A model generated the notes under the pieces. It had not been told where the DNA came from, made no database searches, and worked only from the letters and a program-made list of their open reading frames with translations. Made by a program: the position numbers and the translations under genes. Source: Luteimonas saliphila (GTDB lineage Bacteria; Pseudomonadota; Gammaproteobacteria; Xanthomonadales; Xanthomonadaceae). From it: 64,000 bases of DNA. This document shows, piece by piece, positions 1 through 64,000 of this stretch; within the stretch, counting starts at the first letter, position 1, and each line of letters begins with the position of its first letter. The stretch lies in contig NZ_JAETWA010000045.1 of assembly GCF_016774335.1 (NCBI RefSeq), forward strand, positions 248,001-312,000, given 5' to 3'.

Positions 1-230
1 ACCATCTGCGAATGGCAGTTGTAGCAGCCCTCGCGCACGTAGACATCGCGGCCGGCCAGCTCCAGCGCGGGGTAGGGCTCGACGCCCGGGAGCGGTTCGA
101 TCGCCTCGGCCTGGTACATCAGCGGCACGATCTCGGCCAGGCCGCCGAACGAGACCGCCACCGCGATCAGCACCGCCATCAGGCCGATGTTCTTCTCGAC
201 CTTCTCGTGGGCATTGTGGTTCTCGCTCAT
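1..230 (-). CDS. ccoO: cbb3 oxidase subunit II CcoO, 3' end outside window
   Basis: The first 76 codons are visible; the gene continues past the left edge. CcoO is the membrane-anchored mono-heme cytochrome c subunit that passes electrons to CcoN. The visible part has a short charged N-terminus, one hydrophobic anchor at about residues 16-36, and then CYNCH, a CxxCH heme c attachment motif. Its ATG overlaps the ccoN stop codon (ATGA, 230-227), so the two genes should be translationally coupled in a ccoNO operon. The order ccoN then ccoO is standard for cbb3 operons. Confidence 0.93.
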
Positions 231-1705
231 GCCTGCGCTCCTGCGCGTGCCTGCGCCTGCGGCGCCAGGGCTTGGGTCGGATCGGGCGGCAGCACCGGCT
301 GGTCGGCGGCGACCGCCTGTCCCTCGCGGTAGGTCTTCCACACGTTGAAGGCCATCAGCAGCATGCCCGCCAGCACCACCACGCCGCCGAGCAGGCGCAC
401 CAGGTAGTACGGGTAGGTGGCGTTGAGCGCCTCGACGAAGCTGTAGGTCAGGGTGCCGTCGTCGTTGGTGGCGCGCCACATCAGGCCCTGCATCACGCCG
501 GCGATCCACATCGAGGCGATGTACAGCACCACGCCGACCGTGTGCATCCAGAAGTGCAGGTCGATCCACTTGATCGAGTACATCTCGCGCAGGCCCAGCA
601 GCCGCGGCAGCAGCGCGTAGATCGAGCCGATCGAGATCATCGCCACCCAGCCCAGCGCGCCGGCGTGGACGTGGCCGACGGTCCAGTCGGTGTAGTGGGA
701 GAGCGAGTTGACCGTCTTGATCGACATCATCGGCCCCTCGAAGGTGGCGATCATGTAGAAGCTGATCGCGACGATCAGGAACTTCAGGATCGGGTCGGTG
801 CGCAGTTTGTGCCACACCCCCGACAGGGTCATGATGCCGTTGATCGCCCCGCCCCAGCTGGGCGCCAGCAGGATCAGCGAGAACACCATGCCCAGGCTCT
901 GCGCCCAGTCGGGCAGGGCGGTGTAGTGCAGGTGGTGCGGACCGGCCCACATGTAGACCGCGATCAGCGCCCAGAAGTGCACGATCGACAACCGGTACGA
1001 GTACACCGGCCGCCCGGCCTGCTTGGGCACGAAGTAGTACATCATTCCCAGGAAGCCGGCGGTCAGGAAGAAGCCGACCGCGTTGTGGCCGTACCACCAC
1101 TGCACCATGGCGTCGACCGCGCCGGTGTAGATGCTGTAGGACTTGCCGATCCCGACCGGGAGCGAAATGTTGTTGACGATGTGCAGCAGCGCCACGGCGA
1201 TTATGAACGAGGCGTAGAACCAGTTCGCCACGTAGATGTGCTTGACCTTGCGGATCGCGATGGTGCCTAGGAACAGCACCGCGTACGCGACCCAGACCAC
1301 CGCGATCAGGATGTCGATCGGCCATTCCAGCTCGGCGTATTCCTTGCCCTGGGTCCAGCCCAGCGGCAGGGTGACCGCGGCCAGCACGATCACCAGTTGC
1401 CAGCCCCAGAACACGAACGCCGCCAGCTTGTCCGACAGCAGCCGCACGTGGCAGGTGCGCTGGACGACGTGCAGACTGGTGGCGAACAGCGCGCAGCCGC
1501 CGAAGGCGAAGATCACCGCGTTGGTGTGCAACGGACGCAGCCGTCCGTAGCCGAGCCACTCGATGCCGTGGGTGAGGTCGGGCCAGTACAGCTGGGCGGC
1601 GATGATCACCCCCACCAGCATGCCGACGATGCCCCAGACCACGGTCATCACCGCGAACTGGCGTACCACCTTGTCGTTGTAAGTCGTTGTCGCGGCCTGT
1701 TGCAT
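227..1705 (-). CDS. ccoN: cbb3-type cytochrome c oxidase catalytic subunit I CcoN
   Basis: 492-residue heme-copper oxidase subunit I, the catalytic, proton-pumping subunit of the high-affinity terminal oxidase used at low oxygen. It is polytopic throughout. His60 in RPLHTNAV is a low-spin heme ligand; YGHNAVG and GPHHLHY give the CuB histidines; GHVHAGALG gives the paired heme ligands late in the protein. Length is normal for CcoN. GGAAGG precedes the ATG. An FNR-type box and a CATAAT -10 hexamer lie upstream, fitting induction under oxygen limitation by the Anr/Fnr protein encoded nearby. The extra C-terminal Ala/Gln-rich tail is unremarkable. Confidence 0.95.
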
Positions 1706-1736
1706 GGGGCCTTCCCGGGGTCCGAACGTTGCGCAG

Positions 1737-1776
1737 ATTATGCACGCGGCGCGAAACCGTCGTTGATCCAGATCAA
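1737..1776 (-). promoter_or_regulatory. FNR/ANR box and -10 of ccoN promoter
   Basis: TTGATCCAGATCAA at 1763-1776 is a perfect match to the FNR consensus TTGAT-N4-ATCAA. On the minus strand CATAAT at 1742-1737 is a good -10 hexamer. The box centre (1769.5) is about 41.5 bases before a start point near 1728, the class II activator geometry, giving a leader of about 23 bases before the ccoN ATG. Confidence 0.85.
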
Positions 1777-1832
1777 AGCGTGCCGGCCGGAATCATGGAA
1801 GGTTGCGTCGACGGACGGCCGGCCCGCACGGC

Positions 1833-1874
1833 TTGATCCGGGTCAAGGCGAAAGTGCCGGCGCCTGCGGATACT
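1833..1874 (+). promoter_or_regulatory. FNR/ANR box and -10 of hemN promoter (leaderless)
   Basis: TTGATCCGGGTCAA at 1833-1846 differs from the FNR consensus at one position. GATACT at 1869-1874 fits a -10 hexamer. Class II geometry puts transcription start at 1881-1882, which is the A of the hemN ATG. No Shine-Dalgarno sequence is seen. The box centre is 42.5 bases before the ATG, the same distance as at nnrS. Confidence 0.8.
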
Positions 1875-1881
1875 TCCGACC

Positions 1882-3300
1882 ATGCAGACGACCCCATCCC
1901 CTGTTTCCACCCAGCCGAGCTGGCGTTTCGACGCCGACCTGCTGCGCCGCTACGACCGGCCGGGACCGCGCTACACGTCGTACCCGACCGCGCCGAACTT
2001 CACCGAGGGCTTCGGCGAGGCGGATTTCTGCGACATCGCCCGCCGCAGCAACGACGATCCGATCCCGCGCCAGCTCTCGCTCTACGTCCACATCCCGTAT
2101 TGCCAGAGCCCGTGCTTCTACTGCGGCTGCAACCGGGTGATCACCCGGGACGAGGCGAAGGGGCGGATCTACCTGGACCGGCTGCAGCGCGAGATGGCGC
2201 TGGTCGCGCCGCTGTTCGACCGCGACCGCGAGGTGGTCCAGCTGCACCTGGGTGGCGGCACCCCCAACTTCCTCGCGCCGCGCCTGCTTGGCGAGCTGGT
2301 GAGCAGCCTCGGTCGGCAGTTCAGCTTCAGCAACGCGCTCGACCGCGACTTCTCGATCGAGCTGGACCCGCGCTTCGTCGCTCCCGAGGACATCGAGGTG
2401 CTCTCGGCGATCGGCTTCAACCGCACCAGCCTGGGCGTCCAGGACTTCGACCCCGAGGTGCAGAAGGCGATCAACCGCGAGCAGGGGATCGACGAGACCC
2501 TGGCGATCATCGACGCCTGCCGCCGCTTCGGCATGCGCTCGATCAACGTCGACCTGATCTACGGCCTGCCGAAGCAGACCCCGGAAGGTTTCGCGCGGAC
2601 CCTCGACACGGTGATCGCCGCGCGTCCCGACCGGCTGGCGGTCTACGGCTATGCGCACATGCCGCGGCTGTTCAAGGCGCAGCGGCAGATCCGCGACGAC
2701 GACCTGCCCAGCGCGCAAGGCAAGCTGGCGCTGCTGGAACTGGCTGTGGAGCGGCTCGGCGCGGCCGGCTATGCCTACATCGGCATGGACCACTTCGCGC
2801 TGCCCGAGGACGAACTGGCGCGCGCGCAGCGCGAAGGCGGCCTGCACCGCAACTTCATGGGCTACACCACCCATGCGCAGACCGACCTGGTCGGCTTCGG
2901 CGTGAGCGCGATCAGCCACGTCGGCGACAGCTTCACCCAGAACCACCGCGACCTGCCGTCCTGGGAAGCGGCGGTGGACGAGGGCCGGCTGCCGATCTGG
3001 CGCGGGCTGATGCTGGGCAACGACGACGTGCTGCGCGCGGATCTGATCCAGCAGCTGATGTGTCAGGGCGAGATCGACACGCGCAAGGTGGAGAAGGCCT
3101 ACGGGATCCGCTTCGGGGAGTATTTCAGCGATGCGCTGGCCGCCCTGCGCCCGCTGCAGGAGGACGGCCTGGTGCAGTGCCCGCCGGGCACGATCCGCGC
3201 CACGCCCCGTGGAAGGGCGCTGTTGCGTATCATTGCCATGTGTTTCGACCGGTACCTGGGCGCCCAGAGCGAGGGAGTGCGCTATTCCCGGACCATCTGA
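1882..3300 (+). CDS. hemN: oxygen-independent coproporphyrinogen III dehydrogenase
   Basis: 472-residue radical SAM enzyme that decarboxylates coproporphyrinogen III to protoporphyrinogen IX without oxygen, supplying heme for anaerobic respiration. The [4Fe-4S] cluster motif is Cys74-x3-Cys78-x2-Cys81, followed by Cys83, in VHIPYCQSPCFYCGC. YDRPGPRYTSYPTA at 24-37 is the usual HemN N-terminal signature. The ATG at 1882 is kept because the family signature begins shortly after it. It has no ribosome-binding site and appears to coincide with the mRNA 5' end. It is divergent from ccoN and lies 24 bases before the Fnr-type regulator gene, as in many proteobacterial hemN-anr pairs. Confidence 0.95.
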   Translation: MQTTPSPVSTQPSWRFDADLLRRYDRPGPRYTSYPTAPNFTEGFGEADFCDIARRSNDDPIPRQLSLYVHIPYCQSPCFYCGCNRVITRDEAKGRIYLDRLQREMALVAPLFDRDREVVQLHLGGGTPNFLAPRLLGELVSSLGRQFSFSNALDRDFSIELDPRFVAPEDIEVLSAIGFNRTSLGVQDFDPEVQKAINREQGIDETLAIIDACRRFGMRSINVDLIYGLPKQTPEGFARTLDTVIAARPDRLAVYGYAHMPRLFKAQRQIRDDDLPSAQGKLALLELAVERLGAAGYAYIGMDHFALPEDELARAQREGGLHRNFMGYTTHAQTDLVGFGVSAISHVGDSFTQNHRDLPSWEAAVDEGRLPIWRGLMLGNDDVLRADLIQQLMCQGEIDTRKVEKAYGIRFGEYFSDALAALRPLQEDGLVQCPPGTIRATPRGRALLRIIAMCFDRYLGAQSEGVRYSRTI

Positions 3301-3324
3301 GGCGACCGCATCAAGGCAGCGAGC

Positions 3325-4077
3325 GTGCAGGAATCCCCACTGAAGGTGTTGCCCGGGACACCGATCGCCGACGATGGCGACGAGTTCAACTTCTGCAGTA
3401 CCTGCGCCTTTTCCGCGGCCTGCCTGGCCGAGGGCTACGACAAGAGCCTGCTGCGCGACCTGCATGTGCTGGTCGAGCATGTCGGCCCGTTCCGTGAGGG
3501 CGATCACATCTTCCGCGAGGGCGATCCGTTCAATGCCATCGCCGCGGTGCGTGCGGGCACGGTCAAGACCTATGTGAACGACGCCAACGGCCGCGAACAG
3601 GTGCTGGGGTTCTTCCTGCCGGGCGAGGTGATCGGTCTCAACGCGATCGCGACCTCGCGCTACCCCTGCAATGCCGTGGCGCTGGACACGGTGATGCTGT
3701 GCCGGTTCTCGTTCCCGATGATGGCCACGCTCGCCGGGCGCATGCCGGGCCTGCAACGCCACCTGTTCAACCTGCTCAGCCAGGACATCGGCAAGGCCTC
3801 GTTGCTGTCGGGCAATTTCACCGCCGACGAGCGGCTGGCCGCGTTCATCGTCCTGCTGTCGCGGCGCTTCGCCGAGCGCGGCTTCTCGCCCACGCGCATG
3901 CGCCTGACCATGGCCCGCACCGACATCGCCAACTACCTGCGGCTGGCGCCGGAGACGGTCAGCCGGGTGCTGCGCAAGCTGCAGGACGAGGGCGTGCTGA
4001 AGGTGGACCGGCGCGACATGGAGCTGCTCAAGCCCGCGGTGCTCGAAGAACTGGCGCACCACGTCCTGCGCGACTGA
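3325..4077 (+). CDS. anr: Anr/Fnr-type oxygen-sensing transcription regulator
   Basis: 250-residue Crp/Fnr-family protein. Cys24, Cys27 and Cys33 (C-x2-C-x5-C) plus Cys126 in DTVMLC match the four ligands of the oxygen-labile [4Fe-4S] cluster of E. coli FNR and Pseudomonas ANR. A cyclic-nucleotide-like beta-barrel follows, then a winged helix with recognition helix PETVSRVL. The E-x2-SR pattern predicts binding to TTGAT-N4-ATCAA, the boxes found before ccoN, hemN, norB, nnrS and nirK. The start is taken as GTG at 3325, 24 bases after hemN; no better start is in frame. Probably co-transcribed with hemN and therefore autoregulated. Confidence 0.92.
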   Translation: MQESPLKVLPGTPIADDGDEFNFCSTCAFSAACLAEGYDKSLLRDLHVLVEHVGPFREGDHIFREGDPFNAIAAVRAGTVKTYVNDANGREQVLGFFLPGEVIGLNAIATSRYPCNAVALDTVMLCRFSFPMMATLAGRMPGLQRHLFNLLSQDIGKASLLSGNFTADERLAAFIVLLSRRFAERGFSPTRMRLTMARTDIANYLRLAPETVSRVLRKLQDEGVLKVDRRDMELLKPAVLEELAHHVLRD

Positions 4078-4102
4078 GGCGAGCGCAGGTTGCGTGCCGG
4101 TT

Positions 4103-4347
4103 GCGCCTGAAGGCGCTCCTACCCACCTGCTCTGCAGGAATGCCTCCAGGCGCGACGCGGCCGTCGAGCCACGCGAGCGCCCTCAGGCCCGATCCGGCCG
4201 TCGACCCATGTAGGAGCGCCTTCAGGCGCGACCGCCTCGCCACGGACCCGTCGCAAGGCGCGTCCGGATTGCGGGGCGCCCCGGCCCGCGCGCAGTCCCG
4301 CCCAGGCAGGAGCGTAGCCCGGATAAGGCCAAAGGCCGCATCCGGGG
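4103..4347. repeat. REP-like palindromes in the anr-norB gap
   Basis: The 465-base gap 4078-4542 has no credible gene. It holds an inverted copy (4103-4122) and a direct copy (4210-4231) of the REP-like unit GTAGGAGCGCCTTCAGGCGC, with a degenerate copy between them. At 4314-4347 there is one copy of a second palindrome type, starting GTAGCCCGGATAAGGCC. The second type recurs as a tandem array at 40.1-40.45 kb. The rest, to 4470, is low-information GC-rich sequence. Confidence 0.75.
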
Positions 4348-4473
4348 TGCGGAAACAGCCGCGGACGCATAACGGTATCCCACCCCTTTTCCACTGCCGG
4401 GAGAGGGTCGGGGCGAGGGTGGTGCCCGGGTCGGGCCCGGAGTGCGAGCCGCGAAGGCACCGGCTCGTGCACG

Positions 4474-4487
4474 CTTGACGCAGGTCA
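4474..4487 (+). promoter_or_regulatory. FNR/DNR-type box of norB
   Basis: TTGACGCAGGTCAA is a symmetric FNR-family box with C and G at the inner positions. This form is common for NO-responsive DNR/NnrR-type regulators but also bound by FNR-type proteins. Its centre lies 62.5 bases before the norB ATG, placing a class II start near 4522 and a 21-base leader containing AGAGG. Confidence 0.75.
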
Positions 4488-4542
4488 AGGTGGCCCAAGC
4501 GCGGTCGCAAGACCATGCCGCGAACTCCGTAGAGGCCGCGAC

Positions 4543-6819
4543 ATGGATTCCACACGCAAGCTCTGGACAGGACTGGCGGTCCTGTTGATCAGTTCCTTCG
4601 CCGTCCTGCTCTGGGTCGGCAGCGAGGTGCACCGCCAGGCGCCGCCGATGCCCGAACGGGTGGTGTCCAGCGACGGCGAGGTGCTCTATACCCGCGCCGA
4701 CATCGAGCGCGGCCGCCAGGTCTGGCAGTCGATCGGGGGACAGCAGCTCGGCTCGATCTGGGGCCATGGCGCCTACGTCGCGCCGGACTGGGGCGCGGAC
4801 TGGCTGCATCGCGAAGCCGAGGCCATCCTCGACCGCTGGGCGGCGCGCGAGCACGGGCTCGCCAGCTACAAGGCACTCGACGTCCCGACCCAGGCCGCGT
4901 ACGCGGCACGCGTACAGGGCCTGTTGCGGCCCAATACCTGGGACGCGGACACGGCCACGATTACGGTCGACCCCGACCGCGCCGCGGCGATGGCGCAGGT
5001 CGCCGCGCACTACGTCAGCCTGTTCGGCAACGAACCGGAGACCGCGGTGCTGCGCGAGGCCTACGCCATGCGCAACGACACCGTGGATGGCGCGGAAAAC
5101 CGCCAGGCGATGACCGCGTTCTTCTGGTGGGTGTCCTGGTCGCAGGTGACGCAACGGCCGGGGCAGGAGATCAGCTATACCGCGAACTGGCCGGCCGACA
5201 AGCTTGTCGGCAACACGCCGCCGCCCAGCGCGCTGCTGTGGACGGTGTTCAGCGTGCTGTTCCTGATCGCGGGCGTCGGCCTGCTGGGCTGGCACTACGC
5301 GGTCAACCACGGCGAGGAGATGGCGCCGGTGCTGCCGGCCTCCGATCCGCTGGCCGACATCAGGCTCACGCCGTCGATGCGCGCCACCGCCAAGTACTTC
5401 TGGGTAGTGATGGCGCTGTTCCTGGTGCAGATCCTGCTCGGCGCCACCACCGCGCACTACCAGATCGAAGGCCAGCAGGCCTACGGCTTCGCGCTGTCGG
5501 AGATCCTGCCGTATTCGCTCACGCGCACCTGGCACACGCAGCTGGCGGTCCTGTGGATCGCGACCGCGTGGCTGGGCATGGGCCTGTACATCGGCCCGGC
5601 GATCTCGGGTCACGAGCCGAAGTTCCAGCGGCTGGGGGTCAACGTGCTGTGGGTGTGCCTGATCGTGATCGTGGTCGGCTCGTTCGCCGGGCAGTGGTTC
5701 GCGGTGATGCAGAAGCTGGGCCTGGCGCACAACTTCTGGTTCGGCCACCAGGGCTGGGAGTACGTCGACATCGGCCGCTTCTGGCAATGGTTCCTGTTCG
5801 TCGGCCTCGGCCTGTGGCTGCTGCTGGTGGGGCGCGCGCTGTGGCCGGCGATCGTCGGCGGCGGCGAATCGAAGTCGATCGTGCTGCTGCTGTTCCTGTC
5901 GGTGGTGGCGATCGGCGTGTTCTACGCCGCCGGGCTGATGTGGGGCGAGCACACCCACCTGTCGATGGTGGAGTACTGGCGCTGGTGGGTGGTGCACCTG
6001 TGGGTGGAGGGCTTCTTCGAGGTGTTCGCGGTGGCGGTGATCGCCTTCCTGTTCACCCGCCTGGGCCTGCTGCAGGTGAAGACGGCGACGATCGCGGTGC
6101 TGTTCGCCACCATCGTGTTCCTCGCCGGCGGCGTGCTGGGGACGCTGCACCACCTGTACTTCACCGGCACGCCGACCGCGGTCATCGCGCTGGGCGCGAG
6201 CTTCTCCGCGCTGGAGGTGGTGCCGCTGGCCTACGTCGGCTTCGAGGCCTACCACAGCTACAGGCTCGGCAAGGCGACGCCGTGGATGGCCCGCTACAAG
6301 TGGCCGATCATGTTCTTCATCGCGGTCGCGTTCTGGAACCTGGTGGGCGCGGGCCTGTTCGGGTTCCTGATCAACCCGCCGCTGCCGCTGTACTACATGC
6401 AGGGCCTGAACCTGACGCCGCTGCACGGGCACACCGCGCTGTTCGGGGTCTACGGCATGCTCGGCGTGGGGCTGATGCTGTTCTGCCTGCGCGGGCTCAA
6501 GCCCGACGTCGAATGGAACGAGCGCGCGCTCTCCGTCTCGTTCTGGGCCTTCAACATCGGCCTTGCCGGGATGGCGCTGCTGACCCTGCTGCCGATCGGC
6601 GTGCTGCAGCTCAATGCGGCGCTGGAGCACGGCTACTGGTACGCACGCTCGGCGGAGTTCATGCAGCAGCCGCTGATCGACCTGCTGGTGTGGATGCGGG
6701 TGCCGGGCGACACGATCTTCAGCATCGGTGCGCTGGCGCTGGCGTGGTTCATGCTGCGGCTGTGGATCGTGCCGAAGCGGCGCGCCTTGCCGCTGCGCGA
6801 GGCGGCGGCGGGCGCATGA
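4543..6819 (+). CDS. norB: quinol-dependent nitric oxide reductase (qNOR)
   Basis: 758-residue single-subunit NO reductase that reduces 2 NO to N2O with quinol electrons. An N-terminal anchor and an extracytoplasmic cytochrome-c-like domain without heme (about 1-220) form the NorC-like extension. The 14-helix heme-copper core follows. HLWVEGFFEVFA carries the active-site His and Glu, TLHHLYFTG the two FeB/CuB-site histidines, and HGHTALFG the paired heme ligands. The length is that of qNorB, well above the ~450 residues of cNorB. It stands directly before a small gene and nnrS, a normal NO-detoxification neighbourhood, and has its own FNR/DNR box. Confidence 0.95.
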   Translation: MDSTRKLWTGLAVLLISSFAVLLWVGSEVHRQAPPMPERVVSSDGEVLYTRADIERGRQVWQSIGGQQLGSIWGHGAYVAPDWGADWLHREAEAILDRWAAREHGLASYKALDVPTQAAYAARVQGLLRPNTWDADTATITVDPDRAAAMAQVAAHYVSLFGNEPETAVLREAYAMRNDTVDGAENRQAMTAFFWWVSWSQVTQRPGQEISYTANWPADKLVGNTPPPSALLWTVFSVLFLIAGVGLLGWHYAVNHGEEMAPVLPASDPLADIRLTPSMRATAKYFWVVMALFLVQILLGATTAHYQIEGQQAYGFALSEILPYSLTRTWHTQLAVLWIATAWLGMGLYIGPAISGHEPKFQRLGVNVLWVCLIVIVVGSFAGQWFAVMQKLGLAHNFWFGHQGWEYVDIGRFWQWFLFVGLGLWLLLVGRALWPAIVGGGESKSIVLLLFLSVVAIGVFYAAGLMWGEHTHLSMVEYWRWWVVHLWVEGFFEVFAVAVIAFLFTRLGLLQVKTATIAVLFATIVFLAGGVLGTLHHLYFTGTPTAVIALGASFSALEVVPLAYVGFEAYHSYRLGKATPWMARYKWPIMFFIAVAFWNLVGAGLFGFLINPPLPLYYMQGLNLTPLHGHTALFGVYGMLGVGLMLFCLRGLKPDVEWNERALSVSFWAFNIGLAGMALLTLLPIGVLQLNAALEHGYWYARSAEFMQQPLIDLLVWMRVPGDTIFSIGALALAWFMLRLWIVPKRRALPLREAAAGA

Positions 6820-6841
6820 GCCTGTGATGGAGGATGCAACG

Positions 6842-7168
6842 ATGGAAGGATCGACGGGCCGCACGATCGCGTTGGACCTGGTCGACAGGCCGGAAGTGGA
6901 GATCGACGCGGCGCTGGTCGCCGGCGGCTTCGGCCTGGACGTGGACGTGTTCCGCCAGCTCATGGACGAGCGGCGGATCGCGGTGCTGTGCGAGCGCGGC
7001 ACCGGCGAGGACGCCGGTCGCTGGCGCGCCAGCTTCTACCGTGGCGCGACCCGCGTGCGCATGGTGGTGGAGCCGGACGGGACGCTGGTTCCGGGTGGCT
7101 ACGAAGTCGCCGAAATGCCCTCGCGAGGAGGGGCGGCAACGGGCGCGGATCGGCCCGCGCGCGCATGA
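6842..7168 (+). CDS. small conserved protein next to norB (DUF6522-like)
   Basis: 108 residues. The ATG at 6842 is chosen because GGAGG lies eight bases upstream; GTG 6824 and ATG 6827 lack such a site. The body (LDLVDRPEVEIDAALVAGGF, then VFRQLMDERRIAVLCERGTG and a short beta-rich end) resembles the small soluble proteins annotated DUF6522 beside nnrS and nor genes. That assignment is from memory and tentative. There is no signal peptide, transmembrane segment or metal motif beyond one Cys in VLCERG. It is 22 bases after norB and probably in the same transcript. The last ~20 residues are low-complexity. Confidence 0.7.
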   Translation: MEGSTGRTIALDLVDRPEVEIDAALVAGGFGLDVDVFRQLMDERRIAVLCERGTGEDAGRWRASFYRGATRVRMVVEPDGTLVPGGYEVAEMPSRGGAATGADRPARA

Positions 7169-7187
7169 ATCCCGCGCTGCCGGCGTC

Positions 7188-7229
7188 TTGACCTGTGTCA
7201 ACGTCGCCTTCCGCCGCCTCGCCCAACAT
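7188..7229 (+). promoter_or_regulatory. FNR/DNR box and -10 of nnrS promoter (leaderless)
   Basis: TTGACCTGTGTCAA at 7188-7201, with CAACAT at 7224-7229 as a possible -10. The box centre is 42.5 bases before the ATG at 7237, so a class II start falls at 7236-7237, on the start codon. The GTG at 7195, the first start in frame, lies inside the box and cannot be the start of transcripts from this promoter. Confidence 0.75.
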
Positions 7230-7236
7230 GTTCGGC

Positions 7237-8460
7237 ATGACCACTTCCGTTTCCAGGCCATCGCCACGGCTGCTCGCCGCGGCCCCGCACCGGCTGATGT
7301 TCTTCATCGGCGCCGGCAACCTGCTGCTGGCGATGGCATGGTGGGCCGCCTGGCTCGCCGCACAGCGCTGGCCGGGGTTGCTGCAGGCGCCGCAGGCGGC
7401 GACATACGCCGGCTGGCTGCATGCGTTCGTGATGCAGTTCCAGGTGCTGCCCAGTTTCTTCTTCGGCTTCCTGCTGACGGTGTTCCCGCGCTGGATGGGG
7501 CTGCCGGACATCGTGCGCTGGCGCTATGCGCCGGTGGGCGTGGGCCTGTTCGGCGGGCAACTGGCGATGCTTCTGGGCGCGCTCGGGCTGGAGGTTGCCC
7601 TGTTGGTGGGCCTGCTGATGACGCTGGCGGGCTGGGGCGCGGGCGTGTGGATCCTGGGCCGGCTGCTGCTGGCCGAGCGCGGGCGCACCTGGCATGCGCG
7701 CTCGTGCTTCGCGGCGATGCTGCTCGGACTGGTCGGCGTGGCCTGCTTCGGCGGTTTCCTGGCCACGGGCTCGCCATGGTGGGTGTTGTTCGCCATCAAG
7801 CTCGGCACCTTCGGCCTGCTGCTGCCGGTGTACCTGACCGTCGCCCACCGGATGTTCCCGTTCTTCGCCGGCAACGCCGTGCCCGGCTACGTCGTCTGGC
7901 GGCCGATGTGGCTGCTTGTCGCGATCTGGGCATTGGCGATGGCGCATCTCGTGCTGGAGCTGCTGCATGCCTACGCGTGGCTGTGGCTGGTCGACGTGCC
8001 GATGCTGGCGCTGGCGCTGTTCGTGCTGTGGCGCTGGTGGCCACGCGGCAATGCCCCGGGCCTGTTGTCGGTGCTGTTCGTCGGCCTGCTGTGGTGGCCG
8101 CTGACCTTCGCGCTGTTCTCGCTGCAGAGCCTGGCGTACTTGGCGACCGACGTCTTCGTGCTCGGGCGCGCGCCGGCGCATGCGCTGTTCATCGGCCTGT
8201 TCGGCAGCGTGCTGGTGGCGATGGTGAGCCGCGTCACCCAGGGGCACTCCGGGCGACCGCTGGCGATGTACGGCCTGGCGTGGTTCGCCTTCGTCGGCAT
8301 CCAGGCGGTGGCGGCGATGCGCATCGCCGCCGAGCTGATGCCGGATGCGCTGCTGTGGCAGGCGCTGGCGGCGCTGGGCTGGCTGCTGGTGCTGTCGCCC
8401 TGGGTGCTGCGCATCGGCCTGATCTACCTGTCGCCGCGCGCGGACGGCGAGCCCGGATGA
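7237..8460 (+). CDS. nnrS: NnrS family membrane protein
   Basis: 407 residues with about 12 transmembrane helices. NnrS proteins are heme- and copper-associated membrane proteins that protect cells during nitrosative stress; their exact reaction is not settled. The opening RLMFFIGAGNLLLAMAWW, the FPRWMGLP loop, AHRMFPFF and RVTQGHSGRPL are characteristic family segments rich in conserved His and Arg. The start is set at ATG 7237 (MTTSVSRPS), because the upstream in-frame GTG at 7195 lies within the FNR-type box. No ribosome-binding site precedes 7237. It ends the denitrification cluster with norB. Confidence 0.9.
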   Translation: MTTSVSRPSPRLLAAAPHRLMFFIGAGNLLLAMAWWAAWLAAQRWPGLLQAPQAATYAGWLHAFVMQFQVLPSFFFGFLLTVFPRWMGLPDIVRWRYAPVGVGLFGGQLAMLLGALGLEVALLVGLLMTLAGWGAGVWILGRLLLAERGRTWHARSCFAAMLLGLVGVACFGGFLATGSPWWVLFAIKLGTFGLLLPVYLTVAHRMFPFFAGNAVPGYVVWRPMWLLVAIWALAMAHLVLELLHAYAWLWLVDVPMLALALFVLWRWWPRGNAPGLLSVLFVGLLWWPLTFALFSLQSLAYLATDVFVLGRAPAHALFIGLFGSVLVAMVSRVTQGHSGRPLAMYGLAWFAFVGIQAVAAMRIAAELMPDALLWQALAALGWLLVLSPWVLRIGLIYLSPRADGEPG

Positions 8461-8580
8461 AGGTGGCGACAGGCGTCCGCGCGGCTGCTGTCGGCGGCGC
8501 GTCAGCGATTGCTGAAGCGAATGCCGGGATCCTCGCGCGCACATGCAACGCACGGGGCAGGTCCGGGTCTCCCGGCGTCG

Positions 8581-8594
8581 ATGATCCGTATCAT
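8581..8594 (+). promoter_or_regulatory. degenerate FNR-like palindrome before sirB2
   Basis: ATGATCCGTATCAT keeps the GAT-N4-ATC core of an FNR box but has A and T at the outer positions. Its centre is 87.5 bases before the sirB2 ATG. It could place sirB2 in the same regulon. The match is weak and no clear -10 was found. Confidence 0.35.
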
Positions 8595-8674
8595 GCCGTC
8601 CGCGAGGTGGACGGCGCCCTTCCCGCAGGTGGGAGGCGGCCGACCGTCGGCCTTCTGTTCGAGGTTGCTTTCCG

Positions 8675-9073
8675 ATGATCGAGTTCTACCCGCAGATCAA
8701 GCACGCCCACATCGGTCTGGCCTTGCTCAGCGGCGGGCTGTTCGCGTTGCGCGGCCTGGCGCTGTTCGCCGGCATGCGCTGGCCGAACGCTGCACCCGTG
8801 CGCTGGTTCAGCTACACCGTGGACACCGCGCTGCTCACCGCGGCGATGATGCTGCTCACGATCCTGCCCGGCGCGCTCTACGCCAACGGCTGGCTGGCGG
8901 TGAAGGTCGCGCTGATCGTGGCCTACGTGGTGGTGGGTGTGTTCGCCCTGCGCCGCGGCCGCACCGCCCGCGTGCGCGCCGCCTGTTTCGTCGTCGCCCT
9001 GCTGCTGTTCGCAAAGGTCTATTTCGTCGCGCGCACGCATCACCCGCTGGGCGTGTTGTACCTGCTGGGGTGA
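8675..9073 (+). CDS. sirB2: SirB2 family inner-membrane protein
   Basis: 132 residues, four predicted transmembrane helices. The N-terminus FYPQIKHAHIGLALLSGGLF, the central VDTALLTAAMMLL and the end YFVARTHHPLG match the SirB2 family of small polytopic proteins. The family has no established biochemical role; conserved His near both ends could bind a metal or heme. No Shine-Dalgarno sequence is evident before the ATG. The 214 bases between nnrS and this gene contain only a weak FNR-like palindrome. Confidence 0.85.
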   Translation: MIEFYPQIKHAHIGLALLSGGLFALRGLALFAGMRWPNAAPVRWFSYTVDTALLTAAMMLLTILPGALYANGWLAVKVALIVAYVVVGVFALRRGRTARVRAACFVVALLLFAKVYFVARTHHPLGVLYLLG

Positions 9074-9101
9074 CGGCGGGATTCCTCAAAGGAAAACGCC
9101 T

Positions 9102-10328
9102 TCAGCCGGTGGCGACCGCACACGACGCACCCACGCACCAGGCGACCACGGCGAGCACCGGTACGCGTCCGCTGGCGAGCAGACCCAGGGCCACCGCTGC
9201 GACCAGCAGGTCGGTCGGACCGCGGATGCCTTCGCGCCATACCGGATCGTAGAAGGCGGCCGCAAGGAGTCCGACCACGGCGGCATTGATGCCCGCCACG
9301 GCGCGGGCGGCGAGCGGCCGGCGCGCCAGCGCCGCCCAGAACGGCAGCACGGCCGCGAGCAGCATCAGGCCCGGCAGGAAAATGGCGACCAGCGCGATGG
9401 CGGAGGAGGCCGCAGCCGGGAGGCCCAGGGGGATATCCGCGCCGAGGAACGCGGCCAGGGTGAACATCGGCCCGGGCACCGCCTGGGCGGCGCCGTAGCC
9501 TGCCAGGAACGTGTCGCCGTCGACCCAGCCCGGCGCGACCACCGCCTCCTGCAGCAGCGGCAACACCACGTGCCCGCCGCCGAACACGAGCGCGCCTGCA
9601 CGATAGAACGCCGCGAACACGCCGCCCGCATCGGGCGCCGACGTCGCCGGCAACGCGAGCGCGATCAGCAGCAGCGCCAGCCACACGGCCAGCAACATCG
9701 CACCCGTGCGACGCCCGTGCGGCAGGGGGAGGGGCTCGAAGTCCTGCGACGCGACGCCGCGGCACAGTACGAGCCCGGCGCCGCCGCCCAGCACGATCGC
9801 GACCAGTTGCGGCCCGGCGCCGGCAGTCGCCAGCACCAGCGCGGCGGCGGCGAGGGCGATGCCGATGCGCGGCAGGTCCGGTGTCAGGCGCCGGGCCATC
9901 CCGGCCAGCCCGTGCGCGACGACGGCCACGGCCAGCAGCTTCAGTCCCCGCACCACGGCCGGCATCCAGGCATCGTCCGCGAGATCGGGCAGCAGCAGCG
10001 CCAGCACGAACAGGCACAGCGCCGAGGGCAGGGTGAAGGCCACGAACGCGGCGAAGGCGCCGCGCCATCCCGCCCGCTGCAGCCCGAGCGCGAAGCCGAG
10101 CTGGCTGCTGGCCGGCCCCGGCAGGAACTGGCACACCGCCACCAGTTGCGCGAACCGCGCCTCGTCGAGCCAGCCGCGGCGCGCCACGCATTCGCGATGC
10201 AGGTAGCCGATGTGGGCGATCGGCCCGCCGAACGAAGTCAGGCCCAGCCGCAGGAAGGTGGCGAACACCTCGCGCGCGGAACCCGCCGTTGTCGACGCGA
10301 TGTCCGGAGGGGGCGCGTGGTCGCTCAA
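9102..10328 (-). CDS. chrA: chromate transporter ChrA (CHR family, two-domain)
   Basis: About 408 residues, two homologous halves of roughly six helices each, as in long-chain ChrA proteins that export chromate. Each half carries the family pattern: FLRLGLTSFGGPIAHIGY and FLPGPASSQLGF in the first, YRAGALVFGGGHVVLP and AVPGPMFTLAAFLG in the second. No ATG exists near the N-terminus. TTG at 10328 is proposed as start because it overlaps the arsC stop (TTGA) and leaves a short leader before the first helix. A longer frame runs back into arsC but would overlap it by over 100 bases. It is the third gene after arsH and arsC. Confidence 0.88.
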   Translation of the reverse strand: MSDHAPPPDIASTTAGSAREVFATFLRLGLTSFGGPIAHIGYLHRECVARRGWLDEARFAQLVAVCQFLPGPASSQLGFALGLQRAGWRGAFAAFVAFTLPSALCLFVLALLLPDLADDAWMPAVVRGLKLLAVAVVAHGLAGMARRLTPDLPRIGIALAAAALVLATAGAGPQLVAIVLGGGAGLVLCRGVASQDFEPLPLPHGRRTGAMLLAVWLALLLIALALPATSAPDAGGVFAAFYRAGALVFGGGHVVLPLLQEAVVAPGWVDGDTFLAGYGAAQAVPGPMFTLAAFLGADIPLGLPAAASSAIALVAIFLPGLMLLAAVLPFWAALARRPLAARAVAGINAAVVGLLAAAFYDPVWREGIRGPTDLLVAAVALGLLASGRVPVLAVVAWCVGASCAVATG

Positions 10329-10744
10329 CGCACCCGCCGCCCCTGCGCATCGATCACCACTTCGCCGTCTTCCTTCGCGAAGGGGCGGGTGACCGGTGGC
10401 AGCAGGTCGAGCACCACCTCCGACGGGCGGCACAGCCGGATGCCGCGGTCGGTCTCGACGAAGGGCCGGTTGATCAGAACAGGTTCGGCGAGCATCGCGT
10501 CGAGCAGGGCGTCGTCGTCGAGTGCGGGATCGTCCAGGCCCATCTCCCGCCAGGGCGTGTCCTTGCGGCGCAACGCCTCGCGCACGGACAGGCCGGCGCC
10601 GGCGATGAGTTCGGCCAGGCGCTGGCGCGTGGGCGGCTCGCGCAGGTATTCGATGATCCGCGGCTCGATGCCGGCGTGGCGGATCAGCGCCAGCGTGTTG
10701 CGCGAGGTGCCGCAGCCCGGGTTGTGAAGGATCGTGGCGAGCAA
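10325..10744 (-). CDS. arsC: arsenate reductase, glutaredoxin type
   Basis: 139 residues of the ArsC/Spx fold. It reduces arsenate to arsenite using glutathione and glutaredoxin. The catalytic Cys11 is in HNPGCGTSRN. The arsenate-binding arginines lie further along in EYLREPPT and VLINRPFVETDRGIRLCRP. The length is that of E. coli plasmid ArsC. It starts 10 bases after arsH and overlaps the presumed TTG start of chrA. A second, unrelated thioredoxin-linked arsenate reductase is encoded at 13.0 kb. Confidence 0.95.
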   Translation of the reverse strand: MLATILHNPGCGTSRNTLALIRHAGIEPRIIEYLREPPTRQRLAELIAGAGLSVREALRRKDTPWREMGLDDPALDDDALLDAMLAEPVLINRPFVETDRGIRLCRPSEVVLDLLPPVTRPFAKEDGEVVIDAQGRRVR

Positions 10745-10754
10745 GGCCTGGTCC

Positions 10755-11540
10755 TCAGCGACAGCAGGCGGGGCCGGCCGCCGCCAATGGCGCGGCGGGC
10801 ACGGGGAGCGGTACCGGCGCGGCGGTTTCGACCGCGCCCGACGCCTGTGCCAGCGTGGCCGCCGCCAGGTCGCCCTTGCGCTCGCTGTAGCGGCTGGTGA
10901 GGTAACCGCTGCGGTCGCGAACCATCAGGGTGAACTTCATCAGCTCTTCCATCACGTCGACCACGCGATCGTAGTACGGCGAAGGTTTCATCCGCCCGCT
11001 CGCGTCGAATTCCTGCCAGGCCCTGGGCACCGACGACTGGTTGGGGATGGTGACCATGCGCATCCAGCGGCCGAGCACGCGCAGCGCGTTGACCACGTTG
11101 AACGACTGCGACCCGCCGCAGACCTGCATCACCGCGAGCGTACGTCCCTGGGTGGGACGCACGCCGCCTTCCTCCAGCGGCAGCCAGTCGATCTGGTTCT
11201 TGAACACCGCCGTGGGGCTGCCGTGGCGCTCCGGGCTGACCCACACCTGGCCTTCCGACCACAGCGACAGGCGGCGCAGTTCCTGCACCTTCGGGTGGTC
11301 GGCCGCCGTGCTGTCCAGCAAAGGCAGGTCGTGCGGATCGAACACGCGGGTCTCGGCGCCCATCGCGCGCAGCAGGCGCTGCGCTTCCAGCGCGAGCTTG
11401 CGGCTGAAGGACGCGGGCCGCAGCGAGCCGTAGAGCAGGAGGATGCGGGGCGGGTGGCGTGGGCCCACCGGATCCAGGCGGGCGGGGTCGGGCAGCTCGA
11501 GCGCGCCGGTGAGGAGGTTGGGCAGATCGGGATGGGTCAT
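10755..11540 (-). CDS. arsH: ArsH, NADPH-dependent FMN organoarsenical oxidase
   Basis: 261 residues of the flavodoxin-like NADPH:FMN reductase family. ArsH oxidises trivalent organoarsenicals to less toxic pentavalent forms. [20 protein letters not shown] is the phosphate-binding loop for FMN, and [18 protein letters not shown] is the conserved ArsH segment. ATG 11540 is chosen because family similarity begins just after it; an open frame continues back into arsR antisense but has no support. It is transcribed divergently from arsR across a 42-base shared promoter region. The C-terminal Pro/Ala-rich tail with a final CCR is variable. Confidence 0.93.
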
Positions 11541-11582
11541 GGCTGTCTTGTCCGTGCAATATTGTTCGATTATTCTAGAAAC
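11541..11582. promoter_or_regulatory. arsH-arsR divergent promoter/operator region
   Basis: Only 42 bases separate the two start codons. On the plus strand TTGTCC (11548-11553), a 17-base spacer and TATTCT (11571-11576) form a good sigma-70 promoter. The start point would be near 11583, the A of the arsR ATG. The AT-rich block AATATTGTTCGATTATT overlaps the spacer and -10 and is the likely ArsR operator, so one repressor would control both directions. Confidence 0.65.
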
Positions 11583-11933
11583 ATGGAAATGAAAGACGCA
11601 ACCATCGCGCTCGCCGCGCTCGGCCAGGACACCCGGCTGGCGGTGTTCCGCCTGCTGGTCGAGGCCGGTCCCGAGGGATTGGCGGCAGGTGCGATCGCCG
11701 AAGCGCTGTCGGTGCCGCCGGCGACGCTCTCGTTCCACCTCAAGGAGCTCGGCGCGGCAGGCCTCGTAGTCGCGATGCCGCAGGGGCGTTCGATCCGCTA
11801 TCGCGCCGACTTCGAGGCGATGGACGCACTGATCGGGTTCCTCACCCACAACTGCTGCGGCGGCAATGCCGAAGCCTGCCGGCCGGCAGTGGCGTCGCGC
11901 AGCGGCACCCGGCGCAAGGCATCGGCAGCATGA
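11583..11933 (+). CDS. arsR: ArsR family arsenite-responsive repressor
   Basis: 116-residue SmtB/ArsR winged-helix repressor. The DNA-binding helix is [20 protein letters not shown] (about 43-62). It lacks the classical ELCVCDL sensor in that helix. Instead it has Cys91, Cys92 and Cys99 after the last helix ([11 protein letters not shown]), the arrangement known from Acidithiobacillus ferrooxidans ArsR, where the vicinal pair and a downstream Cys bind As(III). ATG 11583 lacks a ribosome-binding site and coincides with the predicted transcript start; ATG 11589 is an alternative. It overlaps acr3 by ATGA. Confidence 0.93.
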
Positions 11934-12994
11934 CCCGGTCGGATCGCGCGGCGACGCCGGCGCAGGGCATGGGACCGTTCGAGCGGCGCCTGAGCCTGTG
12001 GGTGATGGCGTGCATCGTGGTCGGCACCACGGCCGGATGGCTGCTGCCCGGCGCCTTCACGACGCTGGGCGGAATGGAACTGGCGAGCGTGAACCTGCCG
12101 GTCGCGGTACTGGTGTGGCTGATGATCGTGCCGATGCTGCTGAAGATCGACTTCGCGGCGATGCGGGCGGTGGGCCGGCAATGGCGCGGCATCGGCGTCA
12201 CGCTCGGGGTCAACTGGCTGTTCAAGCCGTTCCTGATGGCGCTGCTGGCCTGGCTGTTCCTGCGGGTGCTGTTCGCGCGCTGGCTGCCGGCGGAACAGGT
12301 CGACGAATACGTGGCCGGGTTGATCCTGCTCGGCGCCGCGCCGTGCACGGCGATGGTGTTCGTGTGGAGCCACCTGTCGGGCGGCGATCCGGAGTTCACG
12401 CTGTCGCAGGTGGCGCTCAACGACGCGGTGATGGTGTTCGCGTTCGCGCCGGTGGTCGCGCTGCTGCTGGGGATGTCCGCGATCCGGGTGCCGTGGGACA
12501 CGCTGCTGCTGTCGGTGGCGATCTACATCCTGATCCCGCTCGCGGTGGCCGTGCTGCTGCGCCGCGCGCTGTTGCGCCGCGGTGGCACGCCCGCGCTGGC
12601 GCGTGCGCTGGCGCGGCTCGGTCCCTGGTCGATCGCCGCGCTGCTGGCGACGCTGGTGCTGCTGTTCGGTTTCCAGGGCGGGCAGATCCTGCGCCAGCCG
12701 CTGGTCATCGCGCTGCTGGCCGTGCCGATCCTGGTCCAGGCCTGGCTCACCTTCGGCGTGGGCTACTGGCTCAACCGCCGGTTGGGTACGCCGCACTGCG
12801 TCGGCGGTCCGTCGGCGCTGATCGGCGCCAGCAACTTCTTCGAGCTCGCCGTGGCCACCGCCATCGTGCTGTTCGGCGTCGATTCGGGCGCGGCGCTGGC
12901 GACAGTGGTGGGGGTGCTGGTCGAGGTGCCGGTGATGCTGTCGCTGGTACGCGTTGTCAATACATCCCGCGGCTGGTACGAGGCGCGAGGCTAG
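11930..12994 (+). CDS. acr3: Acr3 family arsenite efflux permease
   Basis: 354 residues, ten predicted helices, bile/arsenite/riboflavin transporter fold. It exports As(III) using the proton motive force. Cys139 in [12 protein letters not shown] is the conserved thiol essential in characterised Acr3 proteins, and the conserved Glu lies in [16 protein letters not shown] near the C-terminus. The start overlaps the arsR stop codon, so it is coupled to its regulator. It supplies the export step for arsenite made by both arsenate reductases of this island. Confidence 0.95.
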
Positions 12995-13023
12995 TCCGGT
13001 TTCCCCTCCCGATGGAGTTCGCC

Positions 13024-13515
13024 ATGCAGGGTCACTACAACCTGTTGTTCCTGTGCACCGGCAATTCGGCGCGCAGCATCATGGCCGAGGTGCTGGCCAA
13101 CGAGTTGGGCCATGGGCGCTTCACCGCCTGGAGCGCGGGCAGCCGTCCGCGCGGACAGGTCGACCCGGTGGCATTGCAGGTGCTGCAGGAGGCAGGGTTC
13201 TCCACGCAGGGCCTGCGCAGCAAGTCCTGGAGCGAGTTCGCGCAACCCGGCGCGCCGGAGATGGACCTGGTGATCACCGTCTGCGACAGCGCGGCCGGTG
13301 AATCGTGCCCGGTGTGGCCCGGGCAACCGGCCACGGCGCATTGGAGCATCCCCGATCCGGTCGCGGCGACCGGCAGCGACGAGGTCGTGCGCAAGGCGTT
13401 CGCGCAGGCGCTGATGGCGTTGCAGCAGCGCATCCACCTGCTGGCGGCGCTGAGGATCGAGGCGCTGGACCGGCTGGTGCTGGAGCGCCAGGTCCGCGAG
13501 ATCGGCCACGGCTGA
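13024..13515 (+). CDS. arsC2: arsenate reductase, thioredoxin/LMW-phosphatase type
   Basis: 163 residues of the low-molecular-weight protein tyrosine phosphatase fold. Cys11 starts the P-loop CTGNSARS, and Cys87 and Cys95 supply the disulfide relay used by Staphylococcus pI258-type ArsC, so it should be recycled by thioredoxin. ATG 13024 has GGAG six bases upstream; ATG 13012 has none. It lies between acr3 and the GAPDH/arsJ pair, all on the plus strand. It is mechanistically distinct from the glutaredoxin-type ArsC at 10.3 kb. Confidence 0.93.
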   Translation: MQGHYNLLFLCTGNSARSIMAEVLANELGHGRFTAWSAGSRPRGQVDPVALQVLQEAGFSTQGLRSKSWSEFAQPGAPEMDLVITVCDSAAGESCPVWPGQPATAHWSIPDPVAATGSDEVVRKAFAQALMALQQRIHLLAALRIEALDRLVLERQVREIGHG

Positions 13516-13557
13516 GCGTCGAGTCCACACTTTCGTTCGTTGTCCAACTGGGGAAAC

Positions 13558-14562
13558 ATGAGCATTCGCATCGGTATCAACGGCTTCGGCCGGATGGGGC
13601 GACTGGCCCTGCGCGCGGCCTGGGGCAGTCCCGAATTTTCCTTCATCCACATCAACGACCCGGCCGGCGACCCGGCCACGCTGGCGCACCTGCTGCAGTT
13701 CGATTCGGTGCATGGACGCTGGGACCGCGACATACACGTAGTGGACGACGCGCTGGTGATCGACGGCGCCCGCATCCCCGTCAGCCGCAACCACGACATC
13801 GCCGCCAGCGACTGGACGGCCTGCGACGTGGTGATCGAGGCCTCGGGCAGGTTCCGCAAGCCAGACGTGCTGCAGCCCTACCTCGACCAGGGCGTGAAGC
13901 GGGTGGTGGTGACCGCGCCGATCAAGGCCGCCGGCACGCTGGACATCGTGATGGGCGTGAACCACCAGCGTTTCGATGCCGCGCGGCACCGGATCGTTTC
14001 TGCCGCCTCCTGCACGACCAACTGCCTCGCGCCGGTGGTCAAGGCGATCCACGAAGGCATCGGCATCCGCCACGGCAGCCTGACCACGATCCACAGCCTC
14101 ACCAACACCCAGGTGATCGTCGATGCACCGCACAAGGACCTGCGCCGCGCGCGCGCCTGCGGCAGCAGCCTGATCCCCACGTCCACCGGCTCGGCGACCG
14201 CGATCGCCGAGATCTTCCCCGAGCTGCGCGGACGCCTCGACGGCCACGCGGTGCGCGTGCCGCTGACCAATGCCTCGCTCACCGACTGCGTGTTCGAGGT
14301 CGAGCGCGCCACCACGGTGGAAGAAGTCAACGGACTGCTGCGCACCGCGGCGGAAGGCGAACTGGCCGGGATCCTCGGCTACGAGACGCGGCCGCTGGTG
14401 TCGATCGACTTCCTGCACGACCCGCGCTCGGCGATCGTCGATGCGCTGTCGACCCTGGTGGTCAACGGCACCCAGGTGAAGATCTACGCCTGGTACGACA
14501 ACGAGTGGGGCTATGTGAACCGCACGGTGGAACTGGTGCGGCTGGTCGGCCAGGCGGGTTGA
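13558..14562 (+). CDS. gapdh (ars operon): ArsJ-associated glyceraldehyde-3-phosphate dehydrogenase
   Basis: 334 residues. The Rossmann start is [18 protein letters not shown] and the catalytic Cys152 is in [12 protein letters not shown]. In ars operons this GAPDH uses arsenate in place of phosphate to make the unstable 1-arseno-3-phosphoglycerate, which ArsJ then exports. It lies 3 bases before arsJ, which makes that role much more likely than glycolysis. ATG 13558 is preferred because a G-rich ribosome site precedes it; an in-frame TTG at 13540 is the only upstream alternative. Confidence 0.93.
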
Positions 14563-14565
14563 ACG

Positions 14566-15798
14566 ATGCTCGCGCGCCTGTCGCCCGACGTCCGCCGGTA
14601 CCTGCTGGTCACCGGCAACTACTGGGCGTTCACCCTCACCGACGGCGCACTGCGGATGCTGGTGGTGCTGCATTTCCACCAGTTGGGCTACAGCCCGCTG
14701 CAGATCGCAATGCTGTTCCTGTTCTACGAGGTCTTCGGCGTGGTCACCAACCTCGTCGGCGGCTGGCTGGGCGCGCGCATCGGGCTCGATCGCACCATGC
14801 ACATCGGGCTGGCGCTGCAGGTGCTGGCGCTGGGCATGCTGCTGGTGCCGGCGGCCTGGCTGACCGTGGTGTGGGTGATGGCGGCGCAGGCGCTGTCGGG
14901 CATCGCCAAGGACCTCAACAAGATGAGCGCCAAGAGCAGCATCAAGCTGCTGGTGGCGGACGATCGGCCGGGCACGCTGTATCGCTGGGTGGCGGCGCTC
15001 ACCGGGTCGAAGAACGCGCTCAAGGGCGTCGGCTTCTTCCTGGGCGGCGTGCTGCTGACCACGGTCGGTTTCGCGCCCGCGGTGGCGATCATGGCCGCTG
15101 CGCTGCTGCTGGTGTGGCTGGCGAGCCTGGCACTGCTCAGGGGCGACCTGGGCAAGGCCGGCGCGCGGCCGAAGTTCCGCGACCTCATCTCCAAGAGCCG
15201 TGCGATCAACCTGTTGTCGGCAGCGCGGATGTTCCTGTTCGGGGCGCGCGACGTGTGGTTCGTGGTGGCGCTGCCGGTGTTCCTGGCGACCACGCTCGGC
15301 TGGGACTTCTGGCGCGTGGGCGGGTTCATGGCGGCATGGATCATCGGCTACGGGGTCGTGCAGTCGCTGGCGCCTTACGTCACCGGTCGCCAGGACGCGC
15401 GCATGCCGGGCGGCGGTGCCGCGTTCGCGTGGGGTGCGGCGCTGGCGGTGGTGCCGCTGGCGATGGCGGGGATGCTCGCGGCGGGCCTGTCGCCACAGCC
15501 GGTGCTGTTGGGCGGCCTGACGGTGTTCGGTGTGCTGTTCGCGGTCAACTCGTCGCTCCACAGCTACCTGATCGTCGGCCACGCCGCGCGCGACGGCGTT
15601 TCGCTGGACGTGGGTTTCTACTACATGGCCAATGCGATGGGACGCCTGCTGGGCACGGTGCTGTCGGGCTGGGTGTTCCAGGTGGCGGGGATCGGCGCGT
15701 GCCTGGTGATCTCGGGCGTGTTCATCGCGTTGGCGGCGCTGATCGTGCGCGCATTGCCGCCGGTGGCAGCCACCGCGAAGACAGCGGCTCAGCCATGA
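14566..15798 (+). CDS. arsJ: ArsJ, organoarsenical (arsenophosphoglycerate) efflux MFS
   Basis: 410 residues, about 12 helices. ArsJ exports 1-arseno-3-phosphoglycerate, which breaks down outside the cell, completing an arsenate-specific resistance pathway with the GAPDH just upstream. The conserved cytoplasmic segment SGIAKDLNKMSAKSSIKLLV is a clear ArsJ signature. Two other family segments, RYLLVTGNYWAFTLTDGALR and FYYMANAMGRLLGT, are also present. It ends the plus-strand ars operon. A GC-rich hairpin at 15812-15834 without a T-tract follows and may end the transcript. Confidence 0.93.
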   Translation: MLARLSPDVRRYLLVTGNYWAFTLTDGALRMLVVLHFHQLGYSPLQIAMLFLFYEVFGVVTNLVGGWLGARIGLDRTMHIGLALQVLALGMLLVPAAWLTVVWVMAAQALSGIAKDLNKMSAKSSIKLLVADDRPGTLYRWVAALTGSKNALKGVGFFLGGVLLTTVGFAPAVAIMAAALLLVWLASLALLRGDLGKAGARPKFRDLISKSRAINLLSAARMFLFGARDVWFVVALPVFLATTLGWDFWRVGGFMAAWIIGYGVVQSLAPYVTGRQDARMPGGGAAFAWGAALAVVPLAMAGMLAAGLSPQPVLLGGLTVFGVLFAVNSSLHSYLIVGHAARDGVSLDVGFYYMANAMGRLLGTVLSGWVFQVAGIGACLVISGVFIALAALIVRALPPVAATAKTAAQP

Positions 15799-15912
15799 GT
15801 GCGTAGCGCCTCGACCACGCGGACGCCGTGGTCGGCGGGCAGACGCGCACTCGGTTGGATACACTGGGCGGACGACGTGCGGCGACCCGCCGCGTGTTCG
15901 CATCGGTCGCGT

Positions 15913-16536
15913 CTACCCGGGACCGCCCCCGCGCGACACCGGAAGCCGCCAGCCGCGCCGGATGGCCAGCCAGCGCAGCACGAAGCAGGCCGCGGCGCCG
16001 CCGACGGTGACGGGCGCGGGCGGCAGGCCCAGCGCATCGCCGGCGACCACCACCGTCGCGCCGACGAAGGCCGCGATCGCGTACAACTCGCGCTGCAGCA
16101 CGCTCGGGACCTGCGCGACCAGCACGTCGCGCACGATCCCGCCGCCGACGCCCGACAGGATGCCGAGCATGATCGCGCCGGTCGGGCCGAGGCCGGCCTC
16201 GAGCGCCTTGTCCGCGCCGAGCACCGCGAACAGCGACAGCCCGACGGCATCGGACAGCTGCACCGGGTTGCGCATCCGCTCGACCCGTTCGTGGCGGTAG
16301 AAGGTCAGCAGGCCTGCGGCGCTGGAGATCGCGAGATAGCGCCAGTCGAGCACTGAGACCGGCGGCGTCGCGCCCAGCAGCACGTCGCGGACGATGCCGC
16401 CGGCGGTGGCCGCAGCGAACGCCAGCACCAGCACGCCGAACAGGTCGAGGCGATGGCGCACCGCCACCAGCGCGCCGCTGATCGCGAACGCGAAGGTGCC
16501 GACGAAATCGATGATCGCGATGAAGGTGGAGGTCAT
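15913..16536 (-). CDS. trimeric intracellular cation channel family protein (UPF0126)
   Basis: 207 residues, six to seven helices in two repeats. It matches the UPF0126/TRIC family (E. coli YadS/YicG-like): FAISGALVAVRHRLDLFGVL, then GGIVRDVLLGATPP in the first half and GGGIVRDVLVAQVPSVL in the second, the duplicated GG-RD signature. Prokaryotic TRIC proteins are cation channels; the physiological role here is unknown. ATG 16536 is chosen because the family N-terminus (IDFVGTFAFAISGA) follows it directly and GGAG-like sequence precedes it; the open frame extends far upstream without similarity. Confidence 0.9.
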   Translation of the reverse strand: MTSTFIAIIDFVGTFAFAISGALVAVRHRLDLFGVLVLAFAAATAGGIVRDVLLGATPPVSVLDWRYLAISSAAGLLTFYRHERVERMRNPVQLSDAVGLSLFAVLGADKALEAGLGPTGAIMLGILSGVGGGIVRDVLVAQVPSVLQRELYAIAAFVGATVVVAGDALGLPPAPVTVGGAAACFVLRWLAIRRGWRLPVSRGGGPG

Positions 16537-16697
16537 GATCCGTTCGCCCGAGGTGCGCGGGGGAGGGTAGGCGGTCAGCGTGCCCCGGGGAAGCGCCTTG
16601 TTTGCCGGGAGCATTGTTCTCCTGGACAACGGGATCGGGCCATCATTCTGATGGCTGATGGGAGGCCGGCTCCCGGTCGCGTGCGACTTCGGAGGGG

Positions 16698-16810
16698 CCG
16701 CAGTGCCCCGGGCAGGGGTCGCGCACCGCTCGGGCAGACGTCCCTGTCCGCACTCGCGGCCGCGGCACATCCCTGTGCCGCTTGCGCAACCCCTGCCCGG
16801 AACACTGCGG
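16698..16810 (-). repeat. structured repeat, GGA-loop hairpins on minus strand
   Basis: A 28-base outer stem pairs 16698-16725 with 16783-16810. Its three imperfect pairs are G-U wobbles if the minus strand is transcribed, but C-A clashes on the plus strand. Inside, 16762-16781 forms a perfect eight-pair hairpin that reads GCGGCACA-GGGA-UGUGCCGC on the minus strand; 16732-16750 forms a second hairpin with GGGA in its loop. The gap 16537-17255 has no credible gene and contains this unit, its inverted partner at 17022-17135, about 210 bases of unassigned sequence between them, and the nirK terminator. Confidence 0.7.
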
Positions 16811-17021
16811 CGCGTCGGCGTCCGTTCCGCGCCTTCGGGGGCGGGTGCGGCGATGTCTTCCAGGTGTCCAACCGCGGTCGAAGACTTTCGATAGGGGCTG
16901 CCGTTGCGCGGAGCAGCGTAGGCGCGGGGGGCGCCCGGGGTCCGATGCTTCGCGGCACCGGCACATCGCTTTGCCGTTCTGGAACTGCTGCTTTCGGAGA
17001 TCGCAGCACGAGCAGCGATGA

Positions 17022-17201
17022 GCCGTGCCCTGGCGCCCGGGGATCGCGGCAAGCAAGACATGGATGTCTTGCGCGCGAGTGAGGGCAGGATGCCCTGACC
17101 GAGCGGAAAGCGATCCCCGGGCGCCAGGGCGCGGCGTCCATCCGGAGCCCCGAAAAGAGAGTGTTCCATCGCGCGCCCATTTCTCCCTCGTTTGGGGAGA
17201 A
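17022..17201 (+). repeat. structured repeat type I, copy A (GGA loops, plus strand)
   Basis: A 26-pair stem joins 17022-17047 to 17110-17135; the only non-Watson-Crick pair is U-G. It encloses hairpin 17053-17072 (GCAAGACA-UGGA-UGUCUUGC) and hairpin 17082-17096 (AGGGCA-GGA-UGCCCU). A third stem, TTCTCCC 17181-17187 with GGGAGAA 17195-17201, follows. A second copy lies at 59872-60048 with compensating changes. No coding capacity is credible. It may be an RNA element carried as a dispersed repeat. Confidence 0.75.
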
Positions 17202-17204
17202 GAA

Positions 17205-17232
17205 CAAAAAAGCCCCCGCTTGCGCGGGGGCT
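17205..17232 (-). terminator. rho-independent terminator after nirK
   Basis: On the minus strand AGCCCCCGC, a four-base loop and GCGGGGGCT are followed by a run of six T. It begins about 24 bases after the nirK stop codon. Confidence 0.9.
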
Positions 17233-17255
17233 TCCGACGACGGGGAGACGCCGGA

Positions 17256-18422
17256 TCAGTTGCTGGACGGCAGGGAAAGATCCGTATCCGGCGCGATCGC
17301 GCCGACCGCCGAGGGGGTGGTCATCAGGTCGTGGTTCCACTTGTCGCCCTCGACCTTGAAGTGGGCCGCCGCACCGAGCAGCACCGCCTCGATCAGGTTG
17401 TGGTTGACGTAGGCGTACATGCCGGGCTGGCGGAAGGTGTACAGCGCCGCGCCCGCCGAACCGCCGCGGATGAACCAGGTCTCCAGGTCCTTGAGCGGGG
17501 CGTTGTTGAACTTGCCTTCCTCCCAGACGTAGTCGCCATGCCCGCCGATCAGGTGCGGACGGGTGTCGCGGTTGGCCTGCGAATGCACCATCAGCACGGT
17601 CTCGCCGACCTTGCTCTTCATCGCGTTCTCGCCCGTCAGGGCGCCGGCGGCACCGTTGAAGACCACGTGCGAGGGCACCAGGCCGCGCATCGCCGCAAGC
17701 GTGTCCGGCAGCGATTCGGCATGCGAACTGTAGGCCTTGAAGTTGCCGTCGGCATCGCGTGGGATGTAGAACTCGGTCTCGCCGATGTAGTAGGCGCGGT
17801 CGTAGCGCAACGCCTTCCCGTCGCCGTCCTTCAGCCCGTCGCGCGGCAGCACCATGATCGTGCCGTGCATACCCGCTACCACGTGCCAAGGGATCATCGG
17901 GCCGCCCGGGGCGCAGTGGTAGACGAAGGTGCCGGGGCGCGTGGCCTTCCAGCGCAGGGTGACTTCCTCGCCGGGCTGGACCACGGTCAGGTCGCCGCCG
18001 CCCATCGCACCGGTCGCGGCGTGGAAGTCGATGTTGTGGGGCATCGTGTTGCTGGCCAGGTTGACCAGCGTGACTTCGACGTAGTCGCCCTCGTGGACCA
18101 CCATCAGCGGACCGGGGATCGAGCCGCCGAAGGTCATCGCATGCATCTTCGTGCCCTCGCCGTCGATGGTGATCTCCTTCTCGACGATGGGCAGGGTGAA
18201 CTGCACGACCTTCGGGCCGCCCTTGGCGACCTGGTCGTGTTCATGCACCAGCGGGGGGCGCTTGAGCTGGACCTGCTGGCGCGGCAGGGCCGCCAGGTCG
18301 GATGCCTGGTCGAGCGTGCGGTTGACCAGCTCCAGCGCGTCGACCGCATGGGCGGGCGAAGGCGCGCCGGCGGCCGCGAGGGCCAGTGCCGATGCCAGTA
18401 GGGTCGTCTGCAGCAGTTTCAT
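17256..18422 (-). CDS. nirK: copper-containing nitrite reductase NirK
   Basis: 388 residues with a signal peptide ([19 protein letters not shown], cleavage near AHA), so periplasmic. It reduces nitrite to NO. Two cupredoxin domains are present. Type 1 copper ligands are in [24 protein letters not shown]; type 2 ligands are the second His of NIDFH, the His of YHC and the His of YVNHNLIEA. Catalytic Asp (NIDFH) and His (IGGHGDYVW) are intact. There is no fused cytochrome. ATG 18422 is chosen for the signal peptide and GAGGAG upstream; the frame extends 21 codons further. An FNR box precedes it. NO made here would be removed by norB. Confidence 0.95.
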
Positions 18423-18485
18423 GAGGCTCTCCTCGATGTCCTCGGGTGTCTGGAGGCATCGTGGGGCCGGGGCGCCGGGAAGCAC

Positions 18486-18499
18486 TTGATCCGCGTCAA
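18486..18499 (-). promoter_or_regulatory. FNR/DNR-type box of nirK
   Basis: TTGATCCGCGTCAA (plus-strand reading). Its centre is 70.5 bases before the nirK ATG. A class II start near 18451 would have CACGAT at 18463-18458 as -10, leaving a 29-base leader with GAGGAG. Confidence 0.8.
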
Positions 18500-18540
18500 G
18501 CAGGAGCCCGCACCGCGTGCTGCATGCGCCGCAGTTGCGG

Positions 18541-18564
18541 CCGGCTTGACGTGGATCAAGCCGG
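18541..18564. promoter_or_regulatory. second FNR-like site / perfect inverted repeat
   Basis: TTGACGTGGATCAA at 18546-18559 is FNR-like and sits within a perfect nine-base inverted repeat (CCGGCTTGA / TCAAGCCGG). It lies 60 bases upstream of the first nirK box and 6 bases beyond the end of the patatin gene. It could be a second activator site for nirK, or a terminator hairpin of the patatin gene lacking a T-tract. Confidence 0.5.
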
Positions 18565-18569
18565 CGGGA

Positions 18570-19622
18570 TCAGCCGCAGGGCTTGTCCTTCGCGAACGGG
18601 TTGAGCCGCCGCACCCAGCTGTCGCCGCAGTCGATGTCGACCGGCGCGATCTCCGCGGCTCGCGCCGCGGCGCGGCGCGCTTCCCCGTCGCGACGCGCCT
18701 GTTCGACGGCGGTGATCCGGGCACGGATCTGCGGCAGGGCCGCCACCGCCGCGCGCTCGCCTTCGAGGATCGCGGCGTTGCGCTGCTCGAAGCTCACCGG
18801 ACCGATCTCGTTGACCTGCGGCCGGATGACCACGTCGGCGCGCGCGAGCTCCTGCCGGCCGAGGGTCTGGCCCATGATCGTGATCGACTGGTTGACAATG
18901 CCGGCCATGCCGGTCGGCGTGCTGCCGCCGGCCTTGCTGGAGATGTCGATGGCGATGACGATGTCGGCGCCGAGCTGGCGCGCCGCATCCACCGGCACCG
19001 GGCTGACCACGCCGCCGTCGACGTAGCTGCGCTCGCCGATGCGGGTCGGCTCGAACACGCCCGGCACGCTGCTCGAGGCGCGCACCGCCTGGCCGGTGTT
19101 GCCGCGCACGAACACCACGCGGTCGCCGGTGTCCAGTCGTGTCGCGACCGCTGCGAACGGCTTCTTCATGCGTTCGATCGGGAGCCTGCCGACCTCCGCG
19201 TTCACGTAGTCCTGCAGCGCCTGGCCCTGCACCAGGCCGCCGGAGAACAGGCGCACGTCGCGCAGGGTCGATTCGTCCAGCGCCACCGCCCGCTCCTGGA
19301 TGCGGAACGGGTCCATGCCGCTGGCGTAGAGCGCGCCGACCACGCTGCCGGCGCTGGTGCCGGCGACCACGTCGGCGCGGATGCCGTTGGCTTCCAGCAT
19401 CTTGATCGCGCCGATATGGGCGAAACCCTTGGCCGCGCCGCCACCGAGCGCCAGCCCGATGCGCGGGGGCGGCGCCGGTGCCGCGGGTGCGACCGGGACG
19501 GGCGCCGGCGGCATTTCCGCGCGCGGCGCATCGCGACCGGCACAGGCCGCCAGCAGCAGGAGCAGCAGCGGCGCGAGCCAAAACGGGGAGGGCGCGGGCG
19601 AGGTCGGGCGCATGCGGATCAT
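18570..19622 (-). CDS. patatin-like phospholipase lipoprotein (RssA-like)
   Basis: 350 residues. The N-terminus has a hydrophobic stretch ending in LLAAC, a lipobox, so it is probably a lipoprotein. The patatin domain follows: glycine-rich oxyanion motif LGGGAAKGFAH at about 58-68, nucleophile elbow GTSAGS, and the catalytic Asp in VDGGVVSPVP. The Ser-Asp dyad is therefore intact, and lipid acyl hydrolysis is expected. The C-terminal third is helical with an Ala/Arg-rich part and two Cys near the end. Starts at 19622 or a few codons later are possible. It is in the same direction as nirK but separated by the nirK control sites. Confidence 0.88.
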   Translation of the reverse strand: MIRMRPTSPAPSPFWLAPLLLLLLAACAGRDAPRAEMPPAPVPVAPAAPAPPPRIGLALGGGAAKGFAHIGAIKMLEANGIRADVVAGTSAGSVVGALYASGMDPFRIQERAVALDESTLRDVRLFSGGLVQGQALQDYVNAEVGRLPIERMKKPFAAVATRLDTGDRVVFVRGNTGQAVRASSSVPGVFEPTRIGERSYVDGGVVSPVPVDAARQLGADIVIAIDISSKAGGSTPTGMAGIVNQSITIMGQTLGRQELARADVVIRPQVNEIGPVSFEQRNAAILEGERAAVAALPQIRARITAVEQARRDGEARRAAARAAEIAPVDIDCGDSWVRRLNPFAKDKPCG

Positions 19623-19712
19623 CGTCGGGGAGCGCGGCGAGGATAGCGTCCATGGGCCTGTCGCCAGCTGAAGCGGCGACGGGCGATGAGCCCCGGCCGG
19701 CGCGCAGGCATG

Positions 19713-19735
19713 AAAAAGGCCGGTTTCCCGGCCTT
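19713..19735 (-). terminator. rho-independent terminator after tRNA-Ala
   Basis: On the minus strand AAGGCCGG, a short loop and CCGGCCTT run into five T. It starts about 18 bases downstream of the tRNA 3' end. Confidence 0.85.
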
Positions 19736-19752
19736 GTTCATCGCATGTCGAT

Positions 19753-19828
<76 letters not shown>

Positions 19829-19841
19829 ACGGCGGACGCGA

Positions 19842-20975
19842 TTATACGGATGTGGGGGCGGTGTCGCCAGCCGCCTCCAGCAGCGGCGACAGCGACGGTT
19901 CGAGCTGGGCGCGGCGCCAGCCCGAGAGCACGCCGGGCCAGTCCTCGCCGTCGAGCAGCGATTCCAGCCAGCGCCGCGACGCCAGCACGCCATCGGGCAG
20001 CCCCAGTTCGATGCTGCGCGCGGAGACCGCGTCCTGGAGGCGCCGCAGGGCCTTGCGGTCGCGCTCGCTGGTGCGTGGCTCCGGGGCCTCGTCCTCGTCG
20101 GGCAGCGGCGTCTCCAATGCGCTCCACACCGAACCGGCTAGCTTGCGCGGGGCCTTGGGGTGCGCGTCGAACAGGCGCTCGAGCGCAGCGCGGTCGGCCG
20201 GCGCCTCGCGCGCCAGGGTGGTCGCCAGCTCGTTGTCCAGCACCCAGTTGCGCGGCCGGTCGCTGCGCCGCGCCTGCGCATCGCGCCAGCGCAGCAGCCG
20301 CAGCAGGCGGCGGCGGGCCGCAACGTCGAGGAACTGCGCGCTGCGCAGGGACAGGTGCGGCCAGCGCTCGCCCTCGTCGTTGCGAGCGCCGTCCAGCAGC
20401 CGTGCGCAGTCCTCGGCGAACCAGTCATCGCGACCGAGTGCGCGCAGCTTCGCCGACAGCGCGTCGTGCAGCGCGAACAGGTGGCGCACGTCCTCGGCGG
20501 CGTAGTCGAGCTGCGCCGGCGAAAGCGGGCGCTTCATCCAGTCCGAGCGGGTTTCGCCCTTGTCGACCGCGATCCCGAGCAGGTCCTGCACCAGCCGCTG
20601 GTAGCCCAGGCCGGCGCCCACGCCGGCCAGCCCCGATGCGATCTGGGTATCGAACAGAGGGTCGGGTACGACGCCGCAGGTCTGGCGCAACGCCACCAGG
20701 TCCTCGCTTGCGCTGTGCATGATCTTGACGATGGACCGGTTCGCCAGCAGCGGTGCGAGCGCTTGGGCCATGCCGCCCACGAGCATGTCGACCAGCAGGA
20801 TCGTCGGCGCGCCGGGTGCGGGCGCCTCGATGGCGACCTGCACCAGCGACAGCTGCGGCCAGTAGGTCCGCTCGCGGATGAATTCGGTATCGATCGCCAC
20901 CCGCGTGGTCGCCTCGGCGAGCTGCGAATGGAGGACGGCGGGGTCTGCGACCCAGATCACTGGCGATGACGACAT
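19842..20975 (-). CDS. rnd: ribonuclease D
   Basis: 377 residues. 3'-5' exoribonuclease that trims tRNA precursors and other structured RNAs. The DEDDy catalytic motifs are DTEFIRERTYWP (Asp29, Glu31), HSASEDLVAL and YAAEDVRHLFAL with the characteristic Tyr. A helical HRDC-like region follows (about 205-370). It lies 13 bases upstream of the tRNA-Ala gene on the same strand, so the tRNA may be partly co-transcribed with its own maturation enzyme. The start has MSSSPVIWVADP, normal for the family. Confidence 0.94.
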   Translation of the reverse strand: MSSSPVIWVADPAVLHSQLAEATTRVAIDTEFIRERTYWPQLSLVQVAIEAPAPGAPTILLVDMLVGGMAQALAPLLANRSIVKIMHSASEDLVALRQTCGVVPDPLFDTQIASGLAGVGAGLGYQRLVQDLLGIAVDKGETRSDWMKRPLSPAQLDYAAEDVRHLFALHDALSAKLRALGRDDWFAEDCARLLDGARNDEGERWPHLSLRSAQFLDVAARRRLLRLLRWRDAQARRSDRPRNWVLDNELATTLAREAPADRAALERLFDAHPKAPRKLAGSVWSALETPLPDEDEAPEPRTSERDRKALRRLQDAVSARSIELGLPDGVLASRRWLESLLDGEDWPGVLSGWRRAQLEPSLSPLLEAAGDTAPTSV

Positions 20976-21085
20976 GGGGCGGCAGCCTAACGGCGGGCGG
21001 GGCGGGATGGCAATCCTGAAACCGGCCGGACCGGAGAAGGGCGCCCGCTGCGCGCCGCTCGTCGCGATGGCTTAATCTGGTGCGG

Positions 21086-22978
21086 ATGCCGTCGAGGAAG
21101 TCCGGTTCTTTGCGTGTGGCCTGGATCGCGCTGGCGGTGTGCGCCGTGTGCTTCGCGGGTTGCGCGCGCGATCCCGCGGATGCGGAGGATGCGGCTGTGG
21201 AAGCGGCCGCCACAGTCGACGAGGTCCCCGCGGCCGGCACAGGCAGCGTCACCATCAGCGGCGACGACAGCGTGGCCGGGAGCCTGACCTGGCGGGTGCC
21301 GGCGGTCGACCTGGCCGAGGCAAACGTGGGCGACCTCCGGCGACGGGCCACCGCCGCGCTCACGGAGGGGCGGCTGTACGAGGACGCCGACGCTGCGATT
21401 CCGATCTACCTGGCGTTGTCGACACGGCCCGAGCACAGCCGTTTCGCCGAGGCGGGCCTGCGGCGCGCACTGCGAAGCGTGCTCGAAGAGGGCGATGCCG
21501 CGCTCGCCGGGGCCGACGCCGGCGAGCCGGATGCGCTCGATCGCGCCAGACGCGCGGCCGCGGTGGCACGCACCGTCGACGGCGACGACGAGGCGGTACT
21601 CGATTTCCTGCAGCGCATCGACGTGGCCGAACGCGTGCGTGCGCTCGACGAGGCCGGAGAACGCGCGCTCGCGCAGGGCCGGCTGGGGGAGGAGGGCGGC
21701 GGCGCGCTGGCCGCGTTCCGCGAGGCGCTCGAGCTGCAGCCTGCGCAGCCGCGCGCCATGCAGGGGCTGGCCGCCGTCGAAAGCGCCCTGATCCGGCGCG
21801 CCGAGGCGGCTGCGGAATCCGCGGACTTCGATGCGGCGCTGCGCTGGCTGGCGCACGCGGCCGAGGTGCGTCCCGATGCCGGCCTGGAAACGGTCGTCGA
21901 TGCGCACGCCCGCATCGCCGGCATGCGCGCCACGCGCATCGCCCGCCTGCGCGACCTCGGCATCGCGGCCCTGCCCAAGTTCGGCGGCGTGGACGTCGCC
22001 CGGCGGCACCTGGCCGAGATGCTCCGCATCGCCCGCCCGGGCGATCCGGCGGCCTCCGAATTGCGCGAGCGCATCACCCTCGCCGTACATTACGGGATGT
22101 ACGCGCCGGGGCAGGTGTTCACCGATGCGCTCGGCACCGGCGGGCGCGGCCCGCAGATGGCGGTGGTGCCGCACGGTGCGTTCACGATGGGCGCACGCGA
22201 CGGCGAAGCCGGCGCCAGCGACTACGAGCGTCCGGCGCACCCGATCCGCTTCGAGCGCGGCTTCGGCATGTCGATCCGGGAGGTCACCGTGGGCCAGTTC
22301 CGGCGATTCATCGCCGCGACCGGGCACCGCACCCGCGCCGCGCGCCGCGGCTTCTCGATGGTGTACGACGAACGCAGCGGCAACTTCGTGCGGCGCAGCG
22401 GGGTCGACTGGCACTCCGATTACCTGGGCCGACCCGCCGACGACGGCCTGCCCGTGATCCACGTCAGCGCGCGCGATGCGCAGGCCTACGCGGAATGGCT
22501 GTCGGCGCAGACCGGCAAGCGCTACCGGCTGCCGAGCGAGGCGGAGTTCGAGTACGCGCTGCGCGCCGGGGGCGAAGGGCGCTATCCCTGGGGCGATGGG
22601 GATCCGCCGGCGCGCGCGGCGAACACCACCGGCTCGCTCGACCGGTCGCCGGCAGGCAGGACCTGGACGAACGCGTTCACCGGCTTCGGCGACGGATACT
22701 GGGGGCCGGCGCCGGTGGGTCGCATGGAACCGAATGCATGGGGCCTTCACGACCTGGCTGGCAACGTCAGCGAGTGGGTGGCCGACTGCTGGCATGATGG
22801 ATACCGGCGGGCGCCGAAGGACGGCTCGGCCTGGATCAACCCGGGCTGTCGCGACCAGGTCATCCGCGGCGGTTCCTGGGCGAGCTCGCCGGCGCAGACG
22901 CGCTCGGCGTGGCGCGCGCCGGCGAACGTGGACACCACCAATGCCCGGCTCGGCTTCCGCGTCGTGCGCGACTTGTGA
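21086..22978 (+). CDS. lipoprotein with formylglycine-generating-enzyme (SUMF1) domain
   Basis: 630 residues from ATG 21086; GTG 21080 is an alternative. The N-terminal hydrophobic segment ends with CFAGC, a lipobox. Residues about 60-340 are Ala/Glu-rich helices that resemble TPR-like repeats. The C-terminal ~260 residues are a SUMF1/FGE fold: MAVVPHGAFTMGA, IREVTVGQFRRFI, RLPSEAEFEYA, NAWGLHDLAGNVSEWVADC and RVIRGGSW-type end. Such domains in bacterial lipoproteins often have no known substrate and may be structural, so formylglycine synthesis should not be assumed. It precedes an M48 peptidase gene by 18 bases. Confidence 0.85.
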   Translation: MPSRKSGSLRVAWIALAVCAVCFAGCARDPADAEDAAVEAAATVDEVPAAGTGSVTISGDDSVAGSLTWRVPAVDLAEANVGDLRRRATAALTEGRLYEDADAAIPIYLALSTRPEHSRFAEAGLRRALRSVLEEGDAALAGADAGEPDALDRARRAAAVARTVDGDDEAVLDFLQRIDVAERVRALDEAGERALAQGRLGEEGGGALAAFREALELQPAQPRAMQGLAAVESALIRRAEAAAESADFDAALRWLAHAAEVRPDAGLETVVDAHARIAGMRATRIARLRDLGIAALPKFGGVDVARRHLAEMLRIARPGDPAASELRERITLAVHYGMYAPGQVFTDALGTGGRGPQMAVVPHGAFTMGARDGEAGASDYERPAHPIRFERGFGMSIREVTVGQFRRFIAATGHRTRAARRGFSMVYDERSGNFVRRSGVDWHSDYLGRPADDGLPVIHVSARDAQAYAEWLSAQTGKRYRLPSEAEFEYALRAGGEGRYPWGDGDPPARAANTTGSLDRSPAGRTWTNAFTGFGDGYWGPAPVGRMEPNAWGLHDLAGNVSEWVADCWHDGYRRAPKDGSAWINPGCRDQVIRGGSWASSPAQTRSAWRAPANVDTTNARLGFRVVRDL

Positions 22979-22996
22979 TGCAGCGGAGGCAGGGCG

Positions 22997-23908
22997 ATGC
23001 GACGTGACCCGTTCGGTGGCCGCCACGGACGACAGTCCGCAGGGCGCAAGCGCGGCATCAACCCGCGCTTCATCATCCTGCTGCTGTTCGCCGGCTACGG
23101 CGTCTACTACTGGTTTTCCAACCAGGCGGTCGATGCGGTCACCGGCGAGTCGGTGCTGATCGACAAGGGCCTGTCGATCGAGGACGAGAAGGCGCTCGGC
23201 CTGCAGGCCTACCAGGAGATCCTGTCGCAGGAGCAGCCGGTCGATCCCAATTCCCAGATCGCGCGCCAGGTGCGCAGCATCGCCGAGCGCCTGGTCGCCA
23301 AGGTGCCGGAGGTCGAGGCTGCGCTCGCGGCCGAACACGACCTGCCGGCGCCGACGTTCTCGCGCGGCTTCGAATGGGAGGTCAACGTCATCCAGTCCGA
23401 GCAGGCCAACGCCTTCTGCCTTCCCGGCGGCAAGATGGCGGTGTACACCGGACTGGTGCCGGTGGCGCAGAACGAGAATGCGATGGCGGTGGTGATGGGG
23501 CACGAGATCGCGCATGCGCTGCTGCGCCACGGCGCCCAGCGCATGGCCCAGCAGAAGCTCACGCAGGTCGGGCAGATGGCCGGCGCGATGAGCGGCATGG
23601 ACCCGCAACAGCAGCAGATGATCATGGCCGCGATGGGCTATGGCTACCTGTTGCCGTACGCGCGCAAGCACGAGATCCAGGCCGACGAGGTGGGGCTGAT
23701 GCTCGCCGCGGCCGCCTGCTTCGATCCCCAGGAGGCGGTGCCGCTGTGGGAGCGGATGGGCGAAGCCAGCGGCGGCCAGGCGCCGCCCGAGTTCTCCTCC
23801 ACCCACCCCAACCCCGGCACCCGCATCGCCAACCTGCAGTCGCTGATGCCCAAGGCGCTGGATTACCGCAAGCGCTTCTGCACGGAGGCAGCCGGCGCCG
23901 CTCGCTAG
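22997..23908 (+). CDS. M48 family zinc metallopeptidase
   Basis: 303 residues. One transmembrane segment near residues 22-38 (PRFIILLLFAGYGVYYWF) anchors the protein, leaving the catalytic domain probably in the periplasm. Zinc motif HEIAHALLRHG is followed by the third ligand Glu in KHEIQADEVG. A final STHPNPGTRIANLQ segment is usual in LoiP/YggG-like M48 proteases. It is probably co-transcribed with the SUMF1-domain lipoprotein gene upstream. The substrate is unknown; related enzymes act in envelope quality control. Confidence 0.88.
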   Translation: MRRDPFGGRHGRQSAGRKRGINPRFIILLLFAGYGVYYWFSNQAVDAVTGESVLIDKGLSIEDEKALGLQAYQEILSQEQPVDPNSQIARQVRSIAERLVAKVPEVEAALAAEHDLPAPTFSRGFEWEVNVIQSEQANAFCLPGGKMAVYTGLVPVAQNENAMAVVMGHEIAHALLRHGAQRMAQQKLTQVGQMAGAMSGMDPQQQQMIMAAMGYGYLLPYARKHEIQADEVGLMLAAAACFDPQEAVPLWERMGEASGGQAPPEFSSTHPNPGTRIANLQSLMPKALDYRKRFCTEAAGAAR

Positions 23909-23970
23909 CGCCCGGGTGTCGATCGCCTGGGGATTGCCCGGCCAGTCGCGGCCGGATGGAGCCTGCCGGC

Positions 23971-24711
23971 TCAGAACGCCATGTACAGGCCGCCGTTGAC
24001 CGGGATGTTGGCGCCGGTGATGTAGCCGGCCCCGTCGTCGCTCAGGAACTCGACGGTGCGCGCGATCTCGTCCGGATGGCCGAGGCGGCCGACCGGGACC
24101 TTGTCCACGATGCCCTGGCGGATCTCGTCTGGAATCGCCGCCACCAGCGCGGTCTCGCAGTAGCCCGGCGAGATCGAATTGACGGTCACGCCCTTGCGCG
24201 CCACCTCGCGCGCGAGCGCCATGGTGAAGCCGTGCATGCCGGCCTTGGCGGCGGAATAGTTGGTCTGGCCGAACTGGCCGGTCTGGCCGTTGACCGAACT
24301 GATGTTGACGATGCGGCCGAAGCCGCGTTCGACCATGCCGCCGATCGCGTGCCGGCACAGGTTGAACACGCTGTCGAGGTTGACCGACAGCACCGCGTCC
24401 CATTGCGCGCGCTCCATCTTGCGCAAGGTGGTGTCGCGGGTGATGCCCGCGGCGTTGACCAGGATGTCGAGCGGGCCGTGCGCGGCCTCCACGTCGCGCA
24501 CGAAGGCCTCGCAGGCATCGAAATCGGACACGTCCAGCGCCGCGAAGTGGATATCGAGGCCGTCGACCTCGTGCTCGAAACGCGCGATCCGCTCGGGGTT
24601 GCCGCCGAGGTCGGCGGCGACGACGCGGCGACCGGCGCGCGCCAGCGCGATACAGATGGGCGTGCCGAGTCCGCCGATGCCGCCGGTGACGACGGCCAGT
24701 CGTTTGCTCAT
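23971..24711 (-). CDS. phbB: acetoacetyl-CoA reductase-like SDR (paralog 1)
   Basis: 246-residue short-chain dehydrogenase. It has TGGIGGLG for the dinucleotide, NAAGITRD, catalytic SSVNGQTGQFGQTNYSAAK and the end NGGLYMAF typical of acetoacetyl-CoA reductases, which make (R)-3-hydroxybutyryl-CoA for polyhydroxybutyrate. The second beta strand ends in AAD, an acidic residue that usually favours NADH, unlike paralog 2 at 25.5 kb. That preference is an inference. It is separated from paralog 2 by phaR, all on the minus strand. No PHA synthase gene is in the window. Confidence 0.87.
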   Translation of the reverse strand: MSKRLAVVTGGIGGLGTPICIALARAGRRVVAADLGGNPERIARFEHEVDGLDIHFAALDVSDFDACEAFVRDVEAAHGPLDILVNAAGITRDTTLRKMERAQWDAVLSVNLDSVFNLCRHAIGGMVERGFGRIVNISSVNGQTGQFGQTNYSAAKAGMHGFTMALAREVARKGVTVNSISPGYCETALVAAIPDEIRQGIVDKVPVGRLGHPDEIARTVEFLSDDGAGYITGANIPVNGGLYMAF

Positions 24712-24774
24712 GGGGATGCTGTGGAGAGGGGAAGAAAAGTCGAACGGCCGTCGCCGGCCGCGTGTCGCGGACGA

Positions 24775-25266
24775 TCAGCGGCCGCGCTTGTTGTCCGGCG
24801 GGCGCCGGTCCGGGTCCGGCTTCTGGCCGACGCTGCCGGTCAGGTTCTTCTGGAACTCCTTCCACAGCTCCATGTTGCGCTCGGTGAGCTGGTTCATCAT
24901 CGCCCACGGCGTCTGCCCGAGCACACCGCCCATCTGCTGGCGGAACTGCTGCTGCTGGTCGAGGAACACCTGCATCGAGCGTTCCAGGTAGCTGCCCATG
25001 AACCCCTGCAGCGAATCGCCGTAGAAGCGGATGATCTGGCTGAGCAACTGGGTCGAGAGCACCGGCTCGCCGTCGGACTCGTGCTCGGCGATGATCTGCA
25101 GCAGGACCGAGCGGGTGAGGTCGTCGCCGGACTTGGCGTCGCGGACCTCGAACTCCTCGCCGTCGACGATCAGCTGGCGCACGTCCTCGATCGTGATGTA
25201 GCTCGAGATCTCGGTGTCGTACAGGCGGCGGTTGGGGTACTTCTTGATGATCCGGGTCGAAGCCAT
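24775..25266 (-). CDS. phaR: PHB synthesis repressor PhaR
   Basis: 163 residues. The N-terminal domain IIKKYPNRRLYDTEISSYIT is the PHB/PHA accumulation regulator DNA-binding domain. The middle (LLSQIIRFYGDSLQGFMGSY) is the PHB-accumulation domain that contacts polymer or phasin, and the tail is Gln-rich then basic. PhaR represses phasin and synthesis genes until polymer granules titrate it. ATG 25266 gives the normal MASTRIIKKYPNRRLYDT start. It lies between two phbB paralogs. Confidence 0.93.
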   Translation of the reverse strand: MASTRIIKKYPNRRLYDTEISSYITIEDVRQLIVDGEEFEVRDAKSGDDLTRSVLLQIIAEHESDGEPVLSTQLLSQIIRFYGDSLQGFMGSYLERSMQVFLDQQQQFRQQMGGVLGQTPWAMMNQLTERNMELWKEFQKNLTGSVGQKPDPDRRPPDNKRGR

Positions 25267-25428
25267 TGGAACGGATGCCCGAAGGATGGTGCCGCGCAGC
25301 ATGGCGCAGCGCAGCACGGCTTGCAAGCCGACGCGTTCAGGCCTCTCGGCGCGGATGCCGCCGTGCCGGCGGGCGGGACCGCGTGCTGCGCAACATACGG
25401 GCGCGTCCGGTGCGGAAGTGGGCAGCAA

Positions 25429-25456
25429 GAAGGCCGGCATCGCCGGCCTTTTCGCT
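25429..25456 (-). terminator. hairpin after phbB paralog 2
   Basis: AAGGCCGGC, three-base loop, GCCGGCCTT. On the minus strand the stem is followed by CTTG, a weak T-tract; on the plus strand by TTTTC. It probably ends the phbB transcript, with partial readthrough to phaR possible. Confidence 0.6.
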
Positions 25457-25481
25457 GTCGCAGCAGCGGCCCGGGTTTCCG

Positions 25482-26222
25482 CTACCAGCCCATGTGGTGG
25501 CCGCCGTTGATGTCGAGGTTGGAGCCGGTGATCCACGCGGCCTGTTCGTCCACCAGGAAGGCCACCGCGTAGGCGATCTCCTCGGGCTTGCCCAGGCGCC
25601 CGGTGGGGATGTCGGCGGCGATCTTGGCGCGCACTTCCTCGGGCACCGCCATCACCATGTCGGTGGCGACGTAGCCGGGCGAGACGGTGTTGACGGTGAT
25701 GCCCAGCTTGGCGTTCTCGCGCGCCAGGGAGATGGTGAAGCCGTGCATGCCGGCCTTCGCCGCGGCGTAGTTGGCCTGGCCGTACTGGCCCTTGAGGCCG
25801 TTGATCGAGCTGATCTGGATGATCCGGCCCCATTTGCGCTCGCGCATGCCCTCGATGATCGGACGGGTGACGTTGAACACCGAGTTGAGGTTGGTGTTGA
25901 TCACGTCGTTCCACTGCTCGGCCTTCATCTTGTGGAAGGTGCCGTCGCGGGTGATGCCGGCGTTGTTGACCAGGATGTCGATCGGGCCGAGGAGCCGTTC
26001 GACCTCGCGCACCATCGCCTCGGCCTCCGCCGGCGAGGTCACGTCGCCCTTGACCAGGGTGAAGTCGTAGCCGTCGGCCTTCATCTGCGACTGCCAGGCC
26101 CGGGCCTTTTCCTCGCTGCGGTAGTTGGTCGCGACCTTGTGGCCCTGATCCGCAAGCTTCTTGCAGATCGCCGTGCCGATTCCGCCGGTACCACCGGTCA
26201 CCAGAGCCACCCGTGTCGTCAT
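25482..26222 (-). CDS. phbB: acetoacetyl-CoA reductase (paralog 2)
   Basis: 246 residues, close in length and layout to paralog 1. TGGTGGIG, NNAGITRDGTFHKMK, SSINGLKGQYGQANYAAAKAG and SPGYVATDMVMAV are classic PhbB signatures. The NYRSEEKA segment after the second strand, without an acidic residue, fits the usual NADPH-dependent enzyme. It is 48 bases downstream of gluQ and upstream of phaR. It would reduce acetoacetyl-CoA for polyhydroxybutyrate synthesis. Confidence 0.92.
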   Translation of the reverse strand: MTTRVALVTGGTGGIGTAICKKLADQGHKVATNYRSEEKARAWQSQMKADGYDFTLVKGDVTSPAEAEAMVREVERLLGPIDILVNNAGITRDGTFHKMKAEQWNDVINTNLNSVFNVTRPIIEGMRERKWGRIIQISSINGLKGQYGQANYAAAKAGMHGFTISLARENAKLGITVNTVSPGYVATDMVMAVPEEVRAKIAADIPTGRLGKPEEIAYAVAFLVDEQAAWITGSNLDINGGHHMGW

Positions 26223-26270
26223 GTCCTGCTTCCTTCCCGTTTTCGCCGCCGCCGCGGCACCGGGGACAGT

Positions 26271-27182
26271 CTAGTCGCCGAGGGCGACAGTCGTGTTGTG
26301 CATCGCGGCGCGGAACGCGACCGGTGCGTGCGGGATCCGCGCCGGCTCGAAGGCGGCGATCGCGGCCGCGAGGAAGACTTCCGGCGAACCGGCGGCGCCG
26401 ACCGCGCCCGGGTTCTGGCCGAGTACCCGCCAGGCCACGCGCAACGCAGGCAATGGCGCGCGCTCGTCCAGGGGCAAGGCGGCCTGCGACTTCGACAGCT
26501 TGCGCCCGGCCTCGTCGAGCACCAGCGGCAGGTGCGCGTAGCGCGGCGTCGGCAGCCCGAGGCGCCGCTGCAGCAGGATCTGGCGCGGGGTGGAATCGAG
26601 CAGGTCTGCGCCACGGGCCACGTCGGTGACGCCCTGCGCGGCGTCGTCGACGACCACCGCCAGCTGGTAGGCCCACAGGCCGTCGGCGCGGCGCAGGACG
26701 AAGTCGCCGACCGTGGAGGACACGTCCTGGCGCATACGGCCGTGGATCGCGTCGACGAATTCGATGGCCGTGCCGGCGGGGACGCGCAGGCGGATGGCCG
26801 GATCCGGACGCCGCGCGCCGGCGATGCAGCGCCGGTGGATGCCGCCGCTGCGGGCCAGTGCGGTGCGGCTGCAGTGGCAGACGAACGCGTCGCCGCTGTC
26901 CAGCAGCCGTTCCAGCGCTTGCAGATAGGCCGCGCCGCGGGTGCCCTGCCAGAGCACGGGGCCGTCGCCATGCAGGCCGAAGGCGGCCAGCGTCTGCAGT
27001 TGCGCCTGCGCCGCGCCCGGCACCTCGCGCGGTGGATCGAGGTCCTCGACCCGCACCAGCCATTCGCCGTCCGCACGCCGTGCCAGCAGCCAGCTGCCGA
27101 GCGCGGCGACCAGCGAACCGAAGTGCAGGGGTCCGGTGGGCGAGGGCGCGAAGCGGCCGCGATAGGCGATGGAGGCGGGCAT
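26271..27182 (-). CDS. gluQ: glutamyl-Q tRNA(Asp) synthetase
   Basis: 303 residues, a truncated glutamyl-tRNA synthetase catalytic core without the anticodon domain. It attaches glutamate to queuosine at position 34 of tRNA-Asp. [20 protein letters not shown] is the HIGH-like region, VEDLDPPR follows, the zinc site is [11 protein letters not shown] with later GIHRRC, and [11 protein letters not shown] replaces the KMSKS loop. Length is typical. It starts the minus-strand group gluQ-phbB-phaR-phbB; the link to PHB genes is positional only. Confidence 0.95.
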
Positions 27183-27243
27183 GGACGGCGGCTGAATGGT
27201 TCGGCGGGCGGACGCCGCCCGGCACGATGATCGCCGCGCGCGA

Positions 27244-27271
27244 CTTGAATTTCACCTCCGGCAACCATAAT
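27244..27271 (+). promoter_or_regulatory. possible heat-shock promoter of htpX
   Basis: CTTGAAT at 27244-27250 followed after about 15 bases by CATAAT at 27266-27271. The -35 matches the sigma-32 consensus CTTGAAA better than sigma-70. HtpX genes are heat-shock genes in many proteobacteria. Confidence 0.5.
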
Positions 27272-27322
27272 CGTTGCAGACGACGGGCAATCACGACACC
27301 CGACTCCCGAAGAGACCCGACC

Positions 27323-28210
27323 ATGTTCAAACGCATCACCCTGTTCCTGCTGACCAACCTCGCGGTGCTGGCTCTGGTCAGCATCGTCATGGCGATCTTC
27401 GGCGTGAACCCCTCGACCTTCGCCGGCCTGCTGGTGTTCGCCGCGCTGTTCGGTTTCGGCGGTTCGCTGCTGTCGCTGTTCCTGTCGAAATGGACCGCCA
27501 AGCGTTTCAGCGGCGCGCTGGTGATCGCGCAGCCGCGCAACGAGACCGAGCGCTGGCTGGTCGAGACGGTGCGGCGCCAGGCGCAGGCCGCGGGCATCGG
27601 CATGCCCGAGGTGGCGGTCTACGACGCACCGGAAATCAACGCCTTCGCCACCGGTGCCAACCGCAACAACGCGCTGGTCGCGGTCTCGACCGGCCTGCTG
27701 CGCTCGATGGACCGCGACGAGGCCGAGGCGGTGCTGGGGCACGAGGTCGCGCACGTCGCCAACGGCGACATGGTGACGATGGCGCTGCTGCAGGGTGTGC
27801 TCAACACCTTCGTGATCGTGCTCGCGCGGGTGGTGGCGCGTGCGCTCAGCCAGTACATGGGCCGCGACATGGGCGGGATGGCGTATTTCGCCGTGGTGTT
27901 CGCCCTCGACATGATCTTCGGCCTGTTCGCGAGCATGATCGCGATGTGGTTCTCGCGCCATCGCGAATTCCGCGCCGACGCCGGCGGTGCGGCCCTGGCC
28001 GGCAGGCACAAGATGATCGCCGCGCTCGAGCGGCTGGCGCAGAACCACGGCCAGAACACGCTGCCCAAGCAGATCGCCGCGTTCGGCATCAGCGGCGGCA
28101 TCGGCCACGGCCTCAAGCGCCTGCTGATGAGCCATCCGCCGCTGGAAGAGCGCATCGCCGCCCTGCGCGCCGCGCCGCCCGAGGCACTGCGCGAGGGCGT
28201 GCTGGTGTGA
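27323..28210 (+). CDS. htpX: membrane protease HtpX
   Basis: 295 residues. Two N-terminal transmembrane helices (about 6-50), zinc motif H140-E141-VAH144, two further hydrophobic segments around 150-215 and the third ligand Glu in [15 protein letters not shown]. HtpX degrades misfolded or damaged inner-membrane proteins, overlapping FtsH. The ATG at 27323 gives the standard [15 protein letters not shown] start. The C-terminus [11 protein letters not shown] is conserved. A strong terminator lies 70 bases downstream. Confidence 0.95.
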
Positions 28211-28216
28211 GGAGCC

Positions 28217-28386
28217 GTGATTGGTGACTGGTGATTGGGCGCCCTCCGGGCCCTGTCAATCCGTCATCGACGAAAACGCAGAAAGGCGCGGACTTCCGCG
28301 CCTTTCGCTTTTCTCGAATCACCAATCACGAATCACCAGTCACCAGTCACCAATCACCAATCACGAATCACGAATCACGAATCACC
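28217..28386. repeat. GTGATTGG/CCAATCAC inverted repeat pair, locus 1
   Basis: The left arm 28217-28239 (GTGATTGGTGACTGGTGATT) and the right arm 28316-28386, a run of AATCACC/AATCACG heptamers, are inverted. They flank a bidirectional terminator. The same arrangement occurs at 34825-35025 and 49954-50088. Confidence 0.85.
28281..28313. terminator. htpX terminator (bidirectional)
   Basis: GAAAGGCGCGG, four-base loop, CCGCGCCTTTC, then GCTTTTC on the plus strand and CTGCGTTTTC on the minus strand. It can end htpX and the converging FimX-like gene. Confidence 0.85.
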
Positions 28387-28395
28387 ACACGTCCA

Positions 28396-30486
28396 TCACT
28401 CGAAATCGTAATTCATCACCGGGCTGGCAGTGGCCAGGAAGTGGCCCTCGACGTAGTCCACGCCCGACGAGAACAGGATCGACATGCTGGCCGCGTCCTG
28501 CACGTATTCGGCGATGGTGCGGATGCCCAGTTCCCGCGCGCGCTTGGCGATGTCGCGCACCCGCGCCTGGTTCTCCTCGTTGCGCGGCAGGTCCTCGATG
28601 AAGCTGCGGTCCATCTTGAGGATGTTCGGTTTCAGGTGCGCCAGCAGCTGGAACGAATCCAGGCCGACGCCGAACTGCTCCAGCGCGAGCCGGCAGTCGA
28701 AGCGGCCGATCGCATCGGCGAAGGACTGTGTCGCCTTCAGGTGGGTGAACACCTTGGCCTCGGGCAATTGCAGGACCAGGTACTCGCCCGGGACCCCGTG
28801 CGCCAGCAACTGCTCGCCGATGAACGCGGCCAGCCCCGTGTCGTCGAGCGCGGCCTGGGTCACCTTGACCAGCAGCGTCGTCGGGCGATTGGACGCGATG
28901 CGCTGGCCGAGCACCGAGATCGCCTGGCCGATCACCGCCCGGTCGATTTCGCCGAGCAGGCCGTGCTCCTCGGCGATCTGCATGAAGTTGCCGGGCGAGA
29001 TCAGCTGGCCGTCGCCCGGGTCCAGGCGCAGCAGCGTCTCGTAGGTCGCGCCGGTGTCGCCCTGCAGGTTGATGATCGGCTGGTAGTGCAGCACGAAGCG
29101 CTGGTTGTCGAGGGCGTCGCGCAGGCGCGACACCCAGGCGCGCACGTGCTCCTCCTCGGCGCGGTCCATCGCGGCGGGGTCGAAGATCTCGTAGCGGTTG
29201 CCGCCCACGCCGCTGGACGATTCGGCGCCCTGGGTCGCCTTGGCCAGCACCTGGGAGACGCTGGCGATCTTCTCGCCGATCTGCACGCCGCCGATGCTGG
29301 CGGTGATCACGCTCGAGCGGGTGCCGATCGAGAATACGTCCGCGGAGAAGGCCGCGAGGATACGTTCGGCCAGCGCCGAGGTGCCCGCGTAGTCGCTGCC
29401 GCGGAGCAATACCGCCAGCGTGTGCTCGGAGAAGCGCGCGCCGATCGCGCGTCCGCCGAACTCCGCGTCGCGCAGCAGCGCCTGCAGCCGCTCGCCGATC
29501 GCGGCCAGCAGCGAGTCCGCCGAATCCAGGCCGATGTCCTGCAGCAGCCGGTGGTAGTGGTCGGGCTCGATCAGCAGCAGGCCGTGCTGGCCGTTGTTCT
29601 GGCCGGCGTCGTCGACCGCGTCCTCGAGCGACCGCAGGAAGGTCGGACGGTTGAGCAGGCCGGTCACCTGGTCGCGCTGGCGCAGTTCCTCCAGTTCCTG
29701 GGCCAGTTCGGGATCGAATTCCTGGCGGCGGAGCACCACCTGCAGGCAGGGTTCGCCCTCGTACTGGGCCTGGGTGAATTCCATCGAGGCCGGGAACCCG
29801 TTGCCCTCGAGGTCGCGTGCCTCGAGTTCGTAGCGCGGCGGCGGCGGTTCGCCCTTGGCGAGCGACCTGAGCAACTGCTTGAAATCCTCGACGTGCTGCG
29901 AGCCGACCATGTCCAGCAGCGACATCCCCTCGATGTCCTCGAAGCTGTCGTAGCCGAACATCTCCAGATAGGCGCTGTTGGCGCGGATGTGCATGCCTTC
30001 GTGCACGTAGGCGATGGGGTCGCGCGAGGACTCGATCAGTGCGTCGCAGCGGCGTTCGGTCTCGCGCAGGCGCGCCTCCAGGCGGCGCTGGGCGCGACGT
30101 GCCTCGAGGTCGTCCCATTCGTTGCGGACCTGGGAGAGGACCTGCTGCGGCCGGTGGCGGAGCGCGACGGCACGGGCCCCGGCGCTCAGGACCGCGTCGT
30201 ATTGCGCCTCGTCGAGGCGTTCCGCGATCGCGATCACCGGCAGGTCCTTGCCGGTGCCCGTGACCAAGCTCATGGCGTCCTCGAACGTCAGCGACTGCGC
30301 CGCCAGCGCCGCCAGCACGAGGTCGGCGGGTCCCGCCAGCGCGGTGGTGAGTTCCTCCGCGGTGGCGGCCCGCACCGGGCGGACCGCGATCCCGGCATTG
30401 CGCAGGCCGCTGACCAGCGCCTCGGCGTCCTCGACGCGCTCGTCGACGATCAGCAGGCGCAGGGCGTTGTCAGGCTTCTTCGGCAT
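28396..30486 (-). CDS. fimX: FimX/Filp-like degenerate GGDEF-EAL c-di-GMP receptor
   Basis: 696 residues, close to Pseudomonas FimX (691). Order: degenerate receiver (1-130, LLIVDERVEDAEAL without a full acidic pocket), PAS (about 150-250), GGDEF-like (270-420) and EAL-like (440-690). The GGDEF signature is replaced by RFSEHTLAVLL, and EAL is ETLLRL, so neither cyclase nor phosphodiesterase activity is expected. The EAL-like domain probably binds c-di-GMP as a sensor. FimX and the Xanthomonas homologue Filp govern type IV pilus assembly and twitching. No pilus gene is in the window. Confidence 0.85.
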   Translation of the reverse strand: MPKKPDNALRLLIVDERVEDAEALVSGLRNAGIAVRPVRAATAEELTTALAGPADLVLAALAAQSLTFEDAMSLVTGTGKDLPVIAIAERLDEAQYDAVLSAGARAVALRHRPQQVLSQVRNEWDDLEARRAQRRLEARLRETERRCDALIESSRDPIAYVHEGMHIRANSAYLEMFGYDSFEDIEGMSLLDMVGSQHVEDFKQLLRSLAKGEPPPPRYELEARDLEGNGFPASMEFTQAQYEGEPCLQVVLRRQEFDPELAQELEELRQRDQVTGLLNRPTFLRSLEDAVDDAGQNNGQHGLLLIEPDHYHRLLQDIGLDSADSLLAAIGERLQALLRDAEFGGRAIGARFSEHTLAVLLRGSDYAGTSALAERILAAFSADVFSIGTRSSVITASIGGVQIGEKIASVSQVLAKATQGAESSSGVGGNRYEIFDPAAMDRAEEEHVRAWVSRLRDALDNQRFVLHYQPIINLQGDTGATYETLLRLDPGDGQLISPGNFMQIAEEHGLLGEIDRAVIGQAISVLGQRIASNRPTTLLVKVTQAALDDTGLAAFIGEQLLAHGVPGEYLVLQLPEAKVFTHLKATQSFADAIGRFDCRLALEQFGVGLDSFQLLAHLKPNILKMDRSFIEDLPRNEENQARVRDIAKRARELGIRTIAEYVQDAASMSILFSSGVDYVEGHFLATASPVMNYDFE

Positions 30487-30549
30487 GCGGTCCTCCGGTG
30501 GAAGCGGGGTTATGCCATGGCGCCGCGGGTCGCGTCCATTGCAGTGGGT

Positions 30550-31563
30550 TCACAGTGGGCGCTTGGACCCATCCCCGGCCACCTCGCGCACCAGTCGCGG
30601 CAGCAGGTAGCCGGGCAGGCGCGTGCGCAGGGCGGCGTGCAGGGCCAGCGCCTCGTGGTCGGGGACCTCGAAATGCGCGGCGCCGGCGACCCGGTCGAGC
30701 TGGTGCAGGTAATAGGGCAGCACCCCGGCGGCGAAGCCGCGTTCATGGAGCGCGGCCTGGGCGTCGACCGTATCGTTGACCCCGCGCAACAGCACGGCCT
30801 GGTTGAGCAGGGTCGCGCCGCAGGTGCGCAGCGCCGCGATCGCCGCATCGACCTGCGCATCGAACTCGTTGGCGTGGTTGGCATGGAGCACCACCACCAC
30901 CGGCCAGGGCAGCGCCGACAGCCAGGCGAGGAGGACGTCGTCGACCCGTTCCGGCAGCACCACCGGCAGCCGGGTGTGGATGCGCAGGCGGCGGACGTGG
31001 GGGATGGCGGACAGCGCCCCGGTCAGCTCGGCGAGCTTGGACGTCGCCAGCGACAGCGGATCGCCGCCGGACAGGATCACCTCCTGCAGCGAGTCGTCGC
31101 CGCGCAGGGTGTCCAGTGCCGCGCGCCAGCCCGCCGCCGCCGCGGTCTGCTCGGCATAGGGGAAGTGCCGGCGGAAGCAGTACCGGCAATGGACCGCGCA
31201 ACTGCCGGTGGCGACCAGCAGGGCGCGTCCGGCGTACTTGTGGATCACGCCGTGGCCGGCGCGGGCGGCGGCGTCGCCCACCGCGTCCAGCGAGAAGCCG
31301 GGGACCAGGCGCAACTCGGCATCGAGTGGCAGCACCTGGCGCAGCAACGGGTCGTTCGGATCGCCCGGGCGCATCCGGGCCGCGAAGCCGCGCGGCACGC
31401 GCAACGGGAATTGGGCGGCCGCGGCATCGGACACACCCGCCAGGCCGTCCAGGCCCAGCAGCGACAGCAGTTCGCGCGGGTCGCGGATGGCTTCGCGCCA
31501 GTGCTGCTGCCAGCCTCTCGGCTGCAGCCGGGCGGGGGCAGCAGGTATCATGGTGGTTTGCAT
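30550..31563 (-). CDS. epmB: EF-P beta-lysylation protein EpmB
   Basis: 337 residues from ATG 31563 (MQTTMIPAAP); the frame extends 12 codons further without family similarity. Radical SAM lysine 2,3-aminomutase-like enzyme that makes (R)-beta-lysine for attachment to elongation factor P. Cluster motif Cys122-x3-Cys126-x2-Cys129 (SCAVHCRYCFRRHFPY) and ILSGGDPLSL are conserved. It diverges from efp, its target, across 73 bases, so the pair forms a functional unit. The partner ligase EpmA is not in the window. Confidence 0.95.
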   Translation of the reverse strand: MQTTMIPAAPARLQPRGWQQHWREAIRDPRELLSLLGLDGLAGVSDAAAAQFPLRVPRGFAARMRPGDPNDPLLRQVLPLDAELRLVPGFSLDAVGDAAARAGHGVIHKYAGRALLVATGSCAVHCRYCFRRHFPYAEQTAAAAGWRAALDTLRGDDSLQEVILSGGDPLSLATSKLAELTGALSAIPHVRRLRIHTRLPVVLPERVDDVLLAWLSALPWPVVVVLHANHANEFDAQVDAAIAALRTCGATLLNQAVLLRGVNDTVDAQAALHERGFAAGVLPYYLHQLDRVAGAAHFEVPDHEALALHAALRTRLPGYLLPRLVREVAGDGSKRPL

Positions 31564-31636
31564 GTCTTCGCCCGGCGCGCCGGACCTACCGATTCCCACA
31601 TTCTAGCCGCCCGCGGGCGGTCCAGCAGGAGACCCC

Positions 31637-32203
31637 ATGGCCAGTTTGGGCATGAACGACGTCAAGAACGGCCAGAAGATCCTGGTCAACAACGAACCGG
31701 CGATCATCACCGAGACCGACTACGTCAAGCCGGGCAAGGGCCAGGCGTTCACCCGCGTGCGCTACCGCCTGATCAAGTCCGGCCGGGTGCAGGAAATCAC
31801 CATGAAGTCCACCGATTCGGTCGAAGCCGCCGATGTGGTCGATACCGACATGCAGTACCTGTACAGCGACGGCGAGTACTGGCACTTCATGAACCCGGAG
31901 AGCTTCGAGCAGGTGCAGTCCGACGAGGCCGGCATGGGTGGCGCGGAGAAGTGGCTCAAGGGCGAGGAAACCTGCGTGGTCACCCTGTGGAACGGCACCC
32001 CGATCATGGTGACCCCGCCGAACTTCGTCGAACTGAAGATCGTCGAGACCGACCCCGGCGTGCGCGGCGATACCTCGGGCGGCGGCGGCAAGCCGGCCAA
32101 GCTCGAAACCGGCGCGGTGGTGCGCGTGCCGCTGTTCGTCGGCCAGGACGAGGTGATCAAGGTCGACACCCGCTCCGGCGACTACGTCAGCCGCGTGAAG
32201 TGA
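31637..32203 (+). CDS. efp: translation elongation factor P
   Basis: 188 residues, three beta-barrel domains. It rescues ribosomes stalled on polyproline. The modified lysine is Lys34 in KPGKGQAF, the form used by the EpmA/EpmB lysylation system, which matches the neighbouring epmB. The end [13 protein letters not shown] is conserved. AGGAGA precedes ATG 31637 at a good distance. Confidence 0.97.
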
Positions 32204-32208
32204 CGCAA

Positions 32209-32665
32209 CGGCCCACGCGCCCCGCGCGTGGCTGCCGTTGCGTCATCCCGAGCCGCAGGCGAGGGATCTTCTCACGAGCGATGCGATACACCGGGCCCAC
32301 GCGCACCGCGCGTGGCTGCCGTTGCGTCATCCCGAGCCGTAGGCGAGGGATCTTGTCAGGCCGACGCGGGTCGCCGCAGCCCGATTCCTCACCCGCTGCA
32401 CGGATTCGGAATGACAGCTAGTGGGGAGGACCGGCTGGCAGCATCGCTGGCACCTGCTCCCGCCGGCCGCGGCGTTTTGTCATCCCGAGCCGTAGGCGAG
32501 GGATCTTGCCGGGCGGCCGACGCGGGTCGCCGCAGGCGGATTCCTCACCCGCTGTGCGGGCCCAGACTGACGGATACCGCGACCCGGCTCTTCGCGCAGG
32601 TCCGGTTCCGGACAGCGATGCCGGGCGATCCGTCATCCGCTTGGCGCCTACGGGATGACAGAATG
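32209..32665. repeat. dispersed CATCCCGAG repeats in efp-mtaD gap
   Basis: The 467-base gap has no gene. It holds three copies of GTCATCCCGAGCCGTAGGCG followed by AGGGATCTT, at about 32241-32270, 32325-32354 and 32479-32508. The first two lie in a longer 60-base direct repeat (32209-32270 and 32295-32354) that begins GCCCACGCGC. Inverted partner fragments ending GGAATGACAG and GGGATGACAG are at 32407-32418 and 32651-32661. Relatives are at 51289-51366 and 63382-63407. Confidence 0.8.
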
Positions 32666-32670
32666 GCGCG

Positions 32671-34014
32671 ATGACGAACAACCAAACCCCCGATCCCTGC
32701 GACCTCCTGATCGAAGCCGGTTTCGTGGTCCCGGTCCAGCCGCATGGCGTGGTGCTCGAGGACCATGCCGTGGCGATCCACGATGGCACGATCGTCGCGC
32801 TCCTGCCCACCCCGGAGGCACGCCAGCGCTTCAGCCCGGCCGAAACGGTCGCGCGCCCGGACGCGGCGCTGATCCCCGGCCTGGTCAACGCCCACACCCA
32901 CAATCCCATGACCCTGCTGCGCGGCGTCGCCGACGACCTGCCGCTCAAGGTCTGGCTGCAGGGCCACATCTGGCCGATCGAGGGCGCCGTGATCAGCCCG
33001 GCCTTCGTCGAGGATGGCGTGACCCTGGCGATCGCCGAACTGCTGCGCGGCGGCGTGACCTGCGTCAACGAGAACTACTTCTTCCCCGACGTGCAGGCGG
33101 CTACCTACCGGCGCCATGGCTTCCGCGCGCGCATCGGCCTGCCGGTGATCGACTTCCCCACCGCCTGGGCCGCGAGCGACGACGAGTACTTCGACAAGGC
33201 CGGCGCGGTGCACGACCAGTGGCGCGACGATCCGCTGGTGGCCACCGCGTTCGCGCCGCACGCGCCGTACACCGTCAACGACGCCAACTTCGAACGCATC
33301 CGGATGCTGGCCGACCAGCTCGACCTGCCGGTGCACCTGCACCTGCACGAGACCGCGCAGGAAGTGGCGCAGTCGATCGACGAGCACGGCCAGCGCCCGA
33401 TCGCGCGCCTGGACCGGCTGGGCCTGGTCAACGACCGCCTGATCGCGGTGCACATGACGCAACTGACCGAGGCCGAGATCCACCTGTGCGCGGAGCGCGG
33501 CGTCAGCGTGGTGCACTGCCCCGAATCGAACCTGAAGCTGGCCTCGGGCTTCTGCCCGGCCTGCGCCCTGGCACGCGCCGGGGTCACGCTCGCGATCGGC
33601 ACCGACGGCGCGGCCAGCAACAACGACCTCGACATGTTCGGCGAAACGCGCACGGCGGCGATGCTGGCCAAGGCGGTCGCCGGCGATGCCGCCGCACTGG
33701 ATGCGTTCACCGCGCTGCGCGCGGCGACGCTGGGCGGCGCGAAGGCGATCGGCTTCGACCACCTGGTCGGCTCGATCGAGCCGGGCAAGCAGGCCGACCT
33801 GGCCTGCGTCGACCTCTCCGCGCTGGAGACCCAGCCGCTGCACCATGTCGTGTCGCAACTGGTCTACGCCACCGGCCGGCAGCAGGTGGGCGACGTCTGG
33901 ATCGCCGGCAAGCCGAAGCTGCGCGATCGCTGGCTGGTCGACATGGATGCGACCCGCATCGTCGCCAACGCGCGCCAGTGGCGCGAGCGCATCGCCGCGG
34001 TCGTGCTGCCGTAG
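32671..34014 (+). CDS. mtaD: TRZ/ATZ-family amidohydrolase (MTA/SAH deaminase-like)
   Basis: 447 residues, TIM-barrel amidohydrolase. Metal ligands His75 and His77 (NAHTHNPM), His in HLHLHET, His in AVHMTQ and Asp in [10 protein letters not shown] are intact. The sequence belongs with the TRZ/ATZ/5-methylthioadenosine/S-adenosylhomocysteine deaminase group; the gene order mtaD-ubiG-gph recurs in related proteobacteria. The exact purine substrate cannot be fixed from sequence. ATG 32671 follows shortly after a palindromic repeat, with only GAATGG as a poor ribosome site. Confidence 0.85.
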
Positions 34015-34097
34015 CGGCGTCGCCAGCCGAGGCGGCGATCACGGGGGCAGGGGAAGGGCGGCCTACAATGCGCAGGCACGTACAGGATCCCATTTCG

Positions 34098-34820
34098 ATG
34101 ACGACCTCGCCAGGCAGCGCCGCGGGCGCCAACTTCCACCAACAGGAACTCGACAAGTTCGGCGCCATCGCCAACCGCTGGTGGGACCCCGATGGCCCGC
34201 AGAAGCCGCTGCATGCGCTGAACCCGGTGCGGCTGGACTACGTGGCGCGACGCAGGCCGCTGCAGGGCGCCAGCGTGCTCGACGTCGGCTGCGGCGGCGG
34301 CCTGCTGAGCGAGGCGATGGCGAAGCAGGGCGCGCAGGTCACCGCGATCGACCTCGCCCCGGAGCTGGTCAAGGTCGCGCGCCTGCACGGGCTGGAATCC
34401 GGGGTGAAGGTGGACTACCGCGTGCAGTCGGTCGAGGACCTCTCCGCCGAGCGCCCGGAGGCATTCGATGCCGTGACCTGCATGGAGATGCTCGAGCACG
34501 TGCCCGATCCGGCGGCGATCCTGCGCGCCTGCGCCGCCCTGCTGCGGCCCGGTGGACACCTGTTCGTGTCCACCCTCAACCGCACCCCGACCGCGTTCGC
34601 GCTGGCGATCGTCGGCGCCGAGTACATCGCGCGCCTGCTGCCCACCGGCACCCACCGCTACAGCGAGTTCATCAGGCCCTCGGAACTGGCCGCGTGGTTG
34701 CGCGAGGCCGGACTCGAGCTCGAGGACGTCAGCGGCATGATGTACGAGCCCTGGCGCAACGCAGCGCGGATCGTCTCGCGCACGGACGTGAACTACCTCG
34801 CGTGTGCGGTGAAGCGGTGA
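34098..34820 (+). CDS. ubiG: ubiquinone biosynthesis O-methyltransferase UbiG
   Basis: 240 residues. It carries out both O-methylations of ubiquinone synthesis. [20 protein letters not shown] at the N-terminus and the SAM motif [16 protein letters not shown] (about 60-75) are diagnostic, as are EMLEHVPDP and [18 protein letters not shown] 34098 is chosen because the family N-terminus follows at once. It sits 83 bases after the amidohydrolase gene and before a phosphoglycolate phosphatase-like gene, a common gene order in this group. Confidence 0.95.
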
Positions 34821-34824
34821 AGCC

Positions 34825-35025
34825 GTGATTGGTGGTTGGTGATTGGGATGCACAATCCGGTCCGGCCAGGCTGCGGCGGGGCGCTTTGATGGGATCACGA
34901 ACGAATTCGATCGAGTCCTGGCTCGACGTCTTCACGGCGCTCGCTGAAGCGCAATGCGAACAAGGGAAAAGCCGGGAAGCGGCATGGCAATGACCGGATC
35001 ACGAATCACGAATCACCAATCACGG
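34825..35025. repeat. GTGATTGG/CCAATCAC inverted repeat pair, locus 2
   Basis: Left arm 34825-34847 (GTGATTGGTGGTTGGTGATT) follows the ubiG stop; right arm 34997-35025 (GATCACGAATCACGAATCAC and on) lies inside the start of the next gene and is translated there as SRITNHQSR. Confidence 0.85.
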
Positions 35026-35688
35026 TCTTACCCCCGCGGCGTGCTGTTCGACCTCGACGGGACCCTGCTCGACAGCGCGCCGGACATGCTGGCCACGGTC
35101 AACCGCATGCGCGCGGTGCGCGGTCGTGCGCCGATGGTGCTCGAAGCGTTGCGCCCCCACGTCTCGCGCGGTGCGCGGGCGATGGCATCGGCCGCGTTCC
35201 CCGACGTGCCGCCCGAACAGGTACCGGAGCTGGTGCCCGAGTTCCTCGCCGTCTACCGCGAGGAACTGGGCCTCCACGGCCGGCCGTTCGAAGGCGTCGA
35301 GGCGCTGCTGGCGGAACTCGAGGGCGACGGCACGCGCTGGGGCATCGTCACCAACAAGCCCGAAACCCTCGCCCGCGACCTGTTGCCCGGCCTGGGCTGG
35401 GCATCGCGCTGCGGCGTGCTGGTCGGCGGCGACACCCTGGCGGAGCGCAAGCCGCATCCGCTGCCGCTGCTGCATGCGGCGCAGGCGCTCGGACTCGATC
35501 CGGGGAGCTGCGTGTACGTCGGCGACGACCGCCGCGACATCGATGCCGCGCGCGCCGCCGGGATGGCCTCGGTGGTGGCGCTGTGGGGCTACCGGCTGGA
35601 CGACGACGATCCCGCCGCCTGGCAGGGCGATGCCATGATCGAGGCGGCTGCGGATCTGCTCGATCCGGCGGTCTGGCCCGGCCGCTAG
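34984..35688 (+). CDS. gph: phosphoglycolate phosphatase-like HAD hydrolase
   Basis: 234 residues from ATG 34984; ATGs at 34954 and 34990 are alternatives. HAD motif I is VLFDLDGTLLDSAPD, motif II is IVTNKPE, and motif III/IV are GDTLAERKPHPLPLL and YVGDDRRDIDAARAAGM. It removes phosphate from 2-phosphoglycolate or acts in the related N-acetylmuramate-6-P route. The residues before motif I ([15 protein letters not shown]) are encoded by the right arm of a dispersed repeat, so the natural N-terminus was either lengthened or replaced by it. GTG 35041 would remove it but would leave motif I at the very N-terminus. Confidence 0.9.
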   Translation: MAMTGSRITNHQSRSYPRGVLFDLDGTLLDSAPDMLATVNRMRAVRGRAPMVLEALRPHVSRGARAMASAAFPDVPPEQVPELVPEFLAVYREELGLHGRPFEGVEALLAELEGDGTRWGIVTNKPETLARDLLPGLGWASRCGVLVGGDTLAERKPHPLPLLHAAQALGLDPGSCVYVGDDRRDIDAARAAGMASVVALWGYRLDDDDPAAWQGDAMIEAAADLLDPAVWPGR

Positions 35689-35702
35689 GGGCGTTCGCGC
35701 AG

Positions 35703-36362
35703 ATGGCGGAATCCGCATCGCTGGAGAGCTTCCTCGACAAGTGGCGCGCGCGCTGGCCGGAGTGGGGCGTGCTGCTGGTCTTCGTGCCGCGCGGGCAGCG
35801 GGTGGCGGCGGCAGCCTGGTATTGCCTGCTGCAGGAGCTTGCGGATGCGGCCTGGGGCGGCGGCGATCCCACGCCGGGCCTCGCCAAGCTCGCCTGGTGG
35901 CAGGAGGAACTGCGCGGCTGGGCGCGCGGCGCGCGTCGTCATCCACTGGGCGATGCCCTGCAGAAGCAGCAGGCGCCGTGGGAGGCCCTGGGACGGGCGC
36001 TGACGGTGCTGCCGGCAACGCGCTCGCCGGAATCCGCCGAAGGGGATGTCGACGCGTTGCGCGCGTTCGCCGTCCAGTTGCTGGCGTGCGAGGCGGCGAT
36101 GTTCGGAGGGCGCGGGCCGGACGACCACGTGGTCGTGGATGTAGTCGCGGGGCTGCGCGCCGAGCGGTCGCTGGTGCAGGGCGATCCCGGGATGGCCACG
36201 GGCCTGCGCCCCGGGTTGCGGCCTTGCGCACCGTCCCGGCCACGGCGTCTGCAGCAGGTGGTGGTGCGGGAGCGCCTGCGCCTGATGGAAGGGGGCGGTC
36301 CCAGTGCGCGTCCGGCGTCCTTGCGCATGCTGTTGGCGGGCTGGCGCGCCGCCCGCGGCTGA
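35703..36362 (+). CDS. squalene/phytoene synthase-like family protein
   Basis: 219 residues. The pattern of helices and LLQELADAAWGGGDPTPGLAKLAWWQEELRGWARGARRHPLG resembles the SQS/PSY superfamily fragment proteins found after gph in this family. The Asp-rich motifs needed for prenyl transfer are not clearly present, so catalysis is doubtful. The ATG at 35703 follows gph by 14 bases. Function unknown; ubiquinone-related context is suggestive only. Confidence 0.65.
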   Translation: MAESASLESFLDKWRARWPEWGVLLVFVPRGQRVAAAAWYCLLQELADAAWGGGDPTPGLAKLAWWQEELRGWARGARRHPLGDALQKQQAPWEALGRALTVLPATRSPESAEGDVDALRAFAVQLLACEAAMFGGRGPDDHVVVDVVAGLRAERSLVQGDPGMATGLRPGLRPCAPSRPRRLQQVVVRERLRLMEGGGPSARPASLRMLLAGWRAARG

Positions 36363-36435
36363 GGCAACGCTGCGTTGCGTGGGCGATCCGCAGGGAGCCG
36401 GTAAACTAGGCGCCTCCTTCCCCGAACGGTATCCC

Positions 36436-37359
36436 GTGACCCAGACCCCAGCCCACAGCCTGCCCGACGTCGCCGGCGATGCCGCCAGCGCCGCGCGCGC
36501 GCTCGACTGGGTTGGGATGGACCGGATCGCGCTACCGCTGCGGATCGCAGTGGCCGACGGTGCGGCGCCGCTGCTGGCCCCCGCCTCGGTCGACGTGGCC
36601 GTCGACCTGCGCGATCCCGATGCCCGTGGTATCCACATGTCGCGCCTGTACCTGCGGCTGCAGGACGCGCTCAGCGCGGAGCCGGCGGGTCACGCCGCCC
36701 TGCGGCGCGTGCTGCAGGACTGCATCGATTCGCAGCAGGGCCTGTCCACGCGCGCCCGGATTGCCATCCGCTACGGGCACCTGCTGCGGCGCCCGGCGCT
36801 GGCCAGCGACCACAGCGGCTGGAAGAACTACCCGGTGGAGGTGCGAGCGGAGCTGGCCGATGGACATTTCGCGCTGGACCTGGCGTTCTCCGTGGAGTAT
36901 TCGAGCACCTGTCCCGCGTCCGCCGCGTTGTCGCGGCAGATGAACGCGCAGCGCTTCGCCGCGGACTTCTCCGCCGCCACGCCGCTGTCCACGGGGGTGG
37001 TGCGCGACTGGCTGGCCTCGCCGCGCGGCCTGGCCGCGACCCCGCACGCGCAGCGCAGCCGCGCCGACGTCAGCGTGCGCCTGCGTCCCGCCTTCGACCA
37101 GTTGCCGCTGGCCGAGCTGGTGGACGCGATCGAGGCCGCGCTCGGCACCCCGGTGCAGACCGCGGTCAAGCGCGAGGACGAGCAGGCCTTCGCCGCGCTC
37201 AACGCCGCCAACCTGATGTTCTGCGAGGACGCCGCGCGGCGGGTGGCGGCGGCACTGGCCGGGGACGCGCGGATCGAGCGCTTCGATGCCACCGTGTCCC
37301 ATTTCGAGAGCCTGCACGCGCACGACGCGGTCGCAAGGGTGAGTTCCTCCCCACGCTGA
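36436..37359 (+). CDS. folE2: GTP cyclohydrolase FolE2
   Basis: 307 residues from GTG 36436. Type IB GTP cyclohydrolase (COG1469), which makes dihydroneopterin triphosphate for folate and queuosine without a strict zinc need. LPDVAGD, RGIHMSRLYLRLQDAL, the catalytic Cys in EYSSTCPASAALSRQ and the end RFDATVSHFESLHAHDAVA are family signatures. Many folE2 genes are zinc-regulated, but no clear Zur box was found upstream. The next gene is a diguanylate cyclase and unrelated. Confidence 0.93.
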   Translation: MTQTPAHSLPDVAGDAASAARALDWVGMDRIALPLRIAVADGAAPLLAPASVDVAVDLRDPDARGIHMSRLYLRLQDALSAEPAGHAALRRVLQDCIDSQQGLSTRARIAIRYGHLLRRPALASDHSGWKNYPVEVRAELADGHFALDLAFSVEYSSTCPASAALSRQMNAQRFAADFSAATPLSTGVVRDWLASPRGLAATPHAQRSRADVSVRLRPAFDQLPLAELVDAIEAALGTPVQTAVKREDEQAFAALNAANLMFCEDAARRVAAALAGDARIERFDATVSHFESLHAHDAVARVSSSPR

Positions 37360-37412
37360 AAGGTGACGGGGGCACGATCCCCGCGTGATCCCGATCGGCT
37401 ACGATCGCGCCC

Positions 37413-39092
37413 ATGGGGGATCCGTGGCGCCCGAGGTGGCGGCGCAGTCTTGGACTGTGCTTCCTGCTGCTTTGGTCGACTGCCTTGGGGGCGGTCGAGC
37501 TGACCGTGCGCGAGTTGCGCGACGACCCTCCCGCCGCCGAGGTACTGGGCGGGCAGCATGATGCGAATCTGCAGCCGCCCCGGGAGCGGGCGACGATCCA
37601 GCAGACCGCGCGCGAGACGCAGTGGTGGCGGATCGATGCCGCCGCCCCGGTCGCGGCCGACACCTCACCGAAGCTGGTGCTGCGCTCGCCGTTCCTGTAT
37701 CGGGTCGAGGCCTGGGTGCCCGGCGCCGATGCGCCGACGCGGCACGCGCTGTACGGCGCACATGCCGACGACCGCTACTCCGCCCGTGCCCTGGTGGTCG
37801 ATCTGCCGGCGGGGATCCCGGCCGGCGACCCGGTCTGGCTGCGGATCGAGCACCGCTCGACCATGCTCACGGCGGTCTCGGTGGAAACGCTCGACGACGT
37901 CCATCGCCAGGACCTCGGCCACGTCGCATGGCGCTCCCTCGTGCTCACCAGCCTGGCGGTGCTGGTGATCCTGGCGCTGGCGTTCTGGGGCGGTACCGGC
38001 GAACGCAGCTATGGTTACTTCGGCGCGATGCTGCTGTGCGCGGTCGGCTACCTGGCGGCGATCGGAGGCGACCTGCGCTGGCTGCCCTGGGCCGACATGG
38101 TGTTCGGCACCAGCGCGCAGACGAACCGCCTGTTCGGCTGCACCGGCATCGTGTTCAGCAACCTGTTCCAGCGCAGTTACCTCGACCTGCCGCGCAAGCT
38201 GCCGTGGTTGGACCGGTTGCTGGGCGTGGGCACCGCGGTGGCGGCGGTTTCGGCCGTCTGCACGCTGTTCGGCGACTGGCCGGTGTTTTCGATGGCGGGC
38301 AACTTCGCACTGCTGTATTCGGCGGTGGTCCTGGTGGTGGCGAGTGGCGTGCTGTCGATCGGAGGCGATCGGGTGGCCCGCGTGGTGCTGGCGTCCTGGA
38401 TCTGGTTGTGCGCCTTCTCGTTCATGGCCGCGGCGCAGATGCTGGGCCTGTGGTCCGGGCCGGCGTGGCTGGGGCAGGGTCTGGCGGGCAGCTTCGTGAT
38501 CGCCAGCCTGCTGCTGGCCATCGGTCTGCTCGACAAGCTGCTGCAGTTGCGCCGCGACCGGGACCACGCCAACCGCCAGGCGGTGATCGATCCGGTCACC
38601 AAGGCGATGAACCGGCAGGGCATCGAGGAGCGGCTGTACCGCGAGGTGGAGGATGCACGCGAACAGGGCGCGCCGCTGTCGATCGCCTTCATCGACGTCG
38701 ACCGGTTCAAGGAGATCAACGACCGCCACGGCCACAGCGTCGGCGACCAGTGCCTGCGCATCGTGTCCTGGCGGCTGCGCAACCAGTTGCGCCGCAACGA
38801 GGCCATCGGCCGCTACGGCGGCGACGAGTTCCTGGTCGTGCTGCCGGGCCGGCGCCAGGACGAGGCGCTGTCGATCGCCGAGCGCATGCGCATCTCGGTG
38901 AACTGCCGCCCGCTGTCGATGGCGGAGCTGGAACTCCTCGCCACGCTCAGCATCGGCGTGGCGGAACTCGAACCGGGCGAATCGATGGCCAGCCTGTTCG
39001 AGCGCGCCGATGCCGCGCTGTATGCCAGCAAGTCGGCGGGACGCGACCGCGCCAGCGCGGCGGCCCCGCAGGAAGGATTGTGGACCGTCTGA
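37413..39092 (+). CDS. 7TM-DISM-type membrane diguanylate cyclase
   Basis: 559 residues. Signal peptide (to about 28), a periplasmic beta-rich DISM-like sensor domain (30-165), seven transmembrane helices (about 175-390), then a GGDEF domain with intact YGGDEFLVVLPG near residue 470 and DVDRFKEINDRHGHSVGD. It is expected to make c-di-GMP in response to a periplasmic ligand. The GGDEF domain lacks an obvious RxxD inhibitory site (RNQL precedes). The FimX-like c-di-GMP receptor is 7 kb away; a link is speculative. Confidence 0.88.
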   Translation: MGDPWRPRWRRSLGLCFLLLWSTALGAVELTVRELRDDPPAAEVLGGQHDANLQPPRERATIQQTARETQWWRIDAAAPVAADTSPKLVLRSPFLYRVEAWVPGADAPTRHALYGAHADDRYSARALVVDLPAGIPAGDPVWLRIEHRSTMLTAVSVETLDDVHRQDLGHVAWRSLVLTSLAVLVILALAFWGGTGERSYGYFGAMLLCAVGYLAAIGGDLRWLPWADMVFGTSAQTNRLFGCTGIVFSNLFQRSYLDLPRKLPWLDRLLGVGTAVAAVSAVCTLFGDWPVFSMAGNFALLYSAVVLVVASGVLSIGGDRVARVVLASWIWLCAFSFMAAAQMLGLWSGPAWLGQGLAGSFVIASLLLAIGLLDKLLQLRRDRDHANRQAVIDPVTKAMNRQGIEERLYREVEDAREQGAPLSIAFIDVDRFKEINDRHGHSVGDQCLRIVSWRLRNQLRRNEAIGRYGGDEFLVVLPGRRQDEALSIAERMRISVNCRPLSMAELELLATLSIGVAELEPGESMASLFERADAALYASKSAGRDRASAAAPQEGLWTV

Positions 39093-39107
39093 ACCGAGGA
39101 GAGCGAA

Positions 39108-40049
39108 ATGGACACCAACACCACGCCCGACGCGCCACCGCTGCCGCTGGCGGACCTGCAGACCGGCGACATCCTGCTGATGCTCGGCGAAGGTCCGCTG
39201 TCGGAGCTGATCGCCTGGGCCAGCGACGGCGCCTACAGCCATGCGGCGGTGGTCGCGGACGGCGGCGACCTGATCGAGGCGGCGGCCTCCGGCGTGAGGC
39301 GCTATCCGCTGGCGCAGCGGATCGCCGACCAGGCGAACTACCATTTCATCGACGCCTACCGCATGCTCGGAGACGGCGGCGGTCCGCTCGAACCTGCCGA
39401 CCTCGCCGACATCCTGGCCAAGGCCGAGTCGCTGCTCGGGATCCCGTACCCGATCGACCAGTTGGCGCTGCTCGGCGCGATCATGGCGGTGCGCGGCAAA
39501 TGGCCGGTGCACCCGTGGGCGCGGCTGCTGGTGCGCGTGGCCCTTGACCACGCGCTGCCGGACTCCACCGGGGGCATGGTCTGCAGCGAGGTGGTGTATC
39601 GCGCCTATGCCGAATGCGCGGCGACCCCGCCCGGGCGACTGGCACCGGAGATCGTGGTCGGCGCGCGCGGCACGGCGCCCTTTCCCGACATCGACTGGAA
39701 GGCGCTGTTCGACGAGATCTGGCCGCTGCTCCGGCCCGGCGGGCGGCAGTCGCTGCAGGCGCCGCGCAACCAGCTCAACGCGATGAAGAGCGTCGACCTT
39801 GCAGGGCTGGGCGAGGCGGACGGATCGCTGCGCCCGGTCTCGGACGACGAACTGGAGCTGGCACGGCAGGCGGTGCTGGCGCAGTCGGCGCACGTGGTGG
39901 CGAACGAGGGCGCGGATGCATTGCTGCGCACCGGCGCCGGGCCGGTGGACCCGAAGCCGAACCCGCGGCTGGTATCGCCCGAGGATCTGGCGGACTCGCC
40001 GAGCGTCGCCCGGCTGGGCCGCCTGATGCAGCGAGCATCCGCCGCTTGA
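39108..40049 (+). CDS. YiiX-like permuted NlpC/P60 papain-fold hydrolase
   Basis: 313 residues. The His is in the N-terminal GDILLMLGEG...AYSHAAVVADGG segment and the Cys in MVCSEVVYRAY, the circularly permuted order of YiiX/YebB and LRAT-like enzymes. Residues 1-190 form the domain; the Ala-rich helical C-terminal third is of unknown role. There is no signal peptide, so it is probably cytoplasmic. It lies 15 bases after the diguanylate cyclase and probably shares its transcript. The substrate (amide or thioester of a lipid or peptide) is unknown. Confidence 0.8.
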   Translation: MDTNTTPDAPPLPLADLQTGDILLMLGEGPLSELIAWASDGAYSHAAVVADGGDLIEAAASGVRRYPLAQRIADQANYHFIDAYRMLGDGGGPLEPADLADILAKAESLLGIPYPIDQLALLGAIMAVRGKWPVHPWARLLVRVALDHALPDSTGGMVCSEVVYRAYAECAATPPGRLAPEIVVGARGTAPFPDIDWKALFDEIWPLLRPGGRQSLQAPRNQLNAMKSVDLAGLGEADGSLRPVSDDELELARQAVLAQSAHVVANEGADALLRTGAGPVDPKPNPRLVSPEDLADSPSVARLGRLMQRASAA

Positions 40050-40124
40050 GCACCTCCGCCGATCCGCGCCGTCGACTCCAGTCCTGCGATATGGCTGAAC
40101 GCGTCGCCACGCGCGACACAAGCA

Positions 40125-40451
40125 CGTAGCCCGGGTAAGCGAAGCGCACCCGGGATGGGACGGCAGGCGTGCCGGGAACGGCGCAGGCGCCCCGGATGCG
40201 GCCTTCGGCCTTATCCGGGCTACGGCCGCCACACCACGTAGCCCGGGTAAGCGCAGCGCACCCGGGTGGGAGGATGCGGGCGCACCGCGAATCTGCGCAG
40301 GCGCCCCGGATGCGGCCTTCGGCCTTATCCGGGCTACGGCCGCCACACCGCGTAGCCCGGGTAAGCGAAGCGCACCCGGGATGGGGCGGCTGGCGCGCCG
40401 GGAGCCTGCGCGGCGCCCCGGATGCGGCCTTCGGCCTTATCCGGGCTACGG
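40125..40451. repeat. three-copy tandem palindromic repeat, ~112 bp units
   Basis: Units start at 40125, 40237 and 40351. Each begins CGTAGCCCGGGTAAGCGAAG, carries a variable GC-rich middle and ends GGCCTTATCCGGGCTACGG, so each unit is itself an inverted repeat. The last copy supplies the TAG stop of the M23 peptidase gene (40446-40448). This array fills the gap between the converging genes at 40050-40445; nothing else is seen there. Confidence 0.9.
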
Positions 40452-41390
40452 CGTGCGTTCAAGCACCAACTGGGGATCGATGCGCACGTCGAACCAGCTC
40501 ATGCCCCAATGCAGATGCGGCCCCGTCGACCGCCCGGTCGAGCCCACGGCCGCGATCACCTGGCCCTGTTCCACCCGATCGCCGACCTTCACGTCGATCC
40601 GCGACAGATGCAGGAAGTTGCTGCTGATGCCATGGCCGTGGTCGACCAGCAGGGTGCCGCCGGTCAGGTACAGGTCCTTGTCGGCGAAGGTCACGACGCC
40701 CGCGGCGGGCGCGAGCACCGGCGTGCCGCTGGCGGCCGCGATGTCCATGCCCGAATGCGGCGCACCGGGCTTGCCGTTGTAGACGCGGGCGCGACCGAAA
40801 CGGCCGCTGATGCGTCCCTCGACCGGGCGCACGAAGGCCTGGGTGAAATCGGCGCGGGCATCGTCGCGGACGCGCGCAGCTGCGACCCGCGCCTGCTCGC
40901 GGCGGATGCGTTCGGCGATGGCCGGCGGCGGGTCGACGGTTTTCGCCGGTACCCCGTTCACGCGTTGCAACGGCCAGTCGCGCGCGGCTACCGCGATGCC
41001 CGCCTCCTCGCGGCTGCCATCGGGGCGTACCACCGACACGACCAGCGGACCGACCGCATCGCGACCCACGCCGAACACCACGGTGCCGTAGCCGGTGGTG
41101 CGCAGCGTGCGTCCGGCGTGGGTCACGGTGCTGCCCGGCGGCACCTTGCCCAGGACCATCGCACCCTGCTGCACGCTGGCGGGAAACACCAGCCGGTCGT
41201 CCGACGTGGCGGGCGCCGCCGCCTTGTCGTCGGCGACAGCCGGCGACGGCAAGACCGCAGCGGACAGCGCGAACAGCGTCGGCACGAGCGCGAAGCCGGC
41301 GCGATGCCACCACCTTCCCTGGTCCGCCAGCTTCCCGTGCAACGCGATCGCCACCCGACCGCCCGCCGGCGGTCGCGGACGCCACGTCAT
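40446..41390 (-). CDS. M23 family (LytM-type) peptidoglycan endopeptidase
   Basis: 314 residues from ATG 41390. N-terminal signal anchor (FALVPTLFALSAAVLPSPAVA, about 32-52), a beta domain (60-150), a helical linker, then the LytM domain with zinc ligands in HSGMDIAA and HLHWG and flanking RFGRARVYNG and VDHGHGISSNFLHL. It should cleave peptide cross-links in the periplasm or activate amidases. The ATG overlaps the pyrC stop (ATGA), so it is coupled to it. Its stop codon lies within a tandem repeat. Confidence 0.9.
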   Translation of the reverse strand: MTWRPRPPAGGRVAIALHGKLADQGRWWHRAGFALVPTLFALSAAVLPSPAVADDKAAAPATSDDRLVFPASVQQGAMVLGKVPPGSTVTHAGRTLRTTGYGTVVFGVGRDAVGPLVVSVVRPDGSREEAGIAVAARDWPLQRVNGVPAKTVDPPPAIAERIRREQARVAAARVRDDARADFTQAFVRPVEGRISGRFGRARVYNGKPGAPHSGMDIAAASGTPVLAPAAGVVTFADKDLYLTGGTLLVDHGHGISSNFLHLSRIDVKVGDRVEQGQVIAAVGSTGRSTGPHLHWGMSWFDVRIDPQLVLERTP

Positions 41391-42733
41391 CGGGCGAACT
41401 CCAGGCGCCGCCCGCGCGCCGGTCCGACCAGCGAGCTGCCGTCCCAGGCAAGCTCGCCGTTCACCCAGGTCGAGGCGATCCGCGAGCGGAAGCGCGTGCC
41501 TTCGAACGGCGACCAGCCGCACTTCGACAGGACGTCCTCGCGGCGGACCGTGAACGGGGTGTCGTCCACCAGCACCAGGTCGGCGAAACAGCCTTCGCGC
41601 AGGTAACCGCGCTCGTGCACGTCGAACAGTTGCGCCGGCGCGTGGGCGAACTTCTGCACCAACTGCGCCGTGGAGAAGTGGCCCTCGTGCACGCACTCCA
41701 GCGCCGCGACCAGCGCGAACTGCACCAGCGGCAGGCCGCTGGGCGCGCGCACGTAGGGATTGTGCTTCTCTTCCCAGGTGTGCGGCGCGTGGTCGGTGGC
41801 GAGCACGTCGATCACGTCGTCGGCCAGCGCCTGCAGCAGCGCTGCGCGGTCGGAGGCGTCCTTGATCGCCGGATTGCACTTGATCTGGTGGCCAAGGCGC
41901 GCATAGTCGGCGCGGTCGAAGCGCAGGAAGTGGATGCAGGTCTCGGCGGTGATCCGCTTGCGGCTGCCGTCGGCGCGGATCATCGGCCCGCGCTCGAACA
42001 GCGCCAGCTCGTCCGCGGTGGAGATGTGTAGCACGTGCAGGCGGGTGTCGTGGCGGCGCGCCAGCTCCAGCGCCAGGCGCGTGGACTTGATGCAGGCCTC
42101 GCGCGAGCGGATGTCGGGGTGGCACTGCGCCGGGATGTCGTCGCCGTACTTCGCCCGGTACTCGGCGAGGATCGCATCGATCGTCGGCGTGTCCTCGCAG
42201 TGGGTGATGATCGGCACCGGGGTGTCGCGGAAGATGGCGTCCAGTGTCTCCGGGTCGTCGACCAGCATGTTGCCGGTGGACGCGCCCATGAACACCTTCA
42301 GGCCGGGCGTGGCCTTCGGGTCGATGCCGCGCACGTCCTCGAGATTGTCGTTGCTGGCGCCGAAGTAGAAGCCGTAGTTGGCGCGGGCGCGACCCGCGGC
42401 CCGTGCGTACTTGTCCTCCAGCGCGGCGTTGTTCAGCGTCGGCGGGCTGGTATTGGGCATGTCCATGAAGCTGGTCAGGCCGCCGGCGACCGCGGCGGCC
42501 GACTCGCTGCCGATGTCGGCCTTGTATTCCATGCCAGGCTCGCGGAAGTGCACCTGGTCGTCGATCATGCCGGGCAACAGGCGGCGGCCGCCGGCATCGA
42601 CCACCGTCTCGCCCGTCCGGGCCGCCAGCCCGCTGCCGATGGCGGCGATGCGGTCGCCTTCGATGCGCAGGTCGCCGTCGAACTCGCGGCCCTCGTTCAC
42701 CAGGCGGGCATTGACGATCAGGGTGTCGGCCAT
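41387..42733 (-). CDS. pyrC: dihydroorotase (type with DxQxH metal motif)
   Basis: 448 residues. Converts carbamoyl aspartate to dihydroorotate in pyrimidine synthesis. The N-terminal metal motif reads MIDDQVHFREPGM: the first His of the usual HxH is Gln60, while His62 remains. Other metal-site segments, GLKVFMGASTGN (carboxylated Lys), PIITHCED, LHVLHIST and LATDHAPHTWEEK, are intact. A subgroup of class I dihydroorotases has this DxQxH form. The next gene overlaps its stop codon and yidD ends just before its ATG. Confidence 0.9.
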   Translation of the reverse strand: MADTLIVNARLVNEGREFDGDLRIEGDRIAAIGSGLAARTGETVVDAGGRRLLPGMIDDQVHFREPGMEYKADIGSESAAAVAGGLTSFMDMPNTSPPTLNNAALEDKYARAAGRARANYGFYFGASNDNLEDVRGIDPKATPGLKVFMGASTGNMLVDDPETLDAIFRDTPVPIITHCEDTPTIDAILAEYRAKYGDDIPAQCHPDIRSREACIKSTRLALELARRHDTRLHVLHISTADELALFERGPMIRADGSRKRITAETCIHFLRFDRADYARLGHQIKCNPAIKDASDRAALLQALADDVIDVLATDHAPHTWEEKHNPYVRAPSGLPLVQFALVAALECVHEGHFSTAQLVQKFAHAPAQLFDVHERGYLREGCFADLVLVDDTPFTVRREDVLSKCGWSPFEGTRFRSRIASTWVNGELAWDGSSLVGPARGRRLEFAR

Positions 42734-42967
42734 TCAGCGGGTTCCGTCGGTCTTGGGGGGCACCGGATCCAGGCCGCCCGGGTGGAGGGGGTGGCAGCGA
42801 CCGAGCCGGCGCAGCGCCAGCCAGCCGCCGCGGAGCGCACCGAAGCGACCGATCGCCTCCATCGCGTATTCGGAGCAACTGGGCACGAACCGGCAGCGCG
42901 GGCCCAGCAACGGGCTGATGAAGCGCTTGTAGCCCCGCAGCAGGGCGATGAGGAATCGGTCGATCAC
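42734..42967 (-). CDS. yidD: membrane protein insertion efficiency factor YidD
   Basis: 77 residues from GTG 42967; there is no ATG nearby. The core [20 protein letters not shown] then [12 protein letters not shown] and the end [17 protein letters not shown] are unmistakable. YidD assists YidC-dependent membrane insertion and is usually between rnpA and yidC, so its place here before pyrC is a less common context. Its stop codon is directly adjacent to the pyrC ATG. Confidence 0.92.
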
Positions 42968-43064
42968 GGCTTCGGTCGGGTTCGGCGCGGTTGCCGCTGC
43001 CGCCGGGGCAGGGTATAACAGCCCGCTTTTCCCGTCCAAGGGAAACCAAGAGGAATTGCAGCAA

Positions 43065-44012
43065 GTGGTCGTCAAGAAGTCTGCGAAGAAAACCGCCAAG
43101 CCCGCGAAAGCGGCCAAGCCTGCCGCCCGCAAGGCGGCCAAGTCCGCCGCCAAGGCGGTGAAGAAGGCGCCTGCGAAGAAGGCCGCCGCCAAGCCGGTCG
43201 CCGCGCGCAAGGCGCCGGCGAAGAAGACGCCGGTCGCGAAGAAGGCGGCCAAGGCGCCGGCGAAGAAGGTCGCCGCCGCCAGGCCTGCTGCGGCGCCTGC
43301 GAAGAAGGCCGCCAAGCCGGTGGCGAAGAAGGCTGCGGCGCACGCCACCAAGACGGCGCCCGCCAAGTCCGCGCCCGCACCGAACAAGGCGCCGGCCCCG
43401 GTGAAGGCGGCGTCCGCACCTCCCGCCGCCAAGAAGGCGAAGGACGCCACGCCCGCCAAGGCGCCGCCGTCGCCCGCGCCCAGGCCGGCCACCCCGCGTG
43501 TGCAGGGCAAGGTCGCCGTCGCGGTGACCACCAAGTCCTCGACGCCGGCGGTGAAGCCGAAGTTCAAGGTCGTTCCCTACGAGACCGACCCCGAGTCGGG
43601 CCGCCCGATCCTGCCCGCGGGCTACAGGCCGGCCGCGGACGAGGAGTACATGAACCCGCTTCAGCTCGAGTACTTCCGGCAGAAGCTGCTCGCACGCCGC
43701 GAGGAACTGGTCGACGAGTCGCGGCAGACCATCGAGAACCTCAAGGACGAAGTGCGCGACGTCGGCGACGAGGCCGAGCGCGCCAGCCGCGAGACCGAGA
43801 ACGCGCTGGAGCTGCGCACCCGCGACCGCTACCGCAAGCTGATCAACAAGATCGAGAGCATCATCCGTCGCGTCGACGAGGGCGACTACGGCTACTGCGT
43901 CGACACCGGCGAGGAAATCGGACTCGACCGGCTCGAAGCCAGGCCGCAGGCCGAACGCACCATCGATGCCCAGGAACGCTGGGAGCACATGCAGAAGCAG
44001 ATGGGCGATTGA
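43065..44012 (+). CDS. dksA: DksA family RNA polymerase regulator with PAKKA-rich N-terminus
   Basis: 315 residues from GTG 43065, with AGAGGA upstream. Residues 1-170 are low-complexity Lys/Ala/Pro repeats like histone H1 tails. Residues ~185-315 are DksA: coiled coil with the tip motif DVGDEAERA that reaches the polymerase active site, then [18 protein letters not shown]. coli DksA has four zinc Cys; here only one (in GYCVDTG) remains, so it should not bind zinc in the normal way. Upstream TTG 43056 is too near the ribosome site. A strong terminator follows. Confidence 0.9.
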
Positions 44013-44034
44013 GCGGCCCGTGCATCTTCGATCC

Positions 44035-44062
44035 AGAGAACCCCGCTTCGGCGGGGTTTTTC
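44035..44062 (+). terminator. dksA terminator
   Basis: AACCCCGC, TTCG tetraloop, GCGGGGTT followed by TTTCTCT; the flanks AGAG and CTCT can extend the stem. It lies 22 bases after dksA. Confidence 0.93.
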
Positions 44063-44195
44063 TCTTCCCGGGGCCGGAGGCCGGCGAAATGCACCGGGTC
44101 TGCCTGGCCGCCAGGCGGAAGTCCGCCTCGACGCGGGCGGCTTCCCATGCGTGGACATTGTCGGCGGGCTGACGCAGGACGCCCGCCCAGGCGGG

Positions 44196-45448
44196 TCACT
44201 TCAGGTCGCTGAAATGCAGCCGGCGCAGCTTCGGCGAGCGCCAGGCGGTCGCGGCGGCGATGCCGATCGTGACGCATCCGCCGAGGACCACCGCCGGCAC
44301 CAGGCCGAGCAGTCGCGCCATCGAGCCGGCATAGAAGGCGCCGATCTCGTTCGAGGAGCCCACGAACAGGCCGTTGATCGAAGAGACCCGCCCGCGCATC
44401 TCGTCGGGCGTCGCCAGTTGCATGATCGTCGAACGGGTGACCACGGAAACGCCGTCGCAGACGCCCGACAGCAGCAGGAACGCCGCCGACAGCCAGAAGG
44501 CCCCGGACAGCCCGAAACCGACCATGCACGCCCCGAACCCGCCACCGCCCACAGCAGGATGCGCCCGGCGTCGCGATCCAGCGGATGGCGCGCCAGCCAC
44601 ACGCCGACCGCCACCGCGCCCAGCGCGGGCGCCGCGCGCAGGATGCCCAGGCCCTCCGGCCCGTAGTGCAGGATCTCGGTGATGAACGCGGGCGCCAGCG
44701 AGATCGCGCCGCCGAACAGCACCGCGAACATGTCCAGCGCCAGCGCCCCCAGCAGGATCTGGTGCCCGAACACGAAGCGCGCGCCTTCGGCGATGCTGGC
44801 GAAGATCGGCGCGCGCTGCGGTCGCGGCGCCGGTTCGCTGACCCGCAGCAGAAGCATGGCCATCGCCGCGAGCGCCGCGAACACCGCGGCCACGCCGTAG
44901 GCGACGGGCTTGCCGGCCCAGCCGACCAGGAAGCCGCCGATCGCCGGCCCCGTCACCAGTCCGGACTGGAACACGATGCTGCCCAGGCTGGCCCCGCGCA
45001 CGTACTGTTCGCGCGGCAGCACCCGGGCGAATACCGCGTTGTAGACCGGACCGAGGAAGGCGCGCACGCAGCCGGTCAGGGCGATCGCCGCGTAGATCGC
45101 CACGAGCCCGCCGGCGGTCCACCAGCCGGCCGCGATCGCCACCAGCAGCAGCGGCGTGATCGCAAGGCATGCGGCCGCGAACGCGCCGAGCCTGCGCCGC
45201 GGCAGCACATCGACCAGATGGCCGGCGAACGGCGCGACGCAGAAGTAGGGCACCACTTCGGCCAGCCCGATCAGGCCCAGCATCCAGGGGTCGCGCGTGA
45301 GTTCGTAGACATGCCAGCCGACGGTCACCGCCACGCCCTGGTAGGACAGGATCGTGAAGATCCGGAACCCCATCAGCAGGCGGAAGTCCCGGTTGCGCAG
45401 CGGCGCCGCGCGGCTGTCCTCCGGCCGCTTCGGCCCGCCCGGGCTCAC
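44196..45448 (-). pseudogene. MFS transporter with a single-base frameshift
   Basis: The N-terminal ~300 codons (from GTG 45448: PLRNRDFRLLMGFRIFTILS onward) are open in one frame and the C-terminal ~115 codons (from VGFGLSGAFWLSAAFLLLSG to PKLRRLHFSDLK) in another. The join falls near 44545, where GCGGTGGCGGG would read through as AVGGFGAC with one more G. The total length is one base short of a whole number of codons. The intact product would be a 12-helix EntS-like MFS exporter of ~417 residues. The GTG overlaps the sufE stop (GTGA). Either a recent mutation or a sequencing error in a G-run. Confidence 0.85.
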
Positions 45449-45888
45449 GCCAGCGTGCGCTTGGCGGACTCTCGGATGAAGCCCAGCAATGCCGCCAGCC
45501 CGTTGTTGCGGGTCGGCGAGAGGTGTTTGGCCAGGCCGATGTCGGCGATGTAGTCGGCCTCGGTCTCGACGATCTCGCGCGTGCTGCGGCCCGAGTACAC
45601 GCGCAGCGCGAGATAGATCAGGCCCGAGACGATGGCCGAATCGCTCGTCGCGCGGAAATCCAGCCGCGCCGCATCGCCCTCGGGCACGATCCAGACCATC
45701 GACTGGCAGCCGAGCAGGCGGTGTTCCTCGGACTTCCACTCCTCCGGGAACGGCGGCAGCTTGCGGCCGAGGTCGATCAGGTACTGGTAACGCTCGGACC
45801 AGTCGCTGAAGAAGGCGAATTCTTCCTTGATCGCGGCCTGGGCGGCGGCGGGGGTGGGTTCGAGGGGGAAGGGGGTGGGGGTGGTCAC
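45445..45888 (-). CDS. sufE: SufE family Fe-S cluster assembly sulfur acceptor
   Basis: 147 residues from GTG 45888; the longer open frame upstream lacks similarity. SufE accepts persulfide sulfur from cysteine desulfurase. AIKEEFAFFSDWSERYQYLI then LIDLGRKLPPFPEEWK opens the domain, and the acceptor Cys is in RLLGCQSMVW. The end GLAKHLSPTRNNGLAALL is conserved. Its stop codon overlaps the start of the frameshifted MFS gene. No suf or isc genes are adjacent. Confidence 0.9.
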   Translation of the reverse strand: MTTPTPFPLEPTPAAAQAAIKEEFAFFSDWSERYQYLIDLGRKLPPFPEEWKSEEHRLLGCQSMVWIVPEGDAARLDFRATSDSAIVSGLIYLALRVYSGRSTREIVETEADYIADIGLAKHLSPTRNNGLAALLGFIRESAKRTLA

Positions 45889-46128
45889 TTGGGATTCGCG
45901 TGGCGCCGCAGCGAGCGTGGGCGTTGATTGATGTGGAGACGATATTGTCGCAGATGGGGTGTGGTGAGGAGGGTGGCCACCGGCTCCCCCTTCCATGCCG
46001 GAGGGAGTTGCGTGTGACCTCTCTGGCGCGCCAGGACACATGTCAGGTTTTCGTCGTCACGCATCGGAAGTGCCAATCCGACCTTGTTGCCTGTGAAGTC
46101 AAGAGCGTTCCGTCCGCCTGCGGCGGCC

Positions 46129-46599
46129 GGGTTCATTTCTTTTGATGGCGCCAAAAGAAACGAACCAAAGAAAAGGCGCTTTCCCGCAAGTGCACAAGCT
46201 CGCGACCGGAGGCGGGAACGGGATTTTTCGACACGGCATCCATGCCGTGGCGAAAAACGGCGCGCGTCCTGCGCGCCGCCCTCCGGGTCTCTCGTTCCGA
46301 CGTCGCATCACCAAGGGCAGAAGCGGACCCAGTGAGTCCAACTTTTTTTGGGAACAGCGTCGCGCAAGGATGATCGACGGGAGGCAGGACAAAGAACAGA
46401 CTTTCGCGCACTTTCTCAAACCACCGCGTGAATTCCAGACCCGGAGGGCGCCGCACAGGATGTGCGGCGTTTTCCGACCGAGCCATGGATGGCGAGTCGG
46501 AAAATCCCGATTCGCTATCAGCCTCGAGCTTGTGCCGTTGCGGGGAAAGCGTTTTTCTTTGGTTCGTTTCTTTTGGCGCTTTCCAAGAGAAATGAACCC
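46129..46599. repeat. 470-bp inverted repeat with GGA-loop hairpins in both arms
   Basis: Arms 46129-46300 and 46430-46599 are inverted imperfect copies, from GGGTTCATTTCT to AGAAATGAACCC. Right arm, plus strand: hairpin 46449-46469 (CGCCGCACA-GGA-TGTGCGGCG) and hairpin 46470-46504, a nine-pair TTTTCCGAC stem capped by GCCA-UGGA-UGGC. Left arm, minus strand: 46277-46259 with AGGAC in the loop and 46257-46224 capped by UGGA. The centre contains GGACCCAGTGAGTCC then seven T, a possible terminator. The gap 45889-46669 has no other recognisable content and no credible gene. Confidence 0.75.
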
Positions 46600-46669
46600 G
46601 CTCGCCGACGGCGAGCGGAAGCTGTTGCACTATTTAGAGACCGGGTGGACCAGCGAGCTGCAGCACTCT

Positions 46670-48046
46670 TCAAGCCCGCTTCCACCGCACCCCCTGCGCC
46701 GTGTCCTCCAGCAGGATGCCTTCCGCGGCCAGCTGGTCGCGGATCGCATCCGCCCGCGCGAAATCCCGTGCTTGCTTCGCCGCCGCGCGTTCGTCGATCA
46801 ATGCCTGGATGCGCTCGTCGCCCTCGCCGGAAGCGCCGCGCGCGAACCAGGCCTGTGGTGATTGCTGCAGCAGCCCCAGCGCCAGTCCCGCACCGAGCAG
46901 CTCCGACTTCAACTGTTGCCGCTCGCCGGCCGATTCCGCCCGGCGCGCCTCACCCGCGATCCGCGCGACCTCCGCCAGCGCCGCGGGCGTGTTGAGGTCG
47001 TCGTCGAGCGCGGCGTCCACCTCCGCGGGAATCACCACGTCAGCCTCGACATCGGCCAGGTCGCGCAAGGTGCCGTACAACCGATCCAGGGTCCGTACGC
47101 TCTGCTCGATCAGCGCGTCCGACCAGTCCAGCGGCTGCCGGTAATGCGCCGACAGCAGCGCGTAGCGCAGGGCCTCGGGCGGGTGCGCGCGCACCAGGTC
47201 GTGGACCTTCTCGATGTTGCCGAGCGACTTCGACATCTTCGTGCCCGACAGCGTCAGCATGCCGTTGTGCAGCCAGGTCCGGGCGAAGATCCGCCCGCCG
47301 TGGGCGCACTCGCTCTGCGCGACCTCGTTCTCGTGATGCGGGAACTGCAGGTCGACGCCGCCGGCGTGGATGTCGATGGTCTCGCCCAGGTGCGCGGCGG
47401 CCATCGCCGAGCACTCGATGTGCCAGCCCGGGCGGCCACGGCCCCAGGGCGACGCCCAGCCGGGGAGGTCGTCGCCGGAGGGCTTCCAGAGCACGAAGTC
47501 GCCGGAGTTGCGCTTGTACGGCGCCACTTCGACCCGGGCGCCGGCCAGCATCTCGTCCGGATCGCGCCGCGACAGCTTGCCGTAGCCCTCGAAGGTGTCG
47601 ACCGCGAACAGCACGTGGCCATCGGCCTCGTAGGCGTGGCCGCTCGCGACCAGGCGCTCGATCATGGCGGTCATCTGCGCGATGTGCGCGGTCGCGGCGG
47701 GTTCGAGGTCGGGCTTGAACGCGCCGTCCACGCCCAGCGCGGCCATGTCCTCGCGGTAGGCGGCGGCGAAGCGGTCGGTGATCGTGGCGATCGGCACGCC
47801 GGCGGCGCGCGCCGCGGCGTTGATCTTGTCGTCGACGTCGGTGATGTTGCGCGCATAGCGCAGGTCGCCGTGGCGCCTGCGCAGCAGCGCGGCCAGCACG
47901 CCGAACACCACCGGTCCGCGTGCGTTGCCGATGTGGACGTAGTTGTAGACCGTCGGCCCGCACAGGTACATCGTCGGGCAGGCCGGATCGAGCGGCACGA
48001 AGGCCTCGAGGCGGCGGGTGAGGCTGTTGAACAGGCGCAGAGGCAT
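46670..48046 (-). CDS. cysS: cysteinyl-tRNA synthetase
   Basis: 458 residues from ATG 48046 ([12 protein letters not shown]), the usual start of the family; ATG 48070 is possible. Cys29 ([15 protein letters not shown]) begins the zinc-dependent substrate site, HIGN is the HIGH motif, the Cys/His zinc ligands are in [14 protein letters not shown] and HHENEVAQ, and KMSKSLGN is the second signature. The C-terminal anticodon-binding half ends at the normal length. No regulatory leader was recognised. Confidence 0.96.
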
Positions 48047-48191
48047 CGGCACGCGGCGGCGGGAAACCATCGATTCTAGAGCGTGTCGCGGGCTGCGGGC
48101 AGGCTGACCCGGATGGAGGCGCATCGCGGCGTCGATCAGTACCCGTCCGGGTTCAGCCGAGGGCGGGCCGCGGGGGCCTACACTGGCGGCA

Positions 48192-48695
48192 ATGGTCCGA
48201 GTCTTGAAGTCCACCCTCCCCAGGCCGTGCCTCGCGCCGCTCGTCGCGCTGGTCCTGTGCCTGGCGCTGCCCGCGGCCGCACAGACCGAAGCGGAGGCGG
48301 CTCCGGCGCAGCAGCCGGAGAACGTGAGGGTGGAATACGCCCAGGTGCTGCGCGCCGAGCCGGTGTACCAGACGCTGCATGCCACCAGCATGGTCGAGCG
48401 TTGCGAGGCCTCGACGCCGGTCGGGGACACGGAGGACAAGACCGGCTTCGCTCGCGTGATCGGGGCGGTCAGGGGCGCGCTGACGCCCGACCCCAAGGTC
48501 GAGGAAGTCGCGCCTTCCGCCGGCGGGCAATGCCGGATGGTCCCGGTGGAGCGCGAGTTCCGGCGTCCCATCGCCTACGACGTGGACTACGTGCATCGCG
48601 GCGTGAAGTACCGCTCGCGGCTGCCGGCAGACCCTGGCAACCGGCTGCGGGTACGGGTTTCGGTGACGCCGCTGGTTTCACAGGAAACCCCTTGA
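48192..48695 (+). CDS. exported protein of unknown function
   Basis: 167 residues. Signal peptide about 1-31 ([19 protein letters not shown]). The C-terminal half contains two Cys (VERCEAST and GQCRMVPVE) and a final [20 protein letters not shown] then [11 protein letters not shown]. This end resembles the C-terminal part of glycine-zipper 2TM surface-antigen proteins, but the glycine zipper itself is missing. It is probably periplasmic or outer-membrane associated. It is divergent from cysS and lies upstream of the arginine leader; no functional link is implied. Confidence 0.7.
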
Positions 48696-48745
48696 GTCCG
48701 CGGTATTTGTTGCAGTGCGTGCCGCGCCGTGCGAGGATGCGCGCC

Positions 48746-48841
48746 GTGAAACATGCCCTTGCCCACGCCGACGTCCTGACCTCCGCCCGCATGGCGGCCG
48801 GCATGACCTCGCGTGCGCGCCGACCGGATCCCTGCGCCTGA
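48746..48841 (+). CDS. putative arginine leader peptide
   Basis: 31 codons from GTG 48746, with GAGGA about eight bases upstream (ATG 48737 is in frame but has no ribosome site). It ends TSRARRPDPCA then TGA at 48839-48841. Three Arg codons (CGT, CGC, CGA) occur in four positions and a fourth lies earlier. The stop codon abuts the first antiterminator arm at 48842. This is the layout of an amino-acid attenuation leader before an arginine operon. No similarity to known leaders was tested. Confidence 0.6.
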   Translation: MKHALAHADVLTSARMAAGMTSRARRPDPCA

Positions 48842-48901
48842 GCTGGGTCGACCGGACGTTTTCGCCGTCATGCCGGAACCCAGCCAGAGGCTGGGTTTTT
48901 T
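48842..48901 (+). terminator. candidate attenuator of the arg operon
   Basis: Terminator: AACCCAGCC (48877-48885), loop AGA, GGCTGGGTT (48889-48897), then six T. Competing antiterminator: GCTGGGT (48842-48848) with ACCCAGC (48878-48884), plus CCGG (48852-48855) with CCGG (48873-48876). The two structures share the arm 48877-48885 and exclude each other. A stalled ribosome in the Arg-rich leader would free 48842-48855 and let the antiterminator form. It ends 50 bases before the argF' ATG. Confidence 0.75.
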
Positions 48902-48950
48902 CGTTTCTGAAGCACGCAATCGCCATCTACCCGAGACCTGGATGCCGCCA

Positions 48951-49964
48951 ATGAAGCATTTCCTCAACACGCAGGACTGGAGCCGCGCCGACCTCGACGC
49001 GCTGCTCGTGCAGGCCGCCGCGTACAAGCGCGAGAAGCTCGGCGATGCGCTGAAGGGCCGCTCGATCGCGCTGGTGTTCTTCAACCCGTCGATGCGCACG
49101 CGCACCAGTTTCGAGCTGGGTGCGTTCCAGCTCGGCGGCCACGCCGTAGTGCTGCAACCGGGCAAGGACGCGTGGCCGGTCGAGTTCGACCTGGGCACGG
49201 TGATGGACGGAGACACCGAGGAGCACATCGCGGAAGTGGCGCGGGTGCTGGGGCGCTATGTCGACCTGATCGGCGTGCGCGCCTTCCCGAAGTTCGTCGA
49301 CTGGGCCTACGACCGTCAGGACATCGTGCTGCGTTCGTTCGCGAAGTACTCGCCGGTGCCGGTGATCAACATGGAAACGATCACCCACCCCTGCCAGGAG
49401 CTGGCGCATGCGCTGGCGCTGCAGGAGCATTTCGGCACCTCCGACCTGCGCGGGAAGAAGTACGTCCTCACCTGGACCTACCATCCCAAGCCGCTGAACA
49501 CGGCGGTCGCGAACTCTGCTCTCACCATCGCCACCCGCCTCGGGATGGACGTGACCCTGCTGTGCCCGACGCCGGAGTACATCCTGGACGAGCGCTACAT
49601 GGGCTGGGCCCGCGAGAACGTGTCCGGAAGCGGCGGCTCGCTGACGGTCAGCCACGACATCGACAGCGCCTACGCCGGCGCCGACGTGGTCTACGCCAAG
49701 AGCTGGGGCGCGCTGCCGTACTTCGGCAACTGGGCGCCGGAGAAGCCGATCCGCGACCAGTACCGGCACTTCATCGTCGACGAGGCCAAGATGGCGCTGA
49801 CCCGCAACGGCGTGTTCAGCCACTGCCTGCCGCTGCGCCGCAACGTCAAGGCCACCGACGCGGTGATGGATTCGCCCAACTGCATCGCCATCGACGAGGC
49901 CGAGAACCGGCTGCACGTGCAGAAGGCCGTGATGGCCGCGCTGGTGCGCGGCGGTGATTCGTGA
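48951..49964 (+). CDS. argF': N-acetylornithine carbamoyltransferase
   Basis: 337 residues. Transfers carbamoyl from carbamoyl phosphate to N-acetylornithine, giving N-acetylcitrulline, the Xanthomonas-type route. Carbamoyl-phosphate motif SMRTRTS (47-53), HPCQELAHALALQEH and FSHCLPLRRNVKATD, rather than the ornithine-enzyme motif, identify it. VVYAKSWGALPYFGNW and the end NRLHVQKAVMAALV match the acetylornithine enzyme of Xanthomonas. The TGA stop lies in the left arm of a dispersed repeat (GATTCGTGATTGG). First gene of the operon, after the attenuator. Confidence 0.95.
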   Translation: MKHFLNTQDWSRADLDALLVQAAAYKREKLGDALKGRSIALVFFNPSMRTRTSFELGAFQLGGHAVVLQPGKDAWPVEFDLGTVMDGDTEEHIAEVARVLGRYVDLIGVRAFPKFVDWAYDRQDIVLRSFAKYSPVPVINMETITHPCQELAHALALQEHFGTSDLRGKKYVLTWTYHPKPLNTAVANSALTIATRLGMDVTLLCPTPEYILDERYMGWARENVSGSGGSLTVSHDIDSAYAGADVVYAKSWGALPYFGNWAPEKPIRDQYRHFIVDEAKMALTRNGVFSHCLPLRRNVKATDAVMDSPNCIAIDEAENRLHVQKAVMAALVRGGDS

Positions 49965-50088
49965 TTGGTGATTGGTAAGGGCAAAGGCCGGGACGACGTC
50001 CCCGTTCCACATGTTTCATTTCCAGAGATCTTCCCCATGCAGCAGTCCGCTTCATCGAATCACGGATCACGAATCACCAATCACGAGT
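49954..50088. repeat. GTGATTGG/CCAATCAC inverted repeat pair, locus 3
   Basis: Left arm 49954-49975 contains the argF' stop codon; right arm 50058-50088 lies inside the 5' end of argG and is translated as [12 protein letters not shown]. The interval could fold as an intercistronic hairpin. Confidence 0.85.
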
Positions 50089-51275
50089 CCCGCGACATCG
50101 TCCTCGCCTTCTCCGGCGGACTGGACACCAGCTTCTGCGTGCCCTACCTGCAGGAACGCGGCTGGAACGTGCACACCGTGTTCGCCGACACCGGCGGGGT
50201 CGATGCGGACGAACGCGAGTTCATCGAGAAGCGTGCGGCCGAGCTGGGCGTGGCCAGCCACGTCACCGTCGACGGCGGGCCTGCGATCTGGAGCGGCTTC
50301 GTCAAGCCGTTCGTCTGGGCCGGCGAGGGCTACCAGGGCCAGTACCCGCTGCTGGTGTCGGACCGTTACCTGATCGTGGACGCGTCGCTCGCGCGCGCCG
50401 CCGAGCTCGGCACCAACGCGATCGCGCATGGCTGCACCGGCATGGGCAACGACCAGGTGCGTTTCGACCTGGCGATCAAGGCCAGCGGCGATTACCGCAT
50501 CCTGGCGCCGATCCGCGAGATCCAGAAGGAGCACACCCAGACCCGCGTCTACGAGCAGGCCTACCTGGAGCAGCGCGGTTTCGGCGTGCGCGCCAAGCAG
50601 AAGGCCTACACGATCAACGAGAACCTGCTGGGCGTGACCATGTCCGGCGGCGAGATCGACCAGTGGGAGGCACCGGGCGAGGGCGCGCGCGGCTGGTGCG
50701 CGCCACGCGGCGCCTGGCCGGTCGAGCCGCTGACGGTGAGCCTGCGCTTCGAGCGCGGCGAGGCGGTGGAACTCGACGGCAAGATCCTGCCGGGCGAACA
50801 GATCCTGGCGAAGCTCAATCGCCTCTTCGCCTCGTACGGCGTGGGCCGCGGCATGTACACCGGCGACACCGTGATCGGCCTGAAGGGCCGCATCGTCTAC
50901 GAAGCGCCGGGTCTGGTGGCATTGCTCACCGCGCATCGCGCGCTCGAAGAGGCGGTGCTGAGTAAGCAGCAGAACCGCTTCAAGCCGGAGGTGGCGCGCA
51001 AGTGGGTCGAACTGGTCTACGAGGGCTTCTTCCACGATCCGCTGAAGACCGACCTCGAGGCGTTCCTGGCCTCGTCGCAGCAGCAGGTCACGGGCGAGGT
51101 GGTGCTGGAGACCCGCGGCGGGCGCGTGGACGCGGTGGCGGTCAAGTCGCCGCACCTGCTGCATTCCACGGGTGCCACCTACGCGCAGTCGGCCGACTGG
51201 GGCGTGGAAGAGGCGGAGGGCTTCATCAAGCTGTTCGGCATGAGCAGCACGCTCTGGGCGGAGGTCAATCGCTGA
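50037..51275 (+). CDS. argG: argininosuccinate synthase
   Basis: 412 residues from ATG 50037. ATP-binding [20 protein letters not shown] is close to the N-terminus. [18 protein letters not shown] and [20 protein letters not shown] are conserved. It joins citrulline to aspartate. The family protein normally starts only a few residues before DIVLAFSGG; here 19 extra residues ([19 protein letters not shown]) occur, largely encoded by a dispersed repeat. GTG 49965 is in frame but inside the other repeat arm. Second gene of the operon. Confidence 0.94.
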
Positions 51276-51288
51276 GGCGCCGGCTTTC

Positions 51289-51366
51289 CGTCGTCCCGAA
51301 CGTAGTGGGGGATCTGCTTTGCGCCGGTCCCGCGGGAGGAGATCTCTCACTGCGTTCGAGATGACA
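51289..51366. repeat. inverted CATCCCGAG-type repeat
   Basis: GTCGTCCCGAACGTAGTG plus GGGGATCT on the left pairs imperfectly with AGATCTCTCACTGCGTTCGA plus GATGAC on the right. It fills the 124-base argG-argE gap and belongs to the family found at 32.2-32.66 kb. Confidence 0.75.
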
Positions 51367-51399
51367 AGCTAGAGTCCGCCTGCAGGACGAAAGAAGACC

Positions 51400-52488
51400 A
51401 TGCTCGACAGCATCCTCAAGCACCTCGAAGCCCTGGTGTCCTTCGACACCCGTAATCCGCCGCGGGCGATCGACAGCGGCGGCATCTTCGACTACATCCG
51501 CGCGCAGCTGCCAGATTTCCGGATCGAAGTCGACGACCACGGCGCTGGCGCGGTGTCGCTGTTCGCCGTTCGTGGCCAGCCGAAGTGCCTGTTCAACGTG
51601 CACCTGGACACGGTGCCGTCCTCGCCGCACTGGAGTGCGGATCCCCACGTGCTGCGGATCGGGAACGATCGCGCGGTCGGGCTCGGCGCCTGCGACATCA
51701 AGGGCGCGGCCGCCGGGCTGATCGCGGCCGCGCAGGCCACGCAAGGCGATGCCGCTTTCCTGTTCACCAGCGACGAGGAAGCCAACGATGCGCGATGCAT
51801 CGCCGGCTTCCTGGCGCGCGACCATGGCTTCCGCGATGTGGTGGTCGCCGAACCGACCTCCTGCGAGGCGGTACTCGCCCATCGCGGCATCAGCGCCGTG
51901 CGCATGGCGTTCACGGGCAGGGCGGGGCACGCATCGGGTCCGGGGGCGCTCGACGCCAGCGCGCTGCATCACGCGGTGCGCTGGAGCAGCCGTGCGCTCG
52001 ACTTCGTCGGGCTCGAATCGCACCGACGCTTCGGCGGACTGACCGGGCTGCGCTTCAACATCGGCCGGATCGAAGGAGGCATCAAGGCCAACGTGATCGC
52101 GCCCGCGGCCGAGCTGCGTTTCGGCTTCCGGCCGCTGCCCTCGCACGACATCGAGCAGCTGCACGCGGCGTTCCGCGGTTTCGCCGCGCCGGATGCGCTC
52201 GAAGCCTACGAGGAGACCTTCCGCGGCCCGTCGCTGCCCTCGGGCGATGTCGCCGTAGCGGAGGATCGCCGGCTCGCCGCGCGCGACCTCGCCGATGAGC
52301 TCGGCCTGCCGGTCGGCAACGCCGTGGACTTCTGGACCGAGGCCTCGCTGTTCTCCCGTGCCGGGCTCAACGCCCTCGTCTTCGGTCCGGGCGACATCGC
52401 CCAGGCGCATACGGCCGACGAATGGGTCTCGCTCGAACAACTGCAACGCTACGCCGGCATCGTCGGCCGCATCCTCGGATCCGCATGA
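51400..52488 (+). CDS. argE: N-acetylcitrulline deacetylase (ArgE-like M20)
   Basis: 362 residues of the M20 zinc amidohydrolase family. It removes acetyl from N-acetylcitrulline to give citrulline. Metal ligands: His68 and Asp70 in NVHLDTVPS, Asp in [12 protein letters not shown], Glu-Glu in TSDEEAND, and His near the C-terminus in [10 protein letters not shown]. Its place between argG and argB and the AOTC gene upstream indicate the acetylcitrulline substrate. The stop overlaps the argB start (ATGA), implying translational coupling. Confidence 0.9.
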
Positions 52489-53807
52489 ACATCGACGCCA
52501 ACCGGCAGACCCGGCAGACCATCGTGCGCCTGCTCTCGAGCATGGCCAGCGCGAAGGAGATCAGCCAGTACCTCAAGCGCTTCTCGCAGGTCGACGCCAA
52601 GCGCTTCGCCGTCGTCAAGGTCGGCGGCGCGGTGTTGCGCGACGACCTCGAAGCGCTGACCTCGTCGCTGACGTTCCTGCAGGAGGTCGGCCTGACGCCG
52701 ATCGTCCTGCACGGCGCCGGGCCGCAGCTCGACACGGAACTGGCGGCTGCAGAGATCGGCAAGCAGACCGTCAACGGCCTGCGCGTGACCTCGCCCGAGG
52801 CCCTGGCGATCGTTCGCCGCGTGTTCCAGGCTTCCAATCTCGCGCTGGTCGAGGCGTTGCAGCAGGGCGGCGCGCGCGCGACCTCGATCACCGGCGGCGT
52901 GTTCGAGGCCGACTACCTCGACCGCGACACCTACGGCCTGGTGGGCGAGGTGAAGACGGTGAACCTGGCGCCGATCGAGGCCAGCCTGCAGGCCAGCTCG
53001 ATCCCGGTCATCGCCAGCCTGGGCGAGACGCCAGGCGGGCAGATCCTCAACATCAACGCCGATTTCGCCGCCAACGAGCTGGTGCGCGTGCTGCAGCCGT
53101 ACAAGATCATCTTCCTCACCGGCACCGGCGGTCTGCTGGATGCGGACGGACAGGTGATCGACTCGATCAACCTGTCAAGCGAATACGAGCACCTGATGCA
53201 GCAGCCGTGGATCAACGGCGGGATGAAGGTGAAGATCGAGCAGATCAAGGACCTGCTCGACCACCTGCCGCTGGAATCCTCGGTCTCCATCACCCGCCCG
53301 GCCGACCTGGCCAAGGAGCTGTTCACGCACAAGGGCTCGGGCACGCTGGTCCGGCGCGGCGAGAAGGTGCTGCGCGGCGCGCACTGGGACGCGTTCGACC
53401 GCGACCGGCTGCGCGGCCTGATCGAGCGCAGTTTCGGCCGGCGCCTGGCGCCCGATTACTTCGAGCGCACGACGCTGCTGCGCGCCTACGTCAGCGAGAA
53501 CTATCGCGCCGCGGTGATCCTCACCGATGGCGACGGCATGGTCTATCTCGACAAGTTCGCGGTGCTCGACGATGCCCAGGGCGAGGGGCTGGGTCGCGCG
53601 GTCTGGAACGTGATGCGCGACGAGACGCCGCAGCTGTTCTGGCGTTCGCGCCACAACAACCAGATCAACATCTTCTACTACGCCGAGTCCGACGGCTGCT
53701 ACAAGCAGGAGAAATGGAAAGTGTTCTGGTACGGCATCGACGCCTTCCCCGACATCGAGCGCTGCGTGGCGCATTGCGCGACGCGCCAGCCGACGCTGCT
53801 GGACTGA
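52485..53807 (+). CDS. argB: bifunctional N-acetylglutamate synthase/kinase
   Basis: 440 residues, long for a kinase. Amino-acid-kinase domain, about 40-290: [25 protein letters not shown] and [14 protein letters not shown]-like acetyltransferase domain, about 300-440: [31 protein letters not shown] for acetyl-CoA and WFWYGIDAF-type end. It makes and phosphorylates N-acetylglutamate, matching the Xanthomonas mitochondrial-like NAGS-K. Feedback inhibition by arginine is expected from the family. Overlaps argE by four bases. Confidence 0.93.
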
Positions 53808-53810
53808 GCG

Positions 53811-54422
53811 ATGGCCGGCAACGAACATCCTTCCGCATGGCGCAGCGTGCCGAGGCTGGTCGGGCGCCATGCCGTGCTCGAACCGATGGACACGGGGCAC
53901 GTCGCGGGCCTGCGCGCGGCAGTGGAAGGAAGCGGCCTCGATCGGCTCTGGTACACCCACGTGCCGGCGCCGGCGCAGGTCGCCGGCTATGTCGACCAGG
54001 TGCTGGCCGCACGCCAGGCCGGGCGCGTCCTGCCGTTCACGGTGCGCGATGCCCACGGCGACATCGTCGGCAGCACGCGCTTCTATGGCCTGGAGCCCGA
54101 GGTCCCGAAGCTGCTGATCGGCTACACCTGGTACGCAACGCGCGTGCAGCGCACCGGCGTGAACAGCGAATGCAAGCTGATGCTGCTCGAACATGCTTTC
54201 GAGACCCTGGGCTGCGTGAACGTGAGTTTCGAGACCAGCTGGTTCAACCATGCCTCGCGCGCGGCGATCGCCCGGCTCGGCGCGAAACAGGACGGCGTGC
54301 TGCGCAACGCCAAGCGCCACGTCGACGGTTCGCTGCGCGACACCGTGGTGTTCTCGATCCTCGACGGCGAATGGCCGGCCGTGCGCCGGCACCTGCGTTT
54401 CCGCCTGGAATCCCACGCATGA
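53811..54422 (+). CDS. GNAT family acetyltransferase (RimJ/RimL-like)
   Basis: 203 residues. Residues 15-185 have the RimJ-type GNAT layout: [19 protein letters not shown] start, [39 protein letters not shown], then [30 protein letters not shown]. It starts 3 bases after argB and overlaps argC by ATGA, so it is clearly in the operon. The substrate is unknown; it could acetylate a ribosomal protein, an antimetabolite or glutamate. Confidence 0.85.
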
Positions 54423-55372
54423 GCCACGCACCCGTTTCCCTCGGCATCGTCGGCGCGCGCGGCCACACCGGCCGCGAGCTGATCCGGCTGGTGGCCGCGC
54501 ATCCGCGCTTCGCGCTGGCGTTCGTGTCGTCGCGCGAACTCGACGGGCAGCGCGTCGATGCGCACGACGACGGTTACACCGGCGACCTGCGCTTCGAATC
54601 GCTGGCCGCCGATGCGGTCGCGGCCAAGGCGGCCGACGCCGTCGTGCTGGCGCTGCCCAATGGCAAGGCCGCGCCCTTCGTCGCCGCACTGGACGCGGCG
54701 AGGCCGGAGACGGTGATCGTCGACCTGTCCGCCGACTACCGCTTCGACGAAAGCTGGCATTACGGCCTGCCGGAACTCACACGCGGCCGCCATGCGGGCC
54801 GGAAACGGATCAGCAACCCGGGCTGCTACGCGACCGCGATGCAGCTGGCGATCGCACCGGTGCTCGATCGGCTGGCCGGTCCGCCCCAGTGCTTCGGCGT
54901 GTCCGGCTACTCGGGCGCGGGCACGACGCCGTCCGACAAGAACAATATCGAGCTGCTTCGCGACAACCTGATGCCCTACGCGCTGGTCGGGCACATGCAC
55001 GAGCGCGAAGTATCGCGCCAGCTGGGCAGGCCGGTGGACTTCATGCCGCATGTCGCGCCGCACTTCCGCGGCATCACCATGACCGTGAACCTGCACCTGT
55101 CGGAGCCGGTGGAGCTCGCGACGGTGCGCGCGCTGTACCGCGAGCGCTATGCCGGCGAGCCGCTGGTGCGCATCGTCGACGAGGCGCCGTGGGTCAGCCG
55201 GATCGCCGGCCGGCACGGCGTCGAGATCGGTGGCTTCGCGGTGGGCGCGGACGGCCGGCGACTGGTGGTGGTGGCCACGCTCGACAACCTGCTCAAGGGC
55301 GCCGCGACGCAGGCGATGCAGAACCTCAACCTCGCCTTCGGCTTCGACGAGATGACTGCGATTCCCGGATAG
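54419..55372 (+). CDS. argC: N-acetyl-gamma-glutamyl-phosphate reductase
   Basis: 317 residues. Rossmann motif [16 protein letters not shown], catalytic Cys in [18 protein letters not shown], and the C-terminal [13 protein letters not shown]. It reduces acetylglutamyl phosphate made by ArgB. The start overlaps the stop of the GNAT gene (ATGA). Followed by a 116-base gap before argH without a clear promoter. Confidence 0.95.
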
Positions 55373-55488
55373 GACGGGTACTGGCCGGCATCGGAGGCGC
55401 GCCGCGACGCTTGCCCGCCGCGCTCCACGATCACCTGGTTGTTGGAACACAATGTGGCGGAGCGCGACCCCGCCCCACGGAGAACAAG

Positions 55489-56781
55489 ATGTCCGACCTG
55501 TTGTGGCAGAAGCCTGGCGTCGAAGTGGACGCGCGGATCCAGCACTTCCTCGCCGGCGACGACGTGGTGCTCGACCGCGAGTTCTTCCTGCACGACATCC
55601 GCGCCAGCGCCGCGCACGCGCAGGGCCTGCAACGCATCGGTATCCTGTCGAGCGGGGAACTGGCCGGCCTCGAGCGCGAACTCGCGCAGCTCGGCGACGA
55701 TTTCCGTTCCGGCGCCTTCGTGCTCGACGAGCGTTACGAGGACGGCCACTCCGCGATCGAGGCGCGGCTCACCGAGCGCCTGGGCGACACCGGCCGCAAG
55801 ATCCACGCCGGCCGCAGCCGCAACGACCAGGTGCTGGTGGCCACGCGCCTGTGGCTGAAGGAGAAGCTGGCGCGGGTGTCGTCGCTCTCGCGCGAGATCG
55901 CGAAAGTGGCGCTGGACCGCGCGCAGGCCGAACGCGACCTGCCGATCCCGGGCTACACCCATGTGCAAAGGGCCGTGGTGTCCTCGGCCGGCATGTGGTG
56001 GGCCGGCTGGGCCGAGGCCTTCATCGACGATGCGGTGCGCGCGGCCGACACGCTCGCGCTGGTCGACTGCAATCCGCTCGGCACCGCCGCCGGCTACGGG
56101 GTCAACCTGGCGCTCGACCGCGACCACACCACCACGGCGCTCGGTTTCGGGCGCATGCAGGTTTCGCCGGTCTACGCCCAGCTCTCGCGCGGCAAGTTCG
56201 AGCTGGCCGCGCTGGAGGCGCTCGGCAGCGCCACGCTCGACCTGCGCCGCATCGCCTGGGACCTGTCGCTGTTCACCAGCGCCGAGTTCGGCTTCGTGGC
56301 ATTGCCGGCGCAGTACACCACCGGCAGCTCCATCATGCCCAACAAGCGCAATCCCGACGTGATCGAGCTGATGCGAGCCACCCACGCCAGCGTCGCCGCC
56401 GCGCGCACCGAGATCGAGCAGTTGCTATCGCTGCCGTCGGGCTACCACCGCGATCTGCAGGGCTCCAAGGGCGCGATCTTCCACGGCTTCGGTCGCGGTC
56501 TGGCCGCGCTGGAACTGCTGCCGGCGCTGCTGGCCAACCTCGAATGGCGCGAGGACCGGCTGCGCGCCGCGATCGATCCGGGCATGTACGCCACAGACGT
56601 GGCGGTCGAGGCGGCGGTGGCCGGCGTGCCGTTCCGCGAGGCCTATCGGGCCGCGGCCGCCGGTGCCGGTCCGGCCGGAGAGGGACGCACGCCGGAAGCC
56701 AGCCTGGCCGCGCGCGTCTCGCCCGGCGCGGCCGGCGACCTGCGGCTCGATGCGTTGCAGGCACGCTGGGAGGCCTTGTGA
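55489..56781 (+). CDS. argH: argininosuccinate lyase
   Basis: 430 residues of the fumarase/ASL superfamily. [50 protein letters not shown] and the signature [18 protein letters not shown] are intact. It releases arginine and fumarate. It is shorter than most (about 460); the C-terminal part after VPFREAYR is reduced. CGGAGA precedes ATG 55489. Its stop overlaps the start of the next gene (GTGA). Confidence 0.95.
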
Positions 56782-57047
56782 GCACGCCCGTGACGCGCTA
56801 CCTGGTGGTGCTGATGCGGCGACCCGGCTTCGACCAGGCGCTGGTCGCGCCGCACATGGCGTTCCTCGACGAGCTGCGCGGGCAGGGACTGCTGGAGACG
56901 AGTGGCGGTTTCGGCGACGGCAGCGGCGGGGCCTATGTGCTGATCGGGGTCGCCAGTCTCGAAGAGGCAGGGGCAATCGCCGCGCGCGATCCCCTGGCGA
57001 TCCATGGCGCCTCGGACGTGACCGTGCACGAATGGATCACGCGCTGA
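56778..57047 (+). CDS. YciI family small protein
   Basis: 89 residues from GTG 56778, overlapping the argH stop. Ferredoxin-like YciI/muconolactone isomerase fold: [20 protein letters not shown] at the start, then [20 protein letters not shown] and [19 protein letters not shown]. Its position between argH and proB on overlapping or near-contiguous frames places it in the operon. The family has no known general reaction. Confidence 0.83.
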
Positions 57048-57051
57048 GCCG

Positions 57052-58191
57052 ATGGACGCCCACGCCTTCTCCGAACAGCTTCTTCCGCCCTGGCGGCGCG
57101 CCGTGCTCAAGGTCGGCAGCAGCCTGCTGGCCGCGAACGGGGGTGGCCTGTCGACCGAGTACGCGCAGGCGATCGCGGGATTCGTCGTCGCCTCGCACGC
57201 GATCGGCAGGGAGGTGGTGGTGGTGTCCTCGGGCGCGGTCGCGGCCGGGCGCGCGATCATGCGCGAGCAGCCGCAGGATGGCGCCGAGATGGCCGAACGC
57301 CAGGCGCTCGCCGCGCTGGGCCAGGCGCGCCTGATCGGCTTCTGGCAGGGATTGCTCGACCGCCACGTGGCGCAGGTGCTGCTGACCCACGACGACCTGC
57401 GCAACCGCCGCCGCTATCTCAACGCGCGAGCCACGCTGTCGGCGCTGCTGCGCCACCGCGCGGTGCCGGTGGTGAACGAGAACGACACGGTGTCGGTGGA
57501 CGAGCTCAAGCTCGGCGACAACGACAACCTGGCCGCGATCGTCGCCGCGCTGGTCGACGCCGACGTGCTGTTCATCGCCACCGACATCGACGGTCTCTAC
57601 GACGCCGATCCGCGCCGCAATCCCGATGCGCGTCCGGTGGAAGTGGTGCCGCAACTGACCCCGGCGCTGCTGTCGGCGGCGGGTGGCACCGGCAGTGCGG
57701 CGGGCACGGGTGGGATGCGTACCAAGCTCGAGGCGGCGCAGCGGGCTTCGGCCGCGGGCGTGGCCACGGTACTGTTCAACGGCACCCGGGCCGACGTGCT
57801 GGCGGGGCTTGCGACCGACCGCCTGCGCGGCACCCGCATCCATGCCCTGCGCAGCCGTGTCGCGGTGCGCAAGCACTGGCTGCAGAACGCACCGGCCGAA
57901 CCCGGCGCCATCGTCGTCGACGCGGGCGCGGCCAATGCGCTGGTGGAGAAGGGGGCTTCGTTGCTGCCGGGCGGAGTGGTCACCGCCGAGGGCGACTTCC
58001 GCCGCGGCGACATGGTCGAGATCGTGCAGCGCGACGAGCGCGGCAGCCGCCGCGTCGCGCGCGGGGTCAGCCAGTACTCCGCCGCCGACATCCGTCGCGT
58101 GGCGCGCCGCCATTCGCGCGAGATCGAGGCGGTACTGGGTTACAGCTACGGCGGTACCGTCATCCACCGCGACGACCTCATGCTGGTGTAG
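57052..58191 (+). CDS. proB: glutamate 5-kinase
   Basis: 379 residues. Amino-acid-kinase domain with [39 protein letters not shown] and [12 protein letters not shown]; a C-terminal PUA domain (about 275-375, [20 protein letters not shown] to [15 protein letters not shown]). First step of proline synthesis from glutamate. It starts 4 bases after the YciI gene, so proline genes are appended to the arginine operon. Proline feedback control is expected from the family. Confidence 0.95.
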
Positions 58192-58267
58192 GGAAACATC
58201 GCGGCATCGAAAGGGCTTCACCCACGACCCGCCAACGCACCCTGGATCACTTCCTTCCAACCCCGCC

Positions 58268-59524
58268 ATGACCGACATCCGCCAGATCGCCCTCCGATGC
58301 CGCGACGCCGCCCAGGCGGTCGCCGCGTTGCCGACCGACGCCAAGGACGCGATGCTGCACGCGATGGCCGACGCCCTGTTGGCCGACGCGGCGGCGATCC
58401 TCGCCGCGAACGCGCAGGACATGGAGGCTGCGCAGGCCAAGGGGGTGGGACCGGCGATGCTGGATCGCCTGCGACTGGACGACGCCAGACTCGACGGTAT
58501 CGCGATGGCCTTGCGCGAGGTCGCTGCGCTGCCCGATCCGGTGGGACAGGTGACGCGACGCGACAGCCGGCCCAACGGCATCGCCGTGGAGCGCGTGCGC
58601 ACGCCGCTCGGCGTGGTCGCGATGATCTACGAGGCCAGGCCCAACGTGACTGCGGACGCGGCGGCACTGTGCCTGAAGGCCGGCAACGGCGTGATCCTGC
58701 GCGGCGGCAGCGAGGCGCTCGGTTCCAACCAGGCGATCGCGGCCGCGCTGCAACGGGCGCTGGTCGCCGCCGGAGTGCCGGCCGCCGCATTGACGATCGT
58801 CGAGGATCTTCGTCGCGAGACCATGCTCGAACTGCTGCAGCTCACCGATATCGTCGATCTCGCGATCCCGCGCGGGGGCGAGGGGCTGATCCGCTTCGTC
58901 GCCGAGCACGCGCGGGTGCCGGTGATCAAGCACTACAAGGGCGTCTGCCACCTGTACGTCGATGCCGAAGCGGACCAGGATCTCGCCCTGCGGCTGCTGG
59001 TCGACGGCAAGGTTTCCCGCCCCAGCGCCTGCAATGCGCTGGAGACGCTGCTGGTGCATGCCGACGCCGCCGCGGCCTTCCTGCCGCGTGCCGCCGCGGC
59101 CCTGCGCGGGCATGGCGTCGAGTTGCGCGGCGATGCCGCCACGCGGACGATCGTCGCGGATGTGGGCGAGGCGACCGAAGACGACTACGGTGCCGAGTAC
59201 CTCGACCTGGTGATCGCGATCCGGGTGGTCGACTCGCTCGACGCGGCGCTCGCCCACATCCGCCGCCACGGCTCGGACCACACCGAGGTGATCGCCACGC
59301 GGAATGCCGGGAATGCGGAGAGATTCGTGCAGGCGCTGCGCTCGGCGGTGGTGATGGTCAATGCCTCGTCGCGTTTCAGCGACGGCGGCGAGCTCGGCCT
59401 CGGCGCCGAGATCGGCATCTCCACCACCCGGCTGCATGCCTACGGACCGATGGGCCTGGAGGCGCTGACGGTGGAGCGCTTCGTGGTCCGGGGCGAGGGA
59501 CAGACGCGCAACATCCACGCCTGA
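58268..59524 (+). CDS. proA: gamma-glutamyl phosphate reductase
   Basis: 418 residues. Aldehyde dehydrogenase fold: [20 protein letters not shown] start, [32 protein letters not shown], catalytic Cys in [15 protein letters not shown], and [18 protein letters not shown]. Reduces glutamyl phosphate to glutamate semialdehyde. The ATG at 58268 is 76 bases after proB. It ends the arg-pro operon. Confidence 0.95.
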
Positions 59525-59692
59525 CTCTGAGCGCCGCAAAAAGAAGGATCTTCTCCAATGTAAGGGATACTGACCCGGTTGTCGGAGATTGGACCCGGGC
59601 TTGCGGCCGGGGGTCGTTCCGGGCCGGGGATTGCTACCCGGCTCGGTCAGCCCGCTGCGCGGTCCGGCTCGGCGCAGCGCGCCGGGCGCTCA

Positions 59693-59772
59693 CGCGGACG
59701 CGCGGCTGTGCCGCGCAAGACGTCCGCGCTCGCCCATGGCTGACTCGCCGCCGCAGCGCATCCATGCGCTGC
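59693..59772 (-). repeat. structured repeat with GGA loop, minus strand (copy B partner)
   Basis: Hairpin 59753-59772 reads GCAGCGCA-UGGA-UGCGCUGC on the minus strand. A second nested stem, CGCGGACG 59693-59700 with CGTCCGCG 59721-59728, encloses CGCGGC-TGT-GCCGCG. This is the left-hand partner of the unit at 59872. The 641-base gap 59525-60165 contains only these units and unassigned GC-rich sequence. Confidence 0.6.
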
Positions 59773-59871
59773 TTTTCGCAACCCCCGACCCGGAACGCCC
59801 ATCGGCCAGTCATCTGCCTGGCTTCGAAGGAGCTGGCCACCGGGCCACCGCGGCCAGGGCAACAACGGTGA

Positions 59872-60048
59872 GCCGCGTCCTGGCGCCCGGGGATCGCGGC
59901 AAGCAAAACATGGATGTTTTGCGCGCGAGTCAGGGCACGATGCCCTGACCGAGCGGAAAGCGATCCCCGGGCGCCGGGGCGCGGCGTCCATCCGAAGTCC
60001 TGACTGGGACTTCCCCATCGCAGACCATTTCTCCCTCACATGGGAGAA
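59872..60048 (+). repeat. structured repeat type I, copy B
   Basis: The 26-pair stem (59872-59897 with 59960-59985) has two U-G pairs and no mismatch. Hairpin 59903-59922 reads GCAAAACA-UGGA-UGUUUUGC; relative to copy A a G-C pair is replaced by A-U. Hairpin 59931-59948 is TCAGGGCA-CGA-TGCCCTGA, with the GGA loop changed to CGA. The third stem TTCTCCC/GGGAGAA (60029-60035 and 60042-60048) is kept with a different loop. About 175 bases match copy A closely. Confidence 0.75.
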
Positions 60049-60165
60049 GAGCCAAAAAGAAGGGACCGGCCTGGCGGCCGGCCCCGAGACGAATGATCGT
60101 TGCCTGGAGAAGGGTGCGCGGTGCTTGCCGCGTACTCGATGAAGTGCCTGTTCCGCGAGTGCCGT

Positions 60166-60378
60166 TCAGCCGAACGCGGCGATGGTCTCGAGCTCGCCGT
60201 CGTCGTTCTGCGCCTCTACCCTGGTCAGCCGGCCGTCGTTGAGATTGCGCGCGTCGGCCATCAGCCGGGCGATCTCCAGCCCTTTGCTGCGCTCCGGGAA
60301 CCAGAACACCGGCCTGCCGTCGTCCAGCAACTGCCAGCCGCCGCCGCTGTGGACCAGTCGTAGGGTGGATCCGGACAT
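60166..60378 (-). CDS. small protein, DUF2188-like
   Basis: 70 residues from ATG 60378, with GGAG six bases upstream; longer starts lack ribosome sites. Sequence LRLVHSGGGWQLLDDGRPVF then GLEIARLMADARNLNDG and RVEAQNDDGELETIAAF resembles small DUF2188-type proteins with a Trp in a beta hairpin followed by a helix and a DG turn. No function is known. Transcribed away from the small gene at 60640. Confidence 0.6.
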   Translation of the reverse strand: MSGSTLRLVHSGGGWQLLDDGRPVFWFPERSKGLEIARLMADARNLNDGRLTRVEAQNDDGELETIAAFG

Positions 60379-60548
60379 CGGCCGCTCCATCGGAAGAAAA
60401 GGCGCCCCGGCCCAGCGGTCGACTTGCTCAAGGTCGCGGCTCTGGTTTCCGTTGCTGAGCGGCATCCGTTGCCAGTTGCATTGGCCGGGCTGCCGGGGCG
60501 TCGCCAGTGTCGGCGGCGCGGGGCTGCGACACAGTCGGCGGAGCCCTC

Positions 60549-60582
60549 GATGCCGTGTAGGATTTTTCCTACACGACGCATC
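60549..60582. promoter_or_regulatory. palindrome before the 43-residue gene
   Basis: GTGTAGGA-TTTT-TCCTACAC (60555-60574) within a longer interrupted stem GATGC...GCATC (60549-60582). It is 58 bases upstream of the ATG at 60640. It could be an operator, a 5' leader hairpin or a stray repeat. Confidence 0.45.
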
Positions 60583-60639
60583 CGGCGGGCCATGCTCCCC
60601 TCGGTCGTTCCCGGTCGCCGCGATCACGGAGGAATCCCG

Positions 60640-60771
60640 ATGAAACCGATCCCGAACCCAGGTCGTCGCCCGTGCGGGCCCGACCGCCGTCCTCGCGCCG
60701 ATCACCGCTGCGACCGCCTGCGCGTCCATATCGATGCCGGCAACACCATCGAGGCCGTGCGTTGCGAGTAG
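60640..60771 (+). CDS. small Arg/Cys-rich protein, 43 residues
   Basis: ATG 60640 has a perfect GGAGGA six bases upstream, the best ribosome site in the region. The product, MKPIPNPGRRPCGPDRRPRA then DHRCDRLRVHIDAGNTIEAV and RCE, has three Cys and many Arg. No family was recognised. A palindrome lies upstream and a hairpin directly downstream (60793-60810). It could be a real small protein; conservation should decide. Confidence 0.5.
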   Translation: MKPIPNPGRRPCGPDRRPRADHRCDRLRVHIDAGNTIEAVRCE

Positions 60772-60787
60772 GGTGCGGGCGGATACG

Positions 60788-60812
60788 AAAAAGCCGGCAC
60801 ACGGCCGGCTTC
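60788..60812 (-). terminator. rho-independent terminator after tRNA-Pro
   Basis: On the minus strand AGCCGGC, five-base loop, GCCGGCT followed by TTTTC. It lies about 22 bases beyond the tRNA 3' end and may also act as a weak terminator for the small plus-strand gene. Confidence 0.85.
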
Positions 60813-60832
60813 TCGCAACTGCTTGATCCGAT

Positions 60833-60909
60833 TGGTCGGGGAGACAGGATTTGAACCTGCGACTTCTACGTCCCGAACGTAGCGCTCTACCAGGCTGAGC
60901 TACACCCCG
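60833..60909 (-). tRNA. proK-like: tRNA-Pro (anticodon CGG)
   Basis: 77 nucleotides with encoded CCA. Acceptor CGGGGTG pairs with TCCCCG, the D arm is GCTCAGCCTGGTAGAGC, the anticodon loop TTCGGGA gives CGG (codon CCG), and the T loop is TTCAAAT. C1 at the 5' end is the usual tRNA-Pro identity feature. Confidence 0.97.
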
Positions 60910-61001
60910 ACTTGGGCAAGCCGCGTATTTTAGTGACCCGGCCGGTCGCTAGGCAAGGGGTTTGCCGCCGGTACCGGCCTCGCGCCGGTCCCGGCGCGCG
61001 T

Positions 61002-61739
61002 TCAGTGCAGCGCCGAGGCGAGCTCGGACAGGCCCTCGGCGTCGAGGATTTCGACGTGCTGAGGGTCCGGAAGCGCGATCAGGCCCTGTTCGCGCAGCCG
61101 GGTGAAGCTGCGGCTGACGGTTTCGACAGTGAGACCCAGATGGTCGGCGATGTCGCTGCGACCCATCGGCAGCGCCATGCGCGGGTCGTCGTCGCGGATC
61201 TTCATCTGTTCGCGCAGGCGCAGCAGGAAGCTCGCCAGCCGCTCCAGCGGCGACAGTCGCGCGAGCAGCAGCATCGCGTCGTGCGCGTCGTCGAGGTCGC
61301 GACAGGCCCGTTGCAGCAGGGTGTGCTCGAAGCTCGGGAAGCGCTCGCGCAGGTCGCGGATCCCGTCGAGCTCGAACGCGCAGACCCGGCTCGGCACCAC
61401 CGCTTCGACGCTGTGGCGATGGACCGCACGCTCCGAAAGGCCGACGAAATGCCCGGGCAGGACGAAGGCCACCACCTGGCGCCGTGCATCGGCCAGCGTG
61501 CGCACCAGCCGCAGCATGCCGCTGGTGACGCTGTAGGCCTGGCGGCAGGGCTGGCCGGCGCGGGCCAGTTCGGCATTGGCCTGTAGTTCCACCGACGAGA
61601 CGTAACGCTCGAGCGAGTCGACCTCCGGCGGCGGCAGGGACGCGCAGATGGCCAGGTCGCGCACGGCGCATCGCGCGCAGTCGAGCGGAACGACGGCGCG
61701 GGAATGTTGTCTGCAGCGGGCGAGGGTATGGCTGGTCAT
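61002..61739 (-). CDS. second Crp/Fnr-type regulator with Fe-S cysteine motif
   Basis: 245 residues. Cys21, Cys24 and Cys32 (C-x2-C-x7-C) and Cys120 (SRVCAFEL) match the FnrN/AadR-type [4Fe-4S] spacing, which differs from the C-x2-C-x5-C of the Anr at 3.3 kb. A beta-barrel sensor domain is followed by winged helix with recognition helix TVETVSRSFTRL, again E-x2-SR, so it should bind similar TTGAT/TTGAC boxes. It is downstream of the tRNA-Pro region on the minus strand and divergent from hisS. A DNR-like NO sensor is less likely because of the four Cys. Confidence 0.9.
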   Translation of the reverse strand: MTSHTLARCRQHSRAVVPLDCARCAVRDLAICASLPPPEVDSLERYVSSVELQANAELARAGQPCRQAYSVTSGMLRLVRTLADARRQVVAFVLPGHFVGLSERAVHRHSVEAVVPSRVCAFELDGIRDLRERFPSFEHTLLQRACRDLDDAHDAMLLLARLSPLERLASFLLRLREQMKIRDDDPRMALPMGRSDIADHLGLTVETVSRSFTRLREQGLIALPDPQHVEILDAEGLSELASALH

Positions 61740-61951
61740 GCGGCTGGCTTTCGCAGGAGTCCATCATAGCGGCCCATGCGCCGGCGTGCGCTGGATGAAA
61801 TGTCCCAGGCCCCGGATACCGGGGAGGAGGCGGCCGGCGACAGGTGCGCGACCCGCCGCGTCATTGCCGCCGAACAGGCGCCCACGGCGGCCGGCCGGTG
61901 CGGCGGGCGGGTAGAATGGCCGTCTTTCCCCTCGATTCCGACCGCCCCGGC

Positions 61952-63334
61952 ATGATCAAGCCCCGTACCCCGCCCGGCGTCATGGAACTGCTGCCGCGCG
62001 ACCAGATCGCGTTCCAGCGCATGCTCCACACCATCCGGCGCAGTTTCGAGGGCTTCGGCTTCCTGCCGATCGAGACGCCGGTGTTCGAGCTGTCGGAGGT
62101 GCTGCTGACCAAGTCCGGCGGCGAAACCGAGCGCCAGGTGTACTTCGCCCAGTCCACGGGCGCGCTGGAGAAGGCATCCGACGGCTTGCCGGAACTGGCG
62201 CTGCGGTTCGACCTGACGGTGCCGCTGGCCCGCTACGTGGCCGAGCACGAGCACGAACTGGCGTTCCCGTTCCGGCGCTACCAGATGCAGCGCGTGTACC
62301 GCGGCGAGCGTGCCCAGCGCGGCCGCTTCCGCGAGTTCTACCAGTGCGACATCGACGTGATCGGCAAGGACGCGCTGTCGCCGCGCCACGATGCCGAGAT
62401 CCCGGCGGTGGTCAGCGCCGTGTTCGAGGCGCTGGACATCGGCGATTTCACCATCCAGTTCAACCATCGCAAGCTGCTGCGCGGGTACTTCGAGGGGCAG
62501 GGGATCGCCGCCGATGCGCAGGTGCCGGTACTGCGCGAGATCGACAAGCTCGACAAGCGCGGCGAGGACGCGGTGCGCGCGACGCTGTCGGGCGAGGGCT
62601 TCGGCCTGTCGTCCGCGGTGATCGACCGGCTGATGGCGTTCTCGCGCGTACGCTCGTCCGGCCATGCCGATGCGCTGGCCAGGCTCGACGCGCTGGGCGA
62701 TGGCACGCCGCTGTTCGAGGAAGGACGCGACGAACTGCGCGAGGTGCTGCGCCTTCTGCAGGCGCTGGGCGTGCCCGAGTCGCGCTATGCGATCAACCTG
62801 TCGATCGCGCGGGGGCTGGATTACTACACCGGCATCGTCTACGAGACCACGCTCGACGCCCATCCGGACATCGGGTCGATCTGTTCGGGCGGCCGTTACG
62901 ACAACCTCGCCAGCCACTACACGAAGTCGAAGCTGCCGGGCGTCGGCATCTCGATCGGCCTGACCCGGCTGTTCTGGCAGTTACGCGAAGCCGGCCTGAT
63001 CGAAACCGCGGACAGCTCGGTCGACGTGCTGGTGACGCTGTTCGACGAAGCCGGGCTCGACCACGCCCTGGGCCTGTCCCAGCAGTTGCGCGGCGCCGGG
63101 CTCAATGTCGAGACCCAGCTCGAACCGCGCAAGCTGGCGCGCCAGTTCCAGTATGCCGATCGCGCCGGGATCCGCTTCGTGGTGGTGCGCGGCGAGGACG
63201 AGGCGGCGAAGGGCGTGGTGGCGGTCAAGGATCTGCGCCGCGGCGAGCAGTTCGAGGTGGCGGATGCCGACTTGGCGCGAACGCTGCTGGTCGAGCGCGA
63301 GCAGTGGCGGGCGCTGGGCAAGGGCGCGTGCTGA
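61952..63334 (+). CDS. hisS: histidyl-tRNA synthetase
   Basis: 460 residues, class II aminoacyl-tRNA synthetase. Motif 1 region [20 protein letters not shown] and [12 protein letters not shown], motif 2 [20 protein letters not shown], histidine motif [13 protein letters not shown], motif 3 [14 protein letters not shown]-terminal anticodon domain (about 365-455) has [23 protein letters not shown] 61952 starts the conserved [10 protein letters not shown]. Promoter region shared with the divergent Fnr-type gene; nothing specific was seen. Confidence 0.96.
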
Positions 63335-63381
63335 GGCGGACATCGGCACTGGTTCTTCCAGCCGCGGAGCATCTGGAAGTT

Positions 63382-63407
63382 GTCATCCCGAGCGCAGCGA
63401 GGGATCT
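63382..63407. repeat. single CATCCCGAG dispersed repeat
   Basis: GTCATCCCGAGCGCAGCGAG plus GGATCT, a clean copy of the repeat family at 32.2-32.5 kb and 51.3 kb, in the hisS-hutH gap. Confidence 0.8.
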
Positions 63408-63526
63408 GTCTTCGGCGCAACCCGGCAGATCACGGATCGATGAGCTTCGATGTCGCAGAGCCATTCCCGCAGCAACCGCAATGACAGCGCCCCCGCAATC
63501 CGGAAGATGACGATGGCGATCGAACG

Positions 63527-64000
63527 ATGAAACCGGTACTGCTCGACGGCAGGTCGCTCACCCGCGACCAGCTGGTGATGGTCGCGCACGGCGCCAAGGT
63601 GGCGCTGGACGAATCGGCGCTGCGCGACGTGGCGCGCGCCGCCGATTTCCTCGCCGCGCAGGTGGCGCGCGAGGAGCCGATCTACGGCGTCTCCACCGGC
63701 TTCGGCAGCAACGCGGACAAGCTGCTGGGCGCGCATCCGTTGCGCGACGAGTTGCCCGGCGCCAGGAAGTCCGGCCGCTCGCTGCACGAGGAGCTGCAGT
63801 ACAACCTGATCGTGACCCACGCGGTGTGCGTCGGCGAGCCGCTGTCGGCCGACCTAGTGCGCGCCATGCTGTGCATCCGCATCAACACGCTGCTGCGCGG
63901 CCATTCCGGTATCCGGGTGTCGACCCTGCAGGCGCTGACCGCGCTGCTCAACGCGGGCATCGTGCCCGTGGTGCCGGCGCTGGGATCGGTTGGCGCGTCC
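63527..64000 (+). CDS. hutH: histidine ammonia-lyase, 3' end outside window
   Basis: 158 codons are visible from ATG 63527. It deaminates histidine to urocanate. EEPIYGVSTGFGSNADKLLG and LQYNLIVTHAVCVGEPLSAD are HutH segments, and the window ends within GSVGAS, the first part of the GSVGASGDLAPL motif whose Ala-Ser-Gly forms the MIO cofactor. The family start MKPVLLDGRSLTRDQL fits. Probably first gene of a hut group beyond the window. Confidence 0.95.
   Translation, partial: MKPVLLDGRSLTRDQLVMVAHGAKVALDESALRDVARAADFLAAQVAREEPIYGVSTGFGSNADKLLGAHPLRDELPGARKSGRSLHEELQYNLIVTHAVCVGEPLSADLVRAMLCIRINTLLRGHSGIRVSTLQALTALLNAGIVPVVPALGSVGAS

What the first reader, a model, noticed from the sequence alone, without database searches (positions are those of the whole stretch)
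16698..60048. Hypothesis: dispersed repeats act as RsmA/CsrA decoy RNAs
RsmA/CsrA binds GGA in hairpin loops, and known antagonist RNAs (CsrB, RsmY, RsmZ) are strings of such hairpins. Units at 16.7, 17.0, 46.2, 46.45, 59.75 and 59.9 kb share this feature, with both hairpins of a unit on the same strand in most cases. Their dispersion after genes could titrate RsmA in proportion to readthrough of many operons, a distributed sponge rather than one dedicated sRNA. No rsmA gene is in the window.
Basis: inference. Interest (0 to 1): 0.8.

Follow-up and report, generated by a model that had tools for sequence, protein, structure and literature searches.

The report
Dispersed RNA hairpins resembling RsmA decoys
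This bacterium (Luteimonas by its closest matches) carries families of repeated RNA hairpins that look like binding sites for the global regulator RsmA/CsrA, some of them inside ribosomal-protein and respiration operons, so making those mRNAs could soak the regulator up; binding itself has not been tested.

Summary
In detail: all six units exist and 10 of 12 loops carry GGA. The window has 7 long-stemmed CA(N)GGA(Y)G hairpins; 40 shuffles gave mean 0.1. It is a hot spot, though: 400 kb of unselected sequence of the same genome had 2. The genome encodes a canonical RsmA and a second copy. The window units are two repeat scaffold groups; in one (B) stems are exchanged between copies while 14 of 14 loops keep GGA. 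A third family (C), outside the window, is the strongest evidence: 22 units at 11 sites, 9 of 11 on the strand of the upstream gene and starting at its stop codon, including L15-SecY, SecY-S13, NuoK-NuoL and ThiS-ThiG; it recurs after a permease gene in Xanthomonas sacchari. Other gammaproteobacteria have up to 183 copies of one GGA hairpin on other scaffolds. Against: second loops of most A and E copies have lost GGA; B loops are buried in full-length folds; terminator-like sites separate window units from neighbouring genes; Rfam scores are below cut-off; the CsrA-presence test is confounded; in RsmU, GGA substitution did not abolish RsmA binding. RsmA binding is likely; a distributed sponge is plausible and untested.

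The parts
16702..16806 (-). D-type unit: outer stem with two GGA hairpins (loops AGGGAT at 16762-16781 and AGGGAC at 16734-16751)
   Evidence: sequence; fold; alignment A2; both GGA unpaired with probability 1.0
17022..17135 (+). A-type unit: long outer stem, hairpin 1 loop ATGGAT (17053-17072), hairpin 2 loop AGGAT (about 17082-17096)
   Evidence: sequence; fold; nine near-full copies in the genome including this one; both GGA unpaired
17208..17235 (-). terminator-like hairpin with T-rich tail between the nirK-like gene (17256, -) and the A-type unit
   Evidence: 1 found, 0.5 expected in shuffles
46130..46600 (.). B-type composite element: two inverted units between long inverted outer arms
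   Evidence: eight units in four inverted pairs in the genome
46218..46285 (-). B-type unit: loops AGGAC (46258-46278) and ATGGAT (46232-46249)
   Evidence: RsmW-like match 20.0 bits, cut-off 52
46440..46515 (+). B-type unit: loops AGGAT (46449-46469) and ATGGAT (hairpin GCCATGGATGGC at about 46482-46493)
   Evidence: TwoAYGGAY-like match 46445-46508, 27.4 bits, cut-off 43
59616..59797 (-). E-type unit: hairpin 1 loop ATGGAT (59753-59772); second hairpin disrupted, GGG instead of GGA
59870..59990 (+). A-type unit: hairpin 1 loop ATGGAT (59903-59922); hairpin 2 loop ACGAT, no GGA (59929-59949)
   Evidence: (91% to the 17.0 unit)
60062..60085 (-). terminator-like hairpin between the 60166 gene (-) and the 59.9 unit
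   Evidence: 2 found, 0.4 expected

Best explanation
The units are dispersed intergenic repeats whose shared functional core is a pair of RsmA/CsrA-binding stem-loops: A(N)GGA(Y) loops on exchangeable stems. When the GGA strand is transcribed, one RsmA dimer can bridge the two loops of a unit. Units inside strongly transcribed operons, above all the C-type family in the ribosomal-protein, nuo and thi operons, would form a distributed RsmA sponge whose dose follows transcription of those operons; the window units (A, B, D, E) are weaker or occasional contributors. Shown here: the hairpins, their excess over chance, exchange of stems with retention of loops, predicted accessibility of most loops, coding-strand placement of 9 of 11 C-type sites, a canonical RsmA. 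Inferred: RsmA binding (I put it at about 0.8), transcription of the window units, and titration as the effect in the cell (about 0.5 for the whole statement).
For: Excess over chance. Stem exchange with loop retention: 14 of 14 loops in seven B units, loop 1 in 14 of 14 printed A copies, 6 of 6 D loops; double-sided changes in 16 of 26 pairs of A2. C family: 22 units over 40 bits at 11 sites, 9 of 11 sites on the upstream gene's strand and starting -11 to +3 nt from its stop codon, neighbours L15-SecY, SecY-S13, NuoK-NuoL, ThiS-ThiG; GGA kept in 26 of 28 second and 24 of 28 third hairpins but in no first-hairpin loop; also in X. sacchari, 2 nt after a permease gene. C loops more often unpaired than other GGA of the same transcripts (0.64-0.95 against 0.19-0.47, local folds, seven contexts). 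RsmA present, 46 of 53 residues as in solved homologue 1vpz. SELEX consensus, ANGGAN loop and two-site bridging (passages of PMC7652899). Precedents: TwoAYGGAY proposed as CsrA-binding (PMC4333381), 3'UTR-derived RsmU (PMC7694677), RrA/B/F in rRNA operons (PMC8144298). Other genomes with the same plan on other scaffolds.
Against: No binding or expression data. Loop 2 keeps GGA in 3 of 14 A copies and 0 of 6 E copies. B loops have probability about 0 of being unpaired in the full-length fold. Terminator-like sites separate window units from neighbours. Stems of 6-8 pairs are longer than most SELEX hairpins (four pairs or fewer), and several loops are pentaloops. 400 unselected kb hold few units. 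No match reaches the Rfam cut-off of TwoAYGGAY. Excess in genomes with CsrA is not corrected for size or kinship, is not significant at 8 or more copies, and one genome without detected CsrA has 15 copies. In RsmU, replacing all four GGA did not abolish RsmA binding or function, so GGA alone is an imperfect guide; RrA/B/F changes had modest effects.
Confidence: 0.5

Rival explanations
1. RsmA binds the units but acts locally: a cis element at the end of a cistron that sets stability or translation of neighbouring genes of its own mRNA, with no meaningful titration of the RsmA pool.
For: C-type units sit between genes of operons, directly after stop codons; L066 array ends close to the NuoL-like frame.
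Against: Distance to the next gene varies from overlap to over 400 nt, so no fixed position at a ribosome-binding site; tandem arrays of up to six units are more than one local switch needs.
Confidence: 0.2
2. REP-like or MITE-like selfish DNA repeats: hairpins are needed for mobility or arise from it, and the GGA loop is a feature recognised in DNA, not RNA.
For: Dispersed copies, inverted pairs, contig breaks at the repeats; presence at the nirK-like site in 1 of 9 Luteimonas relatives; four Y1_Tnp genes in the genome; covarying palindromes are also expected of DNA.
Against: In the fetched flanks of the four Y1_Tnp genes (1.5 kb a side, less at one contig end) one GGA hairpin of five pairs appears (L239) and nothing like a unit; unrelated scaffolds share the loop; in C units the first hairpin has no loop conservation; 9 of 11 C sites share one strand with the upstream gene.
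Confidence: 0.2
3. Protective 3' stem-loops: stable hairpins after stop codons shield upstream mRNA from exonucleases, as recalled for REP elements between malE and malF; GGA loops are incidental.
For: C-type units begin at stop codons within operons and have strong stems.
Against: Retention of GGA in loops II and III but not in loop I is not explained by stability alone.
Confidence: 0.1

Closest known systems
TwoAYGGAY RNA (Rfam RF01731, clan CL00106), listed by Weinberg 2010 (PMC2864571) and proposed as CsrA-binding by Gardner and Eldai 2014 (PMC4333381)
   Same: Two hairpins with AYGGAY-type terminal loops within an outer stem; B unit 46445-46508 aligns to it
   Different: Best score in the genome 27.5 bits against a cut-off of 43, none over; here multi-copy repeats with several scaffolds and tandem arrays in operons
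CsrB / RsmY / RsmZ antagonist sRNAs
   Same: Strings of GGA stem-loops expected to bind several RsmA dimers
   Different: Not one dedicated gene; no sigma-70-like promoter found at the three window sites; spread over many loci
RsmU of Xanthomonas campestris (PMC7694677, passages)
   Same: RsmA-binding RNA derived from an mRNA 3' UTR in the same bacterial family
   Different: Single-locus; its sequence was not compared here; its binding survived GGA substitution
RrA/RrB/RrF of E. coli (PMC8144298, abstract and passages)
   Same: CsrA-binding RNA made by reading on from a growth-linked operon
   Different: rRNA operons and three near-identical copies; here protein operons and repeat families
REP/BIME elements with RAYT transposases (recalled)
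   Same: Dispersed intergenic palindromes, often in inverted pairs
   Different: No unit seen beside the Y1_Tnp genes; the kept part is the loop

Membership tests
CsrA/RsmA-binding RNA (works like) | A(N)GGA in hairpin loops, two or more per RNA at 10-63 nt | tested here: met
   not for A and E units that lost loop 2
CsrA/RsmA-binding RNA (works like) | RsmA/CsrA encoded in the genome | tested here: met
CsrA/RsmA-binding RNA (works like) | Physical binding of RsmA/CsrA | not testable with these tools
   needs gel shift or CLIP
CsrB/Rsm antagonist sRNA | Dedicated sRNA gene with its own promoter and terminator | tested here: not met
   no sigma-70-like promoter at the three window sites (a consensus scan only); C-type units lie inside operons
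TwoAYGGAY (RF01731) | Score at or above the Rfam gathering score of 43 bits | tested here: not met
   best 27.5 bits, 0 over cut-off
TwoAYGGAY (RF01731) | Two AYGGAY-loop hairpins within an outer stem | tested here: inconclusive
   A, D and one B unit fit the plan, but loops are often AGGAY or ANGGAY
REP/RAYT | RAYT-type gene flanked by copies of the repeat | tested here: not met
   4 Y1_Tnp matches, no unit in their fetched flanks; the flank of one is cut by a contig end
Intrinsic terminators | U tract after the hairpin | tested here: not met
   of the GGA hairpins only 46262-46276 (-) is listed; the other sites are separate hairpins

The most novel reading that the evidence does not exclude
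Across many gammaproteobacteria, unrelated families of intergenic repeats have converged on, or spread because of, paired RsmA/CsrA-binding hairpins. Together they form a genome-wide sponge whose size evolves by copy number, and copies inside ribosomal-protein and respiratory operons couple the free level of RsmA to growth.
Probability: 0.35. Interest if true: 0.88.

Novelty: new variant of a known kind. Interest (0 to 1): 0.72.

Why it matters
If the units bind RsmA, the free level of a global regulator would be set by repeat copy number and by how strongly repeat-bearing operons are transcribed, not only by a few dedicated sRNAs. That would give dispersed bacterial repeats a testable function, supply candidates where no RsmY/Z-like RNA is known, and change how RsmA regulons are modelled.

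Tried and rejected
Rfam at gathering score found two tRNAs only in the window; at loose E-values over two 601-base stretches TwoAYGGAY, RsmW and unrelated families appeared, all below cut-off. A hairpin census of 464 kb without a loop rule showed 169 hairpins against 97 in one randomised set, 30 against 17 with GGA: no special GGA excess at that level; loop-anchored counts were needed. CAGGATG and CAGGACG cores alone showed no clear excess of stems over control cores. RAYT link tested. Plasmid searches with an A unit and with a unit of genome G256 found nothing; a C unit found X. sacchari. Nine Luteimonas loci of the nirK-like gene: one (L089) has an E-like hairpin downstream, eight have none there under the rule used. 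Model R1: matches up to 27 bits occur in unselected sequence; I counted only the 22 of 29 matches above 40 bits and dropped seven weaker ones; one X. sacchari match of 28 bits stayed in the 28-row loop count. Second-hairpin test: clear in G256 (14 of 19 anchors same strand, 0 opposite, 1.8 expected), weak in G321 (10 same, 7 opposite of 20; 4.2 expected) and in the mixed set (14 same, 8 opposite of 28; 6.5 expected), nothing in loci of 20 other genomes (7 same, 6 opposite of 21; 4.9 expected). CsrA association: 1197 copies (control 80) in 324 genomes with CsrA, 50 (control 7) in 46 without; Mann-Whitney one-sided P 0.001, uncorrected for genome size and kinship.
Full report
What was checked. 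The window is bases 248001-312000 of contig C43 of an unnamed 4.65-Mb draft genome. Nine Luteimonas loci are the closest named relatives of its nirK-like gene (77-90% identity), so the genome is Luteimonas-like. The six cited units are present. Ten of their twelve loops carry GGA; the second loops at 59.75 and 59.9 do not. With a fixed rule (CA, optional base, triplet, Y, G, closed by at least 6 Watson-Crick pairs) the window has 7 GGA hairpins, GGA being the commonest triplet; 40 randomised windows gave mean 0.1 and maximum 2. The same rule gave 2 in 400 kb of unselected stretches from 11 contigs, so the window is unusually rich and the phrase 'dispersed' needs that qualification.

Scaffolds. 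The window units are A, D and E types (17.0 and 59.9; 16.7; 59.75), which share the plan hairpin, CGAGT, hairpin, CCGAG within an outer stem (alignment A2), and B type (46.2 and 46.45), inverted units of one composite element. An A query finds nine copies at 91% identity or more including itself, two at 78-80%, and fragments; several lie at contig ends, so the count is uncertain. B gives eight units of 80% or more in four inverted pairs, and four fragments. In A2 16 of 26 predicted pairs have a change on both sides with the pair kept; palindromic DNA would covary too, so this shows a hairpin, not RNA as such. The loop pattern says more. In the seven B units printed both stems are exchanged between copies (three distinct first stems and four distinct second hairpins; several copies are near-identical) and 14 of 14 loops are A(N)GGA(T/C). 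In the 14 A copies printed loop 1 keeps GGA in 14, loop 2 in 3 (two truncated copies counted as lost; fragments such as L070 and L208-L210 not counted). D keeps GGA in 6 of 6 loops of three copies. E keeps loop 1 in 6 of 6 copies and loop 2 in none of those six, while L081 has one intact second E hairpin.

Regulator. PF02599 finds two CsrA genes. One lies after an alaS-like frame (recalled from its sequence) and shares 46 of 53 residues with the solved homologue 1vpz. Passages of a CsrA review (PMC7652899) give the SELEX consensus RUACARGGAUGU, the RsmE ANGGAN hexaloop, and bridging of two sites 10 to 63 nt apart. Here ATGGAT and AGGGAT closed by C-G fit the hexaloop; several loops are pentaloops (AGGAT, AGGAC). 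GGA-to-GGA spacing is 26 nt at 17.0, 29 nt at 46.45 and 44 nt in L065 (read). The same review says most SELEX hairpins had four pairs or fewer; stems here are longer.

Accessibility. In predicted ensembles the GGA loops of A, D and E are unpaired with probability 0.99-1.0, local or global. Of four B loops three are unpaired when pairs are limited to 120 nt, and all four are paired in the full-length fold. In seven C-type contexts the CANGGAYG loops average 0.64-0.95 unpaired in local folds (0.54-0.83 global) against 0.19-0.47 (0.15-0.46) for other GGA in the same transcripts.

C-type family. Clusters of CATGGATG led to a third family. A unit of about 120 nt has a first hairpin without GGA in its loop, a second with CANGGATG and a third with CATGGAYG; arrays hold up to six units. 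Model R1 gives 29 matches at E 0.01, 22 of them over 40 bits, at 11 sites. My frame caller, a codon-usage script that splits some genes, puts 9 of 11 sites on the strand of the upstream gene; in all nine the model start lies -11 to +3 nt from the end of that gene. Two of 11 are on the other strand. Pfam labels of neighbours: L15 then SecY; SecY then S13; an opposite-strand unit between L18 and S5; NuoK-type then NuoL-type; ThiS then ThiG; ThiG then a methyltransferase; a sugar-type ABC permease; a MacB/FtsX protein before an ABC ATPase; a CobD/CbiB-like protein just over its cut-off; one upstream gene without a Pfam match. In Xanthomonas sacchari record NZ_CP010410 (called a plasmid, 508 kb) units start 2 nt after an annotated carbohydrate ABC transporter permease; three matches score 82-94 bits and a fourth 28. 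This is the best evidence that GGA in the loop, not the hairpin alone, is retained, and that such units are transcribed on the GGA strand.

Other genomes. GCCATGGATGGC was counted in 370 genomes drawn from the class: 228 have it. G219 has 183, G256 118, G007 54, G365 49, G321 38, G243 34, each with 0 for the pattern read backwards. The flanks differ between genomes. In G256 a long outer stem encloses a hairpin with ANGGAY (N variable) and GCCATGGATGGC, the plan of the A type. A second GGA hairpin lies on the same strand at 14 of 19 G256 anchors and on the opposite strand at none; the test is weak in G321 and shows nothing in loci of 20 other genomes. CsrA is found in 324 of the 370 genomes. 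Copies are more frequent in genomes with CsrA, but this is uncorrected for size and kinship, is not significant at 8 or more copies, and one genome without detected CsrA has 15.

Mechanism. The most economical reading is a set of repeats whose common cargo is paired RsmA sites. Titration follows if enough copies are transcribed, which the C-type placement makes plausible. E. coli RrA/B/F (abstract and passages, PMC8144298) and Xanthomonas RsmU (abstract and passages, PMC7694677) are precedents of operon-derived RNA that binds CsrA or RsmA; in the first the phenotypes were modest, in the second replacing all four GGA did not abolish binding or function. For the window units the readthrough model is weaker: terminator-like sites lie beside all three elements (1, 3 and 2 found against 0.5, 1.2 and 0.4 expected), and a transcript shows GGA from one unit of each inverted pair. 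Local action and selfish spread remain live rivals.

Prior work. TwoAYGGAY appears in a table of Weinberg 2010 (row seen, PMC2864571) and is proposed as CsrA-binding by Gardner and Eldai (passages, PMC4333381). No match in the genome reaches its cut-off, so the units are not filed as members. Full-text searches of the open-access library (listings seen; passages of nine papers or fewer read) showed no paper that describes dispersed CsrA-binding repeats or such arrays in protein operons; subscription papers are not covered.

Noticed in passing
L002 (G000:C28:131732-131890): A second CsrA gene among short frames that look phage-like to me (not tested).
   Followed up: no
L067 (G000:C12:8500-14000): Three C-type units within a ribosomal-protein gene cluster: one opposite-strand between L18 and S5, one between L15 and SecY, one between SecY and S13.
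   Followed up: partly
C-type sites; L066, L068, L202, L204, L205, L312: The first C-type unit is usually preceded by GGGTGAG or similar, the stop codon itself, as if the element had a preferred site at stop codons.
   Followed up: no
   Followed up: no
L089 4341 (Luteimonas wenzhouensis): An E-like GGA hairpin lies downstream of the nirK-like gene as in the window; eight other Luteimonas loci lack one there.
   Followed up: partly
window 28291-28399, 34995-35024, 50032-50099: Tandem seven-base units of the kind TCACCAA/TCACGAA in three intergenic places.
   Followed up: no
window 40125-40452: Three tandem copies of about 102 nt at a spacing of 112-114 nt.
   Followed up: no
window 32210-32511: Repeats containing GTCATCCCGAGCCG(C/T)AGGCGAGGGATCTT, another dispersed-looking intergenic repeat.
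   Followed up: no
ends of contigs C8, C24, C34, C35, C36, C43: A-type units lie at contig ends, as if the assembly broke at them, so copy numbers are uncertain.
   Followed up: no
loci of G219 and G365 (L244, L245, L250, L251): GGA hairpins lie inside repeats with ends like GTCATCCCGGC...GCCGGGATGAC, and a GAATACGTCCATGTA motif (GGA on the other strand) recurs.
   Followed up: no
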